The notes beneath the pieces were generated by a model. It was given only the letters and a program-made list of their open reading frames with translations, did no database searches and was not told the DNA's origin. From assembly GCF_000153485.2 (NCBI RefSeq), contig NC_018721.1, positions 3,100,001-3,164,000 on the forward strand: a stretch of 64,000 bases of DNA, in the 5' to 3' direction. The DNA comes from Psychroflexus torquis ATCC 700755. Lineage in GTDB: Bacteria > Bacteroidota > Bacteroidia > Flavobacteriales > Flavobacteriaceae. Made by a program: the position numbers and the translations under genes. Below, piece after piece: positions 1 to 64,000 of this stretch (the stretch's first letter is position 1; the number at the start of each line of letters is the position of its first letter).

Positions 1-388
1 TAGCCTCAAAATTTTCTAGAGATAAATCGTAAGGAGGATCTGCAAAAATAAGATCTGCTTTAAGTGGTGTTTTTTGTAAATAGTCAAAAACATCACTTTT
101 AATAACATCTAAGGCCACCTCAAGTTCATCAGCGGTTTTACTTAAAAACTTAATACAGTCGTAGTTTTTATCAATAGCAGTGATTCGTTGAGTGCCTCTC
201 GAAGCAAATTCAAACGAAATACTTCCAATTCCTGCAAATAAATCTATAACTTCTATGTCTTGAAAGTGAATTCTATTATTCAATATATTGAAAAGCCCCT
301 CTTTAGCCATGTCTGTTGTAGGTCTTACGGGGAGTTTTTTGGGAGCAATAATACGTCTACCCTTTAGATGTCCGGATACTATGCGCAT
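1..388 (-). CDS. rsmD: 16S rRNA (guanine-N2)-methyltransferase RsmD, partial (3' end beyond left edge)
   Basis: The protein runs off the left edge, leaving about 129 N-terminal residues. It begins MRIVSGHLKGR. The SAM-binding loop DLFAGIG lies at residues 49-55 and the catalytic DPPY motif at about 117-120. These are the marks of RsmD, which methylates one guanine of 16S rRNA during 30S assembly in the cytoplasm. The ATG is three bases from the stop of the upstream DUF3822 gene, so the two are probably co-transcribed, which is the usual order in flavobacteria. The C-terminus is not visible. Confidence 0.93.
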   Translation of the reverse strand, partial: MRIVSGHLKGRRIIAPKKLPVRPTTDMAKEGLFNILNNRIHFQDIEVIDLFAGIGSISFEFASRGTQRITAIDKNYDCIKFLSKTADELEVALDVIKSDVFDYLQKTPLKADLIFADPPYDLSLENFEA

Positions 389-391
389 AAG

Positions 392-1189
392 TTAGATCAA
401 ATTATAATGTTCATTAAACCCTAGTTGATTTTCAAAATGATACGGAGTTTTTTTATTTGAAAACTCCATGGTTTTAATGTAGTTCGATAAAATTTGATAA
501 GCTTTATTATCTTCAGACTTATCAAAATTACCTGTGAAATCGAGAATGAGTTCTTTTCGGTTCAAGTTTAATTCTTCAATGGTAAACAAAGCATAATAGG
601 CGAAATCTTCAGCAGTTTCGAAAGTAAAAGCGTTGGAAAGTATAAGTTGTTCATTTCTAAAAGCAGCAAGATAAAACATATGCTTTGTTGAATGAAGTAA
701 AAGATACTCATTGCTAGCTTTACTATTTATAAGTCCTTTTTCTATAAGACCTGTAAAAAGATGAGTAAAGGTAAAGGTTCCAAAAATATCGAAAAGATAA
801 TTGTTGATATTAATATAGGGAATATATACTGTATTGGCCTTAGCTGAAGAAATCTCATCGAACGCAAAATCATCTCCCTCTATCAATTGACTGCTGTATT
901 TTAGATAATGAGGTAGGTAATTTTGGTCAAAAAGGTCTTGAGGTACTATAGTAAATTGAGAATTTCCATAGATAACATCTACAGATTGGATGTGCTCTCT
1001 CTCTATAAAAGCGGTATTGATATTCGGCTTAATGAGATTAAGTAGTTCTGAAGTTGAAGACATAATCGGAATCTGAAATACGTTATACTCCAAAGGAGTT
1101 TGGTATTCATCTAGAATTAAAAAAGAAAATCCATCTTGTAAAATGAAGATGGATAAACTTTTATAGATATGTTTTGAGTGACCACTCAT
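392..1189 (-). CDS. DUF3822 family protein
   Basis: This is a 265-residue cytoplasmic protein without signal or membrane segments. Its length, its position directly upstream of rsmD and its motifs (a conserved HSTKHMFYLAAF stretch about two thirds along, then NAFTF and a late LDFTG) match the Bacteroidota DUF3822 family, predicted to have an actin/hexokinase-like ATPase fold. The function is unknown. Its stop is three bases before the rsmD start, and its start is immediately downstream of the stop of the next gene, so all three form one operon. Confidence 0.8.
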   Translation of the reverse strand: MSGHSKHIYKSLSIFILQDGFSFLILDEYQTPLEYNVFQIPIMSSTSELLNLIKPNINTAFIEREHIQSVDVIYGNSQFTIVPQDLFDQNYLPHYLKYSSQLIEGDDFAFDEISSAKANTVYIPYININNYLFDIFGTFTFTHLFTGLIEKGLINSKASNEYLLLHSTKHMFYLAAFRNEQLILSNAFTFETAEDFAYYALFTIEELNLNRKELILDFTGNFDKSEDNKAYQILSNYIKTMEFSNKKTPYHFENQLGFNEHYNLI

Positions 1190-1834
1190 TTAATTGTCAC
1201 CAAAGTTTTTAGGCCAGTTTCCATTTGTATTTACTTGTTTCATAGAACCAACTTGGATAAAAGCACCGTCCACACCATCTACAGATTTTATTTGTTTTTC
1301 TTGAACAACTAAATCTATATCTTGGTCTGCAAGAATAACATCCTTAGAAGCTTTCACCTCAAAAACTGGGATTTTATTTTCATTTTCCACAATATATCCA
1401 GCGCTCATCTCAAACTTTATATTATCGGTATGTGGGATATACATGATATTTTTATATCTGTCTGAACTTCCAAAAATAGAATCTTTTACGGAAGCAAAGC
1501 TGAGGGTGTCTATCACCACATCTTCTTTATATTTATCTACTCCGTAGATTTCTCTGTATTCTTCATCTAGAAACGTAGTGTCTCTTCTTTGTGTAATCAC
1601 AAATTGTGCTGTGTCGACAAATTTCAATAGATCATCGAAATTATCGCCGTAATTTCCTTCGATATCTCTATGCGCTAGTTGGAGATCACGAATGTCTTTC
1701 ATTCTTTCTACAACATCTATGTAGCGTCTATCTCGAATTTTGTTGAATTCAACAGGGCCATAAACAGCTTGATAAGTAAAATAACCTAATACTCCAATAA
1801 CAACCCACAAAACAATTCGTATTACAATCTTCAT
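1190..1834 (-). CDS. Conserved flavobacterial membrane-anchored protein of unknown function
   Basis: The 214-residue protein starts with one membrane helix (about residues 4-24) followed by a soluble domain, presumably periplasmic. The first 30 residues after the helix (RDRRYIDVVERMKDIRDLQ) look like the helical spine of pseudopilin-like proteins, followed by an acidic beta-rich part. I do not recognise an enzyme motif. It ends directly where the DUF3822 gene begins and is the first gene of the rsmD operon, with a promoter-like box just upstream. Confidence 0.65.
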   Translation of the reverse strand: MKIVIRIVLWVVIGVLGYFTYQAVYGPVEFNKIRDRRYIDVVERMKDIRDLQLAHRDIEGNYGDNFDDLLKFVDTAQFVITQRRDTTFLDEEYREIYGVDKYKEDVVIDTLSFASVKDSIFGSSDRYKNIMYIPHTDNIKFEMSAGYIVENENKIPVFEVKASKDVILADQDIDLVVQEKQIKSVDGVDGAFIQVGSMKQVNTNGNWPKNFGDN

Positions 1835-1863
1835 AACTTAAAATTAAGAATTTTTGATATTAG

Positions 1864-1871
1864 CAAACTTA
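1864..1871 (-). promoter_or_regulatory. Bacteroidota-type promoter -7 box for the rsmD operon
   Basis: The minus strand reads TAAGTTTG about 30 bases before the ATG at 1834. A TTTG lies 17 bases further upstream. This fits the TTTG / TAnnTTTG promoter of Bacteroidota. Confidence 0.5.
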
Positions 1872-1916
1872 CACCTTTTTTTCAATCACAAAAGTATAGC
1901 ACATAAAAATCGTCCT

Positions 1917-1924
1917 TATATTTG
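1917..1924 (+). promoter_or_regulatory. Promoter -7 box for the RecD-like helicase gene
   Basis: TATATTTG matches the TAnnTTTG consensus and ends 25 bases before the ATG at 1950. It is divergent from the rsmD operon promoter. Confidence 0.45.
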
Positions 1925-1949
1925 AAATTTAAGTTTTACCTCAATTTAT

Positions 1950-3383
1950 ATGGATAATCAAGAGTTTTATAAAGCATTACGAGCCGATTTTGGGCATACC
2001 CCCACGTCAAAGCAAGATCTCACACTCCAACTTTTATCTAAATTTGTCTTAGAAACGTCTGTAGATCGTATTTTTTTATTGAAAGGGTATGCTGGAACTG
2101 GTAAGACAACCATTATTGGGACTCTTGTAAAGAATATCTGGAAAGTCAAAAAGAAAGTAATTCTTGCAGCGCCAACGGGTCGGGCAGCTAAAGTGATAAC
2201 TAATTACAGCAAACAATATGCACAAACCATTCATCGTAAAATTTATCAGCCTAAAAGCACTTCTGGTGGAGGTGTCGAATTTGTTCCTCAGGTAAATAAA
2301 CATAAAGACACCATTTTTATAGTGGATGAAGCTTCTATGATTCCAGATTTTCCAAGTGGAGATCAACTCTTTAATCGAGGTTCCGTTTTGGATGATCTTA
2401 TGGAGTATGTGTACTCTGGCGATAATTGTAAATTGATTTTCATAGGAGATACAGCCCAGTTGCCACCGGTAAAATCTAATCTGAGTCCAGCTCTGGACGA
2501 AAAGACGTTGTCCACACACTACCAGATGGATGTGATTCCCGTTGAACTCGATGAAGTCGTCCGCCAGCGTTTTGAAAGTGATATTCTTTTAAATGCAACC
2601 CGTATTCGAGAAACTATCGAAACAGAAGACTTTGAGGATTTCAAATTTAAATTGACCAACAATACCGATATGGTAAGGCTCATAGATGGTCATGAAATCC
2701 TCGATGCCATCAACGAAGCCTACGGTAATCTTGGTCACGAAGAGACGGCTATTATCGTAAGGTCAAATAAACGAGCAAATCTTTATAACCAACAAATACG
2801 GAGTCGAATTTTAATGAGAGAGGATGAGATTGCGCCAGGCGATTTTTTAATGGTGGTTAAAAATAACTACTTCTGGGTCAAGCCTAAAAGTGAAGCTGGT
2901 TTTATAGCCAATGGAGATATCGTAGAAATTCTAGAAATTTTTGGATTAAAGGAATTATACGGTTTTAGATTTGCCGAAGTAAAAGTCCAACTGGTAGATT
3001 ATCCCAAGATGAAACCTTTTGAGACGGTGATCATGTTAGATACGTTAAGTATGAATTCTCCATCTTTACCCTACGAAGACTCCAACAAACTCTATCAAGA
3101 AGTGATAAAAGATTACGAGGACATCACTTCAAAATATAAAAAATTCATGAAAGTGAAACAGAATAGCTTTTTTAACGCTTTACAGGTTAAGTTTAGTTAT
3201 GCCATCACCTGCCATAAGTCACAAGGAGGGCAGTGGGACACGGTATTTGTTGAACAGCCTTACTTGCCAGATGGTGTTGGAAAAGATTACCTAAGATGGC
3301 TCTATACAGCCTGTACTAGAGCAAAGGAAAAACTTTACTTAATAGGATTTAAAGATGATTTTTTTGAAGACAACCAATTATAA
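1950..3383 (+). CDS. RecD-like SF1B DNA helicase / ATP-dependent exonuclease-type ATPase
   Basis: The 477-residue cytoplasmic protein has a Walker A motif GYAGTGKT (about residues 46-53), a Walker B motif FIVDEAS (about 125) and a Q-loop-type GDTAQLPP (about 167). The UvrD-like C-terminal domain carries TCHKSQGGQWDTV and LYTACTRAKEKL near the end. This is the RecD/Dda-like superfamily 1B, 5'-3' helicases of DNA repair. It is short compared with RecD2 (about 700 residues) and lacks a RecB/RecC partner here, so it is better seen as a stand-alone Dda-like helicase. kdsB follows 22 bases downstream, a common flavobacterial pair. Confidence 0.85.
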   Translation: MDNQEFYKALRADFGHTPTSKQDLTLQLLSKFVLETSVDRIFLLKGYAGTGKTTIIGTLVKNIWKVKKKVILAAPTGRAAKVITNYSKQYAQTIHRKIYQPKSTSGGGVEFVPQVNKHKDTIFIVDEASMIPDFPSGDQLFNRGSVLDDLMEYVYSGDNCKLIFIGDTAQLPPVKSNLSPALDEKTLSTHYQMDVIPVELDEVVRQRFESDILLNATRIRETIETEDFEDFKFKLTNNTDMVRLIDGHEILDAINEAYGNLGHEETAIIVRSNKRANLYNQQIRSRILMREDEIAPGDFLMVVKNNYFWVKPKSEAGFIANGDIVEILEIFGLKELYGFRFAEVKVQLVDYPKMKPFETVIMLDTLSMNSPSLPYEDSNKLYQEVIKDYEDITSKYKKFMKVKQNSFFNALQVKFSYAITCHKSQGGQWDTVFVEQPYLPDGVGKDYLRWLYTACTRAKEKLYLIGFKDDFFEDNQL

Positions 3384-3405
3384 GTTCATATAAAACCCAT
3401 AAAAC

Positions 3406-4146
3406 ATGTTTAAGAACTTTAGAGCTATAGCCATGATTCCAGCCCGTTACGAGGCCTCTCGATTTCCAGGGAAACTCATGCAAGATTTAGCGGGGAAAAC
3501 GGTGATTGTTAGAACATATGAAGCCGCCAAATCAACTCAACTCTTCGATGAGGTCTATGTGGTGACCGATTCTGAACTTATTTTTTCTGAAATTGAAAAA
3601 GAAGGTGGTAAAGTGATTATGAGTCAAAAAGAACACTATTGCGGGAGTGATCGCATCGCTGAAGCAGTGCGAGACATGGAAGTAGACATTGTGGTGAATG
3701 TTCAAGGGGATGAGCCTTTTATCAATGAAAAAGCTTTAAGTTTACTTTTGAAAGAATTTGAAAATGATGCTGATGGTCTTATTGATTTAGCCTCCTTAAA
3801 AGTAAAATTAACAGAGGAAGATGATATCCAAAATCCGAACAACGTCAAGGTGATTACTGACTTAAAGAATTTTGCACTTTACTTTTCTAGATCGCCAATT
3901 CCTTTTCATAGAGCAAAAGAGATAGAAGTTGATTACTTCAAGCATGTCGGTATTTATGCGTTTAGAAAAAAGGCGCTAACAGATTTTTATAATCTGCCGA
4001 TGAGTCCGCTTGAGGCCGCAGAAAAAATTGAATGCATTCGCTATCTAGAGAATGGTAAAACCATAAAAATGGTAGAGACGTCAGAAGTTAGTATAGGGAT
4101 TGATACTCCTGAAGATTTAGAAAAAGCGAGGCAAAAATTTAATTAA
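3406..4146 (+). CDS. kdsB: 3-deoxy-manno-octulosonate cytidylyltransferase (CMP-Kdo synthetase)
   Basis: KdsB activates Kdo with CTP to CMP-Kdo for the inner core of lipopolysaccharide. The 246 residues match the family length. Visible motifs are the nucleotide-binding start [15 protein letters not shown] (residues 8-22), [17 protein letters not shown] (about 98-107) and HVGIYAFRK. It lies just after the helicase gene and overlaps the convergent cryptochrome gene by four bases. Together with other Gram-negative marks it shows a Kdo-containing outer membrane. Confidence 0.95.
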
Positions 4147-5600
4147 CGACTCCCTCTTAAGGTGTGTCGTTTTAAGATTTTCTTTCCCTCGATTTTAGAT
4201 TTTTGCGATTGAATAATTTTCCAAATTGAATCTGACGCATGTTGGCGAGTGGTAGCCATTTCTATGATAGGTCTTGGATAATCTTTTCCTAATTCAAAAT
4301 TATACATGCTTTGCTCCATTGCGGTAAGTTTCCAAGGTTCATGCACAAACTCTAACGGAATCCCTTTCAGACTGGGGAGGTAAGTCAAGATAAATTCTCC
4401 ATCAAGATCATGCTTATATGAATTTTTGACAGGATTGTATATTCTTAAGGTGTGAATTCCCGTAGTTCCAGCTTGCATTTGTAATTGCGGATAGTGAATA
4501 CCAGGCTCAAAATCTAAAAATAGGCTTGCCAAGTGCGAAGAGGCCTCTTGCCATGTTTGCCAAAGCAAGTGTGTGAAAAAAGAGACTAAAAGGGCTCGCA
4601 TTCTGAAATTTAAATAACCTGTTTGTATCAAGCACTTCATACTAGCATCTACCAACGGAAAACCGGTTTCTCCTTTTTTCCAAGCTTCTGCCAAAGCTTT
4701 GTTGTAGGGCTTTTCTAGAACATTAAAGGCACTATTGAAATTTTGAAATTCTGCGTGGTATTCCATTTCAAATTTTTGAATAAAATGAGCTTGCCACCTA
4801 AGCCTGGATTGAAATTGGGAGAGTGCTTGCTTGTGTTTAGTTTTATCTTGAATCTCTATACTAGCTTGAATGACTTCTCTCATAGACAAGACTCCCCACG
4901 CGATGTAAGGAGAGAGTCGACTACAGGATTTTCTTGCCAGTAGTGGTTTTGAAATATTTTTTTGGTAATTGGGATAGCGATCTTGCAAAAATCCTTTGAG
5001 ATAGCGAAGGGCTGTAGGGCGACCCCCTTTCTGAAAGTTCAGGTTTCTTTCTGTGGATAAATCTACTGGACTGAGCTGACCCTTCAAACTATCAATTTGA
5101 TTTTGATTTTCAAACTGACCTAAACTTGCAGAAAAATACAGCAGGTCTTGAGACATAAAATTTTCCCACAAATTAATCCATGTTTTTCTATTTTGTAGAC
5201 CTCTAATCACGCCATTATTTACGAACTCTTTCCACTGTATGCTTAGAGACTTGAATAGGAGCTTTAAGTTTTTATCTCTTTTAAATGTGATCTGAAGACC
5301 TGTTTCTTGGTGTGAAAAGACAGATTTGATCGTAAGTTGCTGGTGTATGGTTTTAAAAACATCCTCAGCGTTCCCCTCAACAATTAAAACTTGGGTGTGA
5401 TAAGCTTCCAATTGTTTTTGAATATCCCTTAGTGATTCTTTAATAAACCTAAAGTGGCGTTCGCTATAGTGAGAATCCTTGAGAAGTATAGGCTCAAAGA
5501 TATAAAGTAGGAGGACAGGCTGTTTTTTTTGCAAAGCTAAATGAAGAGGCGCATGGTCTTGCAACCTCAAATCTCTTTTAAACCACACTACATTTACCAT
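4143..5600 (-). CDS. Cryptochrome/photolyase family protein
   Basis: The 485-residue protein opens with the photolyase fold ([16 protein letters not shown]), and an FAD-binding domain occupies the C-terminal half ([15 protein letters not shown], then FEPGIHYPQ). It departs from the class I photolyase next to it: the segment after the FAD site reads [17 protein letters not shown] instead of the classical WQWVAGSG type. No four-cysteine Fe-S set is seen. It therefore belongs to a cryptochrome-like branch whose activity (repair or signalling) cannot be decided from sequence. It lies 23 bases downstream of phrB and is probably in the same operon. Confidence 0.85.
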
Positions 5601-5623
5601 ACAATCCTATTAATAAAACATAT

Positions 5624-6931
5624 CTAAGACTTTACTGCTTCTTTGTAAGTTTCTAAACAACGTTCCCTAGCTATTTTATGATCTACCATAGGTTTAGGAT
5701 ACCGATCTGTGTTTAATTCTGGAATCCATTTCATGATGTATTTCTTATCTTTATCAAATCGGTCGGTTTGAGAATAAGGATTAAAAATCCTAAAATAAGG
5801 TGCGGCATCTACACCAGAGCCAGCAACCCACTGCCACCCACCCACATTGGATGACATTTCATAATCTAGAAGTTTTTCAGCAAAATAAGCCTCGCCCCAC
5901 CGCCAGTCTATTAAGAGATGCTTACATAAAAAACTACCAACAACCATTCTCAAACGGTTATGCATCCACCCCGTTTCATTCAATTGCCTCATTCCAGCAT
6001 CTACTATAGGATAGCCAGTCTTCCCTTTTTTCCATTTTTCAAATTCATTTTCATCATTTCGCCATTCGATGCGATCATACTTAGGTTTGAAGGCACTGTT
6101 TTGGGTTTTGGGATGATTATAGAGGATGGCTTTATAAAACTCCCGCCAAATAAGTTCATTTAAAAAAGTCTCGTTTTTGACGGATAATGCTGCTTGAATG
6201 AGTTTTCTATAGCCGATCAATCCAAATCTTAAGTAAGGGCTCAATCTTGAAGTTCCCTCTATGGATGGGATATTACGTGTATCCTCGTAATGCTCAAGTA
6301 AATCTTTTGTAATGTTATAGTCTGGAACTTGTATAGAAGATTTCACAAACCCCATATCCGATAAGGATACATCGGGCAACATAGAATTCTTATACGTGTT
6401 GTCAAGATGATCTTCAGAAGGGAAAGTTTTTAAATCAATGTTTTCAAATTCCTTCTTCCACTGTCTCATATAGGGGGTAAAGACCAGATACATTCCACCA
6501 TCATTTTTCTCAACTTCAGTTTTTTCAAAGATGACTTGGTCTTTAAAATCGTGAAATTCTATCCCTTGGTTTGCTAATAAGGTATTGATTTTAGAATCTC
6601 TTTGGTGAGCGTAAGGCTCATAATCTCTATTGGTATAAACAGCTTCCACTTCAAAATCTTTAAGGAGTTCATGAAAAGCCTCTTCTGGAGTTGAATGATA
6701 CGTAGCGATTGATGATCCATAATGGTCTTGCAAATGCGATCTCATTTTTTGTAATTGTTCAAAAATGAAGCTTATCCGGGCATCATCTTCTTGGAGTTCG
6801 TTAAGAATATTTTTGTCAAAAATAAAGAGTGGCACAACTGAAAAAACTCCTGATAGAGCATGATATAGCCCTACGTTATCTTCTAGTCTCATATCTCTTC
6901 TGAACCAAAATACTCTTACCTTATTTTTCAT
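5624..6931 (-). CDS. phrB: Deoxyribodipyrimidine photolyase, class I (CPD photolyase)
   Basis: I place the start at the ATG giving MKNKVRVFWFRRDMRLEDNV; a longer reading frame upstream (22 codons) has no family similarity. The 435-residue protein has the N-terminal antenna domain and the C-terminal FAD/DNA-binding domain with WREFYKAILYNHP, GYPIVDAGMRQLNETGWMHN and VGGWQWVAGSGVDAAPYFRI. It splits cyclobutane pyrimidine dimers using blue light. The tandem with a second cryptochrome-like gene, and an SDR and SRPBCC gene upstream, suggests a light- or UV-responsive group. Confidence 0.93.
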   Translation of the reverse strand: MKNKVRVFWFRRDMRLEDNVGLYHALSGVFSVVPLFIFDKNILNELQEDDARISFIFEQLQKMRSHLQDHYGSSIATYHSTPEEAFHELLKDFEVEAVYTNRDYEPYAHQRDSKINTLLANQGIEFHDFKDQVIFEKTEVEKNDGGMYLVFTPYMRQWKKEFENIDLKTFPSEDHLDNTYKNSMLPDVSLSDMGFVKSSIQVPDYNITKDLLEHYEDTRNIPSIEGTSRLSPYLRFGLIGYRKLIQAALSVKNETFLNELIWREFYKAILYNHPKTQNSAFKPKYDRIEWRNDENEFEKWKKGKTGYPIVDAGMRQLNETGWMHNRLRMVVGSFLCKHLLIDWRWGEAYFAEKLLDYEMSSNVGGWQWVAGSGVDAAPYFRIFNPYSQTDRFDKDKKYIMKWIPELNTDRYPKPMVDHKIARERCLETYKEAVKS

Positions 6932-7049
6932 TTTGAACTGTTTTTTAAAACCTTTATATAAATTTAAAAATCTTCTTACAAGTTGAGTGACTTGCAAGAA
7001 GATTTCTTTAAAATTATTTTACATCAAATTAATTTGCTGTTGTAGGGAT

Positions 7050-7748
7050 CTAGCTTACATTTAAACTTCCCATGCCACCGTCAACTCCAATAACTTGTCC
7101 TGTCATCCAAGTAGAGTTATCCGACAATAAGAAACTTGCCATTTTACCAATGTCTGAAGGTTCACCAACACGTTTTAAGGGGTGTCTTTCGTCCATTTTT
7201 TCTTTTTTCTTATCGTTTCCTAATAATTTATTAGCCAAAGGTGTATTCACAAGTGATGGTGCAATAACGTTTACTCTAAATAAAGGCGCATACTCTGCGG
7301 CTAAAGATCTAGCAAATCCTTCTATAGCTCCTTTAGCTGCCGCAACACTTGTATGATAAGGTAAACCTGTTTGTACAGCTACAGTACTAAAATACACAAT
7401 ACTAGCTTGTTTTGAATTTTTCAATTTTGAAATAACTCCATGTGTAGCCTTCATTAAACTCATAAAGTTGATTTGCATATCTTGTTCAAAAATTTCTGGC
7501 TTCATCATTTTAAAAGGTTTTAAATTGATGCTACCTGGGCAATATACAAAGCCATCTAGGGTGTCTGGTAAATCTAATTCAGAAATATCATCCGTTAATG
7601 CATCAAATATGTGATGCGTTACATCATAATCAGATAAATTTTCATCAGATCTCGAAGCAACAATAATATTGTGATCTGGACTAAGTTCTTTTACGATTTC
7701 AAGTCCAATTCCTTTTGTTCCTCCAATTAATAAAATATTCTTTCTCAT
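7050..7748 (-). CDS. Short-chain dehydrogenase/reductase (SDR)
   Basis: This is a 232-residue classical SDR. The NAD(P)-binding motif GGTKGIG lies at residues 9-15, the catalytic Ser-Tyr-Lys region is YFSTVAV..GLPYHTSVAAAKGA (the Tyr position is followed by HTSVAAAK), and the C-terminus has the usual WMTGQVIGVDGG. The substrate is unknown. It lies between phrB and an SRPBCC gene on the same strand (spacing 18 bases to the latter). SDR plus SRPBCC genes next to photolyases are common in flavobacteria, so a role in the same light-related regulon is an inference from context. Confidence 0.82.
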   Translation of the reverse strand: MRKNILLIGGTKGIGLEIVKELSPDHNIIVASRSDENLSDYDVTHHIFDALTDDISELDLPDTLDGFVYCPGSINLKPFKMMKPEIFEQDMQINFMSLMKATHGVISKLKNSKQASIVYFSTVAVQTGLPYHTSVAAAKGAIEGFARSLAAEYAPLFRVNVIAPSLVNTPLANKLLGNDKKKEKMDERHPLKRVGEPSDIGKMASFLLSDNSTWMTGQVIGVDGGMGSLNVS

Positions 7749-7765
7749 CAGTTATAAATTTAAAT

Positions 7766-8224
7766 TTAATATTGACCAAATTTTTCGACCATTTTAGCTT
7801 CGCGAGCCTTAAATATTTCGTTTAATTTAGGTTTAACTAGTATAGGATGCATCATCCTTCCTAAAATTCCAAAGGGAATCTTATAGTGCACAAGATCTTC
7901 AATTTCAACTCCTCCTTCAATTTCATGAATAAAATGTTTATGATGCCATAAAGCATAAGGCCCATACAATTGGATATCCACAAAATAATCTGGTTTCTCT
8001 ACATGAGTAATTTCAGTAACCCAATTGGTCTTGAATCCTGGTAGTGGTGTCACTTTATATTGCAACAATTGACCCGTAAACATTTTACGATCTGCGCCAG
8101 ATATGATTTCGAAACCCATTTCGTCTGGCATTATTTTCTTTAAATTTTTAGGATCAGATAGAAAATCCCAAGCTTCTTGCTTAGAAATAGGGAGTTTTTG
8201 TCGAGTATGAATTTCGTATATCAT
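7766..8224 (-). CDS. SRPBCC (START-like) ligand-binding protein
   Basis: The 152-residue protein is a single SRPBCC domain: IHTRQKLPISKQEAWDFLSD at the start, W..EI.HVEKP in the middle, HHKHFIHEIEGGVEIEDLVHY, and a helical C-terminus with the lid segment. Members bind hydrophobic ligands in a helix-grip pocket. No catalytic residues can be assigned. It is the promoter-proximal gene of the phrB group. Confidence 0.78.
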   Translation of the reverse strand: MIYEIHTRQKLPISKQEAWDFLSDPKNLKKIMPDEMGFEIISGADRKMFTGQLLQYKVTPLPGFKTNWVTEITHVEKPDYFVDIQLYGPYALWHHKHFIHEIEGGVEIEDLVHYKIPFGILGRMMHPILVKPKLNEIFKAREAKMVEKFGQY

Positions 8225-8381
8225 GGTTCAAAAATAGAGATTTTATTGTTTAATAAAATAGGTTTGAAGTTAAACAAAAGTTATTGTTAGTGCTTTGGGT
8301 TTTGTAAAACTGATAAATTATTGTTTAAACCTTCAGTGCTTAAATTAAGTATGCTTTCATTTGCATAAGAATATATTTGAA

Positions 8382-8855
8382 ATGAGATATTTTACCCTTT
8401 TGGTTGTTATCCTTCTTGCGGCTTGCAAAAGTTCTCAAACGGATTTACCATTACTTCAAGAGTGTCCTGGTGATGGAGATTGCGAAGTTGAAGTCTTTAA
8501 GGAGTCGAGACTTATTTTAAAAGAAGACAATACTGGAATAATAGAAGTTACCTTGGAACAAGATAAAGACTTTCAAGTGGTGTTTATTAAATACAAAGAT
8601 TCAACCAATAAAAACTATAGTGAAGAGGTTTATCTTCAAATACCGTTGAGGTTTAAAGAAATTCATTCAGAAAATCACAGCTTAAAAAATCAAAAAGTTG
8701 TGTTTGGGAAATTGTGTGATTGTCCAGATAAAGGTTTTGAAAAAATAAATTCTGGAGTCCTTAAGCTCATTAACTTGAATGATTATATTTCCTTGCATTT
8801 AGAGATAAAATCAAATAAATCTCAAGTTGTACAAACTATAGACTTAGATATTTAA
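8382..8855 (+). CDS. Small lipoprotein of unknown function
   Basis: I take the ATG giving MRYFTLLVVILLAACKSS, because it starts a clean lipoprotein signal with lipobox LAAC (Cys at about residue 15); a TTG seven codons earlier would spoil the signal. The mature part of about 140 residues is beta-rich, contains a C-D-C-P cluster (LCDCPDKG) and a CPGDGDCEVEV stretch, and has no known domain that I recognise. It is convergent with the ExbD-like gene and overlaps it by four bases. Confidence 0.62.
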   Translation: MRYFTLLVVILLAACKSSQTDLPLLQECPGDGDCEVEVFKESRLILKEDNTGIIEVTLEQDKDFQVVFIKYKDSTNKNYSEEVYLQIPLRFKEIHSENHSLKNQKVVFGKLCDCPDKGFEKINSGVLKLINLNDYISLHLEIKSNKSQVVQTIDLDI

Positions 8856-9409
8856 TTATCGCTGACATCTCCTGCAAATGGCGGGATTCCAGGAGAAGAG
8901 CCAGGTTTTTTGGAATTCTCTTCATCTTTGCCTAATTCTATAATGTTATAAGGAAAGTTCTTACTTCTTATCTTCTCTCTCTTTTTACAATCCAAATCTG
9001 AATAAATAACTTGATATTTTTCTTCCGAATAAGCGTCCCAAGCATACAAATACACTTCCCTAACATATCTTAAGATAAGGTCATAATTTTTGTGTTCGCC
9101 ATATGATCCTAAAGCTATGATAGCCTGCTTGGGAGAGTCTGACTTAGTTTTTACACTCGAAGGGTTTGACAAAAAATCATATACCAATTCTTTAAACTGT
9201 ATTTCCGAAAGGCCTTCTTTCTTTTGTCCGTTCATTAAAAGCTTCCCTTCTTGATCTATAATCAGTGTTAAAATATTATTGGATTGAGCTGAAGTATATT
9301 CCTCATTGGTTATTTCATTCTCAATTTTACAAGTAGTATCTAGCCATTGCTGTCCAAAGCTTAGATTCGATAAAAGTAAAATTAAAAAAAAAGGGAGTAA
9401 GGTTTTCAT
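8852..9409 (-). CDS. Secreted ExbD/TolR periplasmic-domain-like protein without the membrane anchor
   Basis: The 185-residue protein has a Sec signal peptide (FFLILLLSNLSFGQ, cleaved near residue 19). The body resembles the periplasmic half of flavobacterial ExbD proteins: LTLIIDQEGKLLMNG, then F.KELVYDFLSNPSS, KQAIIALGSYGEHKNYDLI, a long helix with tyrosines, and SDLDCKKREKIRSKNFPYNI. True ExbD has an N-terminal transmembrane helix with an essential Asp; here it is replaced by a cleavable signal. It probably cannot energise TonB and may be a decoy or partner. No exbB or tonB is adjacent. Confidence 0.55.
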   Translation of the reverse strand: MKTLLPFFLILLLSNLSFGQQWLDTTCKIENEITNEEYTSAQSNNILTLIIDQEGKLLMNGQKKEGLSEIQFKELVYDFLSNPSSVKTKSDSPKQAIIALGSYGEHKNYDLILRYVREVYLYAWDAYSEEKYQVIYSDLDCKKREKIRSKNFPYNIIELGKDEENSKKPGSSPGIPPFAGDVSDN

Positions 9410-9753
9410 CTTAAGTGATTTAGTAAACGCAAAGTTAAGAATTTATCTGATTATTTTTTCTGAAGTTGAATTATAAATTTAAATACATTCATCTTAGGAA
9501 AAAGTTCAAATCTAACTATTAGTTGGAGTATTCTAAAACTTGAAGTGTTCATTTTTAAGATTTACAAGCATAAATTGGACATAACAAAAAGTTGCGTATT
9601 TAGATTCCTGATTTATCCTCTTAAAAAAATAAGAATTGTACAAATGTCAATTTTAACAAAATATATACTTAAGAATAGGCTATTTACTGGTTATCTTCTT
9701 CGAAATTAACTAGTTTTAATAAATTATTCTTATATAAATTTTAAATAGAGCTT
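9410..9753. other. Intergenic region between the ExbD-like gene and gltB
   Basis: There are 344 bases of very AT-rich DNA with no ORF. On the minus strand a TAACTTTG box (plus-strand 9430-9437) lies about 20 bases before the ExbD-like start and is a good promoter match. The right part should hold the gltB promoter and regulatory sites, but I see no clear consensus or riboswitch. Confidence 0.5.
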
Positions 9754-12700
9754 ATGAAGAGAGATTCGTTATACGATCCTAGTTTTGAACATGATGCTTG
9801 CGGAATCGGAACAGTTATAAATATTGACGGTAAAAAAGAGTTTAAATTAATAGATGATGCTTTAACCATGTTGGAAAATATGGAGCATCGAGGAGGAACT
9901 GGTGCAGATCCTGAAACTGGAGATGGGGCAGGGATACTGATACAAATTGATAAAGACTTTATCAACTGGATATCAAAAGAAGCTAATGTCAGTTTAGACT
10001 CAAAAAAACCTGTAGGGGTGGGGATGTTGTTTTTTCCTAAGATGCCTAGCGTCGCTGCGCAATGTGAGGACATCCTTAAAGAACACGCAGAGGATTTAGG
10101 CCTTGATATTTTGGGGTATAGAAAAGTGCCCATTGATCCTAAAGTTCCTGGAGTTGGCGCTAAACCATCAGAGCCTCTTATAAAACAAGTCATCATACAA
10201 CCTAAAACTGAAATGTCTAATGACGAATTAGAGCGAAAGTTATTTGTCCTTAGAAATTCTGTGACACATTATATTGGTCACCATCTTAAAGGAAATAATA
10301 AAGCATTTTATGTTTGTAGTATGTCTACAAAAACGATGATCTATAAAGGTCAATTAAGGACTAATCAGTTAAGAGCTTACTTTGAAGATCTTAGAAATAC
10401 TAATTTCAAATCGGCCTTTGCAATTATCCATTCTCGATTTTCGACCAATACTTTTCCAAATTGGAAGTTAGCGCAGCCTTTTCATTTTACAGCTCATAAT
10501 GGAGAGATCAATACTATTCGAGGTAATGTGACGAAAATGAAGTCGAAAGAAGCAAACTTCAAATCTAAAGTTTTCTCAGATTCAGATTTAAAACGTTTGT
10601 TACCAGTCACAAATCCAGAACATTCAGATTCTGCTAATTTGGATGCTATGGTAGAAATGTTAGTATTAGATGGACGCCCATTGGAGCATGCAATGATGAT
10701 GCTAGTCCCAGAGGCATGGCAAGACAATGTCTCTATAGATCCAGAGCGTAAAGCCTTTTACAAGTATCACGCTTCTATTATGGAACCTTGGGATGGCCCG
10801 GCAGCTCTTATTTTTACAGACGGAAAACGCGTTGGTGCTACATTAGATAGAAACGGTTTAAGGCCTTCACGATATTGCATCACCTCGACCGACAGACTTA
10901 TAATTTCTTCTGAAGCTGGAGCACTTCCAGTAGATCCTAGTGAAATCATTAAAAAAGGAAGATTACAACCAGGTCGTATGGTTCTTGCAGATCTAGATCA
11001 AAATAAAGTCCTTTTTGATGATGAAATCAAACACAGGATTGTAAAAGACAAACCCTATTCACAGTGGATCAAAAATCAGAGAATTAAGCTTAGACATCAG
11101 CCAGTTCCAGAATTTGAAAGACAAATCCTCTCCAGTAAAGACCTTCTTCATTTACAGAATGCTTATGGGTACACTTCAGAAGAATTAAAAATCATTTTAG
11201 GCGATATGGCTGTAAGAGCTACAGAACCCATCGGTTCTATGGGAGCCGATACTCCACTTGCTATTTTGAGTAAACAAAGTCAACATATTGCTAATTACTT
11301 TAAGCAACTCTTTGCCCAAGTGAGTAATCCTCCTATTGATCCTATACGTGAACGTATGGTAATGTCCTTATTTACTAGGGTGGGAGAAAGTCTTAATATT
11401 TTAGATGAAACAGAATTACACACTAAACAAATACATATTTCTCAACCTGTATTGCTAAATTCTGATATCGAAAAATTTAAGTATTTAAAGGAAAAAGGTT
11501 TCGATTATGCTTTTATCAACTGTGTTTTTGAAGCGGATGGTAAGCCTGATAGTTTGGAAAAAGCCATTGATTTGGTTTGTAAAGCAGCAGAGAAAGCTGT
11601 AGAATCTGGTAAGAAAGTTCTGATACTTTCAGACAAAGCTATCGATATAGATCATGCTCCTATCCCTTCTTTACTCTCTACAGGTGCTGTTCACCATCAT
11701 CTCGTAAAACTCAATTTAAGAACCAAGGTAGGAATTGTTGTTGAAGCAGGAGATGTAAGAGAAACACATCATTTTGCTACTTTAATCGGTTATGGAGCAA
11801 GTGCGGTCTATCCCTATCTAGCTATTCAATCTATAGAACATCTTCAAGAAGAGGGTAGGTTGGATACAGATATTACAAAAGAAAAGGCAGTTTCGAATTA
11901 TCAAGAAGCGATTGGGTATGGCTTATTGAAAATCTTATCCAAAATGGGTATTAGTACCTTACAATCTTACCAAGGGGCTCAAATTTTTGAAGCTTTAGGC
12001 TTGCATAATACAGTGGTAGAAAAATGCTTTAAGGGTACAATTTCGAGAATTGAAGGCATCGATTTTGATGGACTTGCCAAAGAAGTTTTGGTTAGACATC
12101 ACAAGGCTTATCCAGATAATAAAGGGGTGAAACAGAGTCTCGAAGTGGGCGGAGTATACCGATGGAAACTACGTGGTGAAAAGCATCTGTTTAATCCACA
12201 AACTATCCACTTGCTTCAACATTCTACAAAAACAAATAATTTTGCGCTTTATAAGAAGTTTGCTAACGAAGTCAACGATCAGCTTAAAGAGTCGTTGACA
12301 CTTAGAGGTCTTTTTGAATTTAAAAAAAGAACGCCTATTCCATTATCTGAAGTAGAACCTGCCAAAGATATTATGAAACGTTTTGCAACGGGAGCGATGT
12401 CCTTTGGCTCAATTTCTCATGAAGCGCATTCTACATTGGCTATTGCTATGAATAGGATTGGTGCAAAAAGTAACAGTGGAGAAGGAGGCGAAGACGAAGT
12501 TAGATTTGATGTAAAATCCAATGGAGATTGGGAGCGATCTGCTATAAAACAAGTGGCTTCAGGGCGTTTTGGCGTCACTAGTTATTACCTCACCAATGCA
12601 GATGAGTTGCAAATTAAAATGGCACAAGGCGCTAAGCCTGGGGAAGGGGGACAGTTACCCGGCCATAAAGTGGACGAATGGATAGGAAGAGTAAGACATT

Positions 12701-14271
12701 CTACTCCAGGAGTGGGATTAATATCCCCTCCACCTCACCACGATATTTATTCTATAGAGGATCTAGCTCAACTTATTTTCGATTTGAAAAATGCGAATCG
12801 TGCTGCTAGGATAAACGTTAAGCTTGTATCTCAGGCAGGTGTAGGAACTGTGGCTGCAGGAGTAGCTAAAGCCAATGCCGATGTAGTTCTGATCTCTGGC
12901 GCTGATGGCGGGACAGGCGCTTCACCCTTAAGTTCTATTCGCCACGCGGGTTTACCTTGGGAATTAGGGCTATCTGAAGCACACCAAACGCTTGTCAAGA
13001 ACAATTTAAGAAGTCGGATTACGGTTCAAGCAGATGGACAAATGCGAACAGGAAGGGATTTGGCTATTGCTACCCTTTTAGGAGCGGAAGAATGGGGTGT
13101 TTCCACAGCAGCTTTGATTGTAGAAGGTTGCATTATGATGAGGAAATGCCATACCAATACATGTCCAGTAGGGGTGGCAACTCAAAATCCGGAACTGCGA
13201 AAATTATTCACTGGAAAACCAGAACATGTGGTGAATTACTTCAATTTTTTAGCTGAAGACCTTAGAGAGATCATGGCTCAACTTGGTTTTAAATCTGTTA
13301 GTGATATGGTTGGCCATTCTGAAGTCATCAACATGAGAAAAGAAGTTCCCTTTTGGAAACTCAAAGATTTGGATTTAAGTCCGATTTTATATCAAGAAAA
13401 AATCTCAGAGCAAGTTGGAGTATACAAACAAATAGAGCAAGACCATGAAATTGATAAGGTGTTGGATTGGGAACTTTTAGAAAAAGCAAAACCTGCTTTG
13501 GAACATCATACTAAGGTAAAGCATGCTTTTTCTCTCAGAAATGTAAATCGTGCTACTGGTGCAATTTTATCTAATGAGATAAGTAAACTATATAAAGCTG
13601 AAGGTCTGGCGGAGGATACTATTCATTATAAATTTAACGGCTCTGCTGGGCAAAGCTTTGGTTGCTTTTTAGCGAAAGGAGTTACTTTTGAAGTAGAAGG
13701 GGAGTCTAATGATTACTTCGGAAAAGGACTATCAGGTGGTAAATTGATTATTTACCCACCACAACCGTCTGGATTTAAATCCGAAGAAAATATTATTATC
13801 GGTAATGTTGCTTTCTATGGAGCAACTTCTGGTTACGCCTATATTAATGGAATGGCAGGAGAGCGTTTTGGAGTAAGAAATTCTGGAGTTAATGCTGTGG
13901 TTGAAGGTGTTGGAGATCATGCTTGCGAATACATGACAGGAGGTAGATTGGTTATTTTAGGAGAAACAGGCAAAAACTTCGCCGCAGGGATGAGTGGAGG
14001 AGTCGCCTATATTTTTGATGAAAAAAACACGTTTAGATCCAATTGTAACAAAGCTATGGTGGGATTAGAATCTCCTTCCAAAGATGATTACAAGGAACTA
14101 AAGACCTTAATCGAAAATCATTATCACTACACTAAAAGTGAAAAAGCAAAATCAATACTAGATCGTTTTGATGAGATGTACACTCAGTTTATTAAAGTGA
14201 TACCAACGGATTACAAGCGTATTTTAGAAGCAAAAAAACAAGAAGAACAAAATAAAAAAATAGTAGCATAA
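9754..14271 (+). CDS. gltB: Glutamate synthase (GOGAT), large subunit
   Basis: GltB makes glutamate from 2-oxoglutarate and glutamine-derived ammonia. The 1505 residues carry, in order, the class II glutamine amidotransferase with the nucleophilic Cys at residue 16 (HDACGIG; the short N-terminus would be removed), the central domain (to about 760), the FMN-binding synthase domain (about 800-1190) and the GxGxG domain at the C-terminus. The 3Fe-4S cysteines are visible in CIMMRKCHTNTCPVG. The length is typical for bacteria. The stop overlaps the gltD start by one base (TAATG), indicating translational coupling. Confidence 0.97.
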   Translation: MKRDSLYDPSFEHDACGIGTVINIDGKKEFKLIDDALTMLENMEHRGGTGADPETGDGAGILIQIDKDFINWISKEANVSLDSKKPVGVGMLFFPKMPSVAAQCEDILKEHAEDLGLDILGYRKVPIDPKVPGVGAKPSEPLIKQVIIQPKTEMSNDELERKLFVLRNSVTHYIGHHLKGNNKAFYVCSMSTKTMIYKGQLRTNQLRAYFEDLRNTNFKSAFAIIHSRFSTNTFPNWKLAQPFHFTAHNGEINTIRGNVTKMKSKEANFKSKVFSDSDLKRLLPVTNPEHSDSANLDAMVEMLVLDGRPLEHAMMMLVPEAWQDNVSIDPERKAFYKYHASIMEPWDGPAALIFTDGKRVGATLDRNGLRPSRYCITSTDRLIISSEAGALPVDPSEIIKKGRLQPGRMVLADLDQNKVLFDDEIKHRIVKDKPYSQWIKNQRIKLRHQPVPEFERQILSSKDLLHLQNAYGYTSEELKIILGDMAVRATEPIGSMGADTPLAILSKQSQHIANYFKQLFAQVSNPPIDPIRERMVMSLFTRVGESLNILDETELHTKQIHISQPVLLNSDIEKFKYLKEKGFDYAFINCVFEADGKPDSLEKAIDLVCKAAEKAVESGKKVLILSDKAIDIDHAPIPSLLSTGAVHHHLVKLNLRTKVGIVVEAGDVRETHHFATLIGYGASAVYPYLAIQSIEHLQEEGRLDTDITKEKAVSNYQEAIGYGLLKILSKMGISTLQSYQGAQIFEALGLHNTVVEKCFKGTISRIEGIDFDGLAKEVLVRHHKAYPDNKGVKQSLEVGGVYRWKLRGEKHLFNPQTIHLLQHSTKTNNFALYKKFANEVNDQLKESLTLRGLFEFKKRTPIPLSEVEPAKDIMKRFATGAMSFGSISHEAHSTLAIAMNRIGAKSNSGEGGEDEVRFDVKSNGDWERSAIKQVASGRFGVTSYYLTNADELQIKMAQGAKPGEGGQLPGHKVDEWIGRVRHSTPGVGLISPPPHHDIYSIEDLAQLIFDLKNANRAARINVKLVSQAGVGTVAAGVAKANADVVLISGADGGTGASPLSSIRHAGLPWELGLSEAHQTLVKNNLRSRITVQADGQMRTGRDLAIATLLGAEEWGVSTAALIVEGCIMMRKCHTNTCPVGVATQNPELRKLFTGKPEHVVNYFNFLAEDLREIMAQLGFKSVSDMVGHSEVINMRKEVPFWKLKDLDLSPILYQEKISEQVGVYKQIEQDHEIDKVLDWELLEKAKPALEHHTKVKHAFSLRNVNRATGAILSNEISKLYKAEGLAEDTIHYKFNGSAGQSFGCFLAKGVTFEVEGESNDYFGKGLSGGKLIIYPPQPSGFKSEENIIIGNVAFYGATSGYAYINGMAGERFGVRNSGVNAVVEGVGDHACEYMTGGRLVILGETGKNFAAGMSGGVAYIFDEKNTFRSNCNKAMVGLESPSKDDYKELKTLIENHYHYTKSEKAKSILDRFDEMYTQFIKVIPTDYKRILEAKKQEEQNKKIVA

Positions 14272-15728
14272 TGGGACAACATGATGGATTTATGAAATAT
14301 GATAGGGAGCTTCCAAAGACAAGGAATCCCAAGGATAGAGTTGGAGATTTTAAGGAAATTTTTGAGCCTTTTCCAGAGAATAAAACCAAAACTCAAGCTG
14401 CAAGATGTATGGACTGTGGAGTTCCATTTTGTCATTCGGGATGCCCCTTAGGAAATATAATACCAGAGTTTAATGAAGCTGTTTACGATGAGAATTGGGA
14501 AGATGCGGTTTCGATATTGTATTCTACCAATAACTTTCCAGAATTTACAGGTAGGATTTGCCCTGCTCCTTGTGAAGCTAGCTGTGTGTTAGGCATCAAT
14601 AAATCTCCAGTAGCCATAGAACATATTGAAAAAACAATAGCTGAAAAAGCCCATGAACTAGGGTTTATGACCTCCAATACGCCAGAAGTAAGGACAGAGA
14701 AAAAAATTGCAGTAATTGGATCTGGTCCTGCTGGCCTTGCTGCTGCAGATCAACTTAATAAAGCAGGACATTGGGTGACTGTTTTTGAAAGAGAATCTAA
14801 AATTGGAGGATTGCTTCGTTATGGAATTCCAGATTTTAAACTTGAAAAATGGGTAGTGGATAGACGAATTCAAATTATGGATGATGAAGGTGTCCGTTTC
14901 AAAGTCAATGCAGAAGTAGGCAAAAGTATCAATCCTGAAATGCTCAAGGAAGATTTTGATGCGATTGTTGTTTGTACGGGGTGTACCTTACCTAGAAATT
15001 TACCTATTCCTGGACGCGATTTAAAAGGTATCCATTATGCAATGGATTTTTTAACGCTTCAGAATAAAGAAATCTCAGGGATTAAGTGTGATGATAAACT
15101 ATCTGCTAAAGGTAAAAATGTAGTTGTTATTGGTGGTGGTGATACAGGCTCGGATTGTATAGGAACCTCTCATCGACAAGGTGCTGCTTCGGTACTTCAG
15201 CTTGAGCTTATGCCCAAACCACAAAGCAAACGAGGCGAAAAAGACCCTTGGCCTATGTGGCCTATGACCTTAAGAACTTCCTCTTCTCACGATGAAGGTG
15301 GTGAACGTAAATGGAGTACTCTGACCAAAGAATTTGTAGGAAATGATAAGGGAGAACTTGCTCATATCAAACTCGTTGATACCGAATGGGTAAACGAAGG
15401 AGGTAGACAACAAATGAAAGAAATTGAAGGGACAGAGCGATTACTACCTTGTGCGTTGGCTTTGCTAGCTGTAGGATTTACACAACCAGAAAATGCTCTT
15501 CTAAAAAGTTTAGGCGTAACCCAATCTAAGGCAGGAACTGTTGAAGCTAAAGAGTATAAAACTAGCGTAGAATCGATTTTTGCAGCAGGAGATGCTCGAA
15601 GAGGGCAGTCTTTGGTAGTTTGGGCGATTTCTGAAGGAAGAGAAGCCGCTAGAGAAGTAGATCAATTTTTAATGGGGAGTACAGAATTACCTTCAAAAAA
15701 CGATTCCTTTTTAAATCTTGAAGTCTAA
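14271..15728 (+). CDS. gltD: Glutamate synthase, small subunit
   Basis: This NAD(P)H-dependent flavoprotein feeds electrons to GltB. The 485 residues contain N-terminal Fe-S cysteines (RCMDCGVPFCHSGCPLGN and GRICPAPCEASC), an FAD motif VIGSGPAGLAAA (about residue 148) and an NAD(P) motif VVIGGGDTGSDC (about 288). The C-terminus has FAAGDARRGQSLVVWAI, typical of GltD. The start overlaps the gltB stop. Confidence 0.97.
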   Translation: MGQHDGFMKYDRELPKTRNPKDRVGDFKEIFEPFPENKTKTQAARCMDCGVPFCHSGCPLGNIIPEFNEAVYDENWEDAVSILYSTNNFPEFTGRICPAPCEASCVLGINKSPVAIEHIEKTIAEKAHELGFMTSNTPEVRTEKKIAVIGSGPAGLAAADQLNKAGHWVTVFERESKIGGLLRYGIPDFKLEKWVVDRRIQIMDDEGVRFKVNAEVGKSINPEMLKEDFDAIVVCTGCTLPRNLPIPGRDLKGIHYAMDFLTLQNKEISGIKCDDKLSAKGKNVVVIGGGDTGSDCIGTSHRQGAASVLQLELMPKPQSKRGEKDPWPMWPMTLRTSSSHDEGGERKWSTLTKEFVGNDKGELAHIKLVDTEWVNEGGRQQMKEIEGTERLLPCALALLAVGFTQPENALLKSLGVTQSKAGTVEAKEYKTSVESIFAAGDARRGQSLVVWAISEGREAAREVDQFLMGSTELPSKNDSFLNLEV

Positions 15729-15736
15729 ATTTTATT

Positions 15737-15744
15737 TAACTTTG
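15737..15744 (+). promoter_or_regulatory. Promoter -7 box upstream of the 129-residue gene
   Basis: TAACTTTG matches TAnnTTTG. It lies only seven bases before the ATG at 15752, so the transcript would be leaderless or nearly so, or the gene is mainly read from gltBD. Confidence 0.35.
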
Positions 15745-15751
15745 ATCCTAT

Positions 15752-16141
15752 ATGGAACATAAACCCTACGCCGTTATTGATAATTCTGCTTTTCCAATAG
15801 TGAAAGTTAGCTTTACAGGAGAGAAAAGTACAGATTTGAATTTTCATCACTACTTAAAAGCCCTTAAAGAATGCTATTCTCATCAACAACCTATTGCTAT
15901 TATTTTTGAGGCGACTAAAGCGGTTACTCCTAAATTCTCTCACCAAAATCAACAGGCAAATTGGATAAAAGAAAATTGGACCCTTATCCAAAATCAGTGT
16001 CAGGGAACTGCATATATAATTCCAAGTCTCATTATTAAAATAGCTTTAAAATCGATTTTACTACTTCAGAAACAACCTGTTCCTTATAAGGTGTTTTCTA
16101 TTGAAAAGGATGGTAAAGACTGGTTAAAATCATTGTTATAA
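15752..16141 (+). CDS. STAS/SpoIIAA-like small cytoplasmic protein
   Basis: The 129-residue protein has the alternating strand/helix pattern of the SpoIIAA-like (STAS) fold found in many flavobacterial proteins: a strand FPIVKVSF, then strand PIAIIFEATKAV followed by a long helix and strand GTAYIIPS. I recognise no catalytic site. It is probably a regulatory or binding module. It follows gltD by 23 bases. Confidence 0.5.
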   Translation: MEHKPYAVIDNSAFPIVKVSFTGEKSTDLNFHHYLKALKECYSHQQPIAIIFEATKAVTPKFSHQNQQANWIKENWTLIQNQCQGTAYIIPSLIIKIALKSILLLQKQPVPYKVFSIEKDGKDWLKSLL

Positions 16142-16212
16142 ACTTTTGTTTATTATAAATTATAACCTTTATCGAGTTGTATTTTTGCACTATAACTTGA
16201 AACCTTTTACAT

Positions 16213-17496
16213 ATGAATTACCAACTCAATACCGTTTCTTTAGAGGAAGCGGTTTCAACAGTAAAATCTGGAGATAGAGTATTTATACAAGGTGCTGCCA
16301 TGACTCCGTACAAACTTATTACTGGTTTGGTATCCCGTTATGAATCGCTTAGTGATGTTGAAATTATTCATCTTCATACTGAAGGTCGAGCTGCTTATAC
16401 AGAAAAACCTTATTCTCAAGCTTTTAAAATGAATAGTGTTTTTGTTGGATCCAACGTAAGGCAATCGGTGAAAGAGGGGCACGGGGATTATATACCGATT
16501 TTCTTAAGTGAGATACATCTGCTGTTTAGGCGATCCATATTACCATTAGACGTTGCTTTTATCCAAGTTTCACCACCAGATAGTCATGGTTACTGTTCTT
16601 TAGGGACATCAATTGATATTACTATTCCTGCTATCCAAACCGCTAAATTGGTGATAGCACAAGTGAATCCTCGAGTACCTAGGACTCACGGAGACGGGTT
16701 TATTCATGTGAGTGAGCTCGATTTTGCAATTGAAGAGGATGCTCCGATTTACGGTCATGAACTCCCCGTTGCTTCAGAAATTGAAAATAAAATAGGGGCT
16801 AACATAGCCAGTCTTGTCGAGAATGGCGCGACCCTACAAATGGGTATTGGTGCCATTCCTAATGCTGCCTTGGAAAACTTAGGGAGTCATAAAAATTTAG
16901 GTATCCATACCGAAATGTTTTCAGATGGTATTTTACCTTTGGTAGAAAGTGGTGTGATCAATGGAAGTCAAAAGGAAGTAAAAACAGGAAAGATCGTGAC
17001 TTGTTTTGCTGTAGGCTCACAAAAGTTGTATGATTTTATGGATAATAATCCGTTAGTCCACATGAAAGAGGCTGCATATACAAACGATACAGCCATTATA
17101 AGACGAAATCCTAAAGTCACCGCGATCAACTCTGCCATCGAAATTGATTTGACAGGTCAAGTTTGTGCTGATACTATTGGGCAAATGCAATTTTCTGGAG
17201 TTGGTGGTCAAATGGACTTTATTCGTGGAGCTTCTCTGTCTGAAGGAGGAAAAGCGATTATTGCTATGCCTTCGGTTACTAAAAAAGGAATTTCAAAAAT
17301 CACCCCGTTTTTAAAGGAAGGTGCCGGAGTAACAACAACTCGCGCGCACGTTCATTATATAGTGACAGAATATGGTGTGGTAAATCTTTATGGTAAAAAT
17401 TTAAAACAGAGAGCAAAAGCTTTGATATCAATTGCACATCCTGATCATCGTGAGAGTCTAGAAAAAGCAGCTTTTAAACGTTTTAACTCTTACTAA
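16213..17496 (+). CDS. Acetyl-CoA hydrolase/transferase family protein (CoA-transferase)
   Basis: The 427 residues match the 4-hydroxybutyrate/acetyl-CoA CoA-transferase family. Visible are TLQMGIGAIPNAAL (about 210-223), the catalytic glutamate in IHTEMFSDG (about 237) and the C-terminal GVTTTRAHVHYIVTEYG and AHPDHRESLEKAAFKRF. It moves CoA between carboxylic acids; acetate or succinate are likely partners, but the substrate cannot be read from sequence. It is a single gene followed by trxA. Confidence 0.88.
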   Translation: MNYQLNTVSLEEAVSTVKSGDRVFIQGAAMTPYKLITGLVSRYESLSDVEIIHLHTEGRAAYTEKPYSQAFKMNSVFVGSNVRQSVKEGHGDYIPIFLSEIHLLFRRSILPLDVAFIQVSPPDSHGYCSLGTSIDITIPAIQTAKLVIAQVNPRVPRTHGDGFIHVSELDFAIEEDAPIYGHELPVASEIENKIGANIASLVENGATLQMGIGAIPNAALENLGSHKNLGIHTEMFSDGILPLVESGVINGSQKEVKTGKIVTCFAVGSQKLYDFMDNNPLVHMKEAAYTNDTAIIRRNPKVTAINSAIEIDLTGQVCADTIGQMQFSGVGGQMDFIRGASLSEGGKAIIAMPSVTKKGISKITPFLKEGAGVTTTRAHVHYIVTEYGVVNLYGKNLKQRAKALISIAHPDHRESLEKAAFKRFNSY

Positions 17497-17499
17497 GTT

Positions 17500-17507
17500 T
17501 ATCTTTG
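17500..17507 (+). promoter_or_regulatory. Promoter -7 box for trxA
   Basis: TATCTTTG fits TAnnTTTG and lies 33 bases before the trxA ATG, directly after the CoA-transferase stop. Confidence 0.45.
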
Positions 17508-17540
17508 TATAAAGTTGAGTCTAATAAAAAATAGTGAATT

Positions 17541-17840
17541 ATGAGTCAAAAATTTAACGAGTTAATTAAAAGTGAAACGCCAGTTCTTGTTGATTTTTTC
17601 GCAGATTGGTGTGGACCTTGTAAAGTGCTTGCTCCTATTTTAAAAGAGGTTAAGAGTGAATTGGGGGATAGTATCAAAATCATTAAAATTGATGTAGATA
17701 AAAACGAAAAGCTAGCCGCAAAATATCAAGTGAGGGGAGTGCCAACTATGCTTATTTTTAAGGGCGGCGAACAAAAATGGAGACAGAGTGGGGTACTTCA
17801 AAAACAAGACATAGTTAATATCATTAAATCACATTCTTAA
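17541..17840 (+). CDS. trxA: Thioredoxin
   Basis: This 99-residue cytoplasmic thioredoxin has the active site WCGPCK at residues 23-28, the cis-Pro loop RGVPTML (about 67-73) and the usual FFADWC lead-in. It reduces protein disulfides with electrons from thioredoxin reductase. It has its own promoter box. Confidence 0.94.
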   Translation: MSQKFNELIKSETPVLVDFFADWCGPCKVLAPILKEVKSELGDSIKIIKIDVDKNEKLAAKYQVRGVPTMLIFKGGEQKWRQSGVLQKQDIVNIIKSHS

Positions 17841-17870
17841 ATGAAAACATACCTTAATCTTTTCGTATTG

Positions 17871-18503
17871 TCAATTCCCTATCACTATCCCAAGGTTTAA
17901 GGTTGAAAAAATATTTTTATTTATAAAATTTTGTTCTGCGGGAGCTGTCTCTATAGTTTCTGAAAGACTGAAGTGAACATCTGCCCCAAAACTAATTCCA
18001 ATTACTTTTTTATCACTTAAGTAGTAAATTATATTTAGTCCAGTTACAACACCACTAAGGTTATATGTTAAATTACCAGTTTTTAGGGTACCTCTATTTT
18101 TAATGGCGGAGTCAAAAAATCCAAATTTTAATTCAGCTGTCAAATTTTTATAAATGGGCTGTTGGTAATATGCAAAAATCATAAAAGAATGGAATCGACT
18201 TGAGGGGAAGTTAGATCCAAAAAATCTTGAATCATCAAGCTTAAACTCATATCGATTATAATTTAAACCAATTCCTATAAATTCTTTAATTCCAAATCTT
18301 CCTACCAAATTGAAACCAATATTTTGAGAATAGGCTTGGCTTATAAAATTATCATCTAAAGAAGTGAATATTGAACCTTGAAGGCCAATTTGAACAGTGA
18401 TAGGATTATTAATTCTACGTTGTGTTAAGCTATCTTTTTCTATTGATTGGCTATAACCAAAAGAGGATAAAAGTATGAAAATAGAAATTGTAAAATTTTT
18501 CAT
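17871..18503 (-). CDS. Outer-membrane beta-barrel protein, unknown function
   Basis: The 210-residue protein has a signal peptide (FTISIFILLSSFGYSQ) and alternating amphipathic strands ending with an aromatic/hydrophobic C-terminal strand, typical of small eight-strand outer-membrane barrels (OMP_b-brl-like). No function can be assigned. The gene is convergent with trxA, with 30 bases between them. Confidence 0.62.
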   Translation of the reverse strand: MKNFTISIFILLSSFGYSQSIEKDSLTQRRINNPITVQIGLQGSIFTSLDDNFISQAYSQNIGFNLVGRFGIKEFIGIGLNYNRYEFKLDDSRFFGSNFPSSRFHSFMIFAYYQQPIYKNLTAELKFGFFDSAIKNRGTLKTGNLTYNLSGVVTGLNIIYYLSDKKVIGISFGADVHFSLSETIETAPAEQNFINKNIFSTLNLGIVIGN

Positions 18504-18514
18504 TCAGACGGTAT

Positions 18515-18678
18515 TATACCAAACTATATTTATAATGTCGTATAGATAAATTGAATTATTTTTTGATTGATTGAAATTAAAAATAATTAGCATAGCCTTA
18601 GTTACGGTAATTATTTTTTGATGAAAAACAGGCGAAAAAGAAACGATCTATTTCGACATTATAGGTTTAATTTGGTAT
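18515..18678. repeat. MITE-like palindromic repeat, copy A
   Basis: It starts TATACCAAA and ends TTTGGTAT, giving terminal inverted repeats. It shares the internal AAATAATTAGCATAGCCTTA block with copies D and F. It is 164 bp long. Its right end runs into the 3' end of the next minus-strand gene and supplies that gene's stop codon. Confidence 0.75.
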
Positions 18679-19083
18679 TAGCATCAAATCTTCAAAGTTG
18701 AGGTCTAAAGAATTTGAATCTTCGATAATCAAAATAGGAAAATTTTCATCTGGTTCTATAGATTGAAAATATAAACCTTGGTCCAGATCAATGAATAGAG
18801 CAAACTTAAGACTTGACCTTGGAAAGAAAAATTTAAATTCTCCTCTTTCATTTGTAACATCAAAAACATCAATACGGTTTATTTGATTTAGATTGAAACC
18901 AAAGTTTTGAAGTTCTTGAGAAGACTCTATTTCGGAAGAAATCAATTCAATTTTCAAACCTTGAATTGGATTGATTTCTTGGTCAACAAGAACTCCTTTT
19001 ATAGTAATTACAGTATTATCTTCTACAGCAGTACATCCTAGGACTATTAAGATTAAAGTTATAAATAGCAATATTCTTTTCAT
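18667..19083 (-). CDS. Lipoprotein with carboxypeptidase-regulatory-like domain
   Basis: The 138-residue protein has a lipoprotein signal (LLFITLILIVLGC, Cys at about residue 17), followed by a small beta-sandwich: ITIKGVLVDQEINPIQGLKIEL, then FDVTNERGEFKFFF. This is the CarboxypepD_reg-like pattern seen in adhesion and transport proteins. The last codons and the stop (18667-18669) lie inside the terminal repeat of MITE copy A, so the original C-terminus may have been replaced. Confidence 0.6.
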   Translation of the reverse strand: MKRILLFITLILIVLGCTAVEDNTVITIKGVLVDQEINPIQGLKIELISSEIESSQELQNFGFNLNQINRIDVFDVTNERGEFKFFFPRSSLKFALFIDLDQGLYFQSIEPDENFPILIIEDSNSLDLNFEDLMLIPN

Positions 19084-19118
19084 ACTTTAAACATAGTAAT
19101 ATTCAAGTTACCTAAATA

Positions 19119-19952
19119 TTAAATCTTAAGAGTAAGCACAGGAAGTTCAGAATGATTAACGACATCTTCACCTACACTACCATTAAAAAAATGAGAAATT
19201 CCTTTTCGACCGTGTGTAGGAATAATGATGAGATCTGCTTTTAAAGATAGTGCTCCATTTAGAATTCCTTCTCCCAGAGAATAATCATTATAAATCTCGA
19301 TATTATCTCTTGACAGAGGGGCTTCCATCTTATTCAGAAAGTTTTTTATATGATCTCGAATTTCAGTAGTGCTATAAAATTGGTTTCCAGGTAAATTTAT
19401 ATACAAGAGTTGCATTTTAGCCTTAAAGCTATCAACAAAACCTTTTGCTGTTTGATAAGCCTCCATAGTCTCTAACTCAAAGTTTGAAGCAAAGACAGCA
19501 TTTTTAAAATCAACATCTTTTAATTCGTTCTTAATCACCATGACCGGCACTTCAGAAAAACGGACTACTTTTTCTGTATTGGAACCCACTACAATTTCTT
19601 CAAGGCCAGAAGCTCCACTAGACCCCATAACAACCATGTCGATGTCATTTTTTTCTACGACATCTCTTATAATTCTTGAGGCGGATCCAGGTTCTACGTG
19701 TTCTATAATTGAAATATCTTTGAGATAATCCTTGTCTAAAAATTCAACAAATTTCTTACTGGCCATCTTCATGAAAAAAAGTATTTGCTCATTATCAACA
19801 TTAAATTGTTCAGTGCCGAAAAGCGACTCAGCTAACTCAATTACATGAAGAATATGGAGCTCAGCCTTGTTTTTTATCGCCAGCTTAGCTGCAACTTTAA
19901 GTGCATTTTCTGAGGGAATTGAAAAATCGATAGGAACTAATATCTTCTTCAT
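19119..19952 (-). CDS. Universal stress protein, two UspA domains
   Basis: The 277 residues hold two tandem UspA domains. Both have the ATP-binding signature G-2x-G-9x-G-(S/T): GSSGASGLEEIVVGSNTEKV in the first (about 120-139) and HGRKGISHFFNGSVGE in the second (about 252-267). Two-domain Usps are frequent in Bacteroidota and bind ATP under stress. It is monocistronic as far as I can see. Confidence 0.88.
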   Translation of the reverse strand: MKKILVPIDFSIPSENALKVAAKLAIKNKAELHILHVIELAESLFGTEQFNVDNEQILFFMKMASKKFVEFLDKDYLKDISIIEHVEPGSASRIIRDVVEKNDIDMVVMGSSGASGLEEIVVGSNTEKVVRFSEVPVMVIKNELKDVDFKNAVFASNFELETMEAYQTAKGFVDSFKAKMQLLYINLPGNQFYSTTEIRDHIKNFLNKMEAPLSRDNIEIYNDYSLGEGILNGALSLKADLIIIPTHGRKGISHFFNGSVGEDVVNHSELPVLTLKI

Positions 19953-20176
19953 AAATTTAGATTTTAACTGGTTATTGAAATAATTTTTTTCAAATTAAAT
20001 GGTTTACTAATCTTAGTGTAAACCCTGAAAGCTTCAACTCTATGGCTTTAATTGAAAGCCTCAAAGTGAACTTAAAGTTAATATTTTTTTCCGAATATTT
20101 AAAGTGAATTATGAAAACTTCAGGTGAATCGTGTAGACAATTCTGGGTTTTATAAAGCTTGTCTTAAGTAGAATAT

Positions 20177-20184
20177 TAACTTTG
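20177..20184 (+). promoter_or_regulatory. Promoter -7 box for the ICMT-like gene
   Basis: TAACTTTG matches TAnnTTTG and lies 13 bases before the ATG at 20198. Confidence 0.45.
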
Positions 20185-20197
20185 AAAAAAACGAATT

Positions 20198-20653
20198 ATG
20201 CTTAAGTTGAAAGACGTTGTCTTAGTTATTATTCAATTTATATGTCTCATAAGTTTTTTTCTAAACATCATCTGGTTTAAGATAGAGGTCTTAGAGCATT
20301 TTGTTTGGTTTTACATAGGTCTAGTTGGAGTAGTTCTAATCGTCATTGCCCTACTTCAATTAAATATAAACTTATCTCCATTTCCTCCTCCAAAAGCAAA
20401 TTCCAAATTAATAACCAACGGTGCTTTTAAATATATAAGGCACCCCATCTATTCGGGGATACTCCTATTTATGTTTAGCTTTTCTTTATGGCTTGGCGAT
20501 GGGTTTAAATTGTGTATAAGCATAGTTACACTTTTACTTTTCTATTATAAGTCTAGTTATGAAGAATCCCTTCTGGAGACTGCTTTTGAAACTTATGGTG
20601 GATATAAAAAAAGGGCAGGTCGGTTTTTACCAAAACTTTATAGACTAGTGTAA
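20198..20653 (+). CDS. ICMT/PEMT-type membrane methyltransferase
   Basis: The 151-residue integral membrane protein has about four hydrophobic segments. The family signature lies in the second half: KYIRHPIYSGILL, then a helix and SSYEESLLETAFETYGGYKKRAGRFLP, where conserved Glu and Arg help bind SAM. Such proteins methylate isoprenylcysteine or phospholipid-like substrates; the bacterial substrate is unknown. It precedes the sterol-desaturase-like gene by about 50 bases on the same strand, so both may act on lipids. Confidence 0.8.
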   Translation: MLKLKDVVLVIIQFICLISFFLNIIWFKIEVLEHFVWFYIGLVGVVLIVIALLQLNINLSPFPPPKANSKLITNGAFKYIRHPIYSGILLFMFSFSLWLGDGFKLCISIVTLLLFYYKSSYEESLLETAFETYGGYKKRAGRFLPKLYRLV

Positions 20654-20702
20654 TAAATGTTACTGAAAGTGAAGGCTCGAAACTTCAATTTTGTTTTTAA
20701 TT

Positions 20703-21572
20703 ATGGAAAAGTATAAAGACATATTTCTGAATTCCTTTAGTGGTTATTTCAATTACTTAGTTAACGAAATTCAAAACCCTTCCTTGACTAATTATTTTTG
20801 GTGGCTAGTTGGCCTATCTCTTTTAGTCTTATCTATAGAAATCATTAGTCCGTGGAGGAAAAATCAGAAAATAATTCGAAAAGGGTTTTGGTTAGATCTC
20901 TTTTATGTGTTCTTCAATTTCTTCTTATTTTCCTTAATTGGTTACAATGCCGTTTCCAATATTGTCGTTGAGCTGTTTAATGATGTTTTAGGACTTATAG
21001 GCATAGAAAACCTTGTGGCTTTTCAAATTCAGAATTTCCCTATTTGGTCTCAATTCCTTATCATGTTTCTGTTGGCCGATTTTATTCAATGGAACATTCA
21101 TATTCAGTTGCACAAGCAACCTTGGTTATGGAAATTTCATAAGGTACACCATAGTGTAAAAGAAATGGGCTTTGCTGCACAATTTAGATTTCATTTTATG
21201 GAGACTGTTATTTATAAAGGGGTGCAGTATATTCCTTTGGCAATGATAGGGTTTGGTATCCAAGATTTTTTTATAGTCCATATGTTTGGAGTTTTTGTAG
21301 GCCATCTTAACCATGCCAATGTGGGCTGGGACTATGGCCCACTGAGGTATATTTTTAATAACCCAAAGATGCACATCTGGCACCATTCCAAAGCATTGCC
21401 AGAAAACCATCCTTACGGAATGAATTTTGGCTTATCGCTAAGCGTTTGGGATTATATCTTTGGAACGGCTCACGTTCCTGAAGATGGAAAAAATATTGAA
21501 CTTGGTTTTGAAAAGGACGAAGAGTATCCTCAAGATTTTTGGAATCAACTCAAAAAACCCTTTAAAGAATGA
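20703..21572 (+). CDS. Sterol desaturase / fatty acid hydroxylase family protein
   Basis: I start at MEKYKDIFLNS; an in-frame codon four residues earlier is possible. The membrane protein of 289 residues has several helices and the di-iron histidine clusters of the family: HIQLHKQPWLWKFHKVHH (about 127-144), a middle HLNHAN, and HIWHHSK (about 218-224). It would oxidise a lipid carbon using O2. The substrate is not predictable. It is downstream of the ICMT-like gene. Confidence 0.85.
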   Translation: MEKYKDIFLNSFSGYFNYLVNEIQNPSLTNYFWWLVGLSLLVLSIEIISPWRKNQKIIRKGFWLDLFYVFFNFFLFSLIGYNAVSNIVVELFNDVLGLIGIENLVAFQIQNFPIWSQFLIMFLLADFIQWNIHIQLHKQPWLWKFHKVHHSVKEMGFAAQFRFHFMETVIYKGVQYIPLAMIGFGIQDFFIVHMFGVFVGHLNHANVGWDYGPLRYIFNNPKMHIWHHSKALPENHPYGMNFGLSLSVWDYIFGTAHVPEDGKNIELGFEKDEEYPQDFWNQLKKPFKE

Positions 21573-21578
21573 ATTTAT

Positions 21579-21803
21579 TTATTCATCAAATAAGGCTTTT
21601 ACGATAGTTCGAATTCCCTTAAATATAAAATATCCTGCGGCACTACTTAGCAAGATTCCTCCTATAAGAATAGGCCAATAAAGAGGTTTGTCTTGATTGT
21701 TAAATGCACTGAAGATAACTGAAGGTCCAATAAAAATTAGGGGTATGGCTCCAGCCATAAATCTTACTCCTTTCGCTAACGTATCTTTATTGGTGTGTTT
21801 CAT
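21579..21803 (-). CDS. DUF6095-like small membrane protein
   Basis: Starting from MKHTNKDTLAKGVRFM gives about 74 residues with two membrane helices (about 15-35 and 42-62). It matches a small flavobacterial family usually placed next to murQ. The function is unknown. The start lies inside the 3' end of murQ (17-base overlap), so it is co-transcribed and probably translationally coupled. Confidence 0.6.
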   Translation of the reverse strand: MKHTNKDTLAKGVRFMAGAIPLIFIGPSVIFSAFNNQDKPLYWPILIGGILLSSAAGYFIFKGIRTIVKALFDE

Positions 21804-22608
21804 GTTCAATAGCTTTTCTAACACTTCCGTGTTGTTTTAGGAGTTCTATGGCTTTTTGATCAGAAATCCCTAAGGCTTTAGAAATTAGAGAGCTTCCACG
21901 TTGCTTCAGTTTATCATTACTCAATTGCATATCGACCATCTTATTGTCTTTTACTCTTCCGAGTTTTATCATCACAGAGGTGGATATCATATTCAGGGTT
22001 AGTTTTTGGGCAGTACCCGCTTTCATTCTAGAACTTCCCGTTAAGAACTCAGGACCCACGATCACTTCGATAGGATAATCTGAAACTTTAGAAATATCAG
22101 TATTGGGGTTACAGACCATACAGCCTGTCACTATATTTTCTAACTGGCATCTGCTTAAACCTCCAACAACGTATGGTGTGGAGCCTGAAGCAGCGATTCC
22201 AACAACAACATCTGCCGAGTTAATGTTATGGGTTTGCAGGTCTTTCCAAGCTTGTTCGAAATCATCTTCAGCATGTTCAACTGCTTTTCTAATGGCTTTG
22301 TCTCCTCCAGCAATAATTCCGTTGACCATCTCTGGAGAAACCCCAAATGTAGGGGGGCATTCACTAGCATCCAAGATGCCTAAACGCCCACTGGTCCCCG
22401 CTCCAATATAGAAAAGTCTACCGCCTATCTTCAATTGTTCTACAATAACATCTACTAGCTTTTCAATGGATGGTATTTGCTTTTCAACGGCTAACGGAAC
22501 ACTCTGGTCCTCACTATTGATAGATTTCAAAAGCTCTGCAGTCGACATCTTTTCTAGGTGTCTGTAGTTTGAATCTTGTTCGGTTATTTTTGAAAATGTT
22601 TTACTCAT
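21787..22608 (-). CDS. murQ: N-acetylmuramic acid 6-phosphate etherase
   Basis: The 273-residue protein has a SIS fold. It contains the conserved FYIGAGTSGRLGILDASECPP segment (two pieces around residues 66-86) with the catalytic Glu, then GIAASGSTPYVVGGL, and the MurQ tail with LTLNMISTSVMIKLGRV and the helical UBA-like end. It cleaves the lactyl ether of MurNAc-6-P during peptidoglycan recycling. It overlaps the upstream DUF4249 gene by four bases. Confidence 0.93.
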   Translation of the reverse strand: MSKTFSKITEQDSNYRHLEKMSTAELLKSINSEDQSVPLAVEKQIPSIEKLVDVIVEQLKIGGRLFYIGAGTSGRLGILDASECPPTFGVSPEMVNGIIAGGDKAIRKAVEHAEDDFEQAWKDLQTHNINSADVVVGIAASGSTPYVVGGLSRCQLENIVTGCMVCNPNTDISKVSDYPIEVIVGPEFLTGSSRMKAGTAQKLTLNMISTSVMIKLGRVKDNKMVDMQLSNDKLKQRGSSLISKALGISDQKAIELLKQHGSVRKAIEHETHQ

Positions 22609-23423
22609 TCTTCAATGGTGTATAGGACTTCATCGACTTCTGACAAACTAAAGTAACCAAAAATTAATTCATCCTCATCTGTAGCATTGCCAATATTACC
22701 TCTAACAGTAGCAGGCTCAGTTTCAAAGGGTCCACCCGCACTTCCAGCTTGAGCTAATAGTATATTTAAAAAATTATAGTAAGCCTGAGAAACCCCATGA
22801 TTTTCTATAACGATATCCATTCCAGGCTCTAAATCTTCATCTGAATATAAACCAAAAATAGAATTTCCATCATTGAATTCATCATCGTAAATTTCAAATT
22901 CTGGGAAGGCCGTAAAAGGAACGAAAAACTTAAAGAGGTAGTAGTTTTCTACGTTTGCTGGATCTGTGTAAAATGCTTTCAGTTCAATGTTTTCACCACT
23001 AAATCCTCCTTCATTATTTTGTTGTATTGAGTCTATGGAGACAACGGGTTTTAAGGTCTCTTCAGCAGTATAGAGCTGGTTATCGACTTCTATGGATAAG
23101 ATATAATCCATATCGATTTCTGGTATAAAATTTTGAGTTCTATATTCACCTGGGTTTTGTTCTTCAAAATTAAATGAAGTACCATTAGCATCGACCACTG
23201 TTATATTCGCATTACTAACAGTGACAGGTTCTTGTTCAAAAAAACCTCTTGTTCGGCTAAGTTTTATCGTTTGTTCTTCCCCTGTTGTTCCTTTCTTCCA
23301 CTGCAAAGCAGCATCCACGACTAGTCTTGGTTGAGCTTCTGCTAGATTTATTTCCACAACATCTTCACAAGAGATAAGAAGAAGGGCTAGGCACAGAAAT
23401 GTTAGTATTTTTTTCATGCTCAA
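22605..23423 (-). CDS. DUF4249 lipoprotein, partner of a TonB receptor
   Basis: The 272-residue protein has a lipoprotein signal (ILTFLCLALLLISC, Cys at about 19) and the DUF4249 pattern: CEDVVEINL near the start, RLVVDAAL, SNANITVVDANG and a C-terminal YFSLSEVDE region. DUF4249 proteins accompany TonB receptors in Bacteroidota, like a light version of a SusD partner. It overlaps the receptor gene by four bases and so is translationally coupled. Confidence 0.85.
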   Translation of the reverse strand: MSMKKILTFLCLALLLISCEDVVEINLAEAQPRLVVDAALQWKKGTTGEEQTIKLSRTRGFFEQEPVTVSNANITVVDANGTSFNFEEQNPGEYRTQNFIPEIDMDYILSIEVDNQLYTAEETLKPVVSIDSIQQNNEGGFSGENIELKAFYTDPANVENYYLFKFFVPFTAFPEFEIYDDEFNDGNSIFGLYSDEDLEPGMDIVIENHGVSQAYYNFLNILLAQAGSAGGPFETEPATVRGNIGNATDEDELIFGYFSLSEVDEVLYTIEE

Positions 23424-25798
23424 AATTTAAAATTATAACTCACAGAGGGTACTATCCCAAAAATTGAAAATCTTACGGCTTCATTCTGACCTGAGGTAGG
23501 GTTTTGCTCAAAATTCAATGAAGCGGCATTTCTTCTATTGTACACATTATAAATACCAAAATTCCAAGAGGTAGACCAATTTTTGTTTTGCCGCTCTGGG
23601 GTGTAAGTTGCAGAGATATCTAATCTGTGAAAACTGGGTAACCTATTTAAATTCCTACCTTCAAAAACAGGAATGTTGAGATCTTGAAATTCAAATTGTC
23701 CCACTGGAAAATTAACAGGTCGCCCTGTTTGAAGTACAAAATTGGCATTTAACTGCCACTTGGGGTTAAGTTCATAACTGCTGGTTAATGAAATGTCATG
23801 TGTTCTATCGAATCCATTCAAATACCAATTGCCGTTATTTACACCTATTTCATCAGGGGTTCTTCCTGGGGTTCTTTGCTCGCTTCTGGATAAAGTATAA
23901 GATAGCCAGCCCGTAAGTCTACCCGTATTTTTCTTCAGATAAAATTCCAATCCATAGGCTCTGGATTCACCATTTAGAATAGAGCGCTCTATAGCATCAT
24001 TGGCAATTAAATTGGCACCATCTATATAGTCAATTCTGTTGGCAATGCTTTTATAGAATATTTCAGTTTCTAAGGTGAAAGGTAGGTTTTCAAAATCTTT
24101 AAAAAACCCTAAAGCATATTGATCTAATTTTTGTGGCTTCACATAAGCTCCGCTGGGAGTCCACACGTCAAATGGAGTGGGAGAGGACGTATTGGAAAGC
24201 AGATGTAAATTTTGAACCATACGATTATAGCTCGCCTTTATAGAGGTGTAATCGTCTAGGGCATAAGAAATCCCTAGTCGTGGTTCAAAATTGATAAAAC
24301 TTTCACTGATGGATGAGGTATTGCCTTCTTGTGTATCTATAGGTTGAGCTTCTACATAAATGTCTCGAGTCTCGTCATATAGCAATGGATTATCGTTGGC
24401 ATATATATCTATGGTCTCATCCTCCATTCTTAAAAATGCACTGACTCTTAATCCATATTGAATATTGACATTATCGGTTAAAGATTGATTCACAGAAATA
24501 AAGGCGGCATTGTCGAAGGCATATTTATTATCTAAATCTCTAGAGTTGATCCCAGAGTCTGCGCTGGTAGGTATAATTTCTCCTGGATCGATAGTGTACT
24601 GAATGCTGCTCAATCCATAAGTTAGACTCAATTCTGAATTGATCTGGTGATTGATCTTATAGCTTAAATCGAAATTGGAAATGCTATTTTGAAAATTAAA
24701 TCCTACTAAAGATAAATCCAATTCATAATTATATCGACTAAAAGAGAAGTTTAATTTTGAATTTATTTTATCATTAAATTCATGTCTCCAGTCCAAAATT
24801 CCAAAAGCATTACCGTAGATGTTGGTAAAACTATCGTTGATGTTGACGTAATCGCTTCCGTAATACCCTGAAAAACTCAGCGAGTTTTTATCATCAATAT
24901 TGAAATTTAATTTGGTGTTTAAGTCGTAGAAATAGGCCGAATTTTGGTTGTCTGCCAATTTTAGAAATAAATGTGCGTAAGTCCCCCGACCACTTATTAG
25001 AAATGAACTTTTATCTTTTTGTATAGGGCCTTCCAAAGTTAATTTACTAGAAATAACACCAATACCACCCTCGCCTTTTAAAGACTGGCTATTTCCTGTT
25101 TTTTGCTGAATATCCAGTACAGAAGAGACTCTTCCACCATAATTGGAGGGAATACCTCCTTTGTAGAGTTTTAGATTTTTGATTGCATCTGGGTTAAAAA
25201 TGGAGAAGAAGCCAAACAAATGAGAGGAATTATAAATAAGAGCATCATCTATAAGAATTAAGTTTTGATCTGTAGATCCACCCCTTACATTAAACCCTGA
25301 AGCCCCTTCACCTGCATTGGATACGCCTGGCAATAGAAGTAGAGATTGGATGACATCTACTTCTCCAAAAACCACAGGTATTTTTTTAATACTAGACGCA
25401 TCGAGTTTACTTACACTCATTTCTGGATCCCTAATATTGATACCTTCAATATTATCTGTGATTAAAATTTCATCGAGGCTTTCAGTTTTAGAAAGAAGGG
25501 TGAAATCTATGATTTTGTCACTGCTCAATTTCAGCTCCATTTCGATATTTTGGAAGCCCACATAAGAGACTTTCAGTCTATAAGTCCCTTTCGCAAGTTG
25601 AAGTGAGTAGTTTCCATTTTGATCAGAAACTGTTCCCCTATTTGGATTAATGATCTGGACAGTTGCTCCAAAAACTGGTAAACCAGCGTCATCGGTCACT
25701 TTACCAGATAGCTTATAGCCTTGGCTAAATAAAAATTGAGTAATGAAAAGCGTAAAAAATAGTATGGAAGGCTTGATAGTTTTTTTTTTTTTAGCCAA
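23420..25798 (-). CDS. TonB-dependent receptor with CarboxypepD_reg-like N-terminal domain
   Basis: The reading frame is 792 residues: a signal region (LFFTLFITQFLFSQ), a CarboxypepD_reg-like domain (about 28-110), a plug domain (about 130-230, with GFNVRGGSTDQNLILIDDA) and a 22-strand barrel ending in an aromatic residue (SVSYNFKF). It imports an unknown ligand through the outer membrane. No ATG is available; the only near-cognate start is a TTG just before a run of 13 A. That TTG itself lies in a TATATTTG promoter-like box, so the true start and expression are uncertain. The DUF4249 gene follows. Confidence 0.85.
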   Translation of the reverse strand: MAKKKKTIKPSILFFTLFITQFLFSQGYKLSGKVTDDAGLPVFGATVQIINPNRGTVSDQNGNYSLQLAKGTYRLKVSYVGFQNIEMELKLSSDKIIDFTLLSKTESLDEILITDNIEGINIRDPEMSVSKLDASSIKKIPVVFGEVDVIQSLLLLPGVSNAGEGASGFNVRGGSTDQNLILIDDALIYNSSHLFGFFSIFNPDAIKNLKLYKGGIPSNYGGRVSSVLDIQQKTGNSQSLKGEGGIGVISSKLTLEGPIQKDKSSFLISGRGTYAHLFLKLADNQNSAYFYDLNTKLNFNIDDKNSLSFSGYYGSDYVNINDSFTNIYGNAFGILDWRHEFNDKINSKLNFSFSRYNYELDLSLVGFNFQNSISNFDLSYKINHQINSELSLTYGLSSIQYTIDPGEIIPTSADSGINSRDLDNKYAFDNAAFISVNQSLTDNVNIQYGLRVSAFLRMEDETIDIYANDNPLLYDETRDIYVEAQPIDTQEGNTSSISESFINFEPRLGISYALDDYTSIKASYNRMVQNLHLLSNTSSPTPFDVWTPSGAYVKPQKLDQYALGFFKDFENLPFTLETEIFYKSIANRIDYIDGANLIANDAIERSILNGESRAYGLEFYLKKNTGRLTGWLSYTLSRSEQRTPGRTPDEIGVNNGNWYLNGFDRTHDISLTSSYELNPKWQLNANFVLQTGRPVNFPVGQFEFQDLNIPVFEGRNLNRLPSFHRLDISATYTPERQNKNWSTSWNFGIYNVYNRRNAASLNFEQNPTSGQNEAVRFSIFGIVPSVSYNFKF
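25780..25792 (-). repeat. Poly(A) tract of 13 at the start of the TonB receptor gene
   Basis: Thirteen consecutive T on the plus strand are A13 on the coding strand, within codons 3-7 of the receptor reading frame. Runs of this length slip easily during replication, so the frame can switch. See findings. Confidence 0.75.
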
Positions 25799-25869
25799 AT
25801 ATATTTAACCTATTGGTCTTAAACTCATTTTAACTTTTAAATAAAACCAAAAACTTTTATCTTAAAGTA

Positions 25870-26511
25870 TTAGCGTTTTCTAGATAGGGTAAGACCGTCT
25901 CTAATGGGTAGCAAAACGGTTTCTATTCTAGGATCGTCTTTTAAAACTTTATTGTATGCCAATAAGGCTTTGGTGTCTTCGTCTTTTGGGTGCAGGGTTT
26001 CAATAACTTTACCACTCCAAAGTACATTATCGGATAAGAGTAAGCCTCCTGGTTTTAACTTATCAATAATCAGTTCGAAATAGGTTGGATAGTATTTTTT
26101 ATCTGCATCCATAAAGATTAAATCAAACTGCATATTCATCTTCGGAATAATACCTCTGGCATCTCCCGTGTACTGAATAATTTGAGGACCAAAACCACTT
26201 ATATCAAAATATTTACGTTGTAAATCGCATAATTCTTCATTTCGATCTATAGTGTGGATTCTCCCCTCTTTTGAAAGACCTTCTGCTAGACATAAAGCCG
26301 AGTAACCTGTGTAAGTTCCAATTTCTAATATTGACGTTGGCTGGATTAATTTTGAAATTAAACTCAATAAACGACCTTGGAAATGGCCGCTTAACATTCT
26401 AGGTTGTAAAACTTTCTGCCAGGTTTCTTTGGTTAACTGCCGAAGTAATTCAGGTTCCAGTTCTGTATGGGATTCCGCATACGCCTGAAGTTCTGAGGGG
26501 ATGAAATCCAT
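25870..26511 (-). CDS. SAM-dependent O-methyltransferase (class I, COMT-like)
   Basis: The 213 residues match the bacterial O-methyltransferase family 3: SILEIGTYTGYSALCLAE (about 58-75), the DLIFMDADKKYY segment (about 129-140) with the metal-binding Asp, and LSDNVLWSGKV. It methylates a catechol-like hydroxyl using SAM and a divalent metal. It ends the kynurenine group and its start directly adjoins the amidohydrolase stop, so 3-hydroxyanthranilate-type phenols are possible substrates; this is an inference from context. Confidence 0.87.
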   Translation of the reverse strand: MDFIPSELQAYAESHTELEPELLRQLTKETWQKVLQPRMLSGHFQGRLLSLISKLIQPTSILEIGTYTGYSALCLAEGLSKEGRIHTIDRNEELCDLQRKYFDISGFGPQIIQYTGDARGIIPKMNMQFDLIFMDADKKYYPTYFELIIDKLKPGGLLLSDNVLWSGKVIETLHPKDEDTKALLAYNKVLKDDPRIETVLLPIRDGLTLSRKR

Positions 26512-27596
26512 TAACTTATTATTTTTTTGACTAGCTTTTCTTTTTCAGCTTCATCATCCCCAAATAGCCATTGTAAGACATTATCCGACCAGATTTCATT
26601 TTTTTCAGATTCAGTGATAATCTTTTCGTTCAAGGCCAGATCTAAGATTTTGCCAGGATAAGAAGATTGAGGTTCACTTTCCATCTCACCCAAAGGGTAT
26701 GGATCGTCCAATCCTGCTAAAATTTGAGAACTGTTTTGATTTTCTAACAATAGCTTTAAAGATCTGGTATCATGAACCAGCGTGTCAAAAAAGATATTTT
26801 TATGCCCTACCGACTTTCTTGGGTGGATTTTACCTTCAAACAAATCTGGTCGACCGTCAAAGCCTTGGATTCGTCTCCCTAAATTGATTTGTGCCAATTG
26901 TCCGCCATGAGCAAAACAAACCCTCATATTGGGGTATTTGTCGGGATATCCATTTAGGGTTAAGAAATGGTAGGCGTCTGCACATTGAGCCAACATCCAG
27001 ATAAGATGAAAACGCCAAGAGGTATTTTCCAACTTGATGAATTTTTCACCATCGTAAGGATGAATCTCAACAGCTAGATTATATTTGCTCGCCAGTTCAA
27101 AAATAGGTTCGTTTTCTTCATCAAAAATACATCGCCAGGTCCCAATAGTATCCATGTAATGAGTGGGAAGGCAAAGCAATTTTAAACCTAGTTCCTCCAC
27201 GCACCGTTCTATTTCCCACAAAGCACCATTTACAAAGCCTGGGTGAACAACAAAGCCACAAGTGAATTTGTCTGGATGATTTTGTTGAACTTTAGCATTA
27301 AAATCATTTTGAAAGCGCAAAGCTTTCTTCATTTCCTCTACACGTAAGCCATTGCCATAAAGTTGAGACAAATTTAGAACTACCGCATGATCAATCTTGT
27401 AACGCTCCATCCATTCCAGTTTTTCTTTTAAGAAAAAACTAGAATCGGTGACAGGACGTTTCCACCCTTTCTGCAGCATGAATTTTCTATCCTCATCTAT
27501 CCAAAAGATTTCTTTTTCCCTCATAAAATCAGGGATCTCTTCCGGATAGGGAAGTAGGTGAGAATGTCCGTTTATTCTAAGATTTCTTTTCGTCAT
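26511..27596 (-). CDS. Amidohydrolase-2 family protein, ACMSD-like
   Basis: I start at MTKRNLRINGHSHLL; an ATG six codons earlier is also possible. The protein of about 361 residues has the metal-binding HSH motif near the N-terminus, a central EIHPYDGE, the later CFAHGGQL and the Asp in LAGLDDPYP, in the order expected for aminocarboxymuconate-semialdehyde decarboxylase-type enzymes. Its placement beside KMO and kynureninase supports a role in breaking down the product of 3-hydroxyanthranilate oxidation. The dioxygenase that would supply it is not in the window. Confidence 0.75.
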   Translation of the reverse strand: MTKRNLRINGHSHLLPYPEEIPDFMREKEIFWIDEDRKFMLQKGWKRPVTDSSFFLKEKLEWMERYKIDHAVVLNLSQLYGNGLRVEEMKKALRFQNDFNAKVQQNHPDKFTCGFVVHPGFVNGALWEIERCVEELGLKLLCLPTHYMDTIGTWRCIFDEENEPIFELASKYNLAVEIHPYDGEKFIKLENTSWRFHLIWMLAQCADAYHFLTLNGYPDKYPNMRVCFAHGGQLAQINLGRRIQGFDGRPDLFEGKIHPRKSVGHKNIFFDTLVHDTRSLKLLLENQNSSQILAGLDDPYPLGEMESEPQSSYPGKILDLALNEKIITESEKNEIWSDNVLQWLFGDDEAEKEKLVKKIIS

Positions 27597-27777
27597 CACT
27601 TTTGGTTTAAACAAACTGAGCTATAACCTTTATAAAAAAGAAATGCTCAGTCTTTCGGTAGAACTACCGCAATCTAATTATAAAATAAAGTATTTTACCC
27701 TTACCAAGCTTACTAAAATAAAGGTTTATTTTTTCTTCATGGGAATAGTTTAATCTCAGTAATAGCAAAAAAAGAAA

Positions 27778-29169
27778 TTAGACTTCAAATAAGAGTTCCC
27801 CCTCCAAAACCTGTTGACTTACTTTTTGAATCAGTGTAAGCTGGTCTCTTAAACTTTGATCTCCATTCAATTTATGGTGCTTTAAGAGTCCCAAAATGGC
27901 TTTATCCTGAGCGCGGCCTTTGTCCATAGCCTCCTTATAGGAAACTTCTTCACTAAAGGTGACTAGAGAATATTTAGAAAAATACTCTTTAGGAAATTCT
28001 TTTTCTAGAGCCAGTTCAAGCTTACGCTTTTCCAAAAATAAATCTTGAGCCGTGTGGGATTTCATTTCATGAAAATTATCCAAAGCCAAGTCAGCAATGG
28101 CATCTGCATTTGGTTTTCTAGACTCGCTAAACACCTTAAAAGCTGTTTTTAAATCGAAATTGCTTTCTTCTAAAATATCATCAAATTCCACAACATCTTC
28201 AAACGAGGCATTCATCCCTTGACCGTAAAACGGAACAATTGCATGAGAGGCATCTCCCATAAGAAGTGCTTTTCCATAAGTCCACGGATCACACCTCACA
28301 GTACCTAAAGGCGCCGTAGGATTTTCAAAAAATTCAGTCCCTAAATTAGGCATCAAAGCGAGGGCGTCTGGGTAGTCGGTTTTGAAGTAGTCTTCAACGC
28401 TTTCTGCAGTGGTTAAGGAATTAAAATTATTCAGGCCACCTTCATAAGCCAAGAATAAGGTGACCGTGAAGCTCTTGTCTTGGTTGGGTAAGGCAATCAA
28501 CATATTTTCTCCTCTTGGCCAAATGTGCAATGCTCCTTTTTCTGCTGCATACTCACTTTCAGCACTGGGAGGAAACGTCAATTCTTTATAGCCATGAGTC
28601 AAGAAATTTTGAGAATGACTGAACAAGAAACCTCGTTCTTTTTCCATTTGTTGCCTCACGACAGAGCCAGCACCATCAGTACCAAAAATCACATCTGCTT
28701 CTATGGTATATTCTGAATTGGAATCTGCTGTCTTAAAACTCGCGTGGGCTTGCTTCAAATCTACATGAACACAAGAGTGATTGAATTTAAGATCAACATT
28801 TTTGAAGGTATCCAACTCATCCAATAGAATTTTATTGAGACCGCTTCTAGAAATGGAGTTGATGTACTCTCCATCTCTTCCGCTGTATTTTGAAAGCTGA
28901 GTATGGCCTTCTTTATCGTGGAGCATACGTCCTAACATAGGAATGCAATAGGCTTCAATTTTATGTTCCAAGCCTACCCGTTTTATACCTTTTAGGCCTC
29001 TATTCGAAAGGGCTAAGTTGATAGAGCGACCTGCGGATAAAGCGACAGTCCTCATGTCTTCTCTTTTTTCGACTAAAGTCACTTGGTAGCCACGTTGAGC
29101 AAGGCGAAGAGCTAGCAGCGATCCGCAAAGACCGGCACCTATAATAAGTACAGATTCAGTTTTAAGCAT
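27778..29169 (-). CDS. kmo: Kynurenine 3-monooxygenase
   Basis: The 463-residue FAD enzyme hydroxylates L-kynurenine with NADPH and O2. The FAD motif GAGLCGSLLALRLA lies at about residues 10-23, the second FAD motif GDASHAIVPFYGQGMNASFED at about 300-320 (split in family alignments), and the basic SRPNADAIADLA segment follows. The length equals that of the characterised bacterial and human enzymes minus the C-terminal membrane anchor. It overlaps the upstream kynU by eight bases, so the two enzymes are coupled and act in sequence. Confidence 0.93.
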   Translation of the reverse strand: MLKTESVLIIGAGLCGSLLALRLAQRGYQVTLVEKREDMRTVALSAGRSINLALSNRGLKGIKRVGLEHKIEAYCIPMLGRMLHDKEGHTQLSKYSGRDGEYINSISRSGLNKILLDELDTFKNVDLKFNHSCVHVDLKQAHASFKTADSNSEYTIEADVIFGTDGAGSVVRQQMEKERGFLFSHSQNFLTHGYKELTFPPSAESEYAAEKGALHIWPRGENMLIALPNQDKSFTVTLFLAYEGGLNNFNSLTTAESVEDYFKTDYPDALALMPNLGTEFFENPTAPLGTVRCDPWTYGKALLMGDASHAIVPFYGQGMNASFEDVVEFDDILEESNFDLKTAFKVFSESRKPNADAIADLALDNFHEMKSHTAQDLFLEKRKLELALEKEFPKEYFSKYSLVTFSEEVSYKEAMDKGRAQDKAILGLLKHHKLNGDQSLRDQLTLIQKVSQQVLEGELLFEV

Positions 29170-30430
29170 ATAAGCAGTTTTTTAAAATTTGTACAAAGGT
29201 GAATACATCCGTATAAGAATTATAGAGTGGAGCAGGAGCGATCCGGATCACATCAGGTTCTCTCCAGTCTGCCACCACACCTTTGTCCATCAATTGATGG
29301 AATAGTGATTTATTAGCATTTTTAACTTGTATAGACAATTGGCAACCCCTTTCTTCAGGGGACCTCGGGGTTAAAATTGAAATCTCCTCCATGTCTAAAT
29401 CATCGATGAGAAATTCCAGAAAACCAGTTAAAAGCACAGATTTTTTTCTAATGTTGTCAAAGCCTGCTTTATCAAAAAGATCCAAAGATGATCGAGTCCC
29501 CGCTAAAGATAGAATTGGCGGATTGCTCAATTGCCATCCGTCAGCGGTTGGAATAGGGTCGAAGTCTACCCGCATATTAAACCGCGAGTCTTTGTTATGC
29601 CCCCACCATCCTACGAAGCGATTGATATGCTCATCGGCAATATGTTTTTCATGTATAAAACAACCGCCTAAACTTCCAGGCCCAGAGTTGAGGTACTTAT
29701 AGGTGCACCACACGGCAAAGTCGGCACCAATGTTGTGCAAATTGGGTTGGATGTTTCCAGCTCCGTGCGCCAAGTCAAAACCAACGGTGATGTCCTTTGT
29801 TTTCGACACCTCTGTAATTCGTTTTAAATCATAAGCTTGACCAGAATAATAATTGGTACTGCCTATCATCACCAAAGCAATCTCATTGCCGTGTTCCTTG
29901 ACAATGTGTTCAAAATCTTCTGTTCTGCAGAGATGCTCACCAGGTCTCGGTTTCCATAATAGCAGTCCCTCTTGAGGATCTATATTATGAAATTTTAATT
30001 GAGATTTTACGGCATATATGTCAGACGGAAAAGCATCACTTTCTATGACGATCTTAAACCTTTTGGGAGTTGGCTTATAAAAAGAAACCATCATGAGGTG
30101 TAGGTTCACCGTGAGGGTATTCATAATGACCACTTCTTGGGGTAGAGCACCAACTATTTTAGCCATTGATCCAGCGAGGTCCTCATTAGAGGTCATCCAC
30201 GGATGTGTTGCATGGCTATGACCTTCTACGCCTAGATTTGCCCAGTCTTGTAATTCTTGCTGAATAAAAGCAGAGGTTTGTTTAGGTTGGAGTCCTAGCG
30301 AATTCCCACACAAATAAACTTTTGTAGAGCCATCTTTCGCCTTAGGAAAAAGAAACTCAGATCGATAGGCTCTCAGCGGATCAGCCTCGTCTAGTTGTTC
30401 TGCAAATACTTTAGTGTTTAGATATTTCAT
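29162..30430 (-). CDS. kynU: Kynureninase
   Basis: The 422-residue PLP enzyme cleaves 3-hydroxykynurenine to 3-hydroxyanthranilate and alanine. The characteristic parts are LCGNSLGLQPKQT near the N-terminus, FDLAHGAGNIQ (about 215) and the PLP lysine in CTYKYLNSGPG (about 238-248). With kmo it forms an operon. The upstream steps (tryptophan 2,3-dioxygenase, formamidase) are not in the window and may be elsewhere. Confidence 0.94.
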   Translation of the reverse strand: MKYLNTKVFAEQLDEADPLRAYRSEFLFPKAKDGSTKVYLCGNSLGLQPKQTSAFIQQELQDWANLGVEGHSHATHPWMTSNEDLAGSMAKIVGALPQEVVIMNTLTVNLHLMMVSFYKPTPKRFKIVIESDAFPSDIYAVKSQLKFHNIDPQEGLLLWKPRPGEHLCRTEDFEHIVKEHGNEIALVMIGSTNYYSGQAYDLKRITEVSKTKDITVGFDLAHGAGNIQPNLHNIGADFAVWCTYKYLNSGPGSLGGCFIHEKHIADEHINRFVGWWGHNKDSRFNMRVDFDPIPTADGWQLSNPPILSLAGTRSSLDLFDKAGFDNIRKKSVLLTGFLEFLIDDLDMEEISILTPRSPEERGCQLSIQVKNANKSLFHQLMDKGVVADWREPDVIRIAPAPLYNSYTDVFTFVQILKNCLYA

Positions 30431-30433
30431 ATA

Positions 30434-31126
30434 TTAATTAACACTGATGTTTGTAAAATACAATCTAAAATTGCCGTCTTTGGTCTTATGATTTTTGGCC
30501 AATCGTAGACCCTTAAAATCTTCGTAATCTTCCCAGGTAGTCACCAATACTGGTTTTTTACTCCCATTTGGAATATAAGACCACTCTTGAATTCTCATGG
30601 CATCATCCAAATAGATTTTATAAGTATCTCCTGGTGTGTAGCCTGCTGTTTCTGAATACATTACCGTGACTTCTGTTAATTTTTCTTTAGAAATAGGAGC
30701 TTCTACATTTTCTTGAGTTTCGTAATCAAAATTTTCATCCCAAACCAACTGAAATGGAAAGACTAGCCAATATTTATCATTGATAAAAGCTTGATCTATC
30801 GACTTTAATTCTTCCGTCATTTCACTTCTTTTATACGTGACGGTGGTGTCCTTGGTCGTCATACTCACTTGGTCAATTTTTGGATTCCATTCCCAAGACC
30901 GCTCGGAGTGGTTTTCTCCAGCATCTACATTGAAGGTATATTTAAAAGTTTCTACATCCGACCAGTTGCTATAGCCATTGGCATTGGCAATTTCTTCAAG
31001 TAAACTAGGCTCTTCCATTGAGGTTTCACCAGCTTCTGGGGAAGACTGATTTTCTTCTTTTTTATCTTTCTGAGATTGGCAGCTCCAAAGGACTACCGAT
31101 AATAGAATAAATGTAAAGATTTTCAT
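30434..31126 (-). CDS. DUF6503 family lipoprotein
   Basis: The 230-residue protein has a lipoprotein signal (FTFILLSVVLWSC, Cys at about 16). The DUF6503-type body has ANANGYSNWSDVETFKYTFNV, SWEWNPKIDQVSM, INDKYWLVFPFQLVWD and TTWEDYEDFKGL. The role is unknown; it is probably exposed in the periplasm or on the outer membrane. It precedes kynU by three bases on the same strand and is likely the first gene of that operon. A promoter box lies at 31140-31147. Confidence 0.72.
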   Translation of the reverse strand: MKIFTFILLSVVLWSCQSQKDKKEENQSSPEAGETSMEEPSLLEEIANANGYSNWSDVETFKYTFNVDAGENHSERSWEWNPKIDQVSMTTKDTTVTYKRSEMTEELKSIDQAFINDKYWLVFPFQLVWDENFDYETQENVEAPISKEKLTEVTVMYSETAGYTPGDTYKIYLDDAMRIQEWSYIPNGSKKPVLVTTWEDYEDFKGLRLAKNHKTKDGNFRLYFTNISVN

Positions 31127-31139
31127 GATTTGTTTTCCA

Positions 31140-31147
31140 CAAAGTTA
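31140..31147 (-). promoter_or_regulatory. Promoter -7 box for the DUF6503-kynU-kmo group
   Basis: The minus strand reads TAACTTTG, matching TAnnTTTG, 14 bases before the ATG at 31126. Confidence 0.45.
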
Positions 31148-31484
31148 AACTTTTCAATGAGCCTCTACAAATTATGTCTTTTGGAAGTCTTATTTATTAA
31201 CATTTGTAGGATGTAAAAACACAGGACTTCCTAAAGACTTTTCCATAAACTCAGTTATATCCCTAAAAAACGTCAATCTCTAGGGTTTTTCACCGATAGT
31301 TATAAAATCCACTAACCCATACCAATCATCGCACTCCCTTTCAAGAAGCGACTGCACGAATTACATTCAGTATGAGTAGTTCTAGAGAAGAATATTAACT
31401 GACATGGGAAAGCAATCAATCCCACCTTCATCTAAACTTTTAAAAATATCAAATGAGTAGAATACTACTTATTAGTTTAGTTCA
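31148..31484. other. Intergenic region between the kynurenine group and selD
   Basis: There is no ORF or known motif. A loose inverted repeat (TTTGGAAGTCTT near 31173 and AGGACTTCC near 31223) spans about 65 bases and could be a terminator or a remnant. Nothing else is seen. Confidence 0.4.
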
Positions 31485-32528
31485 CTATTCTTTGTCATTT
31501 ATATAAATTGGCGATTCCGATTTTTCTATGAGTTCTCCTATCGGTTCTGCAAAAAGACCCTTACTTTTTAGAATCGATTCAACTTTTTGAGAAGCCTCTT
31601 TTTTGACAGCAATTAATAATCCTCCACTGGTTTGTGGATCACATAAGATATGTCGTTGCTTTTCATCTTCGATGTTAAGCTTGTGACCGTAACTTTCCCA
31701 ATTTCTCAGCGTTCCACCGGGGATACATTTTTTGTCTAGATAACCATGAATCTCATCGAAAATTGGCACTTTATCATAATTAACAATAGCAGATACATCA
31801 CTAGCTTCACACACTTCAAGTAAATGTCCCATGAGTCCAAATCCAGTGACATCGGTTAAAGCTGTTACCTCGTTAATCTCTGAAAGATCCATTCCAACAT
31901 CATTTAGAACCATCATCGAGTTGGCAGCAATATCTTTATGGTCTTCCTCTAGAACACCTTTCTTTTGTGCTGTAGCCAAAATACCAATACCTAAAGGTTT
32001 GGTTAGATAAAGAATGCTTCCTGCCTCTGCTTTATCATTTCGCTTTAAATTAGAGAGGGTAACCGACCCTGTAACTGCAAGCCCAAAAACAGGTTCTGGA
32101 TTATCAATACTATGACCACCTGCAAGCAGTATTCCTGCATCAGAGCAGGCTTTTCTCCCACCTTCCATTACTTGGGCAGCAACTTCAGGGGCAATTTTAT
32201 CAATAGGCCAACCTAGAATTGCAATCGCCATTAATGGCTTTCCTCCCATAGCATATACATCGCTTATAGCATTGGTAGCCGCTATTCTTCCAAAAGTGAA
32301 AGGGTCGTCCACAATGGGCATGAAAAAATCTGTGGTACTGATGATACCAATTCCACTTCCCATATCGTATACCGCAGCATCGTCTCTAGTATCGTTACCC
32401 ACTAGAAGATGTGAGTCTTCAACTTGAGGAGAGCTAGACGCTAATATGGTAGTTAATACCTTAGGTGATATTTTACAGCCACAGCCTGCACCATGACTAA
32501 AACTTGTTAATTTTATACCTTCGTTCAT
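31485..32528 (-). CDS. selD: Selenide, water dikinase
   Basis: The 347-residue protein makes selenophosphate from selenide and ATP. The catalytic position is GAGCGCK (about residues 14-20), a cysteine version rather than selenocysteine. Other marks are [29 protein letters not shown] and [12 protein letters not shown]. It lies four bases downstream of mnmH. With no selA or selB in the window, the visible use of selenophosphate is tRNA selenouridine. Confidence 0.95.
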
Positions 32529-32532
32529 TTAT

Positions 32533-33555
32533 TTAATTTGTTAAGCTCATTAAAAATTTTGCTGTTTCTTCTGGATTCACTGTTGGAATCTCAAATTTTA
32601 GAATTGTAGATTCCTCACGCTTTTGTAATCCTCCTAAGTAAGCTTTGTCGTAATAAAAAAGTGTGATCTCTACGACTTTATAATAATCTCGGCTTTCAAG
32701 TGCCTCTAAGGCGAATTTAGCTTTATCGTATCCAAGCCTTTTAGTTATTTTACTAATGGCCTCTTGTAATTTATCATGGGTTAAACTTGCATACGTATCC
32801 ACAAGGTGTTTTGTTCTTTCCTGAAAAGGAACATCTAAAAAATAGACAGGCATAGTTCTTATTTTAAGATAAAATGCATCAGGAATTATCACCTTTCCTA
32901 TGGACTTACTTTCATCTTCAACCCATATTGGTAGCTTAGGATTTAAACCTTGTACTACTGAAAACAGATTATTTTGAAATTGTTCTGTAGTTGGTTGAGG
33001 TGGAAGATCGATACCTCCAAAAGCAGAACCTCTATGGTTGGCTAGCCCTTCTAAGTCGATTATCTGTTGTCCTTTCTGTTCTAAAGAGTGTAGTATTTCA
33101 GTTTTACCAGAACCGGTATACCCACTTAAAATTTTAAGGTTTAACGGGTGTTCAAAAAATTGGAGCACATAATTTCTAAAAGCCTTGTACCCTTTTTCAA
33201 TAACATACACTTTTTCAAAACCGTTATCTATAAGATGATCGGCAAAAGCATTACTTCTCATTCCTCCACGCCAACACTGTATCACAACTTCCTTTTCAGG
33301 GGCGATCTCAATAGACTTGCTTATAAAATCATTTAGTTTGGGTTTTACAAATTCATACCCGATTTCAAAGGCCCTTTCTTTTGACTCCTTTTTATAGGCC
33401 GTGCCGACTACGGCACGTTCTTCATCAGTAAATAATTCAAGATTATTAGCATTGGGAATATGTCCTTTTGCAAATTCTCCAGGTGATCTGACATCGATAA
33501 TTGGTATATGCTTTAGATTGTGAAAGTAGAAGTCTACGGTAATAATTTGTTTCAT
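32533..33555 (-). CDS. mnmH: tRNA 2-selenouridine synthase
   Basis: I start at MKQIITVDFYFHNLK; a longer frame of 12 codons upstream has no family support. The 340-residue protein has an N-terminal rhodanese domain with the catalytic Cys in QCWRGGMRS (about 84-92) and a C-terminal P-loop domain with GYTGSGKT (about 142-149). It replaces sulfur by selenium in the wobble 2-thiouridine of some tRNAs, using selenophosphate from the adjacent SelD. Confidence 0.92.
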   Translation of the reverse strand: MKQIITVDFYFHNLKHIPIIDVRSPGEFAKGHIPNANNLELFTDEERAVVGTAYKKESKERAFEIGYEFVKPKLNDFISKSIEIAPEKEVVIQCWRGGMRSNAFADHLIDNGFEKVYVIEKGYKAFRNYVLQFFEHPLNLKILSGYTGSGKTEILHSLEQKGQQIIDLEGLANHRGSAFGGIDLPPQPTTEQFQNNLFSVVQGLNPKLPIWVEDESKSIGKVIIPDAFYLKIRTMPVYFLDVPFQERTKHLVDTYASLTHDKLQEAISKITKRLGYDKAKFALEALESRDYYKVVEITLFYYDKAYLGGLQKREESTILKFEIPTVNPEETAKFLMSLTN

Positions 33556-34526
33556 CTTAACATCTATATAAAGTATTAAAAGTAAACTCACAACATAACA
33601 TTGGCTGCTATATTTAAATGAGTATACTCAATGGTTTTTTAATTAGCAGAATAGTCTTATCAGCGGAATTAATATGGTTTTTAATGAGACAAAAGTACAG
33701 CTAATCCATTGGTTATTTAAACCACTTAACATTAATCTCTATAAATACTGTACAACAATTGTATGCTGATTGTTCATACATTTTACTTAAGTACCGTGTA
33801 TGTTGAATATATCTTTGGTATTTAATCCCACTAGTTGTAATTTTCTAAAAAGGAAATAAAAATGACCCTTTGTTGAACTTTCTAAAAATTTTCAGAACGG
33901 TATTATAACAGCGAACTTTATGAAAAAGCACTTAAGTATAAGCATAAACACCATTGTATTGATATGAGACTGTACACATAAACTTTAATAAATGGAGTGG
34001 TATTAAACTTATCGATAATGTTAACAAGCTATCCTAAAAAAGCTTTTTCTGTAAAACTAAAATATTAAGGATTTGGAGATTTACAAGCGGTGGAGCTGTA
34101 TTTTAAAAAAATTGGAATTCTAAGTTTCAATTTTGAGTTGACTTTTCACTTATATTTACTTTAGGATTATGAAAGAGAAAAAGAATGGTCTGAATTGAAC
34201 TTTTCTAAAACCATTAAGGAGAAAGAAATCATTAAGACTTAAAATCTATTACTTACAACTCATATTTTATGGAGACAGAAGTCAGTAGAAAATAGTGTAA
34301 GCCATTTTGGGGTTGTGCAGATTTATATTTTATTGAGTTTAAAAAGAAAAAGATAAAACAAAATGCAAAAGCCTTGGCTAAGTGCTTAATCGGAAATTCA
34401 ATGTTTTTAATTCCCTTAATAACTAGATACAACAAGGTAATAGCAAGCAGGGTAGGGTGAAGGATGTCCCTTTACCTTTGTTAACATCACCTTACCAACA
34501 ACTACACTTACAGTTGTTATAAATAG
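33556..34526. other. Decayed intergenic region, no recognisable gene
   Basis: About 970 bases with no convincing ORF. The region is AT-rich and contains only fragments; a few frames of 60 codons or so have no family features. I see no repeat with other parts of the window apart from general base composition. It marks the beginning of the degraded accessory region. Confidence 0.45.
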
Positions 34527-34553
34527 TTGAATACCCGAAATTTCGTACATTTG
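34527..34553 (+). promoter_or_regulatory. Promoter for the antitoxin-like/zeta-toxin-like pair
   Basis: TTG at 34527-34529 and TACATTTG at 34546-34553 fit the Bacteroidota TTG / TAnnTTTG promoter. The ATG follows five bases later, so the leader is very short. Confidence 0.5.
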
Positions 34554-34558
34554 TATTT

Positions 34559-34720
34559 ATGGGTACTAAACAAGATATACTGATACATTTATCAGAGCTT
34601 AAAGAGAGACTTGCACAGGAAATGCCTAAAGTTCGTAAAGAAATTCGTCTATATGAGGAAAAACGAACCAAAGGGCAATTAACTGAAAAACCTGTTCTTG
34701 GGCCTCAGTTTAATGTCTAA
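34559..34720 (+). CDS. Small antitoxin-like protein upstream of the zeta-toxin-like gene
   Basis: This 53-residue ORF (MGTKQDILIHLSELKER...) is helical and charged, has its own promoter and overlaps the toxin-like start by eight bases. Small proteins of this kind precede zeta-toxin-like kinases in flavobacteria, which suggests an antitoxin, but no DNA-binding motif is clear. It is the only intact part of the module. Confidence 0.5.
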   Translation: MGTKQDILIHLSELKERLAQEMPKVRKEIRLYEEKRTKGQLTEKPVLGPQFNV

Positions 34721-35315
34721 ATCCATATTATTAATAGTTGCCTGCTGTAACGGTTCTGGAAAATCATCATTCTCTAAGGCTTTATCTCCAAACAATTCAT
34801 TTCCGTACGATTACGACTTGGTATTCCTTGATTTTTATAATTCACTAATTGACAGTGAATTGAAATAAAAAATCGCTCATAATTTGTCATCTAATAATTT
34901 ACAAACAAGTATTGAAACTGCAATAGCACAAAAGGAGAACTTCTGCTACGAAACTAATTTTAATACCACACCACTTTATTGGCCGACAATTTTTAAGCAA
35001 TAAGATTACCGATTAGAACTTGCTTTCTTCTGTTTAGATTCTATCGATACAGCAAAAAAGCGAGTAAGAATAAGAGTGAAGAACGGCGGACATTTTGTGC
35101 CTGAATAAGAAATTGAAGAAAGATATAGATCAGGCTACAAACACTTAAATGAAAATTGGAAATTTTTTGATGCAATCCATTTACTTGAAACTAGTCAATA
35201 TGATCGTGAACCGAAGCACCTGTTGACTATTGAACAGAATGATCTTGTTATACTTGAATATTTTCCAAAATATTTGTATAAATTGATTCCGAATATTGCA
35301 AACAGAGTGAAATAA
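34713..35315 (+). pseudogene. Zeta-toxin-like P-loop kinase, broken by three in-frame ochre codons
   Basis: The 201-codon frame begins MSKSILLIVACCNGSGKSSF, with a Walker A motif typical of zeta toxin-like kinases, and continues through ENFCYETNF, RLELAFFCLDSID, AKKRVRIRVKNGGHFVPE and FPKYLYKLIPNIA to a normal stop at 35313. There is no frameshift, but TAA codons occur at 34866, 35001 and 35106, in places where relatives would have a charged or polar residue. The product would be cut to 51 residues. Zeta toxins phosphorylate UDP-sugars or similar; this copy is probably inactive. Confidence 0.72.
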
Positions 35316-35687
35316 AACGGTGGTAACACATACTATATCCAATGCGGTTTTCAATTTTGAATGGAACATTTTTAGATTAGCAAATCTATTTTTATGTTCG
35401 AGAAAACAAACATGGTGGAGAAGCGGGCTGTATATAGAGTATGACGTTGTAAAGCATTTAGGTAAGGTAAAGGGAGATAGTTTGCACTTTTAAAATTTAT
35501 AAATTGCTTGAAAAATAATTTATCATAGTCTGGAAAGCAAAAACTAAAATGGAATAAAAAGTATAATTTATTCACGAGTACTTAACTCAGAAGTACACTA
35601 TCACAGAACTTTGTTGGTCATTTAACATATCGCAACCTACTACTTACAAGTTGGTTTATCGGTTTGAAAAGATGGGGTTGTCGGGCT
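35316..35687. other. Decayed region with a solo IS110-type right end
   Basis: No intact gene is seen. At 35602-35616 the plus strand reads CACAGAACTTTGTTG, matching the right end of the two IS110 elements (CAGTTCTTTGTTG and CAGTACTTTGTTG). No transposase is attached. A short frame near 35395-35490 encodes a peptide that I do not recognise. Confidence 0.4.
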
Positions 35688-35874
35688 TATACCAATTTAG
35701 CATTCAAATGTCGTATAAAATCAGTTTCTTTTTCACTTATTAATCGTCATAAAATAGAACCGTAACTATGGCTATGCTTATATTTTTTTCCTCAACTAAG
35801 TAAAAAACCTGTGCTGAGTTACGTCGTAGTATAATTCAAATTTTTAATGCAACATTTAAAAATTAAATTGGTAT
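35688..35874. repeat. MITE-like palindromic repeat, copy B
   Basis: The ends TATACCAATTTA and TAAATTGGTAT are inverted repeats. It is 187 bp long and about 95% identical by eye to copy C. It shares the interior TTTTTTTCCTCAACTAAGTA and CCTGTGCTGAG blocks. Confidence 0.8.
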
Positions 35875-35879
35875 TAATT

Positions 35880-36003
35880 AAGCAAGAAAGAGTTCTGATT
35901 AACCACCCCAACAGAACTGATCATAAAGCTGATGATTCAATTTTTAAATTAAAAAACAAACACATGCTTTGGGGTGCGAAGAAAATTCGCAGATTGATAT
36001 GAT
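35880..36003 (+). pseudogene. IS481-type transposase remnant, N-terminal part
   Basis: A 41-codon frame ends at a TGA at 36001. It reads ...LKNKHMLWGAKKIRRLI, the HTH end of IS481-type transposases where family members have H.WGARKIR. It lies between MITE copies B and C, so the transposase gene has been split or deleted. Confidence 0.55.
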
Positions 36004-36045
36004 TTTTCCAATAGACCATAGCCTGAGAAAATACCAAAATAGGAT

Positions 36046-36232
36046 TATACCAATTTAGCATTCAAATGTCGGACAAAATTAGTTTCTCTTTCACTTATTA
36101 ATCGTCATAAAATAGAACCGTAACTATGGCTATGCTTATATTTTTTTCCTCAACTAAGTAAAAAACCTGTGCTGAGCTACGTCGTAGTATAATTCAAATT
36201 TTTAATACAACATTTAAAAACTAAATTGGTAT
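36046..36232. repeat. MITE-like palindromic repeat, copy C
   Basis: It has the same ends and length (187 bp) as copy B. It separates two remnants of an IS481-type transposase (35880-36003 and 36290-36412), so it probably landed in that element. Confidence 0.8.
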
Positions 36233-36289
36233 TACCCATGAACCATGATAGTGTGCCAAAATCAAGCTATGCTGCGGAAATCATATTAT

Positions 36290-36412
36290 TGAGTATATTT
36301 AACTGCTGGCCTTAAGAGAAAATACGTCAGTTCTGAAAATCAAGGAGATGGGAGTTGGGGAGTATTTTATAGAGATGTATTTTTAGGTTACTGTAATGAA
36401 AATAAGAGACAA
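36290..36412 (+). pseudogene. IS481-type transposase remnant, C-terminal part
   Basis: The plus-strand frame around 36340-36425 reads GDGSWGVFYRDVFLGY followed by a charged tail, which fits the C-terminal beta segment of IS481 transposases (DGIW.V.F....LGYFD). It has no start and ends in an early stop. Confidence 0.4.
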
Positions 36413-36461
36413 ACAAGTATCAATTAGGCTAAGTCAAAATCTAGTATAAAGCATGTGCCTT

Positions 36462-36469
36462 TAACTTTG
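36462..36469 (+). promoter_or_regulatory. Promoter -7 box for the agmatine-deiminase-like gene
   Basis: TAACTTTG fits TAnnTTTG; the ATG at 36506 is 36 bases downstream. Confidence 0.45.
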
Positions 36470-36505
36470 TAAACATCTGCCTTAACGAACATTTAAATAC
36501 ACAAT

Positions 36506-37789
36506 ATGAAATCAATTTTAACCAGCTTTATAATTGCCTTATCTTTCATTTCATGCTCTTCTCCAAAGACAACGGACAATTTAATTGTTGTAAACCAACC
36601 GGCAGAGTTTGAAGCCCAAGAAGCGATTTGGTTGATATGGCCCTCTACGAATCATAAAGAAGGAGAATCGGTTGAAAAGGTCACCCTTTCTATTATTGAA
36701 GCATTAATCGATGATATAAGCATAGTGGTAACGTGCAAGGATAAAGAACTTCTTAAGCAAGCAAAACAAACAGTGGAAAATCACTTTGGTAATCAGCCTA
36801 GAATCACATTTCTTGAAATCCCGTCTTTAGAAATTTGGACAAGAGACATGGGGCCAACATTTGTAGAAACAAATAAAAATACCTTAGCCGTTGCAGACTT
36901 TAATTTTAATTCTTGGGGGTACTCAGATACTTTAGACATCGGTACTAAAACAGAAGAAATGTATGATGTAAGAGTAGCTGAACACTATAATTTGCCTGTG
37001 ATTTCGAGTTCAATGATTAGTGAAGGTGGAAATAGAGAAGTAAATGGAAAAGGGATATTGATGACCACAGAATCAGTTGAAATGGGTAGAAACCCAACCA
37101 TGACCAAAAAGGAGATGGAAGCTGAATATAAGCGACTTTTAGGAATTAAAAAAACCATCTGGCTGAAACAAGGTTTAGTTGAAGACGACCACACTTTCCT
37201 TGGGCCTGTTGAAACTTTAGACGGAACAAAAGCCTACACAGTAGTTACTACAAATGGTCATATTGATGAATTCGCTCGTTTTGTAAATGAGTCTACAATC
37301 CTTTTGGCACAAATAGATAGCACAGAATTTAACGATCCAATTGCTTTTGAAAATCACAAACGGATTGAGGAAAATTACCAACTATTATCCGCAGCGACTG
37401 ATCAAGATAATAACCCATTTACTATTATTCGTATGCCGCTTCCAGGCCCTATTTTTTCGACAATGAAACCCGGTGATTATGTTTATGATTACATCAAAAC
37501 ACTCGATTATAAAGAGGGGAGTACTTTTCCAAATGGCGATACAGTAAAGGTTATGGCTGCGTTTAGTTATCTCAATTTTATAATTACAGACAAGGTGGTG
37601 ATTGGGCAAACTTGTTGGAGAGAAGGAATGCCAAATGAGTTGAAAGTGAAAGATGAAAAGGCTGCACAACTATTGCAATCTGTTTTTCCCAATCGAAAAA
37701 TAGTAATGATTGATGCCCTTGCCGTCAATTTAGGCGGTGGTGGGATACATTGCATTAGTATGAACCAGCCCACATTCTCAAACAATTAG
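36506..37789 (+). CDS. Agmatine deiminase/peptidylarginine deiminase-like lipoprotein, copy 1
   Basis: The 427-residue protein has a lipoprotein signal (LTSFIIALSFISC) and the PAD_porph/agmatine deiminase fold: PAEFEAQEAIWLIWPS, IWTRDMGPTFV (about 115), EGGNREVNGKG (about 170), a central DDHTFLGPVETLDG and the catalytic Cys in GGGGIHCISMNQP at the C-terminus. It hydrolyses a guanidinium group, agmatine or protein arginine, outside the cytoplasm. A second copy lies at 60575-61906, about half identical by eye. It has its own promoter box. Confidence 0.86.
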   Translation: MKSILTSFIIALSFISCSSPKTTDNLIVVNQPAEFEAQEAIWLIWPSTNHKEGESVEKVTLSIIEALIDDISIVVTCKDKELLKQAKQTVENHFGNQPRITFLEIPSLEIWTRDMGPTFVETNKNTLAVADFNFNSWGYSDTLDIGTKTEEMYDVRVAEHYNLPVISSSMISEGGNREVNGKGILMTTESVEMGRNPTMTKKEMEAEYKRLLGIKKTIWLKQGLVEDDHTFLGPVETLDGTKAYTVVTTNGHIDEFARFVNESTILLAQIDSTEFNDPIAFENHKRIEENYQLLSAATDQDNNPFTIIRMPLPGPIFSTMKPGDYVYDYIKTLDYKEGSTFPNGDTVKVMAAFSYLNFIITDKVVIGQTCWREGMPNELKVKDEKAAQLLQSVFPNRKIVMIDALAVNLGGGGIHCISMNQPTFSNN

Positions 37790-37979
37790 ATTTTGAAAGT
37801 TAACAAAATAACGATGTTCAACATATTGTAAAAAGGCATCGAAACACATCTTAGACTGACTGTTATTTTAAATGCCGAGCAAGTCAATGAGTGATTTTGA
37901 GAGATTCGACAGAAATCTATTGAAATCGTATTGAGAACTTTGTATTACTTTCTATGTATAAGTTTAGGCTTGTAGTACT

Positions 37980-38187
37980 TATACCAAATTAAACCCATAA
38001 TGTCCTAATAAATCGTTTTACCGAAACGAATTCGGCACAGGCTTTTTTCACCTGCTTTTTGTCAAAAATAATTACTGTGACTAAGGCTATGCTAATTTTT
38101 TTCCTCAACTATGTAAAAAACCTGTGCTGAGCTACGTCGTATTATAATTCAATTTATTTATAGGACATTATAAATTTAATTTGGTAA
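37980..38187. repeat. MITE-like palindromic repeat, copy D
   Basis: It is 208 bp long, starts TATACCAAATTAA and ends TTAATTTGGTA. It contains GAATTCGGCACAGG...CCTGTGCTGAGC, a nested inverted repeat, and closely matches copy F. The neighbouring DNA (37790-37979 and 38188-38438) holds no gene. Confidence 0.8.
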
Positions 38188-38438
38188 TATAAAAAGAGAT
38201 CTTAGCCATTTCGATTTTTTTTTAATGCAATAATAGCCTTAATGCAAAGCAACCAAATCCTCTTGGATAGTTTGCTTATTCTGACTCAGAGACTGGAACT
38301 ATAGTCTTTTGGTAGTTGATTTTTTAACCTATTTCAGAAAAGTGAAGACCATAGTCTTAATGTTTTAATAAGTTACTTGTTAAACACAGGCAGAATGAAC
38401 AGTTTCGTCTCCTCCAAATAAATTGAAAATACATTGTT

Positions 38439-39002
38439 ATGGAAATTGAAAAATTTATTTATTGTCTTGAAGCCGTTCCAGATATAGAGACTACCAACAC
38501 TACTGAAGTTGTAAAAATCTTAGAGGATATTGCCTTAGTACAAGATATTACGAGTATTTACAAAGCTTGTGATACCATAGAGGGATTGGAGGAGAGCTTG
38601 AGTTATTTGCTGTATGAAGATCATAACTTTAAAGATTACGAAATTATTTACCTCGTTATACCGGGGGAGGCGAACAACATCCTGATGAATGACTATTATT
38701 ATAGCATTGAAGAGATTGCAGAACTTTTTGAAGGGAAGATGACTGGGAAAGTCATACATTTTGCTAACCAAAAAGTCTTGGATCTCACTGATGAGGAGTC
38801 ACAGTATTTTTTAGATGTTACTGGCGCACGAGCTATCTCAGGTTATGGATCTACCACTAGCAAAATTTCAAGTACAATTACTATAGACAGAGTTTTCTTC
38901 AGTATGTTTCAGGAAAATGATGATCTTGCGGAAGTTGTGGAATCCATGTTTCAAAAGCATTATAATCTCTGTAAATTACTCGACTTTAGGTTGTATTATT
39001 AG
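38439..39002 (+). CDS. DUF6642-like protein
   Basis: The 187-residue cytoplasmic protein begins FIYCLEAVPD, followed by an alpha/beta pattern with YEIIYLVIPGEANNI, YYYSIEEIAELFEGKMTGKVIHFANQKVL and TGARAISGYG. This order resembles DUF6642 proteins (IYCLEG..., GKIIHFGSC...), which look like caspase/CHAT-type folds, but the usual Cys after the last strand is not present (HFANQ here). The function is unknown. A decayed partial copy lies at 40223-40315. Confidence 0.55.
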   Translation: MEIEKFIYCLEAVPDIETTNTTEVVKILEDIALVQDITSIYKACDTIEGLEESLSYLLYEDHNFKDYEIIYLVIPGEANNILMNDYYYSIEEIAELFEGKMTGKVIHFANQKVLDLTDEESQYFLDVTGARAISGYGSTTSKISSTITIDRVFFSMFQENDDLAEVVESMFQKHYNLCKLLDFRLYY

Positions 39003-39988
39003 AAAAAAGCTTGCACCAATTCTTCTTCAGAAATAGCATTAAAATAGTCAGAACTTTTCAAATCCTGCAAAGCAGCTAGGAGTTTATCTTTCTGATGTTC
39101 TTTCCCTATCAAACCCTTAATTAGTGGTTGCAGATCTTTATTGACAAAGAAATCTCCAAAAATTTCTAAATCGGTAATTATTCCTTTTTCTACATTAAAG
39201 TGAACTTCCACAAAGCCCCCAGGGGTTTTTACGCCATTCTTAAAACCGTAATTAGGAGAATAGCCATAGTTCCAATTCCATTGGCTGTACTTTTCGTCTG
39301 CTAGTTTTTGAATAGCCGCTTTATCAAAAGCGTTGATTTCATAAGGAATTGCATCGGGATACAAATGTGTGATATGCTTCAGTACACGTTCGCCAAACTT
39401 TTCAACGCCGATGTCCTCTTTTAAATGATTGGAAATATTGGTAACTCTACTTTTTACCGATTTGCGCGCTTTACCCTCAAACTTTAAGGGATTTACGTTC
39501 AGCGCATCCGATATATCTTGAATTTCCGAGGCGTATAATAAAGTACCATGATGTAAAACCCTTTGTTTTTGGTGGTGAATATGCTCTGCATTTCCAGAAA
39601 ACTTCTGACCATCGATTAAGATATCATTCCGACCAGAAAAGTTGGCTTCCACACCAAGTTGGGACAGCACATCTATAATAGGCTGATTGTATTTTTTAAA
39701 ATCTACTTTAGCGCCTTCTTCACCATAACCCATTATAAAGGTATAATTGAGGTTGCCCAAGTCATGATATACCGCGCCGCCACCTGTAAGCCTCCGTACT
39801 ACACTCACGTCATTCCCTTTTACATACTCTACATTTATCTCTGCTAAAGTGTTCTGGTGCTTTCCTACTACAATGGTATTGTCGTTTTGCCAAAGCATAA
39901 AAACGTTTTCATCAAAATTCTTCAGAAAATATTCTTCCGTAGCTTGGTTGAAATAGGGATCGAGGCTTTTATTGAGTATACAGAGCAT
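38999..39988 (-). CDS. lplA: Lipoate-protein ligase A
   Basis: The 329-residue protein attaches free lipoate to E2 and H proteins via lipoyl-AMP. The signature RRLTGGGAVYHDLGNLNYTF (about 68-87) includes the lipoate-binding RRxxGGGxVxHD motif, and GRNDILIDGQKFSGNA (about 138-153) includes the catalytic Lys. The C-terminal accessory domain is present. It overlaps the convergent DUF6642-like gene by four bases. Confidence 0.94.
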   Translation of the reverse strand: MLCILNKSLDPYFNQATEEYFLKNFDENVFMLWQNDNTIVVGKHQNTLAEINVEYVKGNDVSVVRRLTGGGAVYHDLGNLNYTFIMGYGEEGAKVDFKKYNQPIIDVLSQLGVEANFSGRNDILIDGQKFSGNAEHIHHQKQRVLHHGTLLYASEIQDISDALNVNPLKFEGKARKSVKSRVTNISNHLKEDIGVEKFGERVLKHITHLYPDAIPYEINAFDKAAIQKLADEKYSQWNWNYGYSPNYGFKNGVKTPGGFVEVHFNVEKGIITDLEIFGDFFVNKDLQPLIKGLIGKEHQKDKLLAALQDLKSSDYFNAISEEELVQAFF

Positions 39989-40365
39989 CTAATTATATTT
40001 TAGAAGTGATTTTTTATCATTCCATAAATATAAAATTCATCCGCCAAATAACATGCTATTTTGGCATTTAACTTTAAAAACTAAGGGATTCTATATTTTA
40101 TAAATCTTAAAATACTAAAACAGTTTTCTCAATAAAAGACGTGTTAAAAACGAAAATAGATAACAACATAAATAGACTTCTCTACTTGGTACATATGAAT
40201 TTCACCTCTTTTTAAATTTAAAATGACAGGGAAAGAAAGCTGTTTTAGTATTAAAAAAGTCTTAGATCTCACTCATGATGAATCATAATTTTTTCAGATG
40301 TATGAGCTATCTTGGGAAAGGAGGTGAAATGTTTTTGAACCTCACATCACAAAAGGAAAAGGTAT
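39989..40365. other. Intergenic region with a decayed gene fragment
   Basis: Most of this 377-base stretch has no gene. At 40223-40315 it contains a remnant related to the gene at 38439 (separate entry). The remainder is AT-rich without recognisable signals. Confidence 0.4.
40223..40315 (+). pseudogene. Decayed fragment of the DUF6642-like gene
   Basis: The DNA reads ATGACAGGGAAAG...AAAAAGTCTTAGATCTCACT...GATGAATCA...GAGCTATC, matching 38741-38836 of the DUF6642-like gene in order with base changes and small deletions. A TAA interrupts it. It is a relic of a duplication of that gene. Confidence 0.6.
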
Positions 40366-41070
40366 TCACTTTTTATAAAATCTATTTATAAAAATGGCGA
40401 AGAATGGAATGGTAAGATAGGTTAACGCTGACCATGACGCCAAATCTTCAGATAAAATTAATGCTAAAATTGCAGCGATAAAACCAGTAAAAGAGACAGC
40501 TCCCAAAAATATTAATTTAGATTTTGTTTTATTAATTTCAAATTGATTCAATTTTAGCAGATTTCTTTTCGAAAATGCACGGAAGTATAAAAGAAACAGT
40601 ATTCCTGCCATTACAAAAAGTCCTGAGCCGTAAATAGCATATAGTCCAATCAGCTCACTAGTGCTTGTAACATTAAATTTTGAAGGTAACCATCCATTGC
40701 TTAGCCCCGTAAAAAGAGCGGAGAAAATTAACCGAAGGGGATACATGAATACGAGTAAAATAAAGATGAGACCAATACTTAAAACGATGGTGTACATATC
40801 TTCCAATCCATATCTTCTACTCCATGTTCGATGGCTGAACCAAAAAATCATGATGATAAAAAAACTACATAAACATGCTGGGATTTCCTTTAATGAAATA
40901 ATTAATTCGGAATAATTTTCTGGTATTGTTCCAACAGAAATAACCAACATGGTAATTGCAAAAGCAAAGGCAGCATCCATAAATGTTTCTAATCGTGTGA
41001 TTTCAATTCCACGCATCGTGAAACCTCGATCTATGGGGAAGTTTGCTTTTTCACTTTCTGTTTTAGTCAT
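40366..41070 (-). CDS. TMEM175/DUF1211-like potassium channel protein
   Basis: I take the start MTKTESEKANFPID; a frame 13 codons longer exists. The protein of about 234 residues has six hydrophobic helices. The first carries RLETFMDAAFAFAITMLV, matching the TMEM175 filter helix with its RxxxFxD motif. Bacterial members form K+-permeable tetramers. It is monocistronic on the minus strand at the edge of the cassette-like region; its own downstream boundary is not clear, so I treat it as flanking. Confidence 0.78.
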   Translation of the reverse strand: MTKTESEKANFPIDRGFTMRGIEITRLETFMDAAFAFAITMLVISVGTIPENYSELIISLKEIPACLCSFFIIMIFWFSHRTWSRRYGLEDMYTIVLSIGLIFILLVFMYPLRLIFSALFTGLSNGWLPSKFNVTSTSELIGLYAIYGSGLFVMAGILFLLYFRAFSKRNLLKLNQFEINKTKSKLIFLGAVSFTGFIAAILALILSEDLASWSALTYLTIPFFAIFINRFYKK

Positions 41071-41249
41071 GATTGTTTTTTTGAATTCTATAAAAGCTGA
41101 AATAGTCAACTTTTAGTATAAAATAATTGTATCTAGATGACCTAAATCTTATAATATATTTTTACACAAATACGTTTACTTTAAAAACTCTATTTCGCTT
41201 TTAGCTGCAATAAGGTTTAAGCTTTTTATTTCTTGAATGATTTAGAGCC

Positions 41250-41381
41250 TTGTTGTAAAAGGTTAATTTGTTTAAGTATTAAAGTTAGTCAATAAATCAC
41301 AGATATGAAGTCCGTGAGTCCCGACGCTTTGGGATTTGTAAATTGGCTAAAACCAGCGCTAAATTTTGTAGGGTGTTGTGT
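41250..41381 (-). repeat. attC-like imperfect palindrome 1
   Basis: On the plus strand it runs from TTGTTGTAAAAGG to TAGGGTGTTGTGT, with central TCCCGACGCTTTGGGA hairpin. It is of the same family as the sites at 48684, 51143, 58680 and 61914 (shared AAATCACAGATA and GCTAAAACCAGCGC/ACTAGCAATAAATT positions). It follows the stop of the PH-domain gene on the minus strand. Confidence 0.6.
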
Positions 41382-41390
41382 AACGTTTTT

Positions 41391-41630
41391 TTAGTCTTCA
41401 GTTATGTTATTTTTTATTTTCGGGTTTAATTTTGTCAAATACTTTGCAAACTCAAATTTGTCTTTCGGTGAAATTATCATCTCTTGAAATTTTCCATATT
41501 TAATTTCAATTCGGTCAAACGAAGCTGCTGGAGAAGAAATAATAGTATTTGATTTTGTTATTTCCTTAATGTCATTAATTCCAATGTAGAAGATATTTTG
41601 GATAGGGTAGAGTATGAGGTTTAGGCTCAA
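41391..41630 (-). CDS. PH-domain-like protein, probably truncated
   Basis: The 79-residue frame resembles the C-terminal part of bacterial PH-domain membrane proteins: INDIKEITKSN, SSPAASFDRIEIKYGKFQEMIISPK, FAKYLTKLNPKI. The usual N-terminal pair of helices is mostly lacking and no ATG is available (the start would be TTG). The open frame continues about 25 codons upstream without a normal start. I read it as an internally deleted or truncated copy. Confidence 0.5.
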   Translation of the reverse strand: MSLNLILYPIQNIFYIGINDIKEITKSNTIISSPAASFDRIEIKYGKFQEMIISPKDKFEFAKYLTKLNPKIKNNITED

Positions 41631-41801
41631 AACAAGACCATAGATTAAAGAAGGGGCTGTCAGAAAAGTCTCTTTAGGGAAAATTGAAGCCTTCTTTTTT
41701 ATAGTTAATCAAATAATTGAGCAAAAAAATAATTACAATAAACCCAAATGATAAAACATATAGACTCTATGTGTGATAAAGAAGTCTTTCATTCATTATT
41801 T

Positions 41802-42509
41802 TTAAATAATCTTTTCGCCTACGATTCCTACTAAAAAACCAAGAGTTGCGCCAAGTGATGTTAGATAATTATTTTCTAATTTACTCTCGGGTATTATATC
41901 ATTTATCAATAAATACAATATACCTCCACTAGAAAACGTCATAAGGTGAGCAGTAATTACTGGAAAATCAGTCAAAAAATAATGTCCAATTAGAGCACCT
42001 CCAATTCCGAAAAAACTTAAAAAGAAAAATATTATAAGGGTCTTTTTTTCTGTAAAACCACTTAGTACTAAATCTCTATAAGCATTAAAAGCCTCGGGTA
42101 AATTTTGAAGACCTATAAAAACTGCTAGTAAAATTGCCAGGTTTGGTTCTATTGCAAATGTTGCCCCTAAGGCAATAGACTCTGGAATAAAATCCATCAA
42201 CATGGCTAACAACGCTGCATTTTTTCCTCCTTTCTTAGCTAAATAGCGATCAATTTGCAAAAAGATAATCACACCTCCTCCAAAAGATAATGCCATAGGT
42301 AAAACTTTCAATTCTTCCATCCCTTTAGGAATTAATACGAAAGTAACAGCAGACAAAATGATACCTGCACCAAATGACATTAACGTGTGTATTATTTCAT
42401 ATTTAACTGGTGTTTCCTTAATATGGTGGTTAAAATACTTCGCTAGAAGCCCACCAATGAATACTGTGACTCCAGCAAGTCCTGAAAATAAAATGATTTC
42501 TTGTAGCAA
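41802..42509 (-). CDS. ZIP family metal transporter
   Basis: The 235-residue protein has about eight hydrophobic helices. The metal-binding helices are LLAMLMDFIPESIALGATF (helix IV, P-E-S motif) and GLQNLPEAFNAYRD (helix V, with N and E). It moves zinc or iron into the cytoplasm. It is preceded on the plus-strand side by MITE copy E, which lies about 30 bases upstream of the start and may affect its promoter. Confidence 0.83.
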   Translation of the reverse strand: MLQEIILFSGLAGVTVFIGGLLAKYFNHHIKETPVKYEIIHTLMSFGAGIILSAVTFVLIPKGMEELKVLPMALSFGGGVIIFLQIDRYLAKKGGKNAALLAMLMDFIPESIALGATFAIEPNLAILLAVFIGLQNLPEAFNAYRDLVLSGFTEKKTLIIFFFLSFFGIGGALIGHYFLTDFPVITAHLMTFSSGGILYLLINDIIPESKLENNYLTSLGATLGFLVGIVGEKII

Positions 42510-42538
42510 AATTTTAAGTGATTTTAAATATGATTATT

Positions 42539-42701
42539 TATACCAATTTAGCATTCAAATGTCGTATAAAATCAGTTTCTTTTTCACTTACTAATCGTCA
42601 TAAAATAGAACCATAACTATTGCTATGCTTATATTTTTTTCCTCAACTAAGTAAAAAATAATTCAAATTTTTAATGCAACATTTAAAAACTAAATTGGTA
42701 T
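42539..42701. repeat. MITE-like palindromic repeat, copy E
   Basis: It has the same ends as copies B and C but lacks the internal CCTGTGCTGAGCTACG block, and is 163 bp long. The deletion removes one arm of the nested hairpin. Confidence 0.78.
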
Positions 42702-42920
42702 TAAAACGTAGCAATTTTTACTTTTAGTACCCAGACTATTTCTTCGGGTTCTTTTAATAATCCAGTTATAAAGCTAGCAGTTACTTCGTTTTTAAAATTA
42801 CACTTTATTGCAGATATGGACGACCTGATATATTAAATTATTGTGTTGTGAAAATTCAGTTTTTGGTTTTCAATTTAGCAGCGATTCCGAGGTGATTTTC
42901 ATTTAATCTTCAGAAATTTT

Positions 42921-43019
42921 TTACTTAAACACAAACTTTAAAATCAACAGAGCAAAAAGTATAATTGCTAAAGTTATTCCTGTTATTTTTTTAGTGCTTT
43001 TATTAAAAAATGCTCCCAT
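42921..43019 (-). CDS. 32-residue single-helix membrane peptide
   Basis: The frame reads MGAFFNKSTKKITGIT followed by a strongly hydrophobic helix and a FKFK-like basic end. It lies alone between a MITE and the TIR gene, in a position like a small cassette; GTTGGAGGGAC, similar in form to other cassette starts, lies about 35 bases upstream. No ribosome site stands out. Confidence 0.4.
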   Translation of the reverse strand: MGAFFNKSTKKITGITLAIILFALLILKFVFK

Positions 43020-43118
43020 AGTTTTATCTCATTACTGTTTTCGGTTGTGTCCCTCCAACGAATGACAACGACTAAATAAAAACTGTTTTCAATGGGTTTT
43101 ATTTTTTGTGTGTGCCAG

Positions 43119-44065
43119 TTATTTTTTTATTGCGTTCATATAATCGTTTAATATCTTTGAAAATTCAGAAACCATATCAACATCCATTGATTTTCCAATT
43201 GAATGTGTGCCTATTAGAAACTGACAAGGATTCCTAAGTTCTAGTGAGTTTCCAATTATTCCAGTCGCAGAGTTTAAAAAAGTTTTATCAATAGATGGCT
43301 CATTAAAGCTCAATTGATCCACGATTTGATTTCCAATAAATAGAAAAAGCTTCTTTTCTTTTGGATTAAAATCTGCGTGTAAAAATTGTTGTTCTCCTAC
43401 CGACCAATCTGAGATATCTACTGATATTGAAATTTTGTGGTAATCAGAATCTATTACTTCAAAGTGTATTCTGTTCTGGTAATAAATAATTCTTAGTCGA
43501 GAATGAAATACATCTTTGTTTCCAAGGTCAAATAAAACTTTTTCAAATTGTTGATTAGCGAAATTTGGAAAACCAATTGACATTGATATAGAAAACCCTT
43601 CATTTAGTTTATCTTCTTTTCTTTCAAATCCATGTTTCAAATAAGATAATTGGCCCTGCTTTCCGATTGCTTCAAAAAGAGCCTGGGATATTTTTTCCAA
43701 CCCTACTGAACTGTCTATTCCTTTAATGTCAGCTAATAATTGATATTTTTCTGCAACTTGAGAATGGTCAACCTCATGATAGATTATGAGCATCTTAAAT
43801 TCCTTCTTTATACTTTTGTTGAATAATGCCTGCAATTCAGCATTTGTCCAGCCCTTTTCAAAAAGAATTTACTTAAAATGATAATGGCATGGTTAGAATT
43901 AGAAATCTCTTTATTTATTGAATCTGATAAGGAATCACCGAGCTTAATACTGTATTCGTCATAAAAAACCTACGCTCCATTCAACATAAAATTGTTTGCT
44001 AAATCCCTAACTAAAGAGTTTTTGTCTTCCGATGCATGTGATATAAAAAAATCTGCTTTGTTCAT
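43119..44065 (-). pseudogene. TIR-domain protein gene, broken by a nonsense codon and a frameshift
   Basis: From the ATG at 44065 the minus strand encodes a TIR domain: NKADFFISHASEDKNSLVRD, then an in-frame TAG, VFYDEYSIKLGDSLSDSI with the catalytic-type Tyr/Asp/Glu region, SNHAIIILSKFF, a frameshift near 43865, and WTNAELQALFNKSIKKEF. A C-terminal domain of about 170 residues follows (beta-rich, jelly-roll-like). TIR proteins are NADase or signalling parts of anti-phage systems. The intact frame 43119-43835 covers only the end of TIR and the C-terminal domain. Confidence 0.72.
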
Positions 44066-44206
44066 TTTTTATTTGGACTATCGTTTTTTTTATTGTTCTG
44101 AAAATCAATTATTAGTGCTTTGGTTTTCAGTTTCCTTTTTTACCTTTTCTCCGTTAACCAAACGTCACCTCTGAGTAATTAATTTCTGCCTCGGATTTGG
44201 GGAATT

Positions 44207-44284
44207 GCCCCTAACGTTAGTATAAGTTTTCGTTATGGATTGCAGATTGCTTTCCTCTCGAGCCTCAACTTTGTTGTTAGGGGC
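44207..44284 (-). repeat. attC-like site between the TIR gene and the UPF0158 pair
   Basis: It starts GCCCCTAAC at 44207 and ends GTTAGGGGC at 44276-44284 (perfect inverse complements). The interior has AACGTTAGTATAAG on one side and AACTTTGTT on the other. It is 78 bp long. Confidence 0.65.
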
Positions 44285-44330
44285 TAAATATTTGGTTGTC
44301 AGCACAAAAACCACATTGAAATTTATATTG

Positions 44331-44726
44331 TTACATGCTGGTTTTATTTTTTTTCAATTCATCAATTCTTTTTTTGTCAATGTAATGGGTTGCGTAACTG
44401 TCCTCAATACTCTTTTTTCCTGATTTACTAAATCTCAATTTACGCTTAATCCCTTTACCAAATTGGTTATATCCTGTCCATGAACTTTCTAAATTTAAAT
44501 CCATTGAGTATTTTCTAATCAACTTGTTAATTAAAGTCAGCTTACTTAAGTTTATGTTACATGCTTTCTCTAAATATTCAATTCGTCCAAACCTCCAGTT
44601 TTCATAGTCTTTTTTTGTCAAGTAACCAAGTTGTAACATAATATCTACAGTGCAAACAAGTCCTTTTTCATAAGAATTTAAATGTACCAGTCTTTTTACT
44701 TCTTTTTCTAAATCTGCATTATTCAT
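44331..44726 (-). CDS. Conserved hypothetical protein, partner of the UPF0158 gene
   Basis: The 131-residue protein is helical and basic. I recall similar proteins in Gram-negative accessory regions with the layout ...KGLVCTVDIMLQLGYLTKKDYENWRFGRIEYLEKAC..., RFSKSG and a final YATHYI. No function is assigned. It overlaps the UPF0158-type gene by eight bases and probably shares its message. Confidence 0.5.
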   Translation of the reverse strand: MNNADLEKEVKRLVHLNSYEKGLVCTVDIMLQLGYLTKKDYENWRFGRIEYLEKACNINLSKLTLINKLIRKYSMDLNLESSWTGYNQFGKGIKRKLRFSKSGKKSIEDSYATHYIDKKRIDELKKNKTSM

Positions 44727-45156
44727 TGAAATCGTCCTTATTTAAATTAATTTGCTTTTTTACCCAACGGATACAACGTAATTTTTTAAAATCAAACCAC
44801 AGCTGTCTATACTCTCCTGAATTATCAATCTGCCATTTAAAGTTTCTAAATGGTTTTGGTCTGTTTAGTGCATCAATTAATTTTTCCTGTAATTTAATAT
44901 TATCAATGTTCTCTGAAAAGTCAGCCATTATCCGAAATGATTCATGTGAATCAAGTCCAACGAATTCAAAATAATCATCCCAGTTTTTATCAATTTCCTT
45001 TGATTCCTCCTCCTCCCAAGATTCTTCATCAGCAGCATCCCAACTATCAAAATTGAGAATAGTTATAATCTTGCCAGCCTTGTGATGATAAAAACACCTC
45101 ATTCCTGCATCTAGATTGTCTGCAATTTCTTCTATTTGATTTTCAGTTAGTTTCAT
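44719..45156 (-). CDS. UPF0158 family protein
   Basis: The 145-residue protein has the UPF0158 pattern: GMRCFYHHKAGKI, an acidic loop, SHESFRIMADFSENI, LIDALNRPKPFRNFKWQID and WFDFKKLRCIRWV. The function is unknown. It is the first gene of a two-gene unit; the next attC-like site lies directly upstream. Confidence 0.7.
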   Translation of the reverse strand: MKLTENQIEEIADNLDAGMRCFYHHKAGKIITILNFDSWDAADEESWEEEESKEIDKNWDDYFEFVGLDSHESFRIMADFSENIDNIKLQEKLIDALNRPKPFRNFKWQIDNSGEYRQLWFDFKKLRCIRWVKKQINLNKDDFNE

Positions 45157-45171
45157 AATGTTTATTTTTCA

Positions 45172-45299
45172 GCTTGCATATAAGGTTTTGGCTATGTGGA
45201 GTGCGGGAATTCGAAGCACTTCACTTTCAGTTTATCTCTATCTTCATTAAAAGCACTAATCTTAATTTAATTACTTATTGCCCAATGACTTATATACGT
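45172..45299 (-). repeat. attC-like site interrupted by IS110 copy 1 (left part)
   Basis: The palindrome begins near AGCTTGCATATAAGG and stops at TTATATACG, where IS110 DNA begins. Its missing end (GTTGGGTACAG) is found at the other side of the element, near 46650. Rejoining gives ATACG-GTTGGG, the usual form of the family. Confidence 0.55.
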
Positions 45300-45353
45300 C
45301 TTAAGTTTGATTTCTAATATAATACTTAGTTTTAGTTATTAATCAGAAAGAAC

Positions 45354-45545
45354 AAAAGAGAGAATTAAGGTTACTTTATACGGTGAAGCTTCAGACTTCG
45401 ACAATCCCGAAGCCTCGGGAATAATCCTCTCTCTTTTACTTCTTTAATCACGTTCTCCCGATACCTATCAGGACTATGAGACATTAGATCTCATTTTCAA
45501 GTTTGTACTGAGCTTGTCTAAGTGTTGTTTTAATACTAGTAGCTG
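45354..45545 (+). ncRNA. Candidate bridge RNA (IS110 leader, copy 1)
   Basis: The leader before the transposase folds. The stem AAAAGAGAGAATTA (45354-45367) pairs with AATCCTCTCTCTTTT (45423-45437) around a hairpin TCCCGAAGCCTCGGGA (45405-45420), followed by a weaker hairpin at 45456-45473. The same elements recur in copy 2 with compensating differences. IS110 elements are known to express such an RNA from this side of the gene. The ends of the RNA are guesses. Confidence 0.5.
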
Positions 45546-45567
45546 GTTCTTTCATAAATCAATTTTT

Positions 45568-46536
45568 ATGTATGAATATAAAGAAACTATTGGAGTTGAC
45601 ATCAGCAAAGATGTTTTTGATGTTCACGGCATTACTACAGGTCATAATTAGTATAAAAATGATGAGTCAGGTTTTAAGGGGTTTCTTAAAAGATTACCTG
45701 CTCATTGTTTAGTAGCCATGGAAGCTAGAGGCTATTATCATTACGGACTCGCTCAGTTTCTTTACAAGAATGAAGTGGTAGTCTCTGTCATAGACCCTTT
45801 AATAATAAAGCGTTTTATACAAATGAAATTAGCAAAAATAAAAACAGATAAGAGTGATGCTAAAATGATTTGTGAATTTGCCTTAATTAACCAAGTGCCC
45901 TTATATGCTGATTTAACAGATGTACAAAGTGAATGTTTACACTTATTTAGAGTGCTAGATAATTTTATAAAACATCGTACTGCACCCAAGAATAAAATGC
46001 ACGGAGAAGAAGTATTAGGTATTCCATCAAAGTTCACATATCGATCTTTAAGACGAAACAAGAAGCAGTATGATAGTGAGATAAAAGCTATTGAAGAAAA
46101 GATTCTTTCTCTAGTAAAAGAGGACCAGCAACAACAACTCACATTGCTTATTAGTGTAACTGGTATAGGCCAGAAAACAGCTTTTTTTTTAATCCTAGTT
46201 ACTGATGGGTTTTCTAAGTTTGAAACAGCCTCGCAACTTTGCAGCTATGTCCGCATCACCCCAACGACTAGAGAATCTGGGAGCAGTGCGAGAGGCAGGC
46301 CACCTATAAGTAAGATGGGTAATAAAAAACTGCGAAATCTGCTGTTTTTATGTTCTTTTTAGGTCTGTAAGTACAACAAAGCATGTCGGGAACTTTATGA
46401 GCGCATAGTAAATAAAGGAAAAAGCAAGAAACTAGCCTTAATTGCCGAAGCCAACAAACTGCTCAAGCAATGTTTTGCTATCGCAAAATCTGGTAGGCTT
46501 TATAATGAAATGTACATTTCTGTTTTACCTAAATAG
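45568..46536 (+). pseudogene. IS110-family transposase, with two in-frame amber codons
   Basis: The frame from ATG 45568 reads MYEYKETIGVDISKDVFDVHG (with the first catalytic Asp of the RuvC-like DEDD domain), then TAG at 45649, YKNDESGF..., the middle KIKTDKSDAKMICEFA, then SGSSARGRPPISKMGN with the catalytic-serine region of the C-terminal domain, TAG at 46360 and a final TAG at 46534. A downstream start at 45718 would lose the first Asp. Two stops make it inactive unless read through. Confidence 0.75.
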
Positions 46537-46663
46537 GTAGAAAAAATCAATTAAAAAAGCTCAAAGAAACAGTTTTACGAATCTCTGAGTCTAGAATGCT
46601 AGTGTCTCAAAATTAATAAAGAAAAGAGTTGTTTTTACCTCAGTTCTTTGTTGGGTACAGTAA

Positions 46664-47257
46664 TTATTTTTTCCAAAATTTTTCGGCTATTTCCGCTGTT
46701 CCTATTTGGATTGTATTATTAATTATACATTTAAATCTTGATTCACTACAACCCCACATTCCGCCTTGATTTATTTCGTCTGCTACAAATTCTCTTTTTA
46801 TTAAATATTCTTTCTTTTTAATGTCAAATAAAACAAGTTCAAAACTCAAATTTAGTTTTCTGTCTTTATTTTCAGAGATATTCAAGTTATTATATTCTAT
46901 CAAATAGTCAGAATTTTTCTTTTCTTTAGTTTCAGAATCCATGTTTTTTTCTACCACAGAATATTTATTTTTTGGGAAATTTTCGTAGAGATAGAATTGT
47001 AAACTTTGCAATGTTACATTTCCTATAATTTTTTCAATAGTTAACTCTTCGATTTCCTTTTTCAGTTTTTCGTCTATTTTTCCGTTTGAACTTTCCAAAC
47101 TTCTGTTTTTTTCGTAATCTAAATATTCAGTTTTTTCAACATTTAGATTTTCCAACGTCGTAATATTCTCTGGATAAATAATTAAAAAACTACTTTTCTT
47201 ACTCTGACTAAATAGAATAAAAGGTAGAAATATAAAAATTATGATTGTTTTCTTCAT
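46664..47257 (-). CDS. Secreted or periplasmic protein of unknown function
   Basis: The 197-residue protein has a signal peptide (IIIFIFLPFILFSQ). The rest is charged, with a final conserved-looking YLIKREFVADEINQGGMWGCSES, and one disulfide is possible (CSESRFKC). No domain is recognised. It is one unit of the cassette region, bounded by the attC-like sites at 47275 and the one split by IS110 copy 1. Confidence 0.5.
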   Translation of the reverse strand: MKKTIIIFIFLPFILFSQSKKSSFLIIYPENITTLENLNVEKTEYLDYEKNRSLESSNGKIDEKLKKEIEELTIEKIIGNVTLQSLQFYLYENFPKNKYSVVEKNMDSETKEKKNSDYLIEYNNLNISENKDRKLNLSFELVLFDIKKKEYLIKREFVADEINQGGMWGCSESRFKCIINNTIQIGTAEIAEKFWKK

Positions 47258-47274
47258 TCAGTTTTTATTGTGCT

Positions 47275-47400
47275 CAACGATTAGTAAAGAAATAGTAGCC
47301 AACTGCATGGATTTTTCCTCTCAAAATACAAGAAAGTTAAAGTGGGTTACAACACTTGAATTTAGAACTGTCTTGGCTATTATTTTTATACATTGTTAAC
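47275..47400 (-). repeat. attC-like site between the secreted protein and serine hydrolase genes
   Basis: It has TCAACGATTAG at the left and TTTTATACATTGTTAAC at the right; AATAGTAGCCAA pairs imperfectly with TTGGCTATTATT. It overlaps the last codons of the serine hydrolase gene. Confidence 0.5.
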
Positions 47401-48654
47401 CACAGTTGTTCTCTTTTGTTTATTCTTTTTTCGGATTATGAAAATGGATAAACTGATAACAACGGCATAACCAATTAACAATAAACTTAAAATATATGAT
47501 TTGTTACGCATTATTACAACATAGTCAGCAATCCCTGCTTTCCAGAAAATCCATTCATCTGCAATTGATGAAGCAATATTATAATTTCCTGTTTCCAAAA
47601 TTATGATTCCATTTTTTGATTTAAGGTCAATTCTTGCTGCTGTATTAATTGCGTTATTTCCACTTCCATCGTGTCCAATTATATTAGAGTTTTGGTCATT
47701 TTGACTATAAAGATGAGAACCTAATCCATAAACGTCAATATCATTTATAAAAGTTTCAGGTTTACTCATTTCCGTAATAGTTTCTTTGGAAAGAACCGGG
47801 TTGTTTGAAACATTTGCTTCTAAAAATTTGGATAAATCTGCTGTAGACGTAAATAATGAAGCCGCTGCAAGTGCGGTAAATTTGTTCGGTTGTCTTGTTG
47901 TTCCGTTATCTTTATAAATTTGTGCTAACTGAACATTTGGTTTGTCAGTCAATACGAAGGTCGAATTTTCCATTTTCAAAGGTTCAAAAACCTCTTGTGT
48001 CATATATTCCTGAAAGGATTGACCGCTAATTTCCTCAATCAATAACTGCAATATTGTATAGCCAGCTCCCGAATACATATACTTGCTACCAGGTTCATAA
48101 CCCACTATTGCAACTCCATCAGAATATTCTGAATCTGAAGCTTTGGTTAATGATTCTTCAATTGTCTGAACGGTTTCATCTGGTGCAAAACCGTCATATC
48201 CAAGGTCGTCTACTAAGCCTGATGAATGAGAAAGCAATTTTCTGACTGTCACTTTTTTATTATCAAATCCACTTTCAGGTAGATGCCATCTTGTAAGGTA
48301 ATCATCAACTGGTTTATCCAAATCTAATTTACCTTGTTCTACCAATTTTAAGACTCCAAAAGATGTAACCCATTTACTGACAGAAGCAACTGGGAAAACA
48401 GTGTTTTCATTTACAGGTTGGTCAATAGAATGAAAAAAGTCTTTTGAAATTTTCCCATTTTCTATTAGCGCCATTGCAAAATTTCCAACGAACTCTCCAT
48501 CTATTTTTTCTTTGGTAGCCTCGATAAATGCATCAGAAGTGTTTTTGGAAGTAATGGATTTTAATAGAAATCCATTCATAGAACCATAACCGACAAAGGC
48601 TGTCCAAATTAAAATCGCCAGAATTATAAGAGCGATGTGTTTAAATGTTCTCAT
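47386..48654 (-). CDS. Serine hydrolase of the class C beta-lactamase/DD-peptidase fold
   Basis: The 422-residue protein has an N-terminal membrane helix and a C-terminal one (about 385-405). The beta-lactamase-like domain has SVSKWVTSFG (S-x-x-K, about 91-100), YSGAGYTILQLL (Y-S-G, taking the YxN place) and HDGSGNN (HxG, about 325). It may act on peptidoglycan peptides or other substrates; real beta-lactamase activity is uncertain. It starts just after a GTTGCCCACAATT cassette boundary. Confidence 0.75.
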   Translation of the reverse strand: MRTFKHIALIILAILIWTAFVGYGSMNGFLLKSITSKNTSDAFIEATKEKIDGEFVGNFAMALIENGKISKDFFHSIDQPVNENTVFPVASVSKWVTSFGVLKLVEQGKLDLDKPVDDYLTRWHLPESGFDNKKVTVRKLLSHSSGLVDDLGYDGFAPDETVQTIEESLTKASDSEYSDGVAIVGYEPGSKYMYSGAGYTILQLLIEEISGQSFQEYMTQEVFEPLKMENSTFVLTDKPNVQLAQIYKDNGTTRQPNKFTALAAASLFTSTADLSKFLEANVSNNPVLSKETITEMSKPETFINDIDVYGLGSHLYSQNDQNSNIIGHDGSGNNAINTAARIDLKSKNGIIILETGNYNIASSIADEWIFWKAGIADYVVIMRNKSYILSLLLIGYAVVISLSIFIIRKKNKQKRTTVVNNV

Positions 48655-48683
48655 TCATATTGTTTTTTTTCTTTTTTAATTGT

Positions 48684-48828
48684 GGGCAACGTTGTTGTAC
48701 AAGATTAGTTGCGTGGTTTAGCAGGTAATTTAGTGAATAAAAACTGAGTAGAAAATCCGCGAGTCCCGACGCTTCGGGATTCATAAGTAGGCTAGAACTA
48801 GCAATAAATTATATACGGCTTAAGTTTA
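48684..48828 (-). repeat. attC-like site interrupted by IS110 copy 2 (left part)
   Basis: It begins GGGCAACGTTGTTG and ends ATTATATACGG, where IS110 copy 2 starts. The end TGTTGTGCATTGGGC lies beyond the element near 50297-50310. The site has the central hairpin TCCCGACGCTTCGGGA. Rejoined it reads ATATACGG-TGTTGTGC, like the uninterrupted sites. Confidence 0.65.
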
Positions 48829-48863
48829 CAATTCATTAAATTTAGATATAAATCAGAAAGCAC

Positions 48864-49060
48864 CAAAGAGAGGAATAAGGTTATTATATACGCAGAGACT
48901 ATGATCTCGTCAATCCCGAAGCCTCGGGATAAATTCCCTCTCTTTTCTACACAGATTTCGAACTCCCGATATCTATCGGGAGTATCAGGCTTTAGACCTC
49001 GATTTTAAGCGTTGCACTGAGCTTGTTGAAGTGTCGTTGAAACTCGTGTAGTATGTACTT
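48864..49060 (+). ncRNA. Candidate bridge RNA (IS110 leader, copy 2)
   Basis: The arm CAAAGAGAGGAATAA (48864-48878) pairs with AAATTCCCTCTCTTTT (48931-48946) around TCCCGAAGCCTCGGGA (48914-48929). A second, perfect hairpin CTCCCGATA-TC-TATCGGGAG lies at 48963-48982. The outer stem sequence differs from copy 1 but still pairs. Confidence 0.5.
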
Positions 49061-49079
49061 TCAAAAAAAACATTTTGTT

Positions 49080-50265
49080 ATGATTAAAAATATTAAATAT
49101 TTTGGAATTGACATTAGTTATTTAGTGTTTGATGTTACAGATTCTGATGGTAAATAGTATCAGTTTAAAAACAATGTATCAGGCTTAAAAAAGTTCACAA
49201 AGCTCTTAAAAACAGATAGTCATTGTGTTATGGAAGCCACCGGTTATTACCACTACCAACTGGCTTACCATTTACTTGAATCTGGTATAAAAGTATCTGT
49301 AGAAAACCCATTAGCTGTAAAACGTTTTATCCAGATGAAGTTGTCAAAAATCAAGACAGATAAGAGTGATTCAAAACTTACTTGTGAGTATGCTCAAAAG
49401 GTAGATCTAAAACTGTGGAAGGGTAACACTAAGGATGAGATGGAATGTCTTCAAAACACCAGAGCCCTCTCTGTATATACAAAGCAGAGCACTATGTTAA
49501 AAAACAAATTACATGGTGAGGACGTATTGGGTGAGCCGAGTAAAGCAGTTGTAAGGTCTTTAAAACGAAGTTTAAAACAGCTTATAAAAGAGATGAAAAC
49601 CTTAGAAGATAAGTTGTTGGTTTTAGTAAAACAAGAGCATCAAGACCTATTAACTCGTTTAAAAACTAGTCCAGGTGTTATACTAAATTAGACCTATAAT
49701 GACGCAATAAATCGTTTTACCGATACGAATTCGGCACAGGCTTTTTTCGCCTGCTTTTCATCAAAAATAATTACCGTAGCTAAGGCTATGCTAGTTATTT
49801 TTGATTTCAATCAATCAAAAAACCTGTGCTGAGCTACGCCGTAGTATAATTTAATTTATTCATACGGCATTATAAATATAATTTGGTATTGGACCTAAAA
49901 CATCCATTATGTTAGTGGTTTTAACAGGTGGTTTTGATCGGTTTACAAGTGCAGCAGAATTATGTAGTTACGCAGGTTTGACACCAGTGATTAGGCAAAG
50001 TGGAAGCAGTGTAAAAGGACGACCTCGAATTAGTAAAATTGGCAATCAAAAACTTCGTAATTTATTATTTATGTGCAGTTTTAATGCTTGTAAATATAAC
50101 AAGGCTTGTAAAGATCTTTACGAGCGGATAGTAGCCAAAGGGAAGAGTAAGAAATTAGCACTTATTGCGGTATGCAATACCCTCTTAAAACAGGCCTTTG
50201 CCAACGCAAAATCAGGGTTGATATATGACAAAGAATATAAAAGTACTCTAGTGAGAAATAAATAA
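49080..50265 (+). pseudogene. IS110-family transposase, amber codon and MITE insertion
   Basis: The frame from ATG 49080 reads MIKNIKYFGIDISYLVFDV (catalytic Asp present, following K changed to Y), then TAG at 49155, then YQFKNNVSGLKK. It is open through KIKTDKSDSKLTCEYAQ until MITE copy F interrupts at 49679, between Val and Gly of a PGV-GPKTS sequence. After the MITE the frame continues with SGSSVKGRPRISKIGN, which holds the serine-domain motif, to a normal stop. It is about 55-60% identical to copy 1. Confidence 0.75.
49679..49889. repeat. MITE-like palindromic repeat, copy F (inside IS110 copy 2)
   Basis: It is 211 bp long, starts TATACTAAATTAG and ends ATAATTTGGTAT. Removing it restores the transposase codons across the junction (...PGV GPK...). 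The nested hairpins are TCAAAAATAATTACCGTAGC with GCTATGCTAGTTATTTTTGA, and CACAGG...TTTTTT with AAAAAACCTGTG. Confidence 0.82.
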
Positions 50266-50269
50266 GTTT

Positions 50270-51115
50270 TTACTTGTTTTTCGCCACAGTACTTTGTTGT
50301 GCATTGGGCTTTTTCCTCACAAGTATTAAAATCAGTCCGATAATAATAAAAGGAATACTTAAAATTTGTCCCATATTAATCATCATTCCGCTTTCAAAAT
50401 CAACTTGATTTTCTTTAAAAAATTCGATTATAAATCTTGCGGAAAATATTAAAATTAAAGCAACGCCTAAAATCAGTCCGTTTATTTTTATTTTTTTCTT
50501 CTTATAGATTAGCATTAATATTCCAAATATTAAAACATATGAGAAAGCCTCATAAAGTTGAGTTGGATGTCTTGGTATTAAATCATCTCTTTGAAAAACA
50601 ACTCCCCAATTTCCGTTTGTTGGTTTTCCATAAATTTCAGAATTCATAAAATTCCCAAACCTTATAAACGCAGCTACTATAGGTGAAACAAGTGCAATTC
50701 TATCTAAAACCGATAAGAAATTTGTTTTATACTTTTTACAATAAATTCCGATTGCAATTAAAACTCCAATTGTTCCTCCGTGACTTGCTAATCCTTGAAA
50801 TCCGATGAATTGGTATGTATCTCCTATTTTTTTAATTGGCAGTAAAATTTCGACTGGGTTTGCAAAATAATATGAAGGGTCATAAAATAAACAATGTCCG
50901 AGTCTTGCTCCCAGAAGTATTCCCACAACAACGTAAATAAATAACTTTTCTAAATTTTCAATTGGTATATTTTCTTTAATGTAAATGCGTTTCGCAACGT
51001 AATGTGCCAAAATAATTCCGGTCATAAAAAATAATCCATAATACTTTAAAGGAAAGGTTTCTGTTATCCAATAAATTACTGGGTCAAGATTCCAATTTAT
51101 AATTCTATCGTTCAT
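50270..51115 (-). CDS. lgt: Prolipoprotein diacylglyceryl transferase, in the cassette region
   Basis: The 281-residue integral membrane enzyme adds the diacylglyceryl group to lipoprotein cysteines. It has the Lgt signatures GLASHGGTIGVLIA (about 113-126) with the His-Gly-Gly, RFGNFMNSEIYGKPTNGNWG (about 152-171), and RHPTQLYEA (about 183). Seven membrane helices are expected. The C-terminal residues (...NAQQSTVAKNK) are encoded by the right end of IS110 copy 2, so the tail was probably replaced. It is likely an extra copy because Lgt is essential and normally chromosomal. Confidence 0.88.
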   Translation of the reverse strand: MNDRIINWNLDPVIYWITETFPLKYYGLFFMTGIILAHYVAKRIYIKENIPIENLEKLFIYVVVGILLGARLGHCLFYDPSYYFANPVEILLPIKKIGDTYQFIGFQGLASHGGTIGVLIAIGIYCKKYKTNFLSVLDRIALVSPIVAAFIRFGNFMNSEIYGKPTNGNWGVVFQRDDLIPRHPTQLYEAFSYVLIFGILMLIYKKKKIKINGLILGVALILIFSARFIIEFFKENQVDFESGMMINMGQILSIPFIIIGLILILVRKKPNAQQSTVAKNK

Positions 51116-51142
51116 TCGTTATCGTGAGTTTTTTTAGCCTTG

Positions 51143-51277
51143 TGTACAACGAGTTTGTGTAAGGTTATTTGCGTGTTTTAAGCAATTAATTTAGCAAATA
51201 AATCACAGATAGAATATTCCGCTGGAATGTTCGTAAGTCGGCAGTGACCAAGCAATTAATTATACACCGTGTTATGT
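51143..51277 (-). repeat. attC-like site between lgt and the 186-residue gene
   Basis: It runs from GTACAACGAGTTTGTG to ATTATACACCGTGTTATG. Internal TTCCGCTGGAA forms a central hairpin, and TTAAGCAATTAATT...CAAGCAATTAATTATA are further symmetrical blocks. Confidence 0.7.
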
Positions 51278-51284
51278 TTAGTTT

Positions 51285-51845
51285 TTATAATTCAGTTAGT
51301 TCATTAAATATATCAAAATAATGCTTTTCAGTTCTCAATTCAATTTTTAGTCTGTCATTCCTATGGTCAATTATATAAATTTCTCCAGATTTAAAAAGAG
51401 GTTCTAATATTTTATTCAGTTTAGAAATCAGTTGAGATTTATTGTTTTCCGATTCGATAATATATTTGTCGTAAATATTAAATTTTGATAATGACTTATT
51501 GAACATTAATTTAATGAAATCAGTTTTTGTTTTTTTTCTAATGAGAAATTCAGAATTGTGTGTTCCTGCTCTTTCTGTTTCCCATTCAGCCAATACGAGT
51601 AAATTCTGATGTTTTGAAGAAAGCCATAAATTTCCTGAAGAAAAAGTTGCTTTTTTATATTTCAGAGTCCAATTTTTAGGGTTTAATGTTTTTCCAAAAA
51701 TTGAGTACGACCAAGCATTATAATTTCCTTTTACTTTTCCGTTTTTTTTTGCAATAAAATGCTCAAATTCAGAACAAAATTCCTCATTCTTTATGTAGAA
51801 TGGCGAATCTTTTTCGTCTGGGGAAGCATTTGGTTTTATTATCAT
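51285..51845 (-). CDS. Unknown protein in a cassette with matching ends
   Basis: The 186-residue soluble protein is basic, with several aromatic-rich strands (NLWLSSKHQNLLVLAEWETE) and a helical C-terminal half; no known domain is recognised. The cassette is exact at both ends: the start side reads GTTATGTTTA (minus strand, plus 51864-51873) and the end side TAAACATAAC (plus 51271-51280), perfect reverse complements over 10 bases. Confidence 0.5.
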   Translation of the reverse strand: MIIKPNASPDEKDSPFYIKNEEFCSEFEHFIAKKNGKVKGNYNAWSYSIFGKTLNPKNWTLKYKKATFSSGNLWLSSKHQNLLVLAEWETERAGTHNSEFLIRKKTKTDFIKLMFNKSLSKFNIYDKYIIESENNKSQLISKLNKILEPLFKSGEIYIIDHRNDRLKIELRTEKHYFDIFNELTEL

Positions 51846-51870
51846 TTTATCGTTTTGGATAATTAAACAT

Positions 51871-52059
51871 AACGTTAAATATATGGCAAGTTGGGCAGAA
51901 AATAAGCGATTACTTTCGGTTTACCACAAGCCAGATCTTTTTATTTTGTTTTAATTTTTCTCTTTTAATACCAAATCAAAAGATTTGGCGACTTTGCAAA
52001 TAGACAACAACCATTGGATTAAGTACTAATCGCCCAATTTGCTATATATAGTGTTAGCT
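51871..52059 (-). repeat. attC-like site between the 186-residue gene and the small gene
   Basis: It is 189 bp, starting AACGTTAAATATATGGCAAG and ending GCTATATATAGTGTTAGC. The inner arms GGCAAGTTGGGC and GCCCAATTTGC pair with wobbles. The end overlaps the stop codon of the small gene. Confidence 0.6.
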
Positions 52060-52242
52060 ATTGTATTTTAAGCCTAACAGATTTTCAAATAGCTTTTGAG
52101 ATTGATTAATCAATTTGTCAATTAATTTACTGTTGACTATTACGAAGGTCACTATGTCTTCCTTTTTATCTATAAATTCTTCATATTCACAATCAAAAGA
52201 GTCATTGTTTTTTATAAAGTTGACTAATTTTTTATTATCCAT
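52054..52242 (-). CDS. Small hypothetical protein
   Basis: The 62-residue acidic/helical protein starts MDNKKLVNFIKNNDS. It stands alone between an attC-like site and the IS3 element. There is no homology that I recognise. Its stop lies in the attC-like end. It may be a short unit or a fragment. Confidence 0.4.
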   Translation of the reverse strand: MDNKKLVNFIKNNDSFDCEYEEFIDKKEDIVTFVIVNSKLIDKLINQSQKLFENLLGLKYNS

Positions 52243-52316
52243 TTTAATTATATTACCTGAATGGACTAAATTATTTCTAAGAGATTGGAATAGCTAGTAA
52301 ATTTGTGACTAATTTT

Positions 52317-53168
52317 TTAAGCTATTTTTTTAATAAATCCTCTCAATTTTATTTCCATTTCTAGAGGTGAGGAATATCCTAAACTAGAATGTAATCTTTC
52401 GGTATTATACCAATGAATGTAGCTATCAATAGACTCATATAATTGATTATATGAGGTAAATTTAAATCTATATAGCCATTCGTATTTGATTGTTTTAAAA
52501 AAGCTTTCAGCTACAGCATTGTCCCAGCAATTCCCCTTCCTACTCATACTTTGAGTTATTTTAAGGTTAAAATTGCAAATGTTAGTCATTTTATTCGAAG
52601 CATATTGCACACCTCTATCTGAATGAAAAATAAATTCTTTATGAATACTTCTTGTTTTTCGAGCATCAATCCAAGCCTTCAGAACTGTATTTTGAGTAGT
52701 CATATCTTCACTTAAAGACCATCCAACCACCTTTCTATCTGCTAAATCTATGATGGTTGTTAAGTAATTCCAATCATCATTAACTCGAATATAAGTGATG
52801 TCAGACACCCATTTCTCCCCTAATTTAAAACTAGAGAACTCTCTATTTAACTCATTTTCCTTAGTTAAATATGGATGATTAGAGTTTGTTGTAAGAACGA
52901 ATTTTCTCTTTAGAACACTTCTTAGCCCCATATCTTTCATCAGTAAACCGATGTAGGAACGAGAGTAAACCAAGCCTTCTCGTTCTAACATTTTTTGAAC
53001 CCTAGAGCTACCATAAATTTCTCTACTTTGCTCAAAAATAATTTTGATCCTCTCTTTTAGAACCGCTGTCGCTGTTTTTAAAACTACAATGTCTTTGTTT
53101 TTAAACCAATGATAATAAGCGTTCTTGCTAACTCTCATGGATTTGCACATCTTCTCTACTGGATACAT
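52317..53168 (-). CDS. IS3-family transposase OrfB (DDE integrase)
   Basis: The frame starts MYPVEKMCKSMRVSKNAYYHW and contains the HTH_21 part, then an rve integrase core with the three acidic residues: WVSDITYIRV (D), FHSDRGVQYAS (D) and NAVAESFFKTIK (E, 35 residues after the second D, typical). It is expected to be made mainly as the OrfAB fusion; its open frame extends upstream to about 53240 to join orfA. Confidence 0.9.
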   Translation of the reverse strand: MYPVEKMCKSMRVSKNAYYHWFKNKDIVVLKTATAVLKERIKIIFEQSREIYGSSRVQKMLEREGLVYSRSYIGLLMKDMGLRSVLKRKFVLTTNSNHPYLTKENELNREFSSFKLGEKWVSDITYIRVNDDWNYLTTIIDLADRKVVGWSLSEDMTTQNTVLKAWIDARKTRSIHKEFIFHSDRGVQYASNKMTNICNFNLKITQSMSRKGNCWDNAVAESFFKTIKYEWLYRFKFTSYNQLYESIDSYIHWYNTERLHSSLGYSSPLEMEIKLRGFIKKIA

Positions 53169-53200
53169 ATCAACATTCTTTAAAATGAATTGATATCTTA

Positions 53201-53479
53201 TCAGTCGCTCTTGGAGAAGATGCTCACCGCCTTTTTTAAGATGTCACGTTCCATCGTTACATTCTTTAACTCTTTCTTTAATGCTTTGAGCTCTTGAGCT
53301 TCAATAGATAACTCCTTCTTCTTTGAAAAGTCTCCAGATTTGAGCTTGTATTCTCGTTTCCAACGACCAATCATATTAAGGCTTAAATCATAATCCTCAC
53401 TAACTTGTTTTGTCTCAATACCAGAATTTAATAGTTCGACGATCATAACTTTAAATTCATTGTCATACTTTTTTACCAT
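53201..53479 (-). CDS. IS3-family OrfA (HTH)
   Basis: The 92-residue protein has a HTH_Tnp_1 domain (MVKKYDNEFKVMIVELLNSG...LSLNMIGRWKREYK) and a leucine-zipper-like tail ending ...DILKKAVSIFSKSD. The minus strand near 53239 reads TTAAAAAAGGCG, so a -1 shift on A AAA AAG gives OrfAB. Confidence 0.85.
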   Translation of the reverse strand: MVKKYDNEFKVMIVELLNSGIETKQVSEDYDLSLNMIGRWKREYKLKSGDFSKKKELSIEAQELKALKKELKNVTMERDILKKAVSIFSKSD

Positions 53480-53495
53480 AACTCAAATATAAAAT

Positions 53496-54005
53496 TTATA
53501 AACTCATAAAAATCGTCACATCAAAGGTAGACACTCCAGATTTACATTGTAAAATATATTCCCATTCGGCATTTATTGAGTTAAAATCAATACTTGAAAT
53601 TTTTTTTAAATACTCTTTACATTTTAGAAAGTCGTTACTCCCTTTTAAATCAGCAACCATAAAGGTTTGGTTTTTTATGTTTCCTAAATCATTACATAAT
53701 CTTTTTAACTCTTTTTCAATTACTGAGATAACTTGAGTCAAAAAAGAAACTCTAAAGTTATGGGGAAATAGTCTAGCTATATCATGATACTTTTCAAATT
53801 TCTCATAACTTTCTGTACCAATCAAATCTAAATATTTTTCGTATTTTTCACTATCATTCATTTGGTCATTAACGTCAACTTCATTGGTGTTTTCTTCAAG
53901 CTCTTTTTTTTGAGTACTTAAGAAAGTTTCAATTAGGTTTTGGTATTTTCTTAAATCTCCAAAAATTATATGATAAAGTGATATGTCGAATTCTTTACGT
54001 GTCAT
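53496..54005 (-). CDS. Unknown protein truncated by the IS3 element
   Basis: The first 155 or so residues (MTRKEFDISLYHIIFGDLRKY..., helix-rich with a YHDIARLFPHNFR segment) look native. The last ones (STFDVTIFMSL) are read from the IS3 end. Without the insertion the protein would continue. It starts 13 bases after an attC-like core (CGTTGGC). Confidence 0.5.
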   Translation of the reverse strand: MTRKEFDISLYHIIFGDLRKYQNLIETFLSTQKKELEENTNEVDVNDQMNDSEKYEKYLDLIGTESYEKFEKYHDIARLFPHNFRVSFLTQVISVIEKELKRLCNDLGNIKNQTFMVADLKGSNDFLKCKEYLKKISSIDFNSINAEWEYILQCKSGVSTFDVTIFMSL

Positions 54006-54016
54006 TTTATATAATA

Positions 54017-54075
54017 GCCAACGACCCCGCTATGAAACGTGTCCTGAAGGGCATGTTTTATAGCGATTGTTGTGC
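54017..54075 (-). repeat. Short attC-like site before the AlbA_2 gene stop
   Basis: It is 59 bp from GCCAACGACC to GATTGTTGTGC. The arms CCGCTATGAAACGTG and CATGTTTTATAGCG pair with two wobbles around CCTGAAGG. It has the size and form of a classical attC. Confidence 0.72.
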
Positions 54076-54091
54076 TTTCGTGCTTTATTTT

Positions 54092-55582
54092 TCATTTCAA
54101 TTTTGCTTTCACTTTCTTAGTTAAATAATAACCGCCAGTTTGTGCAGCTTCTCCTCTAAATTCAATTAATTCTGCTTCTTTTAATTGTTGCAGATATCTT
54201 TCCATTGTTCTTTCAGAAACACTAATTGCAGTAATATATTCGGGCGCTCTATTTCCTTCATGTTTAGCAATAGCTTTAAGAAGAGTAGATAGTTTTTCTT
54301 TAACTTTCTTCGTAGCTCCGTCAATAGCTCCGTCAATAGCTCCGTCAATAGCTCCGTCAATAGCTCCGTCATTATCTTTAGTTATAGCTCCGTCAATTGT
54401 TCCGTCACTAGCTCCGCCAATTTTACTATTACCAAAGAAAGTAAGTTTAACAGTTTGCTCTCCAATATCCCAAACAGGTGCTTTAAGACCTGCTTTCTTA
54501 CATTCATCTGAAATCATAATAGTTCCCCTACCTATTTTCTCAATAAACCCTCTTAAAAACACCATATGAGCTATGTCTGGATTGTAAGGCATGGAAAGAT
54601 GACTCTTCTTGAGCTCGCTCTGCTTGTATGGTGATTTCCCCGTATTGCCCACTTCAATTTTGTCCGGATAGACAATTACAGCCATAGCACTAGAAGGAAT
54701 AGAATATTCACGATGCACTAGTGCATTCATAACACCTTCACGTAATGCTCTCATTGGTATTTCATAATCGTCTTCTCTTTTCCATTCTTTTTTGTCAAAT
54801 TTTCTCTGTAATTGTAAGTGTTTCTCGAAAAAGTCGAGAATGGCAATCCTGTTTTTGAAAAGATTACCATCTAATAATCGATCATCAGTAAATTTACTTC
54901 CAGTTTTTCCGCCTTTCAAAAGCGCAACTCGAACACGAGATTGAGGAATAAATCGTGCAGGATTTTTAGCAAACAACAGCACCGAAGCATTGGTGAAATT
55001 ACCCTTTTGATAAAGTCCATAATGAGATAAAAAGTCTATTGGCTCTCGCTTATTCTCACTAAAATTATCGTCAAATCTTGCAGCCTCTATAGTCTTTTGA
55101 ATTTCTTCCAAATCAAAATCACTAAATTCTACACCAAGGCATGCTTGTCGCTCCCAATGAATTTCAGTTTCTTGCCGTTTGTGTATAAGCGCTGAAATTT
55201 CTTTTGATGAGGCCTGAATGGTTCTATCATTTCTGCGATAGTAAATGCTTCCATTAAAAATATATGGCTGTTTTGAACCTTCCCATACTTTAATGAGTAG
55301 CAATTGTTTATCTCCATAATTTTCAATAGAAACCATAACAGGAGCTTCTGGCACCAATTCTTTTAGTAAGTATTGTTCCAATTCTCTTTGGCGTTTCTCC
55401 GCGTTTATAATGCCTTTGACAGTTTTGTTATCAGTAATACCAAGCAGCAATTGACCTCCTTGATTATTTAAGAAGCCGCAAATAGTTTTACCGGTGGCGT
55501 CTTTGCGAACAACTTCTTTGAACTCAAGCTGTCCGCTTTCTTCTTGCTTCAGAAGATCTTTTATGAGTTGTTCTGATTTCAT
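54092..55582 (-). CDS. AlbA_2 (Schlafen-type) DNA-binding plus ATPase-like regulator
   Basis: The 496-residue protein starts with an AlbA_2 domain (ESGQLEFKEVVRKDATGKTI, then CGFLNNQGGQLLLGI), followed by a GHKL-type ATPase/HATPase_c_4 segment (REGVMNALVHREYS and MVFLRGFIEKIGRGT), and a C-terminal winged-helix domain (SVSERTMERYLQQLKEAELI). Between the last two is a low-complexity linker with four or five copies of DGAI, from 12-bp tandem repeats. It overlaps the DUF4062 gene by four bases. The pair could be a defence or regulatory unit. Confidence 0.78.
   Translation of the reverse strand: MKSEQLIKDLLKQEESGQLEFKEVVRKDATGKTICGFLNNQGGQLLLGITDNKTVKGIINAEKRQRELEQYLLKELVPEAPVMVSIENYGDKQLLLIKVWEGSKQPYIFNGSIYYRRNDRTIQASSKEISALIHKRQETEIHWERQACLGVEFSDFDLEEIQKTIEAARFDDNFSENKREPIDFLSHYGLYQKGNFTNASVLLFAKNPARFIPQSRVRVALLKGGKTGSKFTDDRLLDGNLFKNRIAILDFFEKHLQLQRKFDKKEWKREDDYEIPMRALREGVMNALVHREYSIPSSAMAVIVYPDKIEVGNTGKSPYKQSELKKSHLSMPYNPDIAHMVFLRGFIEKIGRGTIMISDECKKAGLKAPVWDIGEQTVKLTFFGNSKIGGASDGTIDGAITKDNDGAIDGAIDGAIDGAIDGATKKVKEKLSTLLKAIAKHEGNRAPEYITAISVSERTMERYLQQLKEAELIEFRGEAAQTGGYYLTKKVKAKLK
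54315..54370 (+). repeat. 12-bp tandem repeat within the AlbA_2 gene
   Basis: The unit GCTCCGTCAATA is repeated about five times, plus diverged units on both sides (54386-54415). Its length keeps the reading frame, so copy number changes would only alter linker length. Confidence 0.8.
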
Positions 55583-56163
55583 TGATCTAGATTATTTAAA
55601 TTGGCTAATTCACGCTCCACTCTTTTTATATCTCTGAACAGCGTTTCTATGTGTCGCATTGCTTCATCAGGTCTGAAAAATTCCTGAACCCAATGGTGCT
55701 TTCGTTCTTCGTAAGGCAAGTCTATTTGGACGGCGTCATTGTACATATCAATTACCCGAACACTATCCATAACAGAAGTAGTTTGAATTTCAAAGTCATT
55801 CCGCTGAGTATTGGCAGCATCTGCATACATATACTGTGCTAGTAGCTTTCTTGAGAACGTAACGAAACTATGTGCTATATATCTTCTCGGTTTATTGATA
55901 GCAATAGCCCTTAGAAACTCCTGATGAGTAATTCCAGTACTATACATTGGATTTATAATCCCAAAGAAAACATCACACTCTTCAACAGCAGCAAGACATG
56001 CGTCAGTATTATTCATTCCAAGTGGTGGATGTAAAGTCCCGAACTCTGAATTGATTACGTGATAGCCGTAAGTATTCAGTATCCCACAAATTTGCAGCAG
56101 CAAATCACGATTTTGGTAAACCGTGGATGCAACCATTAGCTTTATTTTTTGTTTTTTAGCCAT
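55579..56163 (-). CDS. DUF4062 domain protein
   Basis: The 194-residue protein has the DUF4062 pattern: KLMVASTVYQNRD at the start, VINSEFGTLHPP, AAVEECDVFFGIINPMYSTGITHQEFLRAI and KPRRYIAHSFVTFSR. DUF4062 is found with NACHT, AlbA_2 or similar partners and is suspected of sensing or a nucleotide-hydrolase role. It is the first gene of a pair with the AlbA_2 protein. The start follows ATACCGTATATAG, a remnant of an attC-like arm. Confidence 0.75.
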   Translation of the reverse strand: MAKKQKIKLMVASTVYQNRDLLLQICGILNTYGYHVINSEFGTLHPPLGMNNTDACLAAVEECDVFFGIINPMYSTGITHQEFLRAIAINKPRRYIAHSFVTFSRKLLAQYMYADAANTQRNDFEIQTTSVMDSVRVIDMYNDAVQIDLPYEERKHHWVQEFFRPDEAMRHIETLFRDIKRVERELANLNNLDQ

Positions 56164-56212
56164 TCTTGTCTATATACGGTATCTTTTTTTGCATGAAGCA
56201 GTAGAGTAGAGC

Positions 56213-56259
56213 CTGATTGTTTTATTATATTCTCTATACGAATATAATAAAACAATCAG
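56213..56259. repeat. Perfect 19-bp inverted repeat in domain VI position
   Basis: Arms of 19 bases (56213-56231 and 56241-56259, starting CTGATTGTTTTATT) with a nine-base loop. It is where domain VI of the group II intron is expected. No bulged adenosine can be placed with confidence. Confidence 0.6.
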
Positions 56260-56274
56260 CACCCCCTTCATCAA

Positions 56275-56298
56275 ACACTTCGACAGGCTCAGTGCAGC
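56275..56298. repeat. REP-like sequence inside the domain V region of the intron
   Basis: ACACTTCGACAGGCTCAGTG is followed by CAGCG. Related sequence (GCACTGAGCTTGTTGAAGTG) is in the IS110 leaders at about 45509 and 49014. It interrupts the sequence between CACGG and the TTTGATGAAGG expected to follow it. Confidence 0.45.
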
Positions 56299-56343
56299 GC
56301 CGTGCATGAAGTTTTCCCTCACACGGCTTACCGATAGATTTCT

Positions 56344-57105
56344 TTATTGAGCTTTCGCAAGGGTTTTTAAACGTGCATACTTTTCTATGTCAAATAGGTT
56401 GTAAAATTTAACCAAATTCTCATAGGGTCGCTGGCGTAGCTTCCGATGCGCTTTCCTTCCTTTGCACTTCATCCATTTAAATAATTTGTAATCCAGATGC
56501 TTTTTAATGATTTTTATGGTTTCCCAAATATGTGTAACCTTACTGATAGAAAAGTAATTTAGCCAACCTCTTAATAATTGATTGACCTTCCATACTATCC
56601 ACTCAATTGTCCAATGTTTTCGATTTGCAAATAGTTCTCGCAATTTTGAAAACAATTTAGACCGTGACTTCATACTGGGTCGTACATTGGTGTAATTCTT
56701 GGCATTCCATCCAAATTTGGACTTTATACTTCTAAATTCAAACCCCAAAAAGAATAAACTGCTCTTGCTACTATGCAAAAGTTTTGTCTTTTCTTTATTT
56801 AACGTTAATCCCATATTATCCATTATACTAGTGATATAGTCCAGTATCTCTTTGCTGAAATACCATTTACCCATCAATAGAAAATCATCTGCATAACGAA
56901 CTATGCGGATGTTTGCCTTGGCAAACTTCCCCTTCGGATTGTTTACAATCTGGTCAAATGCATGGAGATATATGTTGGATAATAATGGCGAGATAACTTC
57001 CCCTTGTGGACTTCCTTTGGTACTCGCTACTAGCTTTCCGTTGGGTAGCCGTACAGGCGCAGTTAACCATTGATGTATCAAACTTAAAATACTATGATCT
57101 ACCAA
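56344..57105 (-). pseudogene. ltrA: Group II intron reverse transcriptase, C-terminal part after a frameshift
   Basis: This 253-residue frame has VDHSILSLIHQWL, the TKGSPQGEVISPLLSNIYLH motif and the RYADDF active site (YADD, about residues 70-73), then a maturase X domain (LRGWLNYFSISKVTHIWE). It is separated from its N-terminal part by a frameshift at a run of A near 57110. Confidence 0.85.
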
Positions 57106-57719
57106 CCTTTTCTTTTCTTTAGTAAAATAAATAATTTAGTATGCGGGATGGTGTCAAAATACTTCGACAAGTCCGCATCATAGACAAATTGATGCCTATC
57201 ATAAATATTTTGTTTTACTTGCTTTATGGCGTCTTTTGCTCCTCGTTTGGGTCTAAATCCAAAAGAGGTATGCTCAAAATCTGCCTCCCAAAGTGGCTCT
57301 ATTAGCATCTTTACTGCCATTTGAACCACGCGGTCGCGAATTGTTGGTATTCCTAATACCCTAAAATCTCCTTCCTTTTCCTTGGGGATGAGCTTTTGCT
57401 TTACTGCTTGGCTCCTGTAGGTGTGACCTTGTAAGTCTTGTTGAATCTCGCCAAGAAAAATAGATATTCCTTGCTTTTCAATAGCGTCAAAACTTTGATT
57501 GTCTACACCTACCCCTTTAGAATAGTTGCTCCTAACTCGTCGAAAAGCTTCTATAAGCGTATTGCCCTCACAGAGTTTTCCGTAAAGACTATAAGCCTTG
57601 AAGCCCTTATCTTGCTTGGCTCTAATATATAGCTTCCTCTGAAAAACACGAATAGCTGCATCGCTTTGCGATGGACTTGTTAATAGATTTACATCAATAC
57701 TTGTCATTCTGTCTTTCAT
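57099..57719 (-). pseudogene. ltrA: Group II intron reverse transcriptase, N-terminal part
   Basis: The 206 residues include the RT0-RT3 region: VGVDNQSFDAI, RSQAVKQKLIPKEKEGDFRVLGIP, QMAVKMLIEPLWEADFEHTS and DADLSKYFDTIPH. The frame then shifts at LLKKRKGW, so the YADD half is read only after a frame change. The normal fusion would read ...LLKKR-LVDHSIL. Confidence 0.85.
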
Positions 57720-58187
57720 ATAAGCATATCTAAAGTAGTGTCCCTTTCCTAATTAGAGTTTTGTTGTCTCTAACATCATAGGTACTATGAACACCTCCGA
57801 CTTCTCTTGCTACAGCTAGTAATTTCGTAATACTTATGTACTAGCTTTTATAGTTGCCACCATTTGTAACAAGAGACCTCCCACGTTTCGTAGTTTTCCA
57901 TCTATAACCACGCCATCCCTATGACTCCGGTAGATTGTTACACTTCATACTACTGTTTATCCATGCAACATAACAGGGTTCGAGAACGTCGAAACTCTCC
58001 CCAATCTACAGATACACTTATCGAAGCTACTACGGGTTCACACTTGCGTATTACAGCTTGGTTATTTGAACATGCCAAGCTTCAGCGAAATCCTCACAAA
58101 TTTAACTGTCGGCAGCTCTTCTAAATGAACAGCAAATTATTTAGGTAGGATTTACACCTACTGGAAAACCACAACTTCGTGGCGCAC
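57720..58187 (-). ncRNA. 5' region of the group II intron RNA (domains I-IV, before the reverse transcriptase)
   Basis: About 470 bases with no ORF between the intron 5' end and the reverse transcriptase start. Such introns have folded RNA (domain I) here. The sequence near 57880-58080 contains hairpin-forming stretches, but I cannot assign domains. Confidence 0.5.
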
Positions 58188-58240
58188 CAACGTTAAGAAT
58201 ATGAAACGGCTTTTTTGCTGTTTTATATTTAGTGTTGTAC
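58188..58240 (-). repeat. attC-like site with the group II intron at its end
   Basis: CAACGTTAAGAATATGAAACGG and CTGTTTTATATTTAGTGTTG are paired arms with wobbles; GTTGTAC lies at the cassette end. The intron begins immediately beside CAACGTT. Confidence 0.62.
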
Positions 58241-58247
58241 TCAGTTT

Positions 58248-58670
58248 TTACTTATATCTTATTCCAATAGAACTTGATCCCCCTTTCGGATCGTTGTCTG
58301 CCCAAACTTCTCCCCAATTAAAATCCCTTTCTTTACCTATTTCTTGAGTTAACCAGTCTTGATACTTTTTTAATTTTTCTTTTTTGCTCTTCTCACTCCA
58401 AGAGTCCCAACCAGAGTTTAAATCAAATGGGTTGTCATTTATCACCATTGAGAGTTCAGATAATTCTTCTTCTTTAAAGCAAAGAGACATTATGAAGTAC
58501 TTGTCACCAATTTGAATGTTTTTAATGTCTAGCCATTTATAACCGTTACCCGTATCTCGGATTTCTTGAACTTCTCCTAATTTCTGACTTTCAATCAAGT
58601 AAAAGTTTGAGTTTGGTGTCAACTCCAGTGAATCATTCAACTCAATATGTCCTTTGTTTTTATCTATCAT
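58248..58670 (-). CDS. Unknown acidic protein in a cassette with matching ends
   Basis: The start is the ATG giving MIDKNKGHIELNDSLEL; an upstream TTG lies within the cassette core. The product has 140 residues and the fold is unknown, with WGEVWADNDPKGGSSSIGIR near the C-terminus. The ends of its unit match exactly: GTTGTACTCA at the start (plus 58677-58686) and TGAGTACAAC at the end (plus 58234-58243). Confidence 0.5.
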   Translation of the reverse strand: MIDKNKGHIELNDSLELTPNSNFYLIESQKLGEVQEIRDTGNGYKWLDIKNIQIGDKYFIMSLCFKEEELSELSMVINDNPFDLNSGWDSWSEKSKKEKLKKYQDWLTQEIGKERDFNWGEVWADNDPKGGSSSIGIRYK

Positions 58671-58679
58671 TCTAATTGA

Positions 58680-58810
58680 GTACAACGTTGTTGTATATGG
58701 TTTGTTGCGTGGTTAAGCATCTAATTTAGCAAATACAAACCGAATATAAAATCCGCGAGGATTTTCGTAAGTAGGCTAGAACTAGCAATAAATTATATAC
58801 GGTGTTACCA
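58680..58810 (-). repeat. attC-like site between the two unknown genes
   Basis: It runs from GTACAACGTTGTTGTATATGG to TTATATACGGTGTTACCA, 131 bp. Central hairpin AATCCGCGAGGATT. The arms GTATATGGTTTGTTGC and GCAATAAATTATATAC pair with wobbles. Confidence 0.75.
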
Positions 58811-58817
58811 CACGTTT

Positions 58818-59420
58818 TTATTTTTCCTTTTTATAAGTTAATATATTTCCTCTCGGAAAGTACATTAGATTTAAAAACTCTTTATTATATCCAAGTATTT
58901 CATATTTCAGAGTATCCGATTTATTTGTCAATATTAAAAACTCTCCAGGTTTTAATTTAGTATCAGCAAATTCTGGCAATTTATCAGTCACTTTGTAGTC
59001 ATAAATATCGCTTGAGTCAGTTTCCGTTCCTTTATAAAACATTATCCATCTCCGATTTTTAATTTCAATTCCAGCGAGTGTATCTTTTTCGTCAATCCAA
59101 ATTTCATTTTTAAAATATGTTGTATTCTCTTTAATTGAGTTTTGAACATTTGAATCGTATTCGCTATTGCTATTTACAATTTGCATATAAATGAAAAAAA
59201 AAGTTACGGGAATCAATCCAATAATTATTTGCCAATATTTATAATTCTTTAATTGTTTAGTCGGTTTGTTCAGGAACAAAAAAAGTATTCCAAAAACCAT
59301 TGAAATGAAGAATAAATATGTAGGCCACATTTGTTCTGTAAACATTCGAATATTCATCACAATTCCGTAAATCAAATACGAAATGGCAAATAGTCCAAGA
59401 GGTGTTTTAAGGTTTGTCAT
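58818..59420 (-). CDS. Four-helix membrane protein, unknown function, cassette with matching ends
   Basis: The 200-residue protein has three or four hydrophobic helices at the N-terminus (to about residue 85) and a soluble C-terminal part. No known family is recognised. The unit ends match over 10 bases: GTTACCACAC at the start (plus 59446-59455) and GTGTGGTAAC at the end (plus 58804-58813). Confidence 0.5.
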   Translation of the reverse strand: MTNLKTPLGLFAISYLIYGIVMNIRMFTEQMWPTYLFFISMVFGILFLFLNKPTKQLKNYKYWQIIIGLIPVTFFFIYMQIVNSNSEYDSNVQNSIKENTTYFKNEIWIDEKDTLAGIEIKNRRWIMFYKGTETDSSDIYDYKVTDKLPEFADTKLKPGEFLILTNKSDTLKYEILGYNKEFLNLMYFPRGNILTYKKEK

Positions 59421-59502
59421 TCTTGAATTTAGGTTTTTTTCAAATGTGTGGTAACATCCTTATAAACCCTATTCAAATCTTCGTTATAGGGTATATATCT
59501 AT

Positions 59503-59757
59503 TTAGGACGTTGTTTTATTTTCATCTAAACTAACACTTTCATACATATTATCCAATGGACTTTTTATTGTTTTGTTATTAATCGCTAAAACTCGAGTGT
59601 AGATTTCTGTTGTTTTTGAGCTATTATGACCTAAAGCGGCCTGGATATGTCTTAAACTTGTCCCCCGTTCCATAAGGTGTGTGGCAAAACTATGACGTAA
59701 AGTGTGTGGGGTACTCCAAGGGTTTCCGTTGGTCTCTTTCACAGCTTTTCGATACAT
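59503..59757 (-). pseudogene. Tyrosine recombinase, C-terminal fragment
   Basis: Eighty-four residues of the catalytic domain: [24 protein letters not shown] (H-x-x-R), [12 protein letters not shown] (the nucleophilic Tyr of the TEIYTRV motif) and a tail ending SPLDNMYE. A stop lies about 14 codons upstream, so the N-terminal domain and first Arg are gone. The SPLD tail is typical of Bacteroidota recombinases linked to IS91-like elements. Confidence 0.7.
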
Positions 59758-59931
59758 ACTTTGATCTTTAGATGCTTTCGTTATTTTTAGTCATAAATTA
59801 ATTATGCCTTGGTCACCTAAATTAGTTAAAACAGACTTTAAAAAACTACTTTTTTAATCATTTAAAGGTATTTAACCGTTAAGAACGGATAGACTTAAGT
59901 TATGTCCTTGCCGAGATGTTGTGAAAAATAA

Positions 59932-60306
59932 ATGCAAACTTTGCTTAGTAGCCTATCGACTTATGATTGTTGTAAGATTATCAAAAAAACCACAGTAACA
60001 CTCTCCACTAAAGAATTTATACGGCGTTTTCAACTCCATATTCTTTCCAAAGGCTTTACCCGAATAAGGCATTATGGGTTTTTGAGCAGCAGTTGGAAAA
60101 AAGAGAAGTTGCCGCTATTACAACTGCAATTAAGAGATAAAAACTTGGCACACATATTAACCTTTGCCACTCAAGAGAAGTCCTTACATCGCTGTTGTCC
60201 GAGTTGTAAAAAGCAAACCTTGATCACACTTTTTACTTTTGACAGTTGCGGGCCGCCAAAGGATTACAAAAAAATTATAAAGGATACACTGGAATACAAA
60301 AATTAA
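59932..60306 (+). pseudogene. IS91-family transposase, C-terminal fragment
   Basis: One hundred and twenty-four residues: EFIRRFQLHILSKGFTRIRHYGFLS in the middle and CCPSCKKQTLI zinc-finger-like Cys pairs near the end. The catalytic tyrosines lie upstream in a full protein and are missing here. It faces the recombinase fragment. Confidence 0.72.
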
Positions 60307-60574
60307 AAAATAGTTCTAAAAAGAGCCTTGACTTACTAGTGCCCAAACTGAAGCAAAATGATAAAAAAAAGCAGATTCTCACATAAAAAAAGCATGATCT
60401 CCCTAAAAAGTACTCTATTCAGATAAGCAACTGAATAAAAAGGGATGCAAAGCACTCTGAAAAAAACCTTCTCCTCTTGTAAGGTTCCTGCCAACTCATC
60501 GAATTCCCCCTTATTTAAAAATACCGGATCAGTCAACAAATCATATAGCTTTGGCCTATCGGCAAGCCATATGC
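60307..60574. other. Region beside the IS91 remnant
   Basis: These 268 bases have no supported gene. They contain poly-A tracts and may include the remaining 3' end of the IS91-like element. The expected attC-like end of the agmatine deiminase unit is not recognisable. Confidence 0.35.
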
Positions 60575-61906
60575 TTAGTTATTTTTCACGCTTGGCTGTT
60601 GTTGTGTTGAACAGTGAATACCTCCTCCATCCCAATTTTGTGGCATCGCATTGATAAATACAATTTTTCTATTTGGAAATTGTTTTTCAAAAATGTTGCG
60701 AACACGATTTTCTTTTTCTTTTGAAGAGCCTTCGTCAACATAACTTGAAATCAATACAACTCCATTGGTTACCAAATAATTAAGATAACTTGAAGCGGGA
60801 ACGCGCAATAACGTATCGCCAACTTTTGGTGCTTCTGAAATATAAAATCTGTTTGCAGGAATATCAAGAGAAGGTTCTTTAGAATATTCCTTTGTTGCAA
60901 TTATTTTTCTTGGTTTTAAATCAGGTAGTGGGACTTTTATAATAGTGAATGGTTTACCGTCTTGGTCTGTTGCGTTTTTTAATATTTCAAAACTTTCATT
61001 GAGACGCTCATAATTCATTTTGTTTATTGGATTTAAGTCTTTTTCTGATTCATCTACCCAAGCCAATAAAATGGTATTTGCATTTGAAAATCGCACAAAT
61101 TCATCAGAATGTTGCACACCTCCACCAACATAATCGCCTGTGATTCGTCTAAAAAAACCATTTGGGTCGTCTGCTAGACCTCGTTTTAGCCAAATTACTT
61201 TTGAAACACCCAAAACTCTTTTGAATTCACTTTCAATATAGTCGTTTGTTAAGTTAGGATTTCTGTGCCTGACCGCTGATTCACAAACGATAAGTGTCCC
61301 TTTACCGTTTACCTCAATATTACCACCTTCGTGAACTACGTTTGTTTTGAAAATTTTAGCACCTTCTACTTTTGCCATAAGGCTATCGACTTTACTCGTT
61401 CTAATAATAGACGGCAATCGTTCTTGCATGTATTTGTTCACGCTGTCTTGATTGTTGTTGAACTTTTCCTTGAGAAATACAGGATATCCAAATAGATTCC
61501 AGTCAAAGTCAGCAACTCCCAAATCTCCTTTGCCATTAACTAAAAAAGCTGCACCATGGTCTCTTATCCAATAACGGTCTCCAGGCATTACATAGAATTT
61601 GATATTTGTGGTATCAATTTTTTGACGGATTAAGTATCTTTTTGCTGTGTGCATAAGGCTGTCAGAGTCAAATGCCATTTTTACGGTTACGTTTGGCGTA
61701 AGTGTTTTTATCATCTCAATTACTACTGGATAAAAGCCATATCTGCTATCTGATTCCCAACCAAGCCAAACAGCATCTTGAGGTTCCCATTCGGCGGGCA
61801 TATAAAAGTTATCAGAAATTAGATTTGAGTCCGCAGACTTGTCATTTTTACAACTAATGAGTAGAAAAATGATTATTGTTAATGTTATGTATTTCATTTT
61901 TTTCAT
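60575..61906 (-). CDS. Agmatine deiminase/peptidylarginine deiminase-like lipoprotein, copy 2
   Basis: The start is the ATG giving MKKMKYITLTIIIFLLISC (lipoprotein signal, Cys at 19); the frame is open 39 codons further upstream into the attC-like site. The 443-residue protein has PAEWEPQDAVWLGW, YWIRDHGAAFLV, EGGNIEVNGKGT, VQHSDEFVRF and the catalytic Cys in DGGGIHCSTQQQP. It is a paralogue of 36506-37789. It begins 14 bases after a GTTGCC cassette boundary. Confidence 0.85.
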   Translation of the reverse strand: MKKMKYITLTIIIFLLISCKNDKSADSNLISDNFYMPAEWEPQDAVWLGWESDSRYGFYPVVIEMIKTLTPNVTVKMAFDSDSLMHTAKRYLIRQKIDTTNIKFYVMPGDRYWIRDHGAAFLVNGKGDLGVADFDWNLFGYPVFLKEKFNNNQDSVNKYMQERLPSIIRTSKVDSLMAKVEGAKIFKTNVVHEGGNIEVNGKGTLIVCESAVRHRNPNLTNDYIESEFKRVLGVSKVIWLKRGLADDPNGFFRRITGDYVGGGVQHSDEFVRFSNANTILLAWVDESEKDLNPINKMNYERLNESFEILKNATDQDGKPFTIIKVPLPDLKPRKIIATKEYSKEPSLDIPANRFYISEAPKVGDTLLRVPASSYLNYLVTNGVVLISSYVDEGSSKEKENRVRNIFEKQFPNRKIVFINAMPQNWDGGGIHCSTQQQPSVKNN

Positions 61907-61913
61907 AATTAAT

Positions 61914-62045
61914 GGCAACGTTGTTGTATATGGTTTGTTGCGTGTTTTAAGAACTAAAGTTATTAAATAAAACACAGATATAAAGTCTGCGAGAATTTTT
62001 CGTGAAGAAGCTAAAACTAGCAATAAATTATATACGGTGTTAGGT
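61914..62045 (-). repeat. attC-like site between agmatine deiminase and hsdR
   Basis: It runs from GGCAACGTTGTTGTATATGG to AAATTATATACGGTGTTAGGT. The final GTTAGGT matches the canonical GTTRRRY. The internal hairpin around TCTGCGAGAATTTTTCG is weak. Confidence 0.72.
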
Positions 62046-62146
62046 GTCTGGCTTTTCTTTCCGCAAACTTGCTAGCGTTGGCGTGAATGCTCTTTTAAAT
62101 TTGTGAGGCACGATCAAACTTTAAATGTGCTCGAACTTGCGTTGGC

Positions 62147-64000
62147 TTATCTCGTTCTTTCCATTTTTACTGTTCTTTCAAAATCATCACAAAGTTGAGA
62201 TAGAATGTCTTTTGTTTCTTTAATGAAAAACTTACCTAAGTCTTTGTTCTTGATTGTATATTTTCTATATAATTTTGAAAAGTCATTGTAAATTTCATCT
62301 TGTGTAAACACAGAGCCTTCATCTCTTATTTTTGCCATTAATCTTTTGCCGTTATTGTCTGAATGAATATATAAAAAGAAATCTGTTATCTTTTTCTCAA
62401 ATTCTTCTATCAATTCTAAAATGGTTTCTTCTTCTTGATTCCGTTTTTCTATGACTTTTAATATATCATATTTGTATTTTTTATATTCGCCTTGTGGTTC
62501 GCCAACAATAGATGGTTTAGATTTTACTTTTTCTTCATAATCTTTTGGTGCTAAGATTCCTATTTTATTATCAAAGTATATTTCTACATCATCAATAATT
62601 TCATCTTGTCTGTTTAATCTTGCATACTCTTGGTTGAATTTACGCCAGAAATCTAAAAATAATTTTTCGCTGTATTTAGCATCTAAATCAATGACAAACT
62701 CTATTAGGTTTAATATTTTGAAATAAGAATTAATGATTTTCTTTAGGTTCTTTGCATCTTCTTTTTGATTTAATATGTAATCTTCAAAACTATTTTCAAG
62801 ATTGAGAATGATGTTTATATCCTTATCATTAGAAAGATGATATTTTTTAAACTCATTAAATAAATTTTTGAATAAAGTATGCTTTTTTAAATCGTTATAA
62901 GACTCTATCAGTCTCTCTTCATCACCCAATGGGTCAAAGTCAGAAACTACTACATTACTAAAATGTGCAAAGGCTTCTTTTATGTTTTCTACGTTTTTGT
63001 TTTTGTATGAAAAGTCAATGATTTTACAATCATTTTTGTATTTCATAGTTCTATTTACTCTTGATATTGTTTGGATTGCATTAATACCTCTTACTTCTTT
63101 GTCAAGAAAAAGGGTTTGTAATTTAGGTTCATCAAATCCTGTTTGCAGTTTATCTATTACTATGATTAAGCCGTTTTTACATAATTTGAAATTTTGCAAT
63201 ACTTTTTCTTCACTCAATCCATTGTTAAGACTGCTACATCTTTGATGTTCTTGACTATCTGAATAGACTATAAAAACTGGCGTGTCTTTGTATTCTTCAT
63301 ATTTCTTATCTTGTGTAAGTTCTTTGAAGTATTTGTCAATAAACCCTTTATATTTTATTGCAGATGAAATAGCCGAAACGGCTAACATTGCCTTTGCTTT
63401 TCTTCTTATTTGAGGATATACAACTGTTATTAATCTTTCTACCACAAATTTAGAAATAGCCTCTATTCTGTTTGTATTGGCATAAATCTTCTTTTTACGG
63501 ATAGCATATTTTTTACCATATTCATCTACACCAGTTTCTGTATTGTCAGGAATGTTATGCTCGTAACCCAAATCGTCTTCAAAGCCCTCTATTTCACTAT
63601 CTGAAATTTCAAAGAACATTTTGGCAGACACAGGAACAATACCCTTTATTGGGTTTAATATGTAGCCATCTTCAATAGCATTGCGCATTGTATAGCTATC
63701 AAATGGAATCCATATTTTCTCGGCTTCTGCATATTTGTTAAACTCACCAAAACGTGCTAATGTATGGTCGCTTGGTGTTGCTGTAAAACCTACTATTAAG
63801 TTTTTTTTATTGTTTGATATGTATGTTTTACTTTTATCAAAACTACTTTGTAGTTCATCAAAAACACTTATCATTTGTTCGTGTTGCACTCCACTATTGC
63901 TACGGTGAATTTCATCTATTAAAAAAGCAATTCTTAACGTAGAAAGGTGCTCCACTATTGATTCGTCTAATATGTCATTTACGGTTGCAAATTTTTGAAC
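62147..64000 (-). CDS. hsdR: Type I restriction endonuclease, R subunit (HsdR), partial
   Basis: The frame is open to the right edge, and the start is outside. It holds SF2 helicase motifs: LIDEIHRSNSG (motif II), VGFTATPS (motif III), IVIDKLQTGFDEP (motif V), AIQTISRVNRT (motif VI), followed by a long helical C-terminal region. HsdR cuts DNA as part of an HsdRMS complex; hsdM and hsdS are probably outside the window. It stands at the end of the cassette array. Confidence 0.9.
   Translation of the reverse strand, partial: VQKFATVNDILDESIVEHLSTLRIAFLIDEIHRSNSGVQHEQMISVFDELQSSFDKSKTYISNNKKNLIVGFTATPSDHTLARFGEFNKYAEAEKIWIPFDSYTMRNAIEDGYILNPIKGIVPVSAKMFFEISDSEIEGFEDDLGYEHNIPDNTETGVDEYGKKYAIRKKKIYANTNRIEAISKFVVERLITVVYPQIRRKAKAMLAVSAISSAIKYKGFIDKYFKELTQDKKYEEYKDTPVFIVYSDSQEHQRCSSLNNGLSEEKVLQNFKLCKNGLIIVIDKLQTGFDEPKLQTLFLDKEVRGINAIQTISRVNRTMKYKNDCKIIDFSYKNKNVENIKEAFAHFSNVVVSDFDPLGDEERLIESYNDLKKHTLFKNLFNEFKKYHLSNDKDINIILNLENSFEDYILNQKEDAKNLKKIINSYFKILNLIEFVIDLDAKYSEKLFLDFWRKFNQEYARLNRQDEIIDDVEIYFDNKIGILAPKDYEEKVKSKPSIVGEPQGEYKKYKYDILKVIEKRNQEEETILELIEEFEKKITDFFLYIHSDNNGKRLMAKIRDEGSVFTQDEIYNDFSKLYRKYTIKNKDLGKFFIKETKDILSQLCDDFERTVKMERTR

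Follow-up and report, generated by a model that had tools for sequence, protein, structure and literature searches.

An integron-like cassette array in Psychroflexus torquis, probably driven by a non-IntI tyrosine recombinase

Along part of the chromosome of the flavobacterium Psychroflexus torquis ATCC 700755, genes of one strand alternate with imperfect palindromes, which raises the question whether they form an array of mobile gene cassettes and, if so, whether this array belongs to an integron in the strict sense. The window referred to below is the whole stretch of DNA analyzed, 64,000 nucleotides in length. Integrons bearing the integrase IntI are known from the phylum, according to PMC8618304 and PMC2426708, and IntegronFinder 2.0 (PMC9024848) gives one complete integron in Bacteroidetes proper, that of Salinibacter ruber M1. 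The published taxon attC models, as presented in PMC8352920, cover 11 taxa with no Bacteroidota among them. Surveys define integrons by IntI together with attC models from other taxa, and a literature search, the scope of which excluded most subscription journals and preprints, found no description of Flavobacteriia in which integron-like arrays go together with non-IntI recombinases. It appears that a means of gene capture running in parallel with classical integrons has for the most part escaped notice.

The window very probably holds a decayed cassette array of an integron-like system, in which the cassettes are likely handled by a tyrosine recombinase that is not a member of the IntI family. 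If the system works in this way, a large gene-capture reservoir in Bacteroidota of marine and cold environments has gone uncounted, and single-strand cassette recombination would proceed without need of the IntI domain, which is now directly testable.

Organization of the window

The original prediction described about ten imperfect palindromes between minus-strand genes from 41.2 to 62.05 kb. Nine sites were counted, five of them belonging to one repeat family (R1), and palindromes at about 43.0, 44.2 and 45.2 kb, which were folded only, are left out of this count. The features are the following, with scores of the R1 covariance model in bits and with the pairing of the 14-bp cassette arm given where it was read.

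41246..41377, minus strand: attC-like site S1 (R1 80.6 bits), degenerate at its 3' end
about 45331-46649: second IS110-like element, cutting the attC of cassette 8
46650..47277, minus strand: cassette 8 (ORF 46664-47257), its attC cut by the second IS110-like element; arm 11/14, A.C at position 11
47276..47397, minus strand: attC-like site ending cassette 7 (R1 21.8 bits, E 0.023); arm 10/14, A.C at 11
47386-48654: beta-lactamase-fold ORF of cassette 7
48688..48822, minus strand: attC-like site S2 (R1 88.7 bits), cut by an IS110-like element
48823..50298, plus strand: this IS110-like element, in the attC directly after AAC; repeat copies exist, and the same IS end precedes three genomic attC-like sites
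50270..51115, minus strand: lgt-like ORF of cassette 6 (PF01790, E 4e-64); weaker arm, 10/14 paired, A.C at 11
51148..51273, minus strand: attC-like site S3 (R1 124 bits), ending cassette 5 (ORF 51285-51845); arm pairs at 1-10, A.C at 11
51871..52055, minus strand: long attC-like site of cassette 4 (R1 18.1 bits, E 0.15), within the moved unit
51873..54021, minus strand: cassette 4; arm 12/14, A.C at 11; second copy at C1:2053782-2054678
about 52290-53535: IS3-like insertion splitting cassette 4
54020..54071, minus strand: short attC-like hairpin ending cassette 3, read from the sequence; the next cassette begins exactly at G54022
54092-56163: cassette 3, with DUF4062 and Schlafen-AlbA genes, its start broken by a group II intron
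56184..58187, minus strand: group II intron whose reverse transcriptase is split between ORFs, inserted immediately after the attC core; homologous copies in L020, L031 and L163
58189..58236, minus strand: short attC-like hairpin ending cassette 2 (ORF 58248-58685), likewise read by eye; arm pairs at 1-10, A.C at 11, pairs at 12-13 (checked at 58234)
58684..58806, minus strand: attC-like site S4, AAC to GTT (R1 132 bits)
58686..59454, minus strand: cassette 1 (ORF 58818-59420); start and end arms pair at 13/14, A.C at 11
59452..59519, minus strand: attI-like site with 59455 as the G of the G^TT crossover (72.5 bits, E 8e-21, in nhmmer with a four-row model that includes this very site)
59503..59757, minus strand: internally deleted integrase relic of 84 aa, in which a junction links roughly codon 9 to roughly codon 295
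59984..60583, plus strand: IS91-like remnant (transposase C-terminus and end), joined to the integrase relic and repeated elsewhere
60575..61916, minus strand: agmatine-deiminase-like cassette behind S5, the gene name taken over from the original prediction without a library match
61917..62041, minus strand: attC-like site S5 (R1 115 bits), ending a type I restriction-modification unit

The palindromes indeed lie between minus-strand genes and run from AAC to GTT in the sense of the genes, with damaged ends in S1 and S2. Single and paired gene units had been proposed; insertions of IS110-like, IS3-like and IS91-like elements and of group II introns have interrupted several of the units. With regard to the cargo, lgt was confirmed by its PF01790 match, the supposed TIR gene is assigned to DUF4062 by Pfam instead, and the hsdR cassette begins outside the window. 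The type I restriction-modification unit ending at S5 is 8.6 kb long, starts at an attI outside the window and may include lost sites. The deiminase-like cassette has no attC of its own, and the IS91-like repeat starts at the 3' end of its ORF (boundary 60583). The names IS91-like, for 59984..60583, and IS110-like are our presumed family assignments, made from the sequence without a library match in the former case and from the ORF sequence in the latter.

Hairpin sites and private arms

Five palindromes of the window form one covarying repeat family, with R1 scores of 80-132 bits that are partly a matter of construction, because four of the five were among the 18 training rows of the model and the site at 48688-48822 was outside them. 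The covariance-model search advised in the original prediction, performed with this model of our own, gave five strong and two further weak matches in the window (47276-47397 and 51871-52055), together with 63 in the genome, obtained from 150 of 3621 first-look candidates that were scored. Two shorter hairpins, unrelated to this family, are also found at cassette ends.

Covariation in the 18 sites of the own genome amounted to 28 double-change cells against 9.9 in shuffled alignments, with two of the five measures matched by some shuffles (30/500 and 16/500), while 83 distinct sites from relatives, in an alignment fitted to R1, gave 320 such cells against 96.6. The predicted G-T wobble pairing is real: the plus strand, opposite to the genes, has the more stable fold at all 18 sites of the genome set; the mean difference in folding energy is -2.5 kcal/mol against -1.0 in shuffles, only 4/18 sites pass a 5% limit set by their own shuffles, and the asymmetry owes part to base composition. 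As regards the two extrahelical bases of folded attC in IntI integrons, the site consensus has conserved G.U positions (81/83 and 73/83) and no clear bulged bases at that level. AAC and GTT were each found at the ends of 102 of 103 sites, which is partly by construction as R1 models both ends.

Cassettes start at G^TT, and the two ends of each cassette pair into a 14-bp arm that is private to it and in which position 11 is a conserved A.C. In 23 of 34 loci, the 3.5 kb downstream contained an exact 10-nt complement of the cassette start, as compared with 12 of 1116 swapped pairs; this test used named loci of Bacteroidota and Chlorobiota records, and from 43 loci it dropped L102, L106, L115 and L123 (no pattern), L071, L110 and L112 (sequence too short), and L078 and L086 (pattern misplaced). 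In arrays, at least six of seven variable arm positions were paired in 26/29 own-cassette pairs against 1/36 local pairs, and in the genome G020 in 52/70 against 7/71; complementarity between neighboring cassettes of an array does not exceed background. Furthermore, 76 of 96 consecutive pairs passed at least 9/10 arm positions; among these 76, A.C stands at position 11 in 69, and positions 12-14, which played no part in the selection, are paired in 91-97%. In the window, A.C occupies position 11 in all seven tested cassettes lying wholly inside it. A poor arm fit, which speaks against the cassette-system reading, was found for the lgt cassette (10/14) and for the restriction-modification unit (9/14 positions, the first 8 consecutive, without A.C at 11).

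Recombinase, attI and movement of cassettes

The original prediction had suggested looking for a recombinase with attI at one end of the array. A 379-aa non-IntI tyrosine recombinase lies 0.6 Mb from the window and is directly followed by attI, one cassette and attC, and the window itself holds a relic, 95% identical to residues 292-379 of the intact protein, with an attI sequence that recurs behind the intact gene (C1:3774684-3774755). The arrays of this genome are decayed, with one full-length gene of this type and many relics, which speaks against the cassette-system reading. Judging by its position, this recombinase is likely the enzyme of the cassette system; its sole responsibility is uncertain, since in genomes rich in sites the recombinases may all be more distant ones (38-45% identity).

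An attI-like site (ending like TATA...ATG^TT) was found behind the recombinase in 46 of 52 loci, surveyed out of 56 after leaving out L114, L120, L124 and L125 (the last two apparently unrelated or tiny). The first pattern was run on 43 loci, with L079, L095, L096, L101, L105, L108, L109, L118 and L121 excluded by eye for little downstream sequence or no visible site, and had no match in L102, L106, L115 and L123. A wider pattern placed sites in L101, L102, L106, L108, L109, L115, L078 and L086, and in L123 it hit a mutated site. Of its 47 matches, that in L121 is false, hence the count of 46, and those in L087, L104 and L117 fall in the wrong place, where the first pattern shows the site. Among the 52 loci, no attI-like site was seen in L079, L095, L096 (at most 75 nt left), L105 (site cut off by the end of the contig) and L118.

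Homologous platforms, with the order recombinase, attI, cassette and attC at intact copies, occur in Psychroflexus, Aequorivita, Gelidibacter, Algibacter and others. Among 50 recombinase loci, R1 gave 50 attC matches in 18, all on one strand and 47 downstream of the gene, and found no site in the 32 remaining named loci, where other attC types could be present. In G020, 71 of 72 R1 matches lie on one strand within about 76 kb, headed by a related 392-aa recombinase. Recombinases devoid of the IntI domain that head arrays in related Bacteroidota likely shuffle cassettes.

Movement as a unit is documented by cassette 4, whose second copy (two aligned parts, one of 485 nt at 100% and one of 417 nt at 99.8% identity) stops exactly at G^TT and has different flanks on both sides, the cassette being placed once behind attI and once behind an attC. 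Together with attI and the integrase gene adjacent to it at the intact copy, this bears out the claim of a cassette array. The proposed comparison with relatives points the same way: P. gondwanensis has the same recombinase locus, 97% identical, with a different first cassette from G^TT onward.

Alternatively, the array could have been assembled by the cassette system in the past, with present movement being rolling-circle transposition of attI-cassette-attC blocks by IS91-like elements, which is compatible with the cassette-system reading and which we consider possible but rather unlikely. A repeat of about 1.1 kb, present in several copies, runs from the IS91-like end through the deleted integrase to attI, the remnant recurs as 600-nt repeats at 89-97% in L020, L027, L030 and L032, and the genome has the single full-length integrase of this type. 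However, such transposition leaves unexplained the placement of cassette 4 behind attI once and behind attC once, as well as the fact that two species have unlike first cassettes at the same attI. In the reading as a cassette system, IS91-like elements probably spread the internally deleted integrase with attI in this genome. Complex class 1 integrons, which are linked to ISCR, likewise have an IS91-like end that is fused to remains of integrase and attI and recurs in the genome, whereas here the integrase is internally deleted, chromosomal and dispersed.

IS110-like elements and group II introns landed in attC sites of this system, which both spread and decayed here. The intron of the window scores 45.8 bits with RF02005 (E 3e-11), just below the gathering threshold of 49, and 23 bits with RF00029. 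As reported in PMC11187229, the IS1111-attC elements ISKpn4 and ISPst6 insert at one end of attC. The likeness of our elements to these and to group IIC-attC introns is one of insertion position; here the host is a flavobacterium, the attC is non-canonical and the element families are only partly typed.

Relation to IntI integrons

The cassette system shares with IntI integrons an attI adjoining a tyrosine recombinase gene, cassettes of one or two genes that follow one another in tandem with the same orientation, hairpin attC sites folding best on the bottom strand, the G^TT border, complementary cassette start and end, and the targeting of attC by IS elements and group II introns. It differs in the recombinase, which lacks the IntI-specific domain (TIGR02249 187.7 bits against a cut-off of 265), lies outside the IntI clade and has an extra N-terminal region of about 90 residues. 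Its best NCBIfam model is the XerA-type NF040815 (194 bits, below its own cut-off of 220), and when it is aligned to IntI4 (2a3v), the match is interrupted from chain residue 214 to 243. In a quick tree without bootstrap and with long-branch warnings, a branch with SH-aLRT 100 separates 21 IntI rows from these recombinases, the non-IntI rows not being one clade by assigned labels. The gene here reads toward the array, with attI at its 3' end, whereas in classical integrons the integrase gene is usually divergent from the array. The cores are GTTR-N6-A rather than GTTRRRY, and the 14-bp private arms carry the conserved A.C/G.T. GTTRRRY and its inverse RYYYAAC are named as the integron core consensus in PMC3053210. 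The remark that not every core fits GTTRRRY holds: 6/102 array starts and 2/21 attI starts do (8/123 in total), and RYYYAAC fits 8/103 sites.

It is as a strict IntI integron that the original claim fails, on the missing domain and the cores, while the cassette array with attI and the movement of units stand; its better-supported half is the suggestion of a separate recombination system. The system appears to work like an integron and yet not to be an IntI integron, with linkage pointing to the role of the enzyme.

An ordinary IntI integron that lost its integrase, the cassettes being a CALIN moved by IntI elsewhere or formerly, is improbable. The overall anatomy is integron-like, integrons are reported from Bacteroidota in PMC8618304, and canonical IntI passes the cut-off in 105 of 395 sampled genomes of the wider phylum. 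However, it does so in 1 of 295 genomes of the class Bacteroidia and in none of 12 attC-rich genomes, although all 12 match TIGR02249, their best recombinases in two pieces with the stretch from about 177-201 to 239-245 missing; moreover, the platforms with attI adjoin a non-IntI recombinase, and few cores fit GTTRRRY. Least of all can the hairpins, palindromic, repeated and intergenic as they are, be transcription terminators or MITE/REP-like repeats lying between genes by chance with no cassettes, since a mere repeat would give neither complementary unit starts and ends that differ from those of the neighbors nor an exact duplicate unit with new flanks.

Under the reading as a non-IntI cassette system, the recombinase would act on the opposite strand in its folded form, cutting it between G and T and excising a circle, in which the attC arm would become fully paired, and would insert this circle at the attI just behind its own gene. 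Positions of arm and stem that read A.C on one strand and G.T on its complement may mark the strand to fold, replacing the extrahelical bases read by IntI. We give even chances to the wider proposal of a second integron lineage in Bacteroidota, with superintegron-sized arrays and a private 14-bp self-complementary arm per cassette, in which A.C/G.T and the extra N-terminal domain would replace extrahelical-base reading. Each site in an array would be mispaired because the partner arm belongs to the next cassette, and only the excised circle would restore the full arm, which would thus distinguish the free from the integrated cassette.

The Vibrio cholerae superintegron is a VCR array with long homogeneous attC repeats. 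The array of G020, with its same-strand sites, resembles it in the homogeneous long repeats and large size, and differs in being headed by a non-IntI recombinase.

Cassette ends, site structure and movement of units

The original prediction placed imperfect palindromes between the minus-strand genes of the window; they were found there, and five of them (S1–S5) belong to one repeat family of attC-like sites. On the chromosome itself, here C1, the window spans C1:3100001–3164000. The structure of the sites was established from an alignment of 18 full attC-like sites of this genome (4.32 Mb, a single contig), taken on the strand opposite the genes, which gave a 15-bp stem, 6 pairs changed on both sides and 21 pairs in all. 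Sliding the partner strand by 1–3 columns lowered the paired cells from 92.8% to 34–45%. Against 500 shuffles, three of the five covariation measures lay above every shuffle, the remaining two being equalled by 30/500 and 16/500. A folding preference of the opposite strand was present in 18/18 sites, with shuffles accounting for part of it. The covariance model of the family (R1) matched 63 sites genome-wide at E ≤ 0.01; within the window there were 8 matches at E ≤ 1, including one to a true site read on its reverse strand.

The cassettes of classical integrons begin after the G of G^TT, and the attC belonging to each cassette opens with the complement of that cassette's start. Complementarity between starts and ends was tested here without assuming a gene model, over 14 positions (the arm), and in the window the test covered units above 46.6 kb other than cassette 3, whose start is broken by an intron. 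In cassettes 1, 2, 4, 5, 7 and 8, numbered downward from the attI at 59452–59519, the arm pairs at 10–13 of 14 positions, and in the lgt cassette at 10/14, with A.C at arm position 11 in all seven. The type I restriction-modification (R-M) unit ending at S5 (61917–62041) matches at 9/14, without A.C at position 11. This R-M unit, at C1:3162045–3170626, lies between an attI and an attC; at 8.6 kb it is of a size unusual for a cassette, and it holds an HTH gene, hsdM, hsdS, an AbiD-like gene and hsdR.

The arm rule was established across the arrays of named relatives, where the arm agreed with its own cassette start, hundreds of bases away, at ≥6/7 variable positions in 26/29 cases, against 1/36 for adjoining sequence and 4.2% for random pairs. 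The same test in G020, a relative with about 70 sites, gave 52/70, 7/71 and 3.8%, respectively; many of the misses there are long gaps in which an attC-like site was probably overlooked. In the pooled arrays, 76/96 consecutive pairs reach ≥9/10 arm positions, and among these 76, positions 12, 13 and 14, which had no role in the selection, pair at 91, 97 and 96%; at position 11, 69 of them combine A in the start with C in the end. Beyond position 14, pairing falls to background. Cassette starts share the consensus GTTR, followed by six bases under less constraint and then an A that is present in 123/123 starts.

One unit has moved between such G^TT borders. The cassette at 51873–54021 recurs at C1:2053782–2054678 in two aligned parts, of 485 nt (100% identity) and 417 nt (99.8%), which an IS3-like insertion separates in the window. 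The copies agree from the G of G^TT to just past AACG^TT; the window copy is preceded by another attC and the second copy by attI, and the downstream cassettes also differ. A second case is seen between species: this genome and P. gondwanensis diverge at G^TT and carry different first cassettes, the intact recombinase and attI adjoining the same upstream gene in both (compared by eye).

The recombinase and its relation to IntI

The intact recombinase gene lies 0.6 Mb from the window:

C1:3774739–3775878, intact recombinase gene, 379 aa

Its stop is followed, in an order that is established, by attI, a cassette of two genes (by eye ImmA-like and PIN-like; RmrA models match the first) and attC. 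Pfam assigns the protein a SAM-like domain and a phage-integrase domain. Its best NCBIfam models stay below their cut-offs, with 194 bits for the XerA-type model and 187.7 bits for the integron integrase. The IntI-specific domain is taken as the hallmark of IntI in PMC9668308. This region was not found in the 379-aa recombinase, whose alignment to IntI4 (2a3v) breaks there; when the recombinases of 12 attC-rich genomes were matched to the IntI model, the matches were interrupted at the same place. On a quick tree, 21 IntI rows form one clade with support 100 and the attC-linked recombinases fall outside; the attC-linked label takes 5 changes on this tree, since three close relatives are labelled otherwise and L118 and L121 are placed elsewhere. 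Canonical IntI occurs in 1/295 genomes of the class and in 105/395 of a phylum-wide sample.

The system is integron-like in its working but is no IntI integron: the predicted integron holds in the former respect, whereas the defining IntI features were looked for and not found. In such a system, the 379-aa recombinase would cut the folded strand opposite the genes and excised cassette circles would exist, in which paired arms could favour integration; the A.C/G.T positions may select the strand.

Related recombinases are encoded by 77 plasmid records, 50 of them from Acinetobacter, all at <60% identity; in the Acinetobacter plasmid matches listed, the identity is 49% over 65% of the query.

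Spread in relatives

Scanning genome contigs with two short patterns yielded 56 recombinase loci in Psychroflexus, Aequorivita, Gelidibacter, Algibacter, Planktosalinus, Profundicola, MAGs labelled Chitinophagaceae, Bacteroidales and Chlorobiota, and others. An attI-like end follows the gene in 46/52 loci, and the next cassette start is nearly always different. Contigs end <3 kb downstream of the gene in 31/52 loci versus 6/52 upstream, a pattern that assembly breaks at repeats would produce. The exact complement of the cassette start was found further on in 23/34 loci, against 1.1% for swapped starts. In 50 loci, R1 found 50 sites in 18 loci, on a single strand throughout, 47 of them downstream of the gene. 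Algibacter amylolyticus has ten sites within 8.3 kb, and within a 90-kb stretch G020 has 72 R1 matches (E ≤ 0.05), 71 of them on one strand, its array spanning about 76 kb and reaching up to a 392-aa recombinase.

A search of 60 genomes, this one included, found sites in 31 and recombinase matches at E ≤ 1e-40 in 35. In some genomes rich in sites, the only recombinases are more distant ones of 370–600 aa, several of which have an attC-like site directly behind the gene (L067, L047, L051, L045); the enzymes involved therefore probably extend beyond the 379-aa type. Loci L045–L069 encode related recombinases, many of them 370–638 aa long and with a larger N-terminal part; an attC-like site comes directly after some of these genes.

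Decay, dispersal and inserted elements

In 504 kb fetched from this genome (12% of it, picked around integrase relics), 21 attI-like sites were found. Many lie behind an integrase gene with one common internal deletion, and a repeat of ~1.1 kb, running from an IS91-like end through to attI, is common to several. In a manner known from ISCR elements and class 1 integrons, IS91-like elements here likely copied the deleted integrase gene together with attI. The combination of deleted integrase, attI and IS91-like end, repeated at several places (window 59452–60583, L033:13139–14232, L027:8414–9511), looks like a non-autonomous mobile unit.

Three attC-like sites of this genome are adjoined by IS110-like ends, and the group II intron of the window starts next to an attC site, as do two of its copies, those in L020 and L163; a further copy is in L031. 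IS1111 elements targeting attC are already known, according to PMC11187229. One common sequence, AGTGTGCCAAGAATCA(A/G)CC..., interrupts six attC-like sites after CCAT; it probably represents the end of a further element that targets such sites:

C1:3772824 (L019), cut attC-like site
C1:1510836 (L027), cut attC-like site
C1:1850659 (L028), cut attC-like site
C1:2058227 (L030), cut attC-like site
C1:2062868 (L031), cut attC-like site
C1:3749145 (L033), cut attC-like site

Another common end, GTACGAGGATTAGTTCAAC, precedes three attC-like sites (L020:2607–2733, L027:12568–12693 and C1:2058228–2058352), with a gene for a 299-aa tyrosine recombinase nearby in two of the three cases. A MITE-like repeat of ~190–210 bp, situated in the window at 38007–38190 and 49680–49890, is present in >10 fetched loci of the genome.
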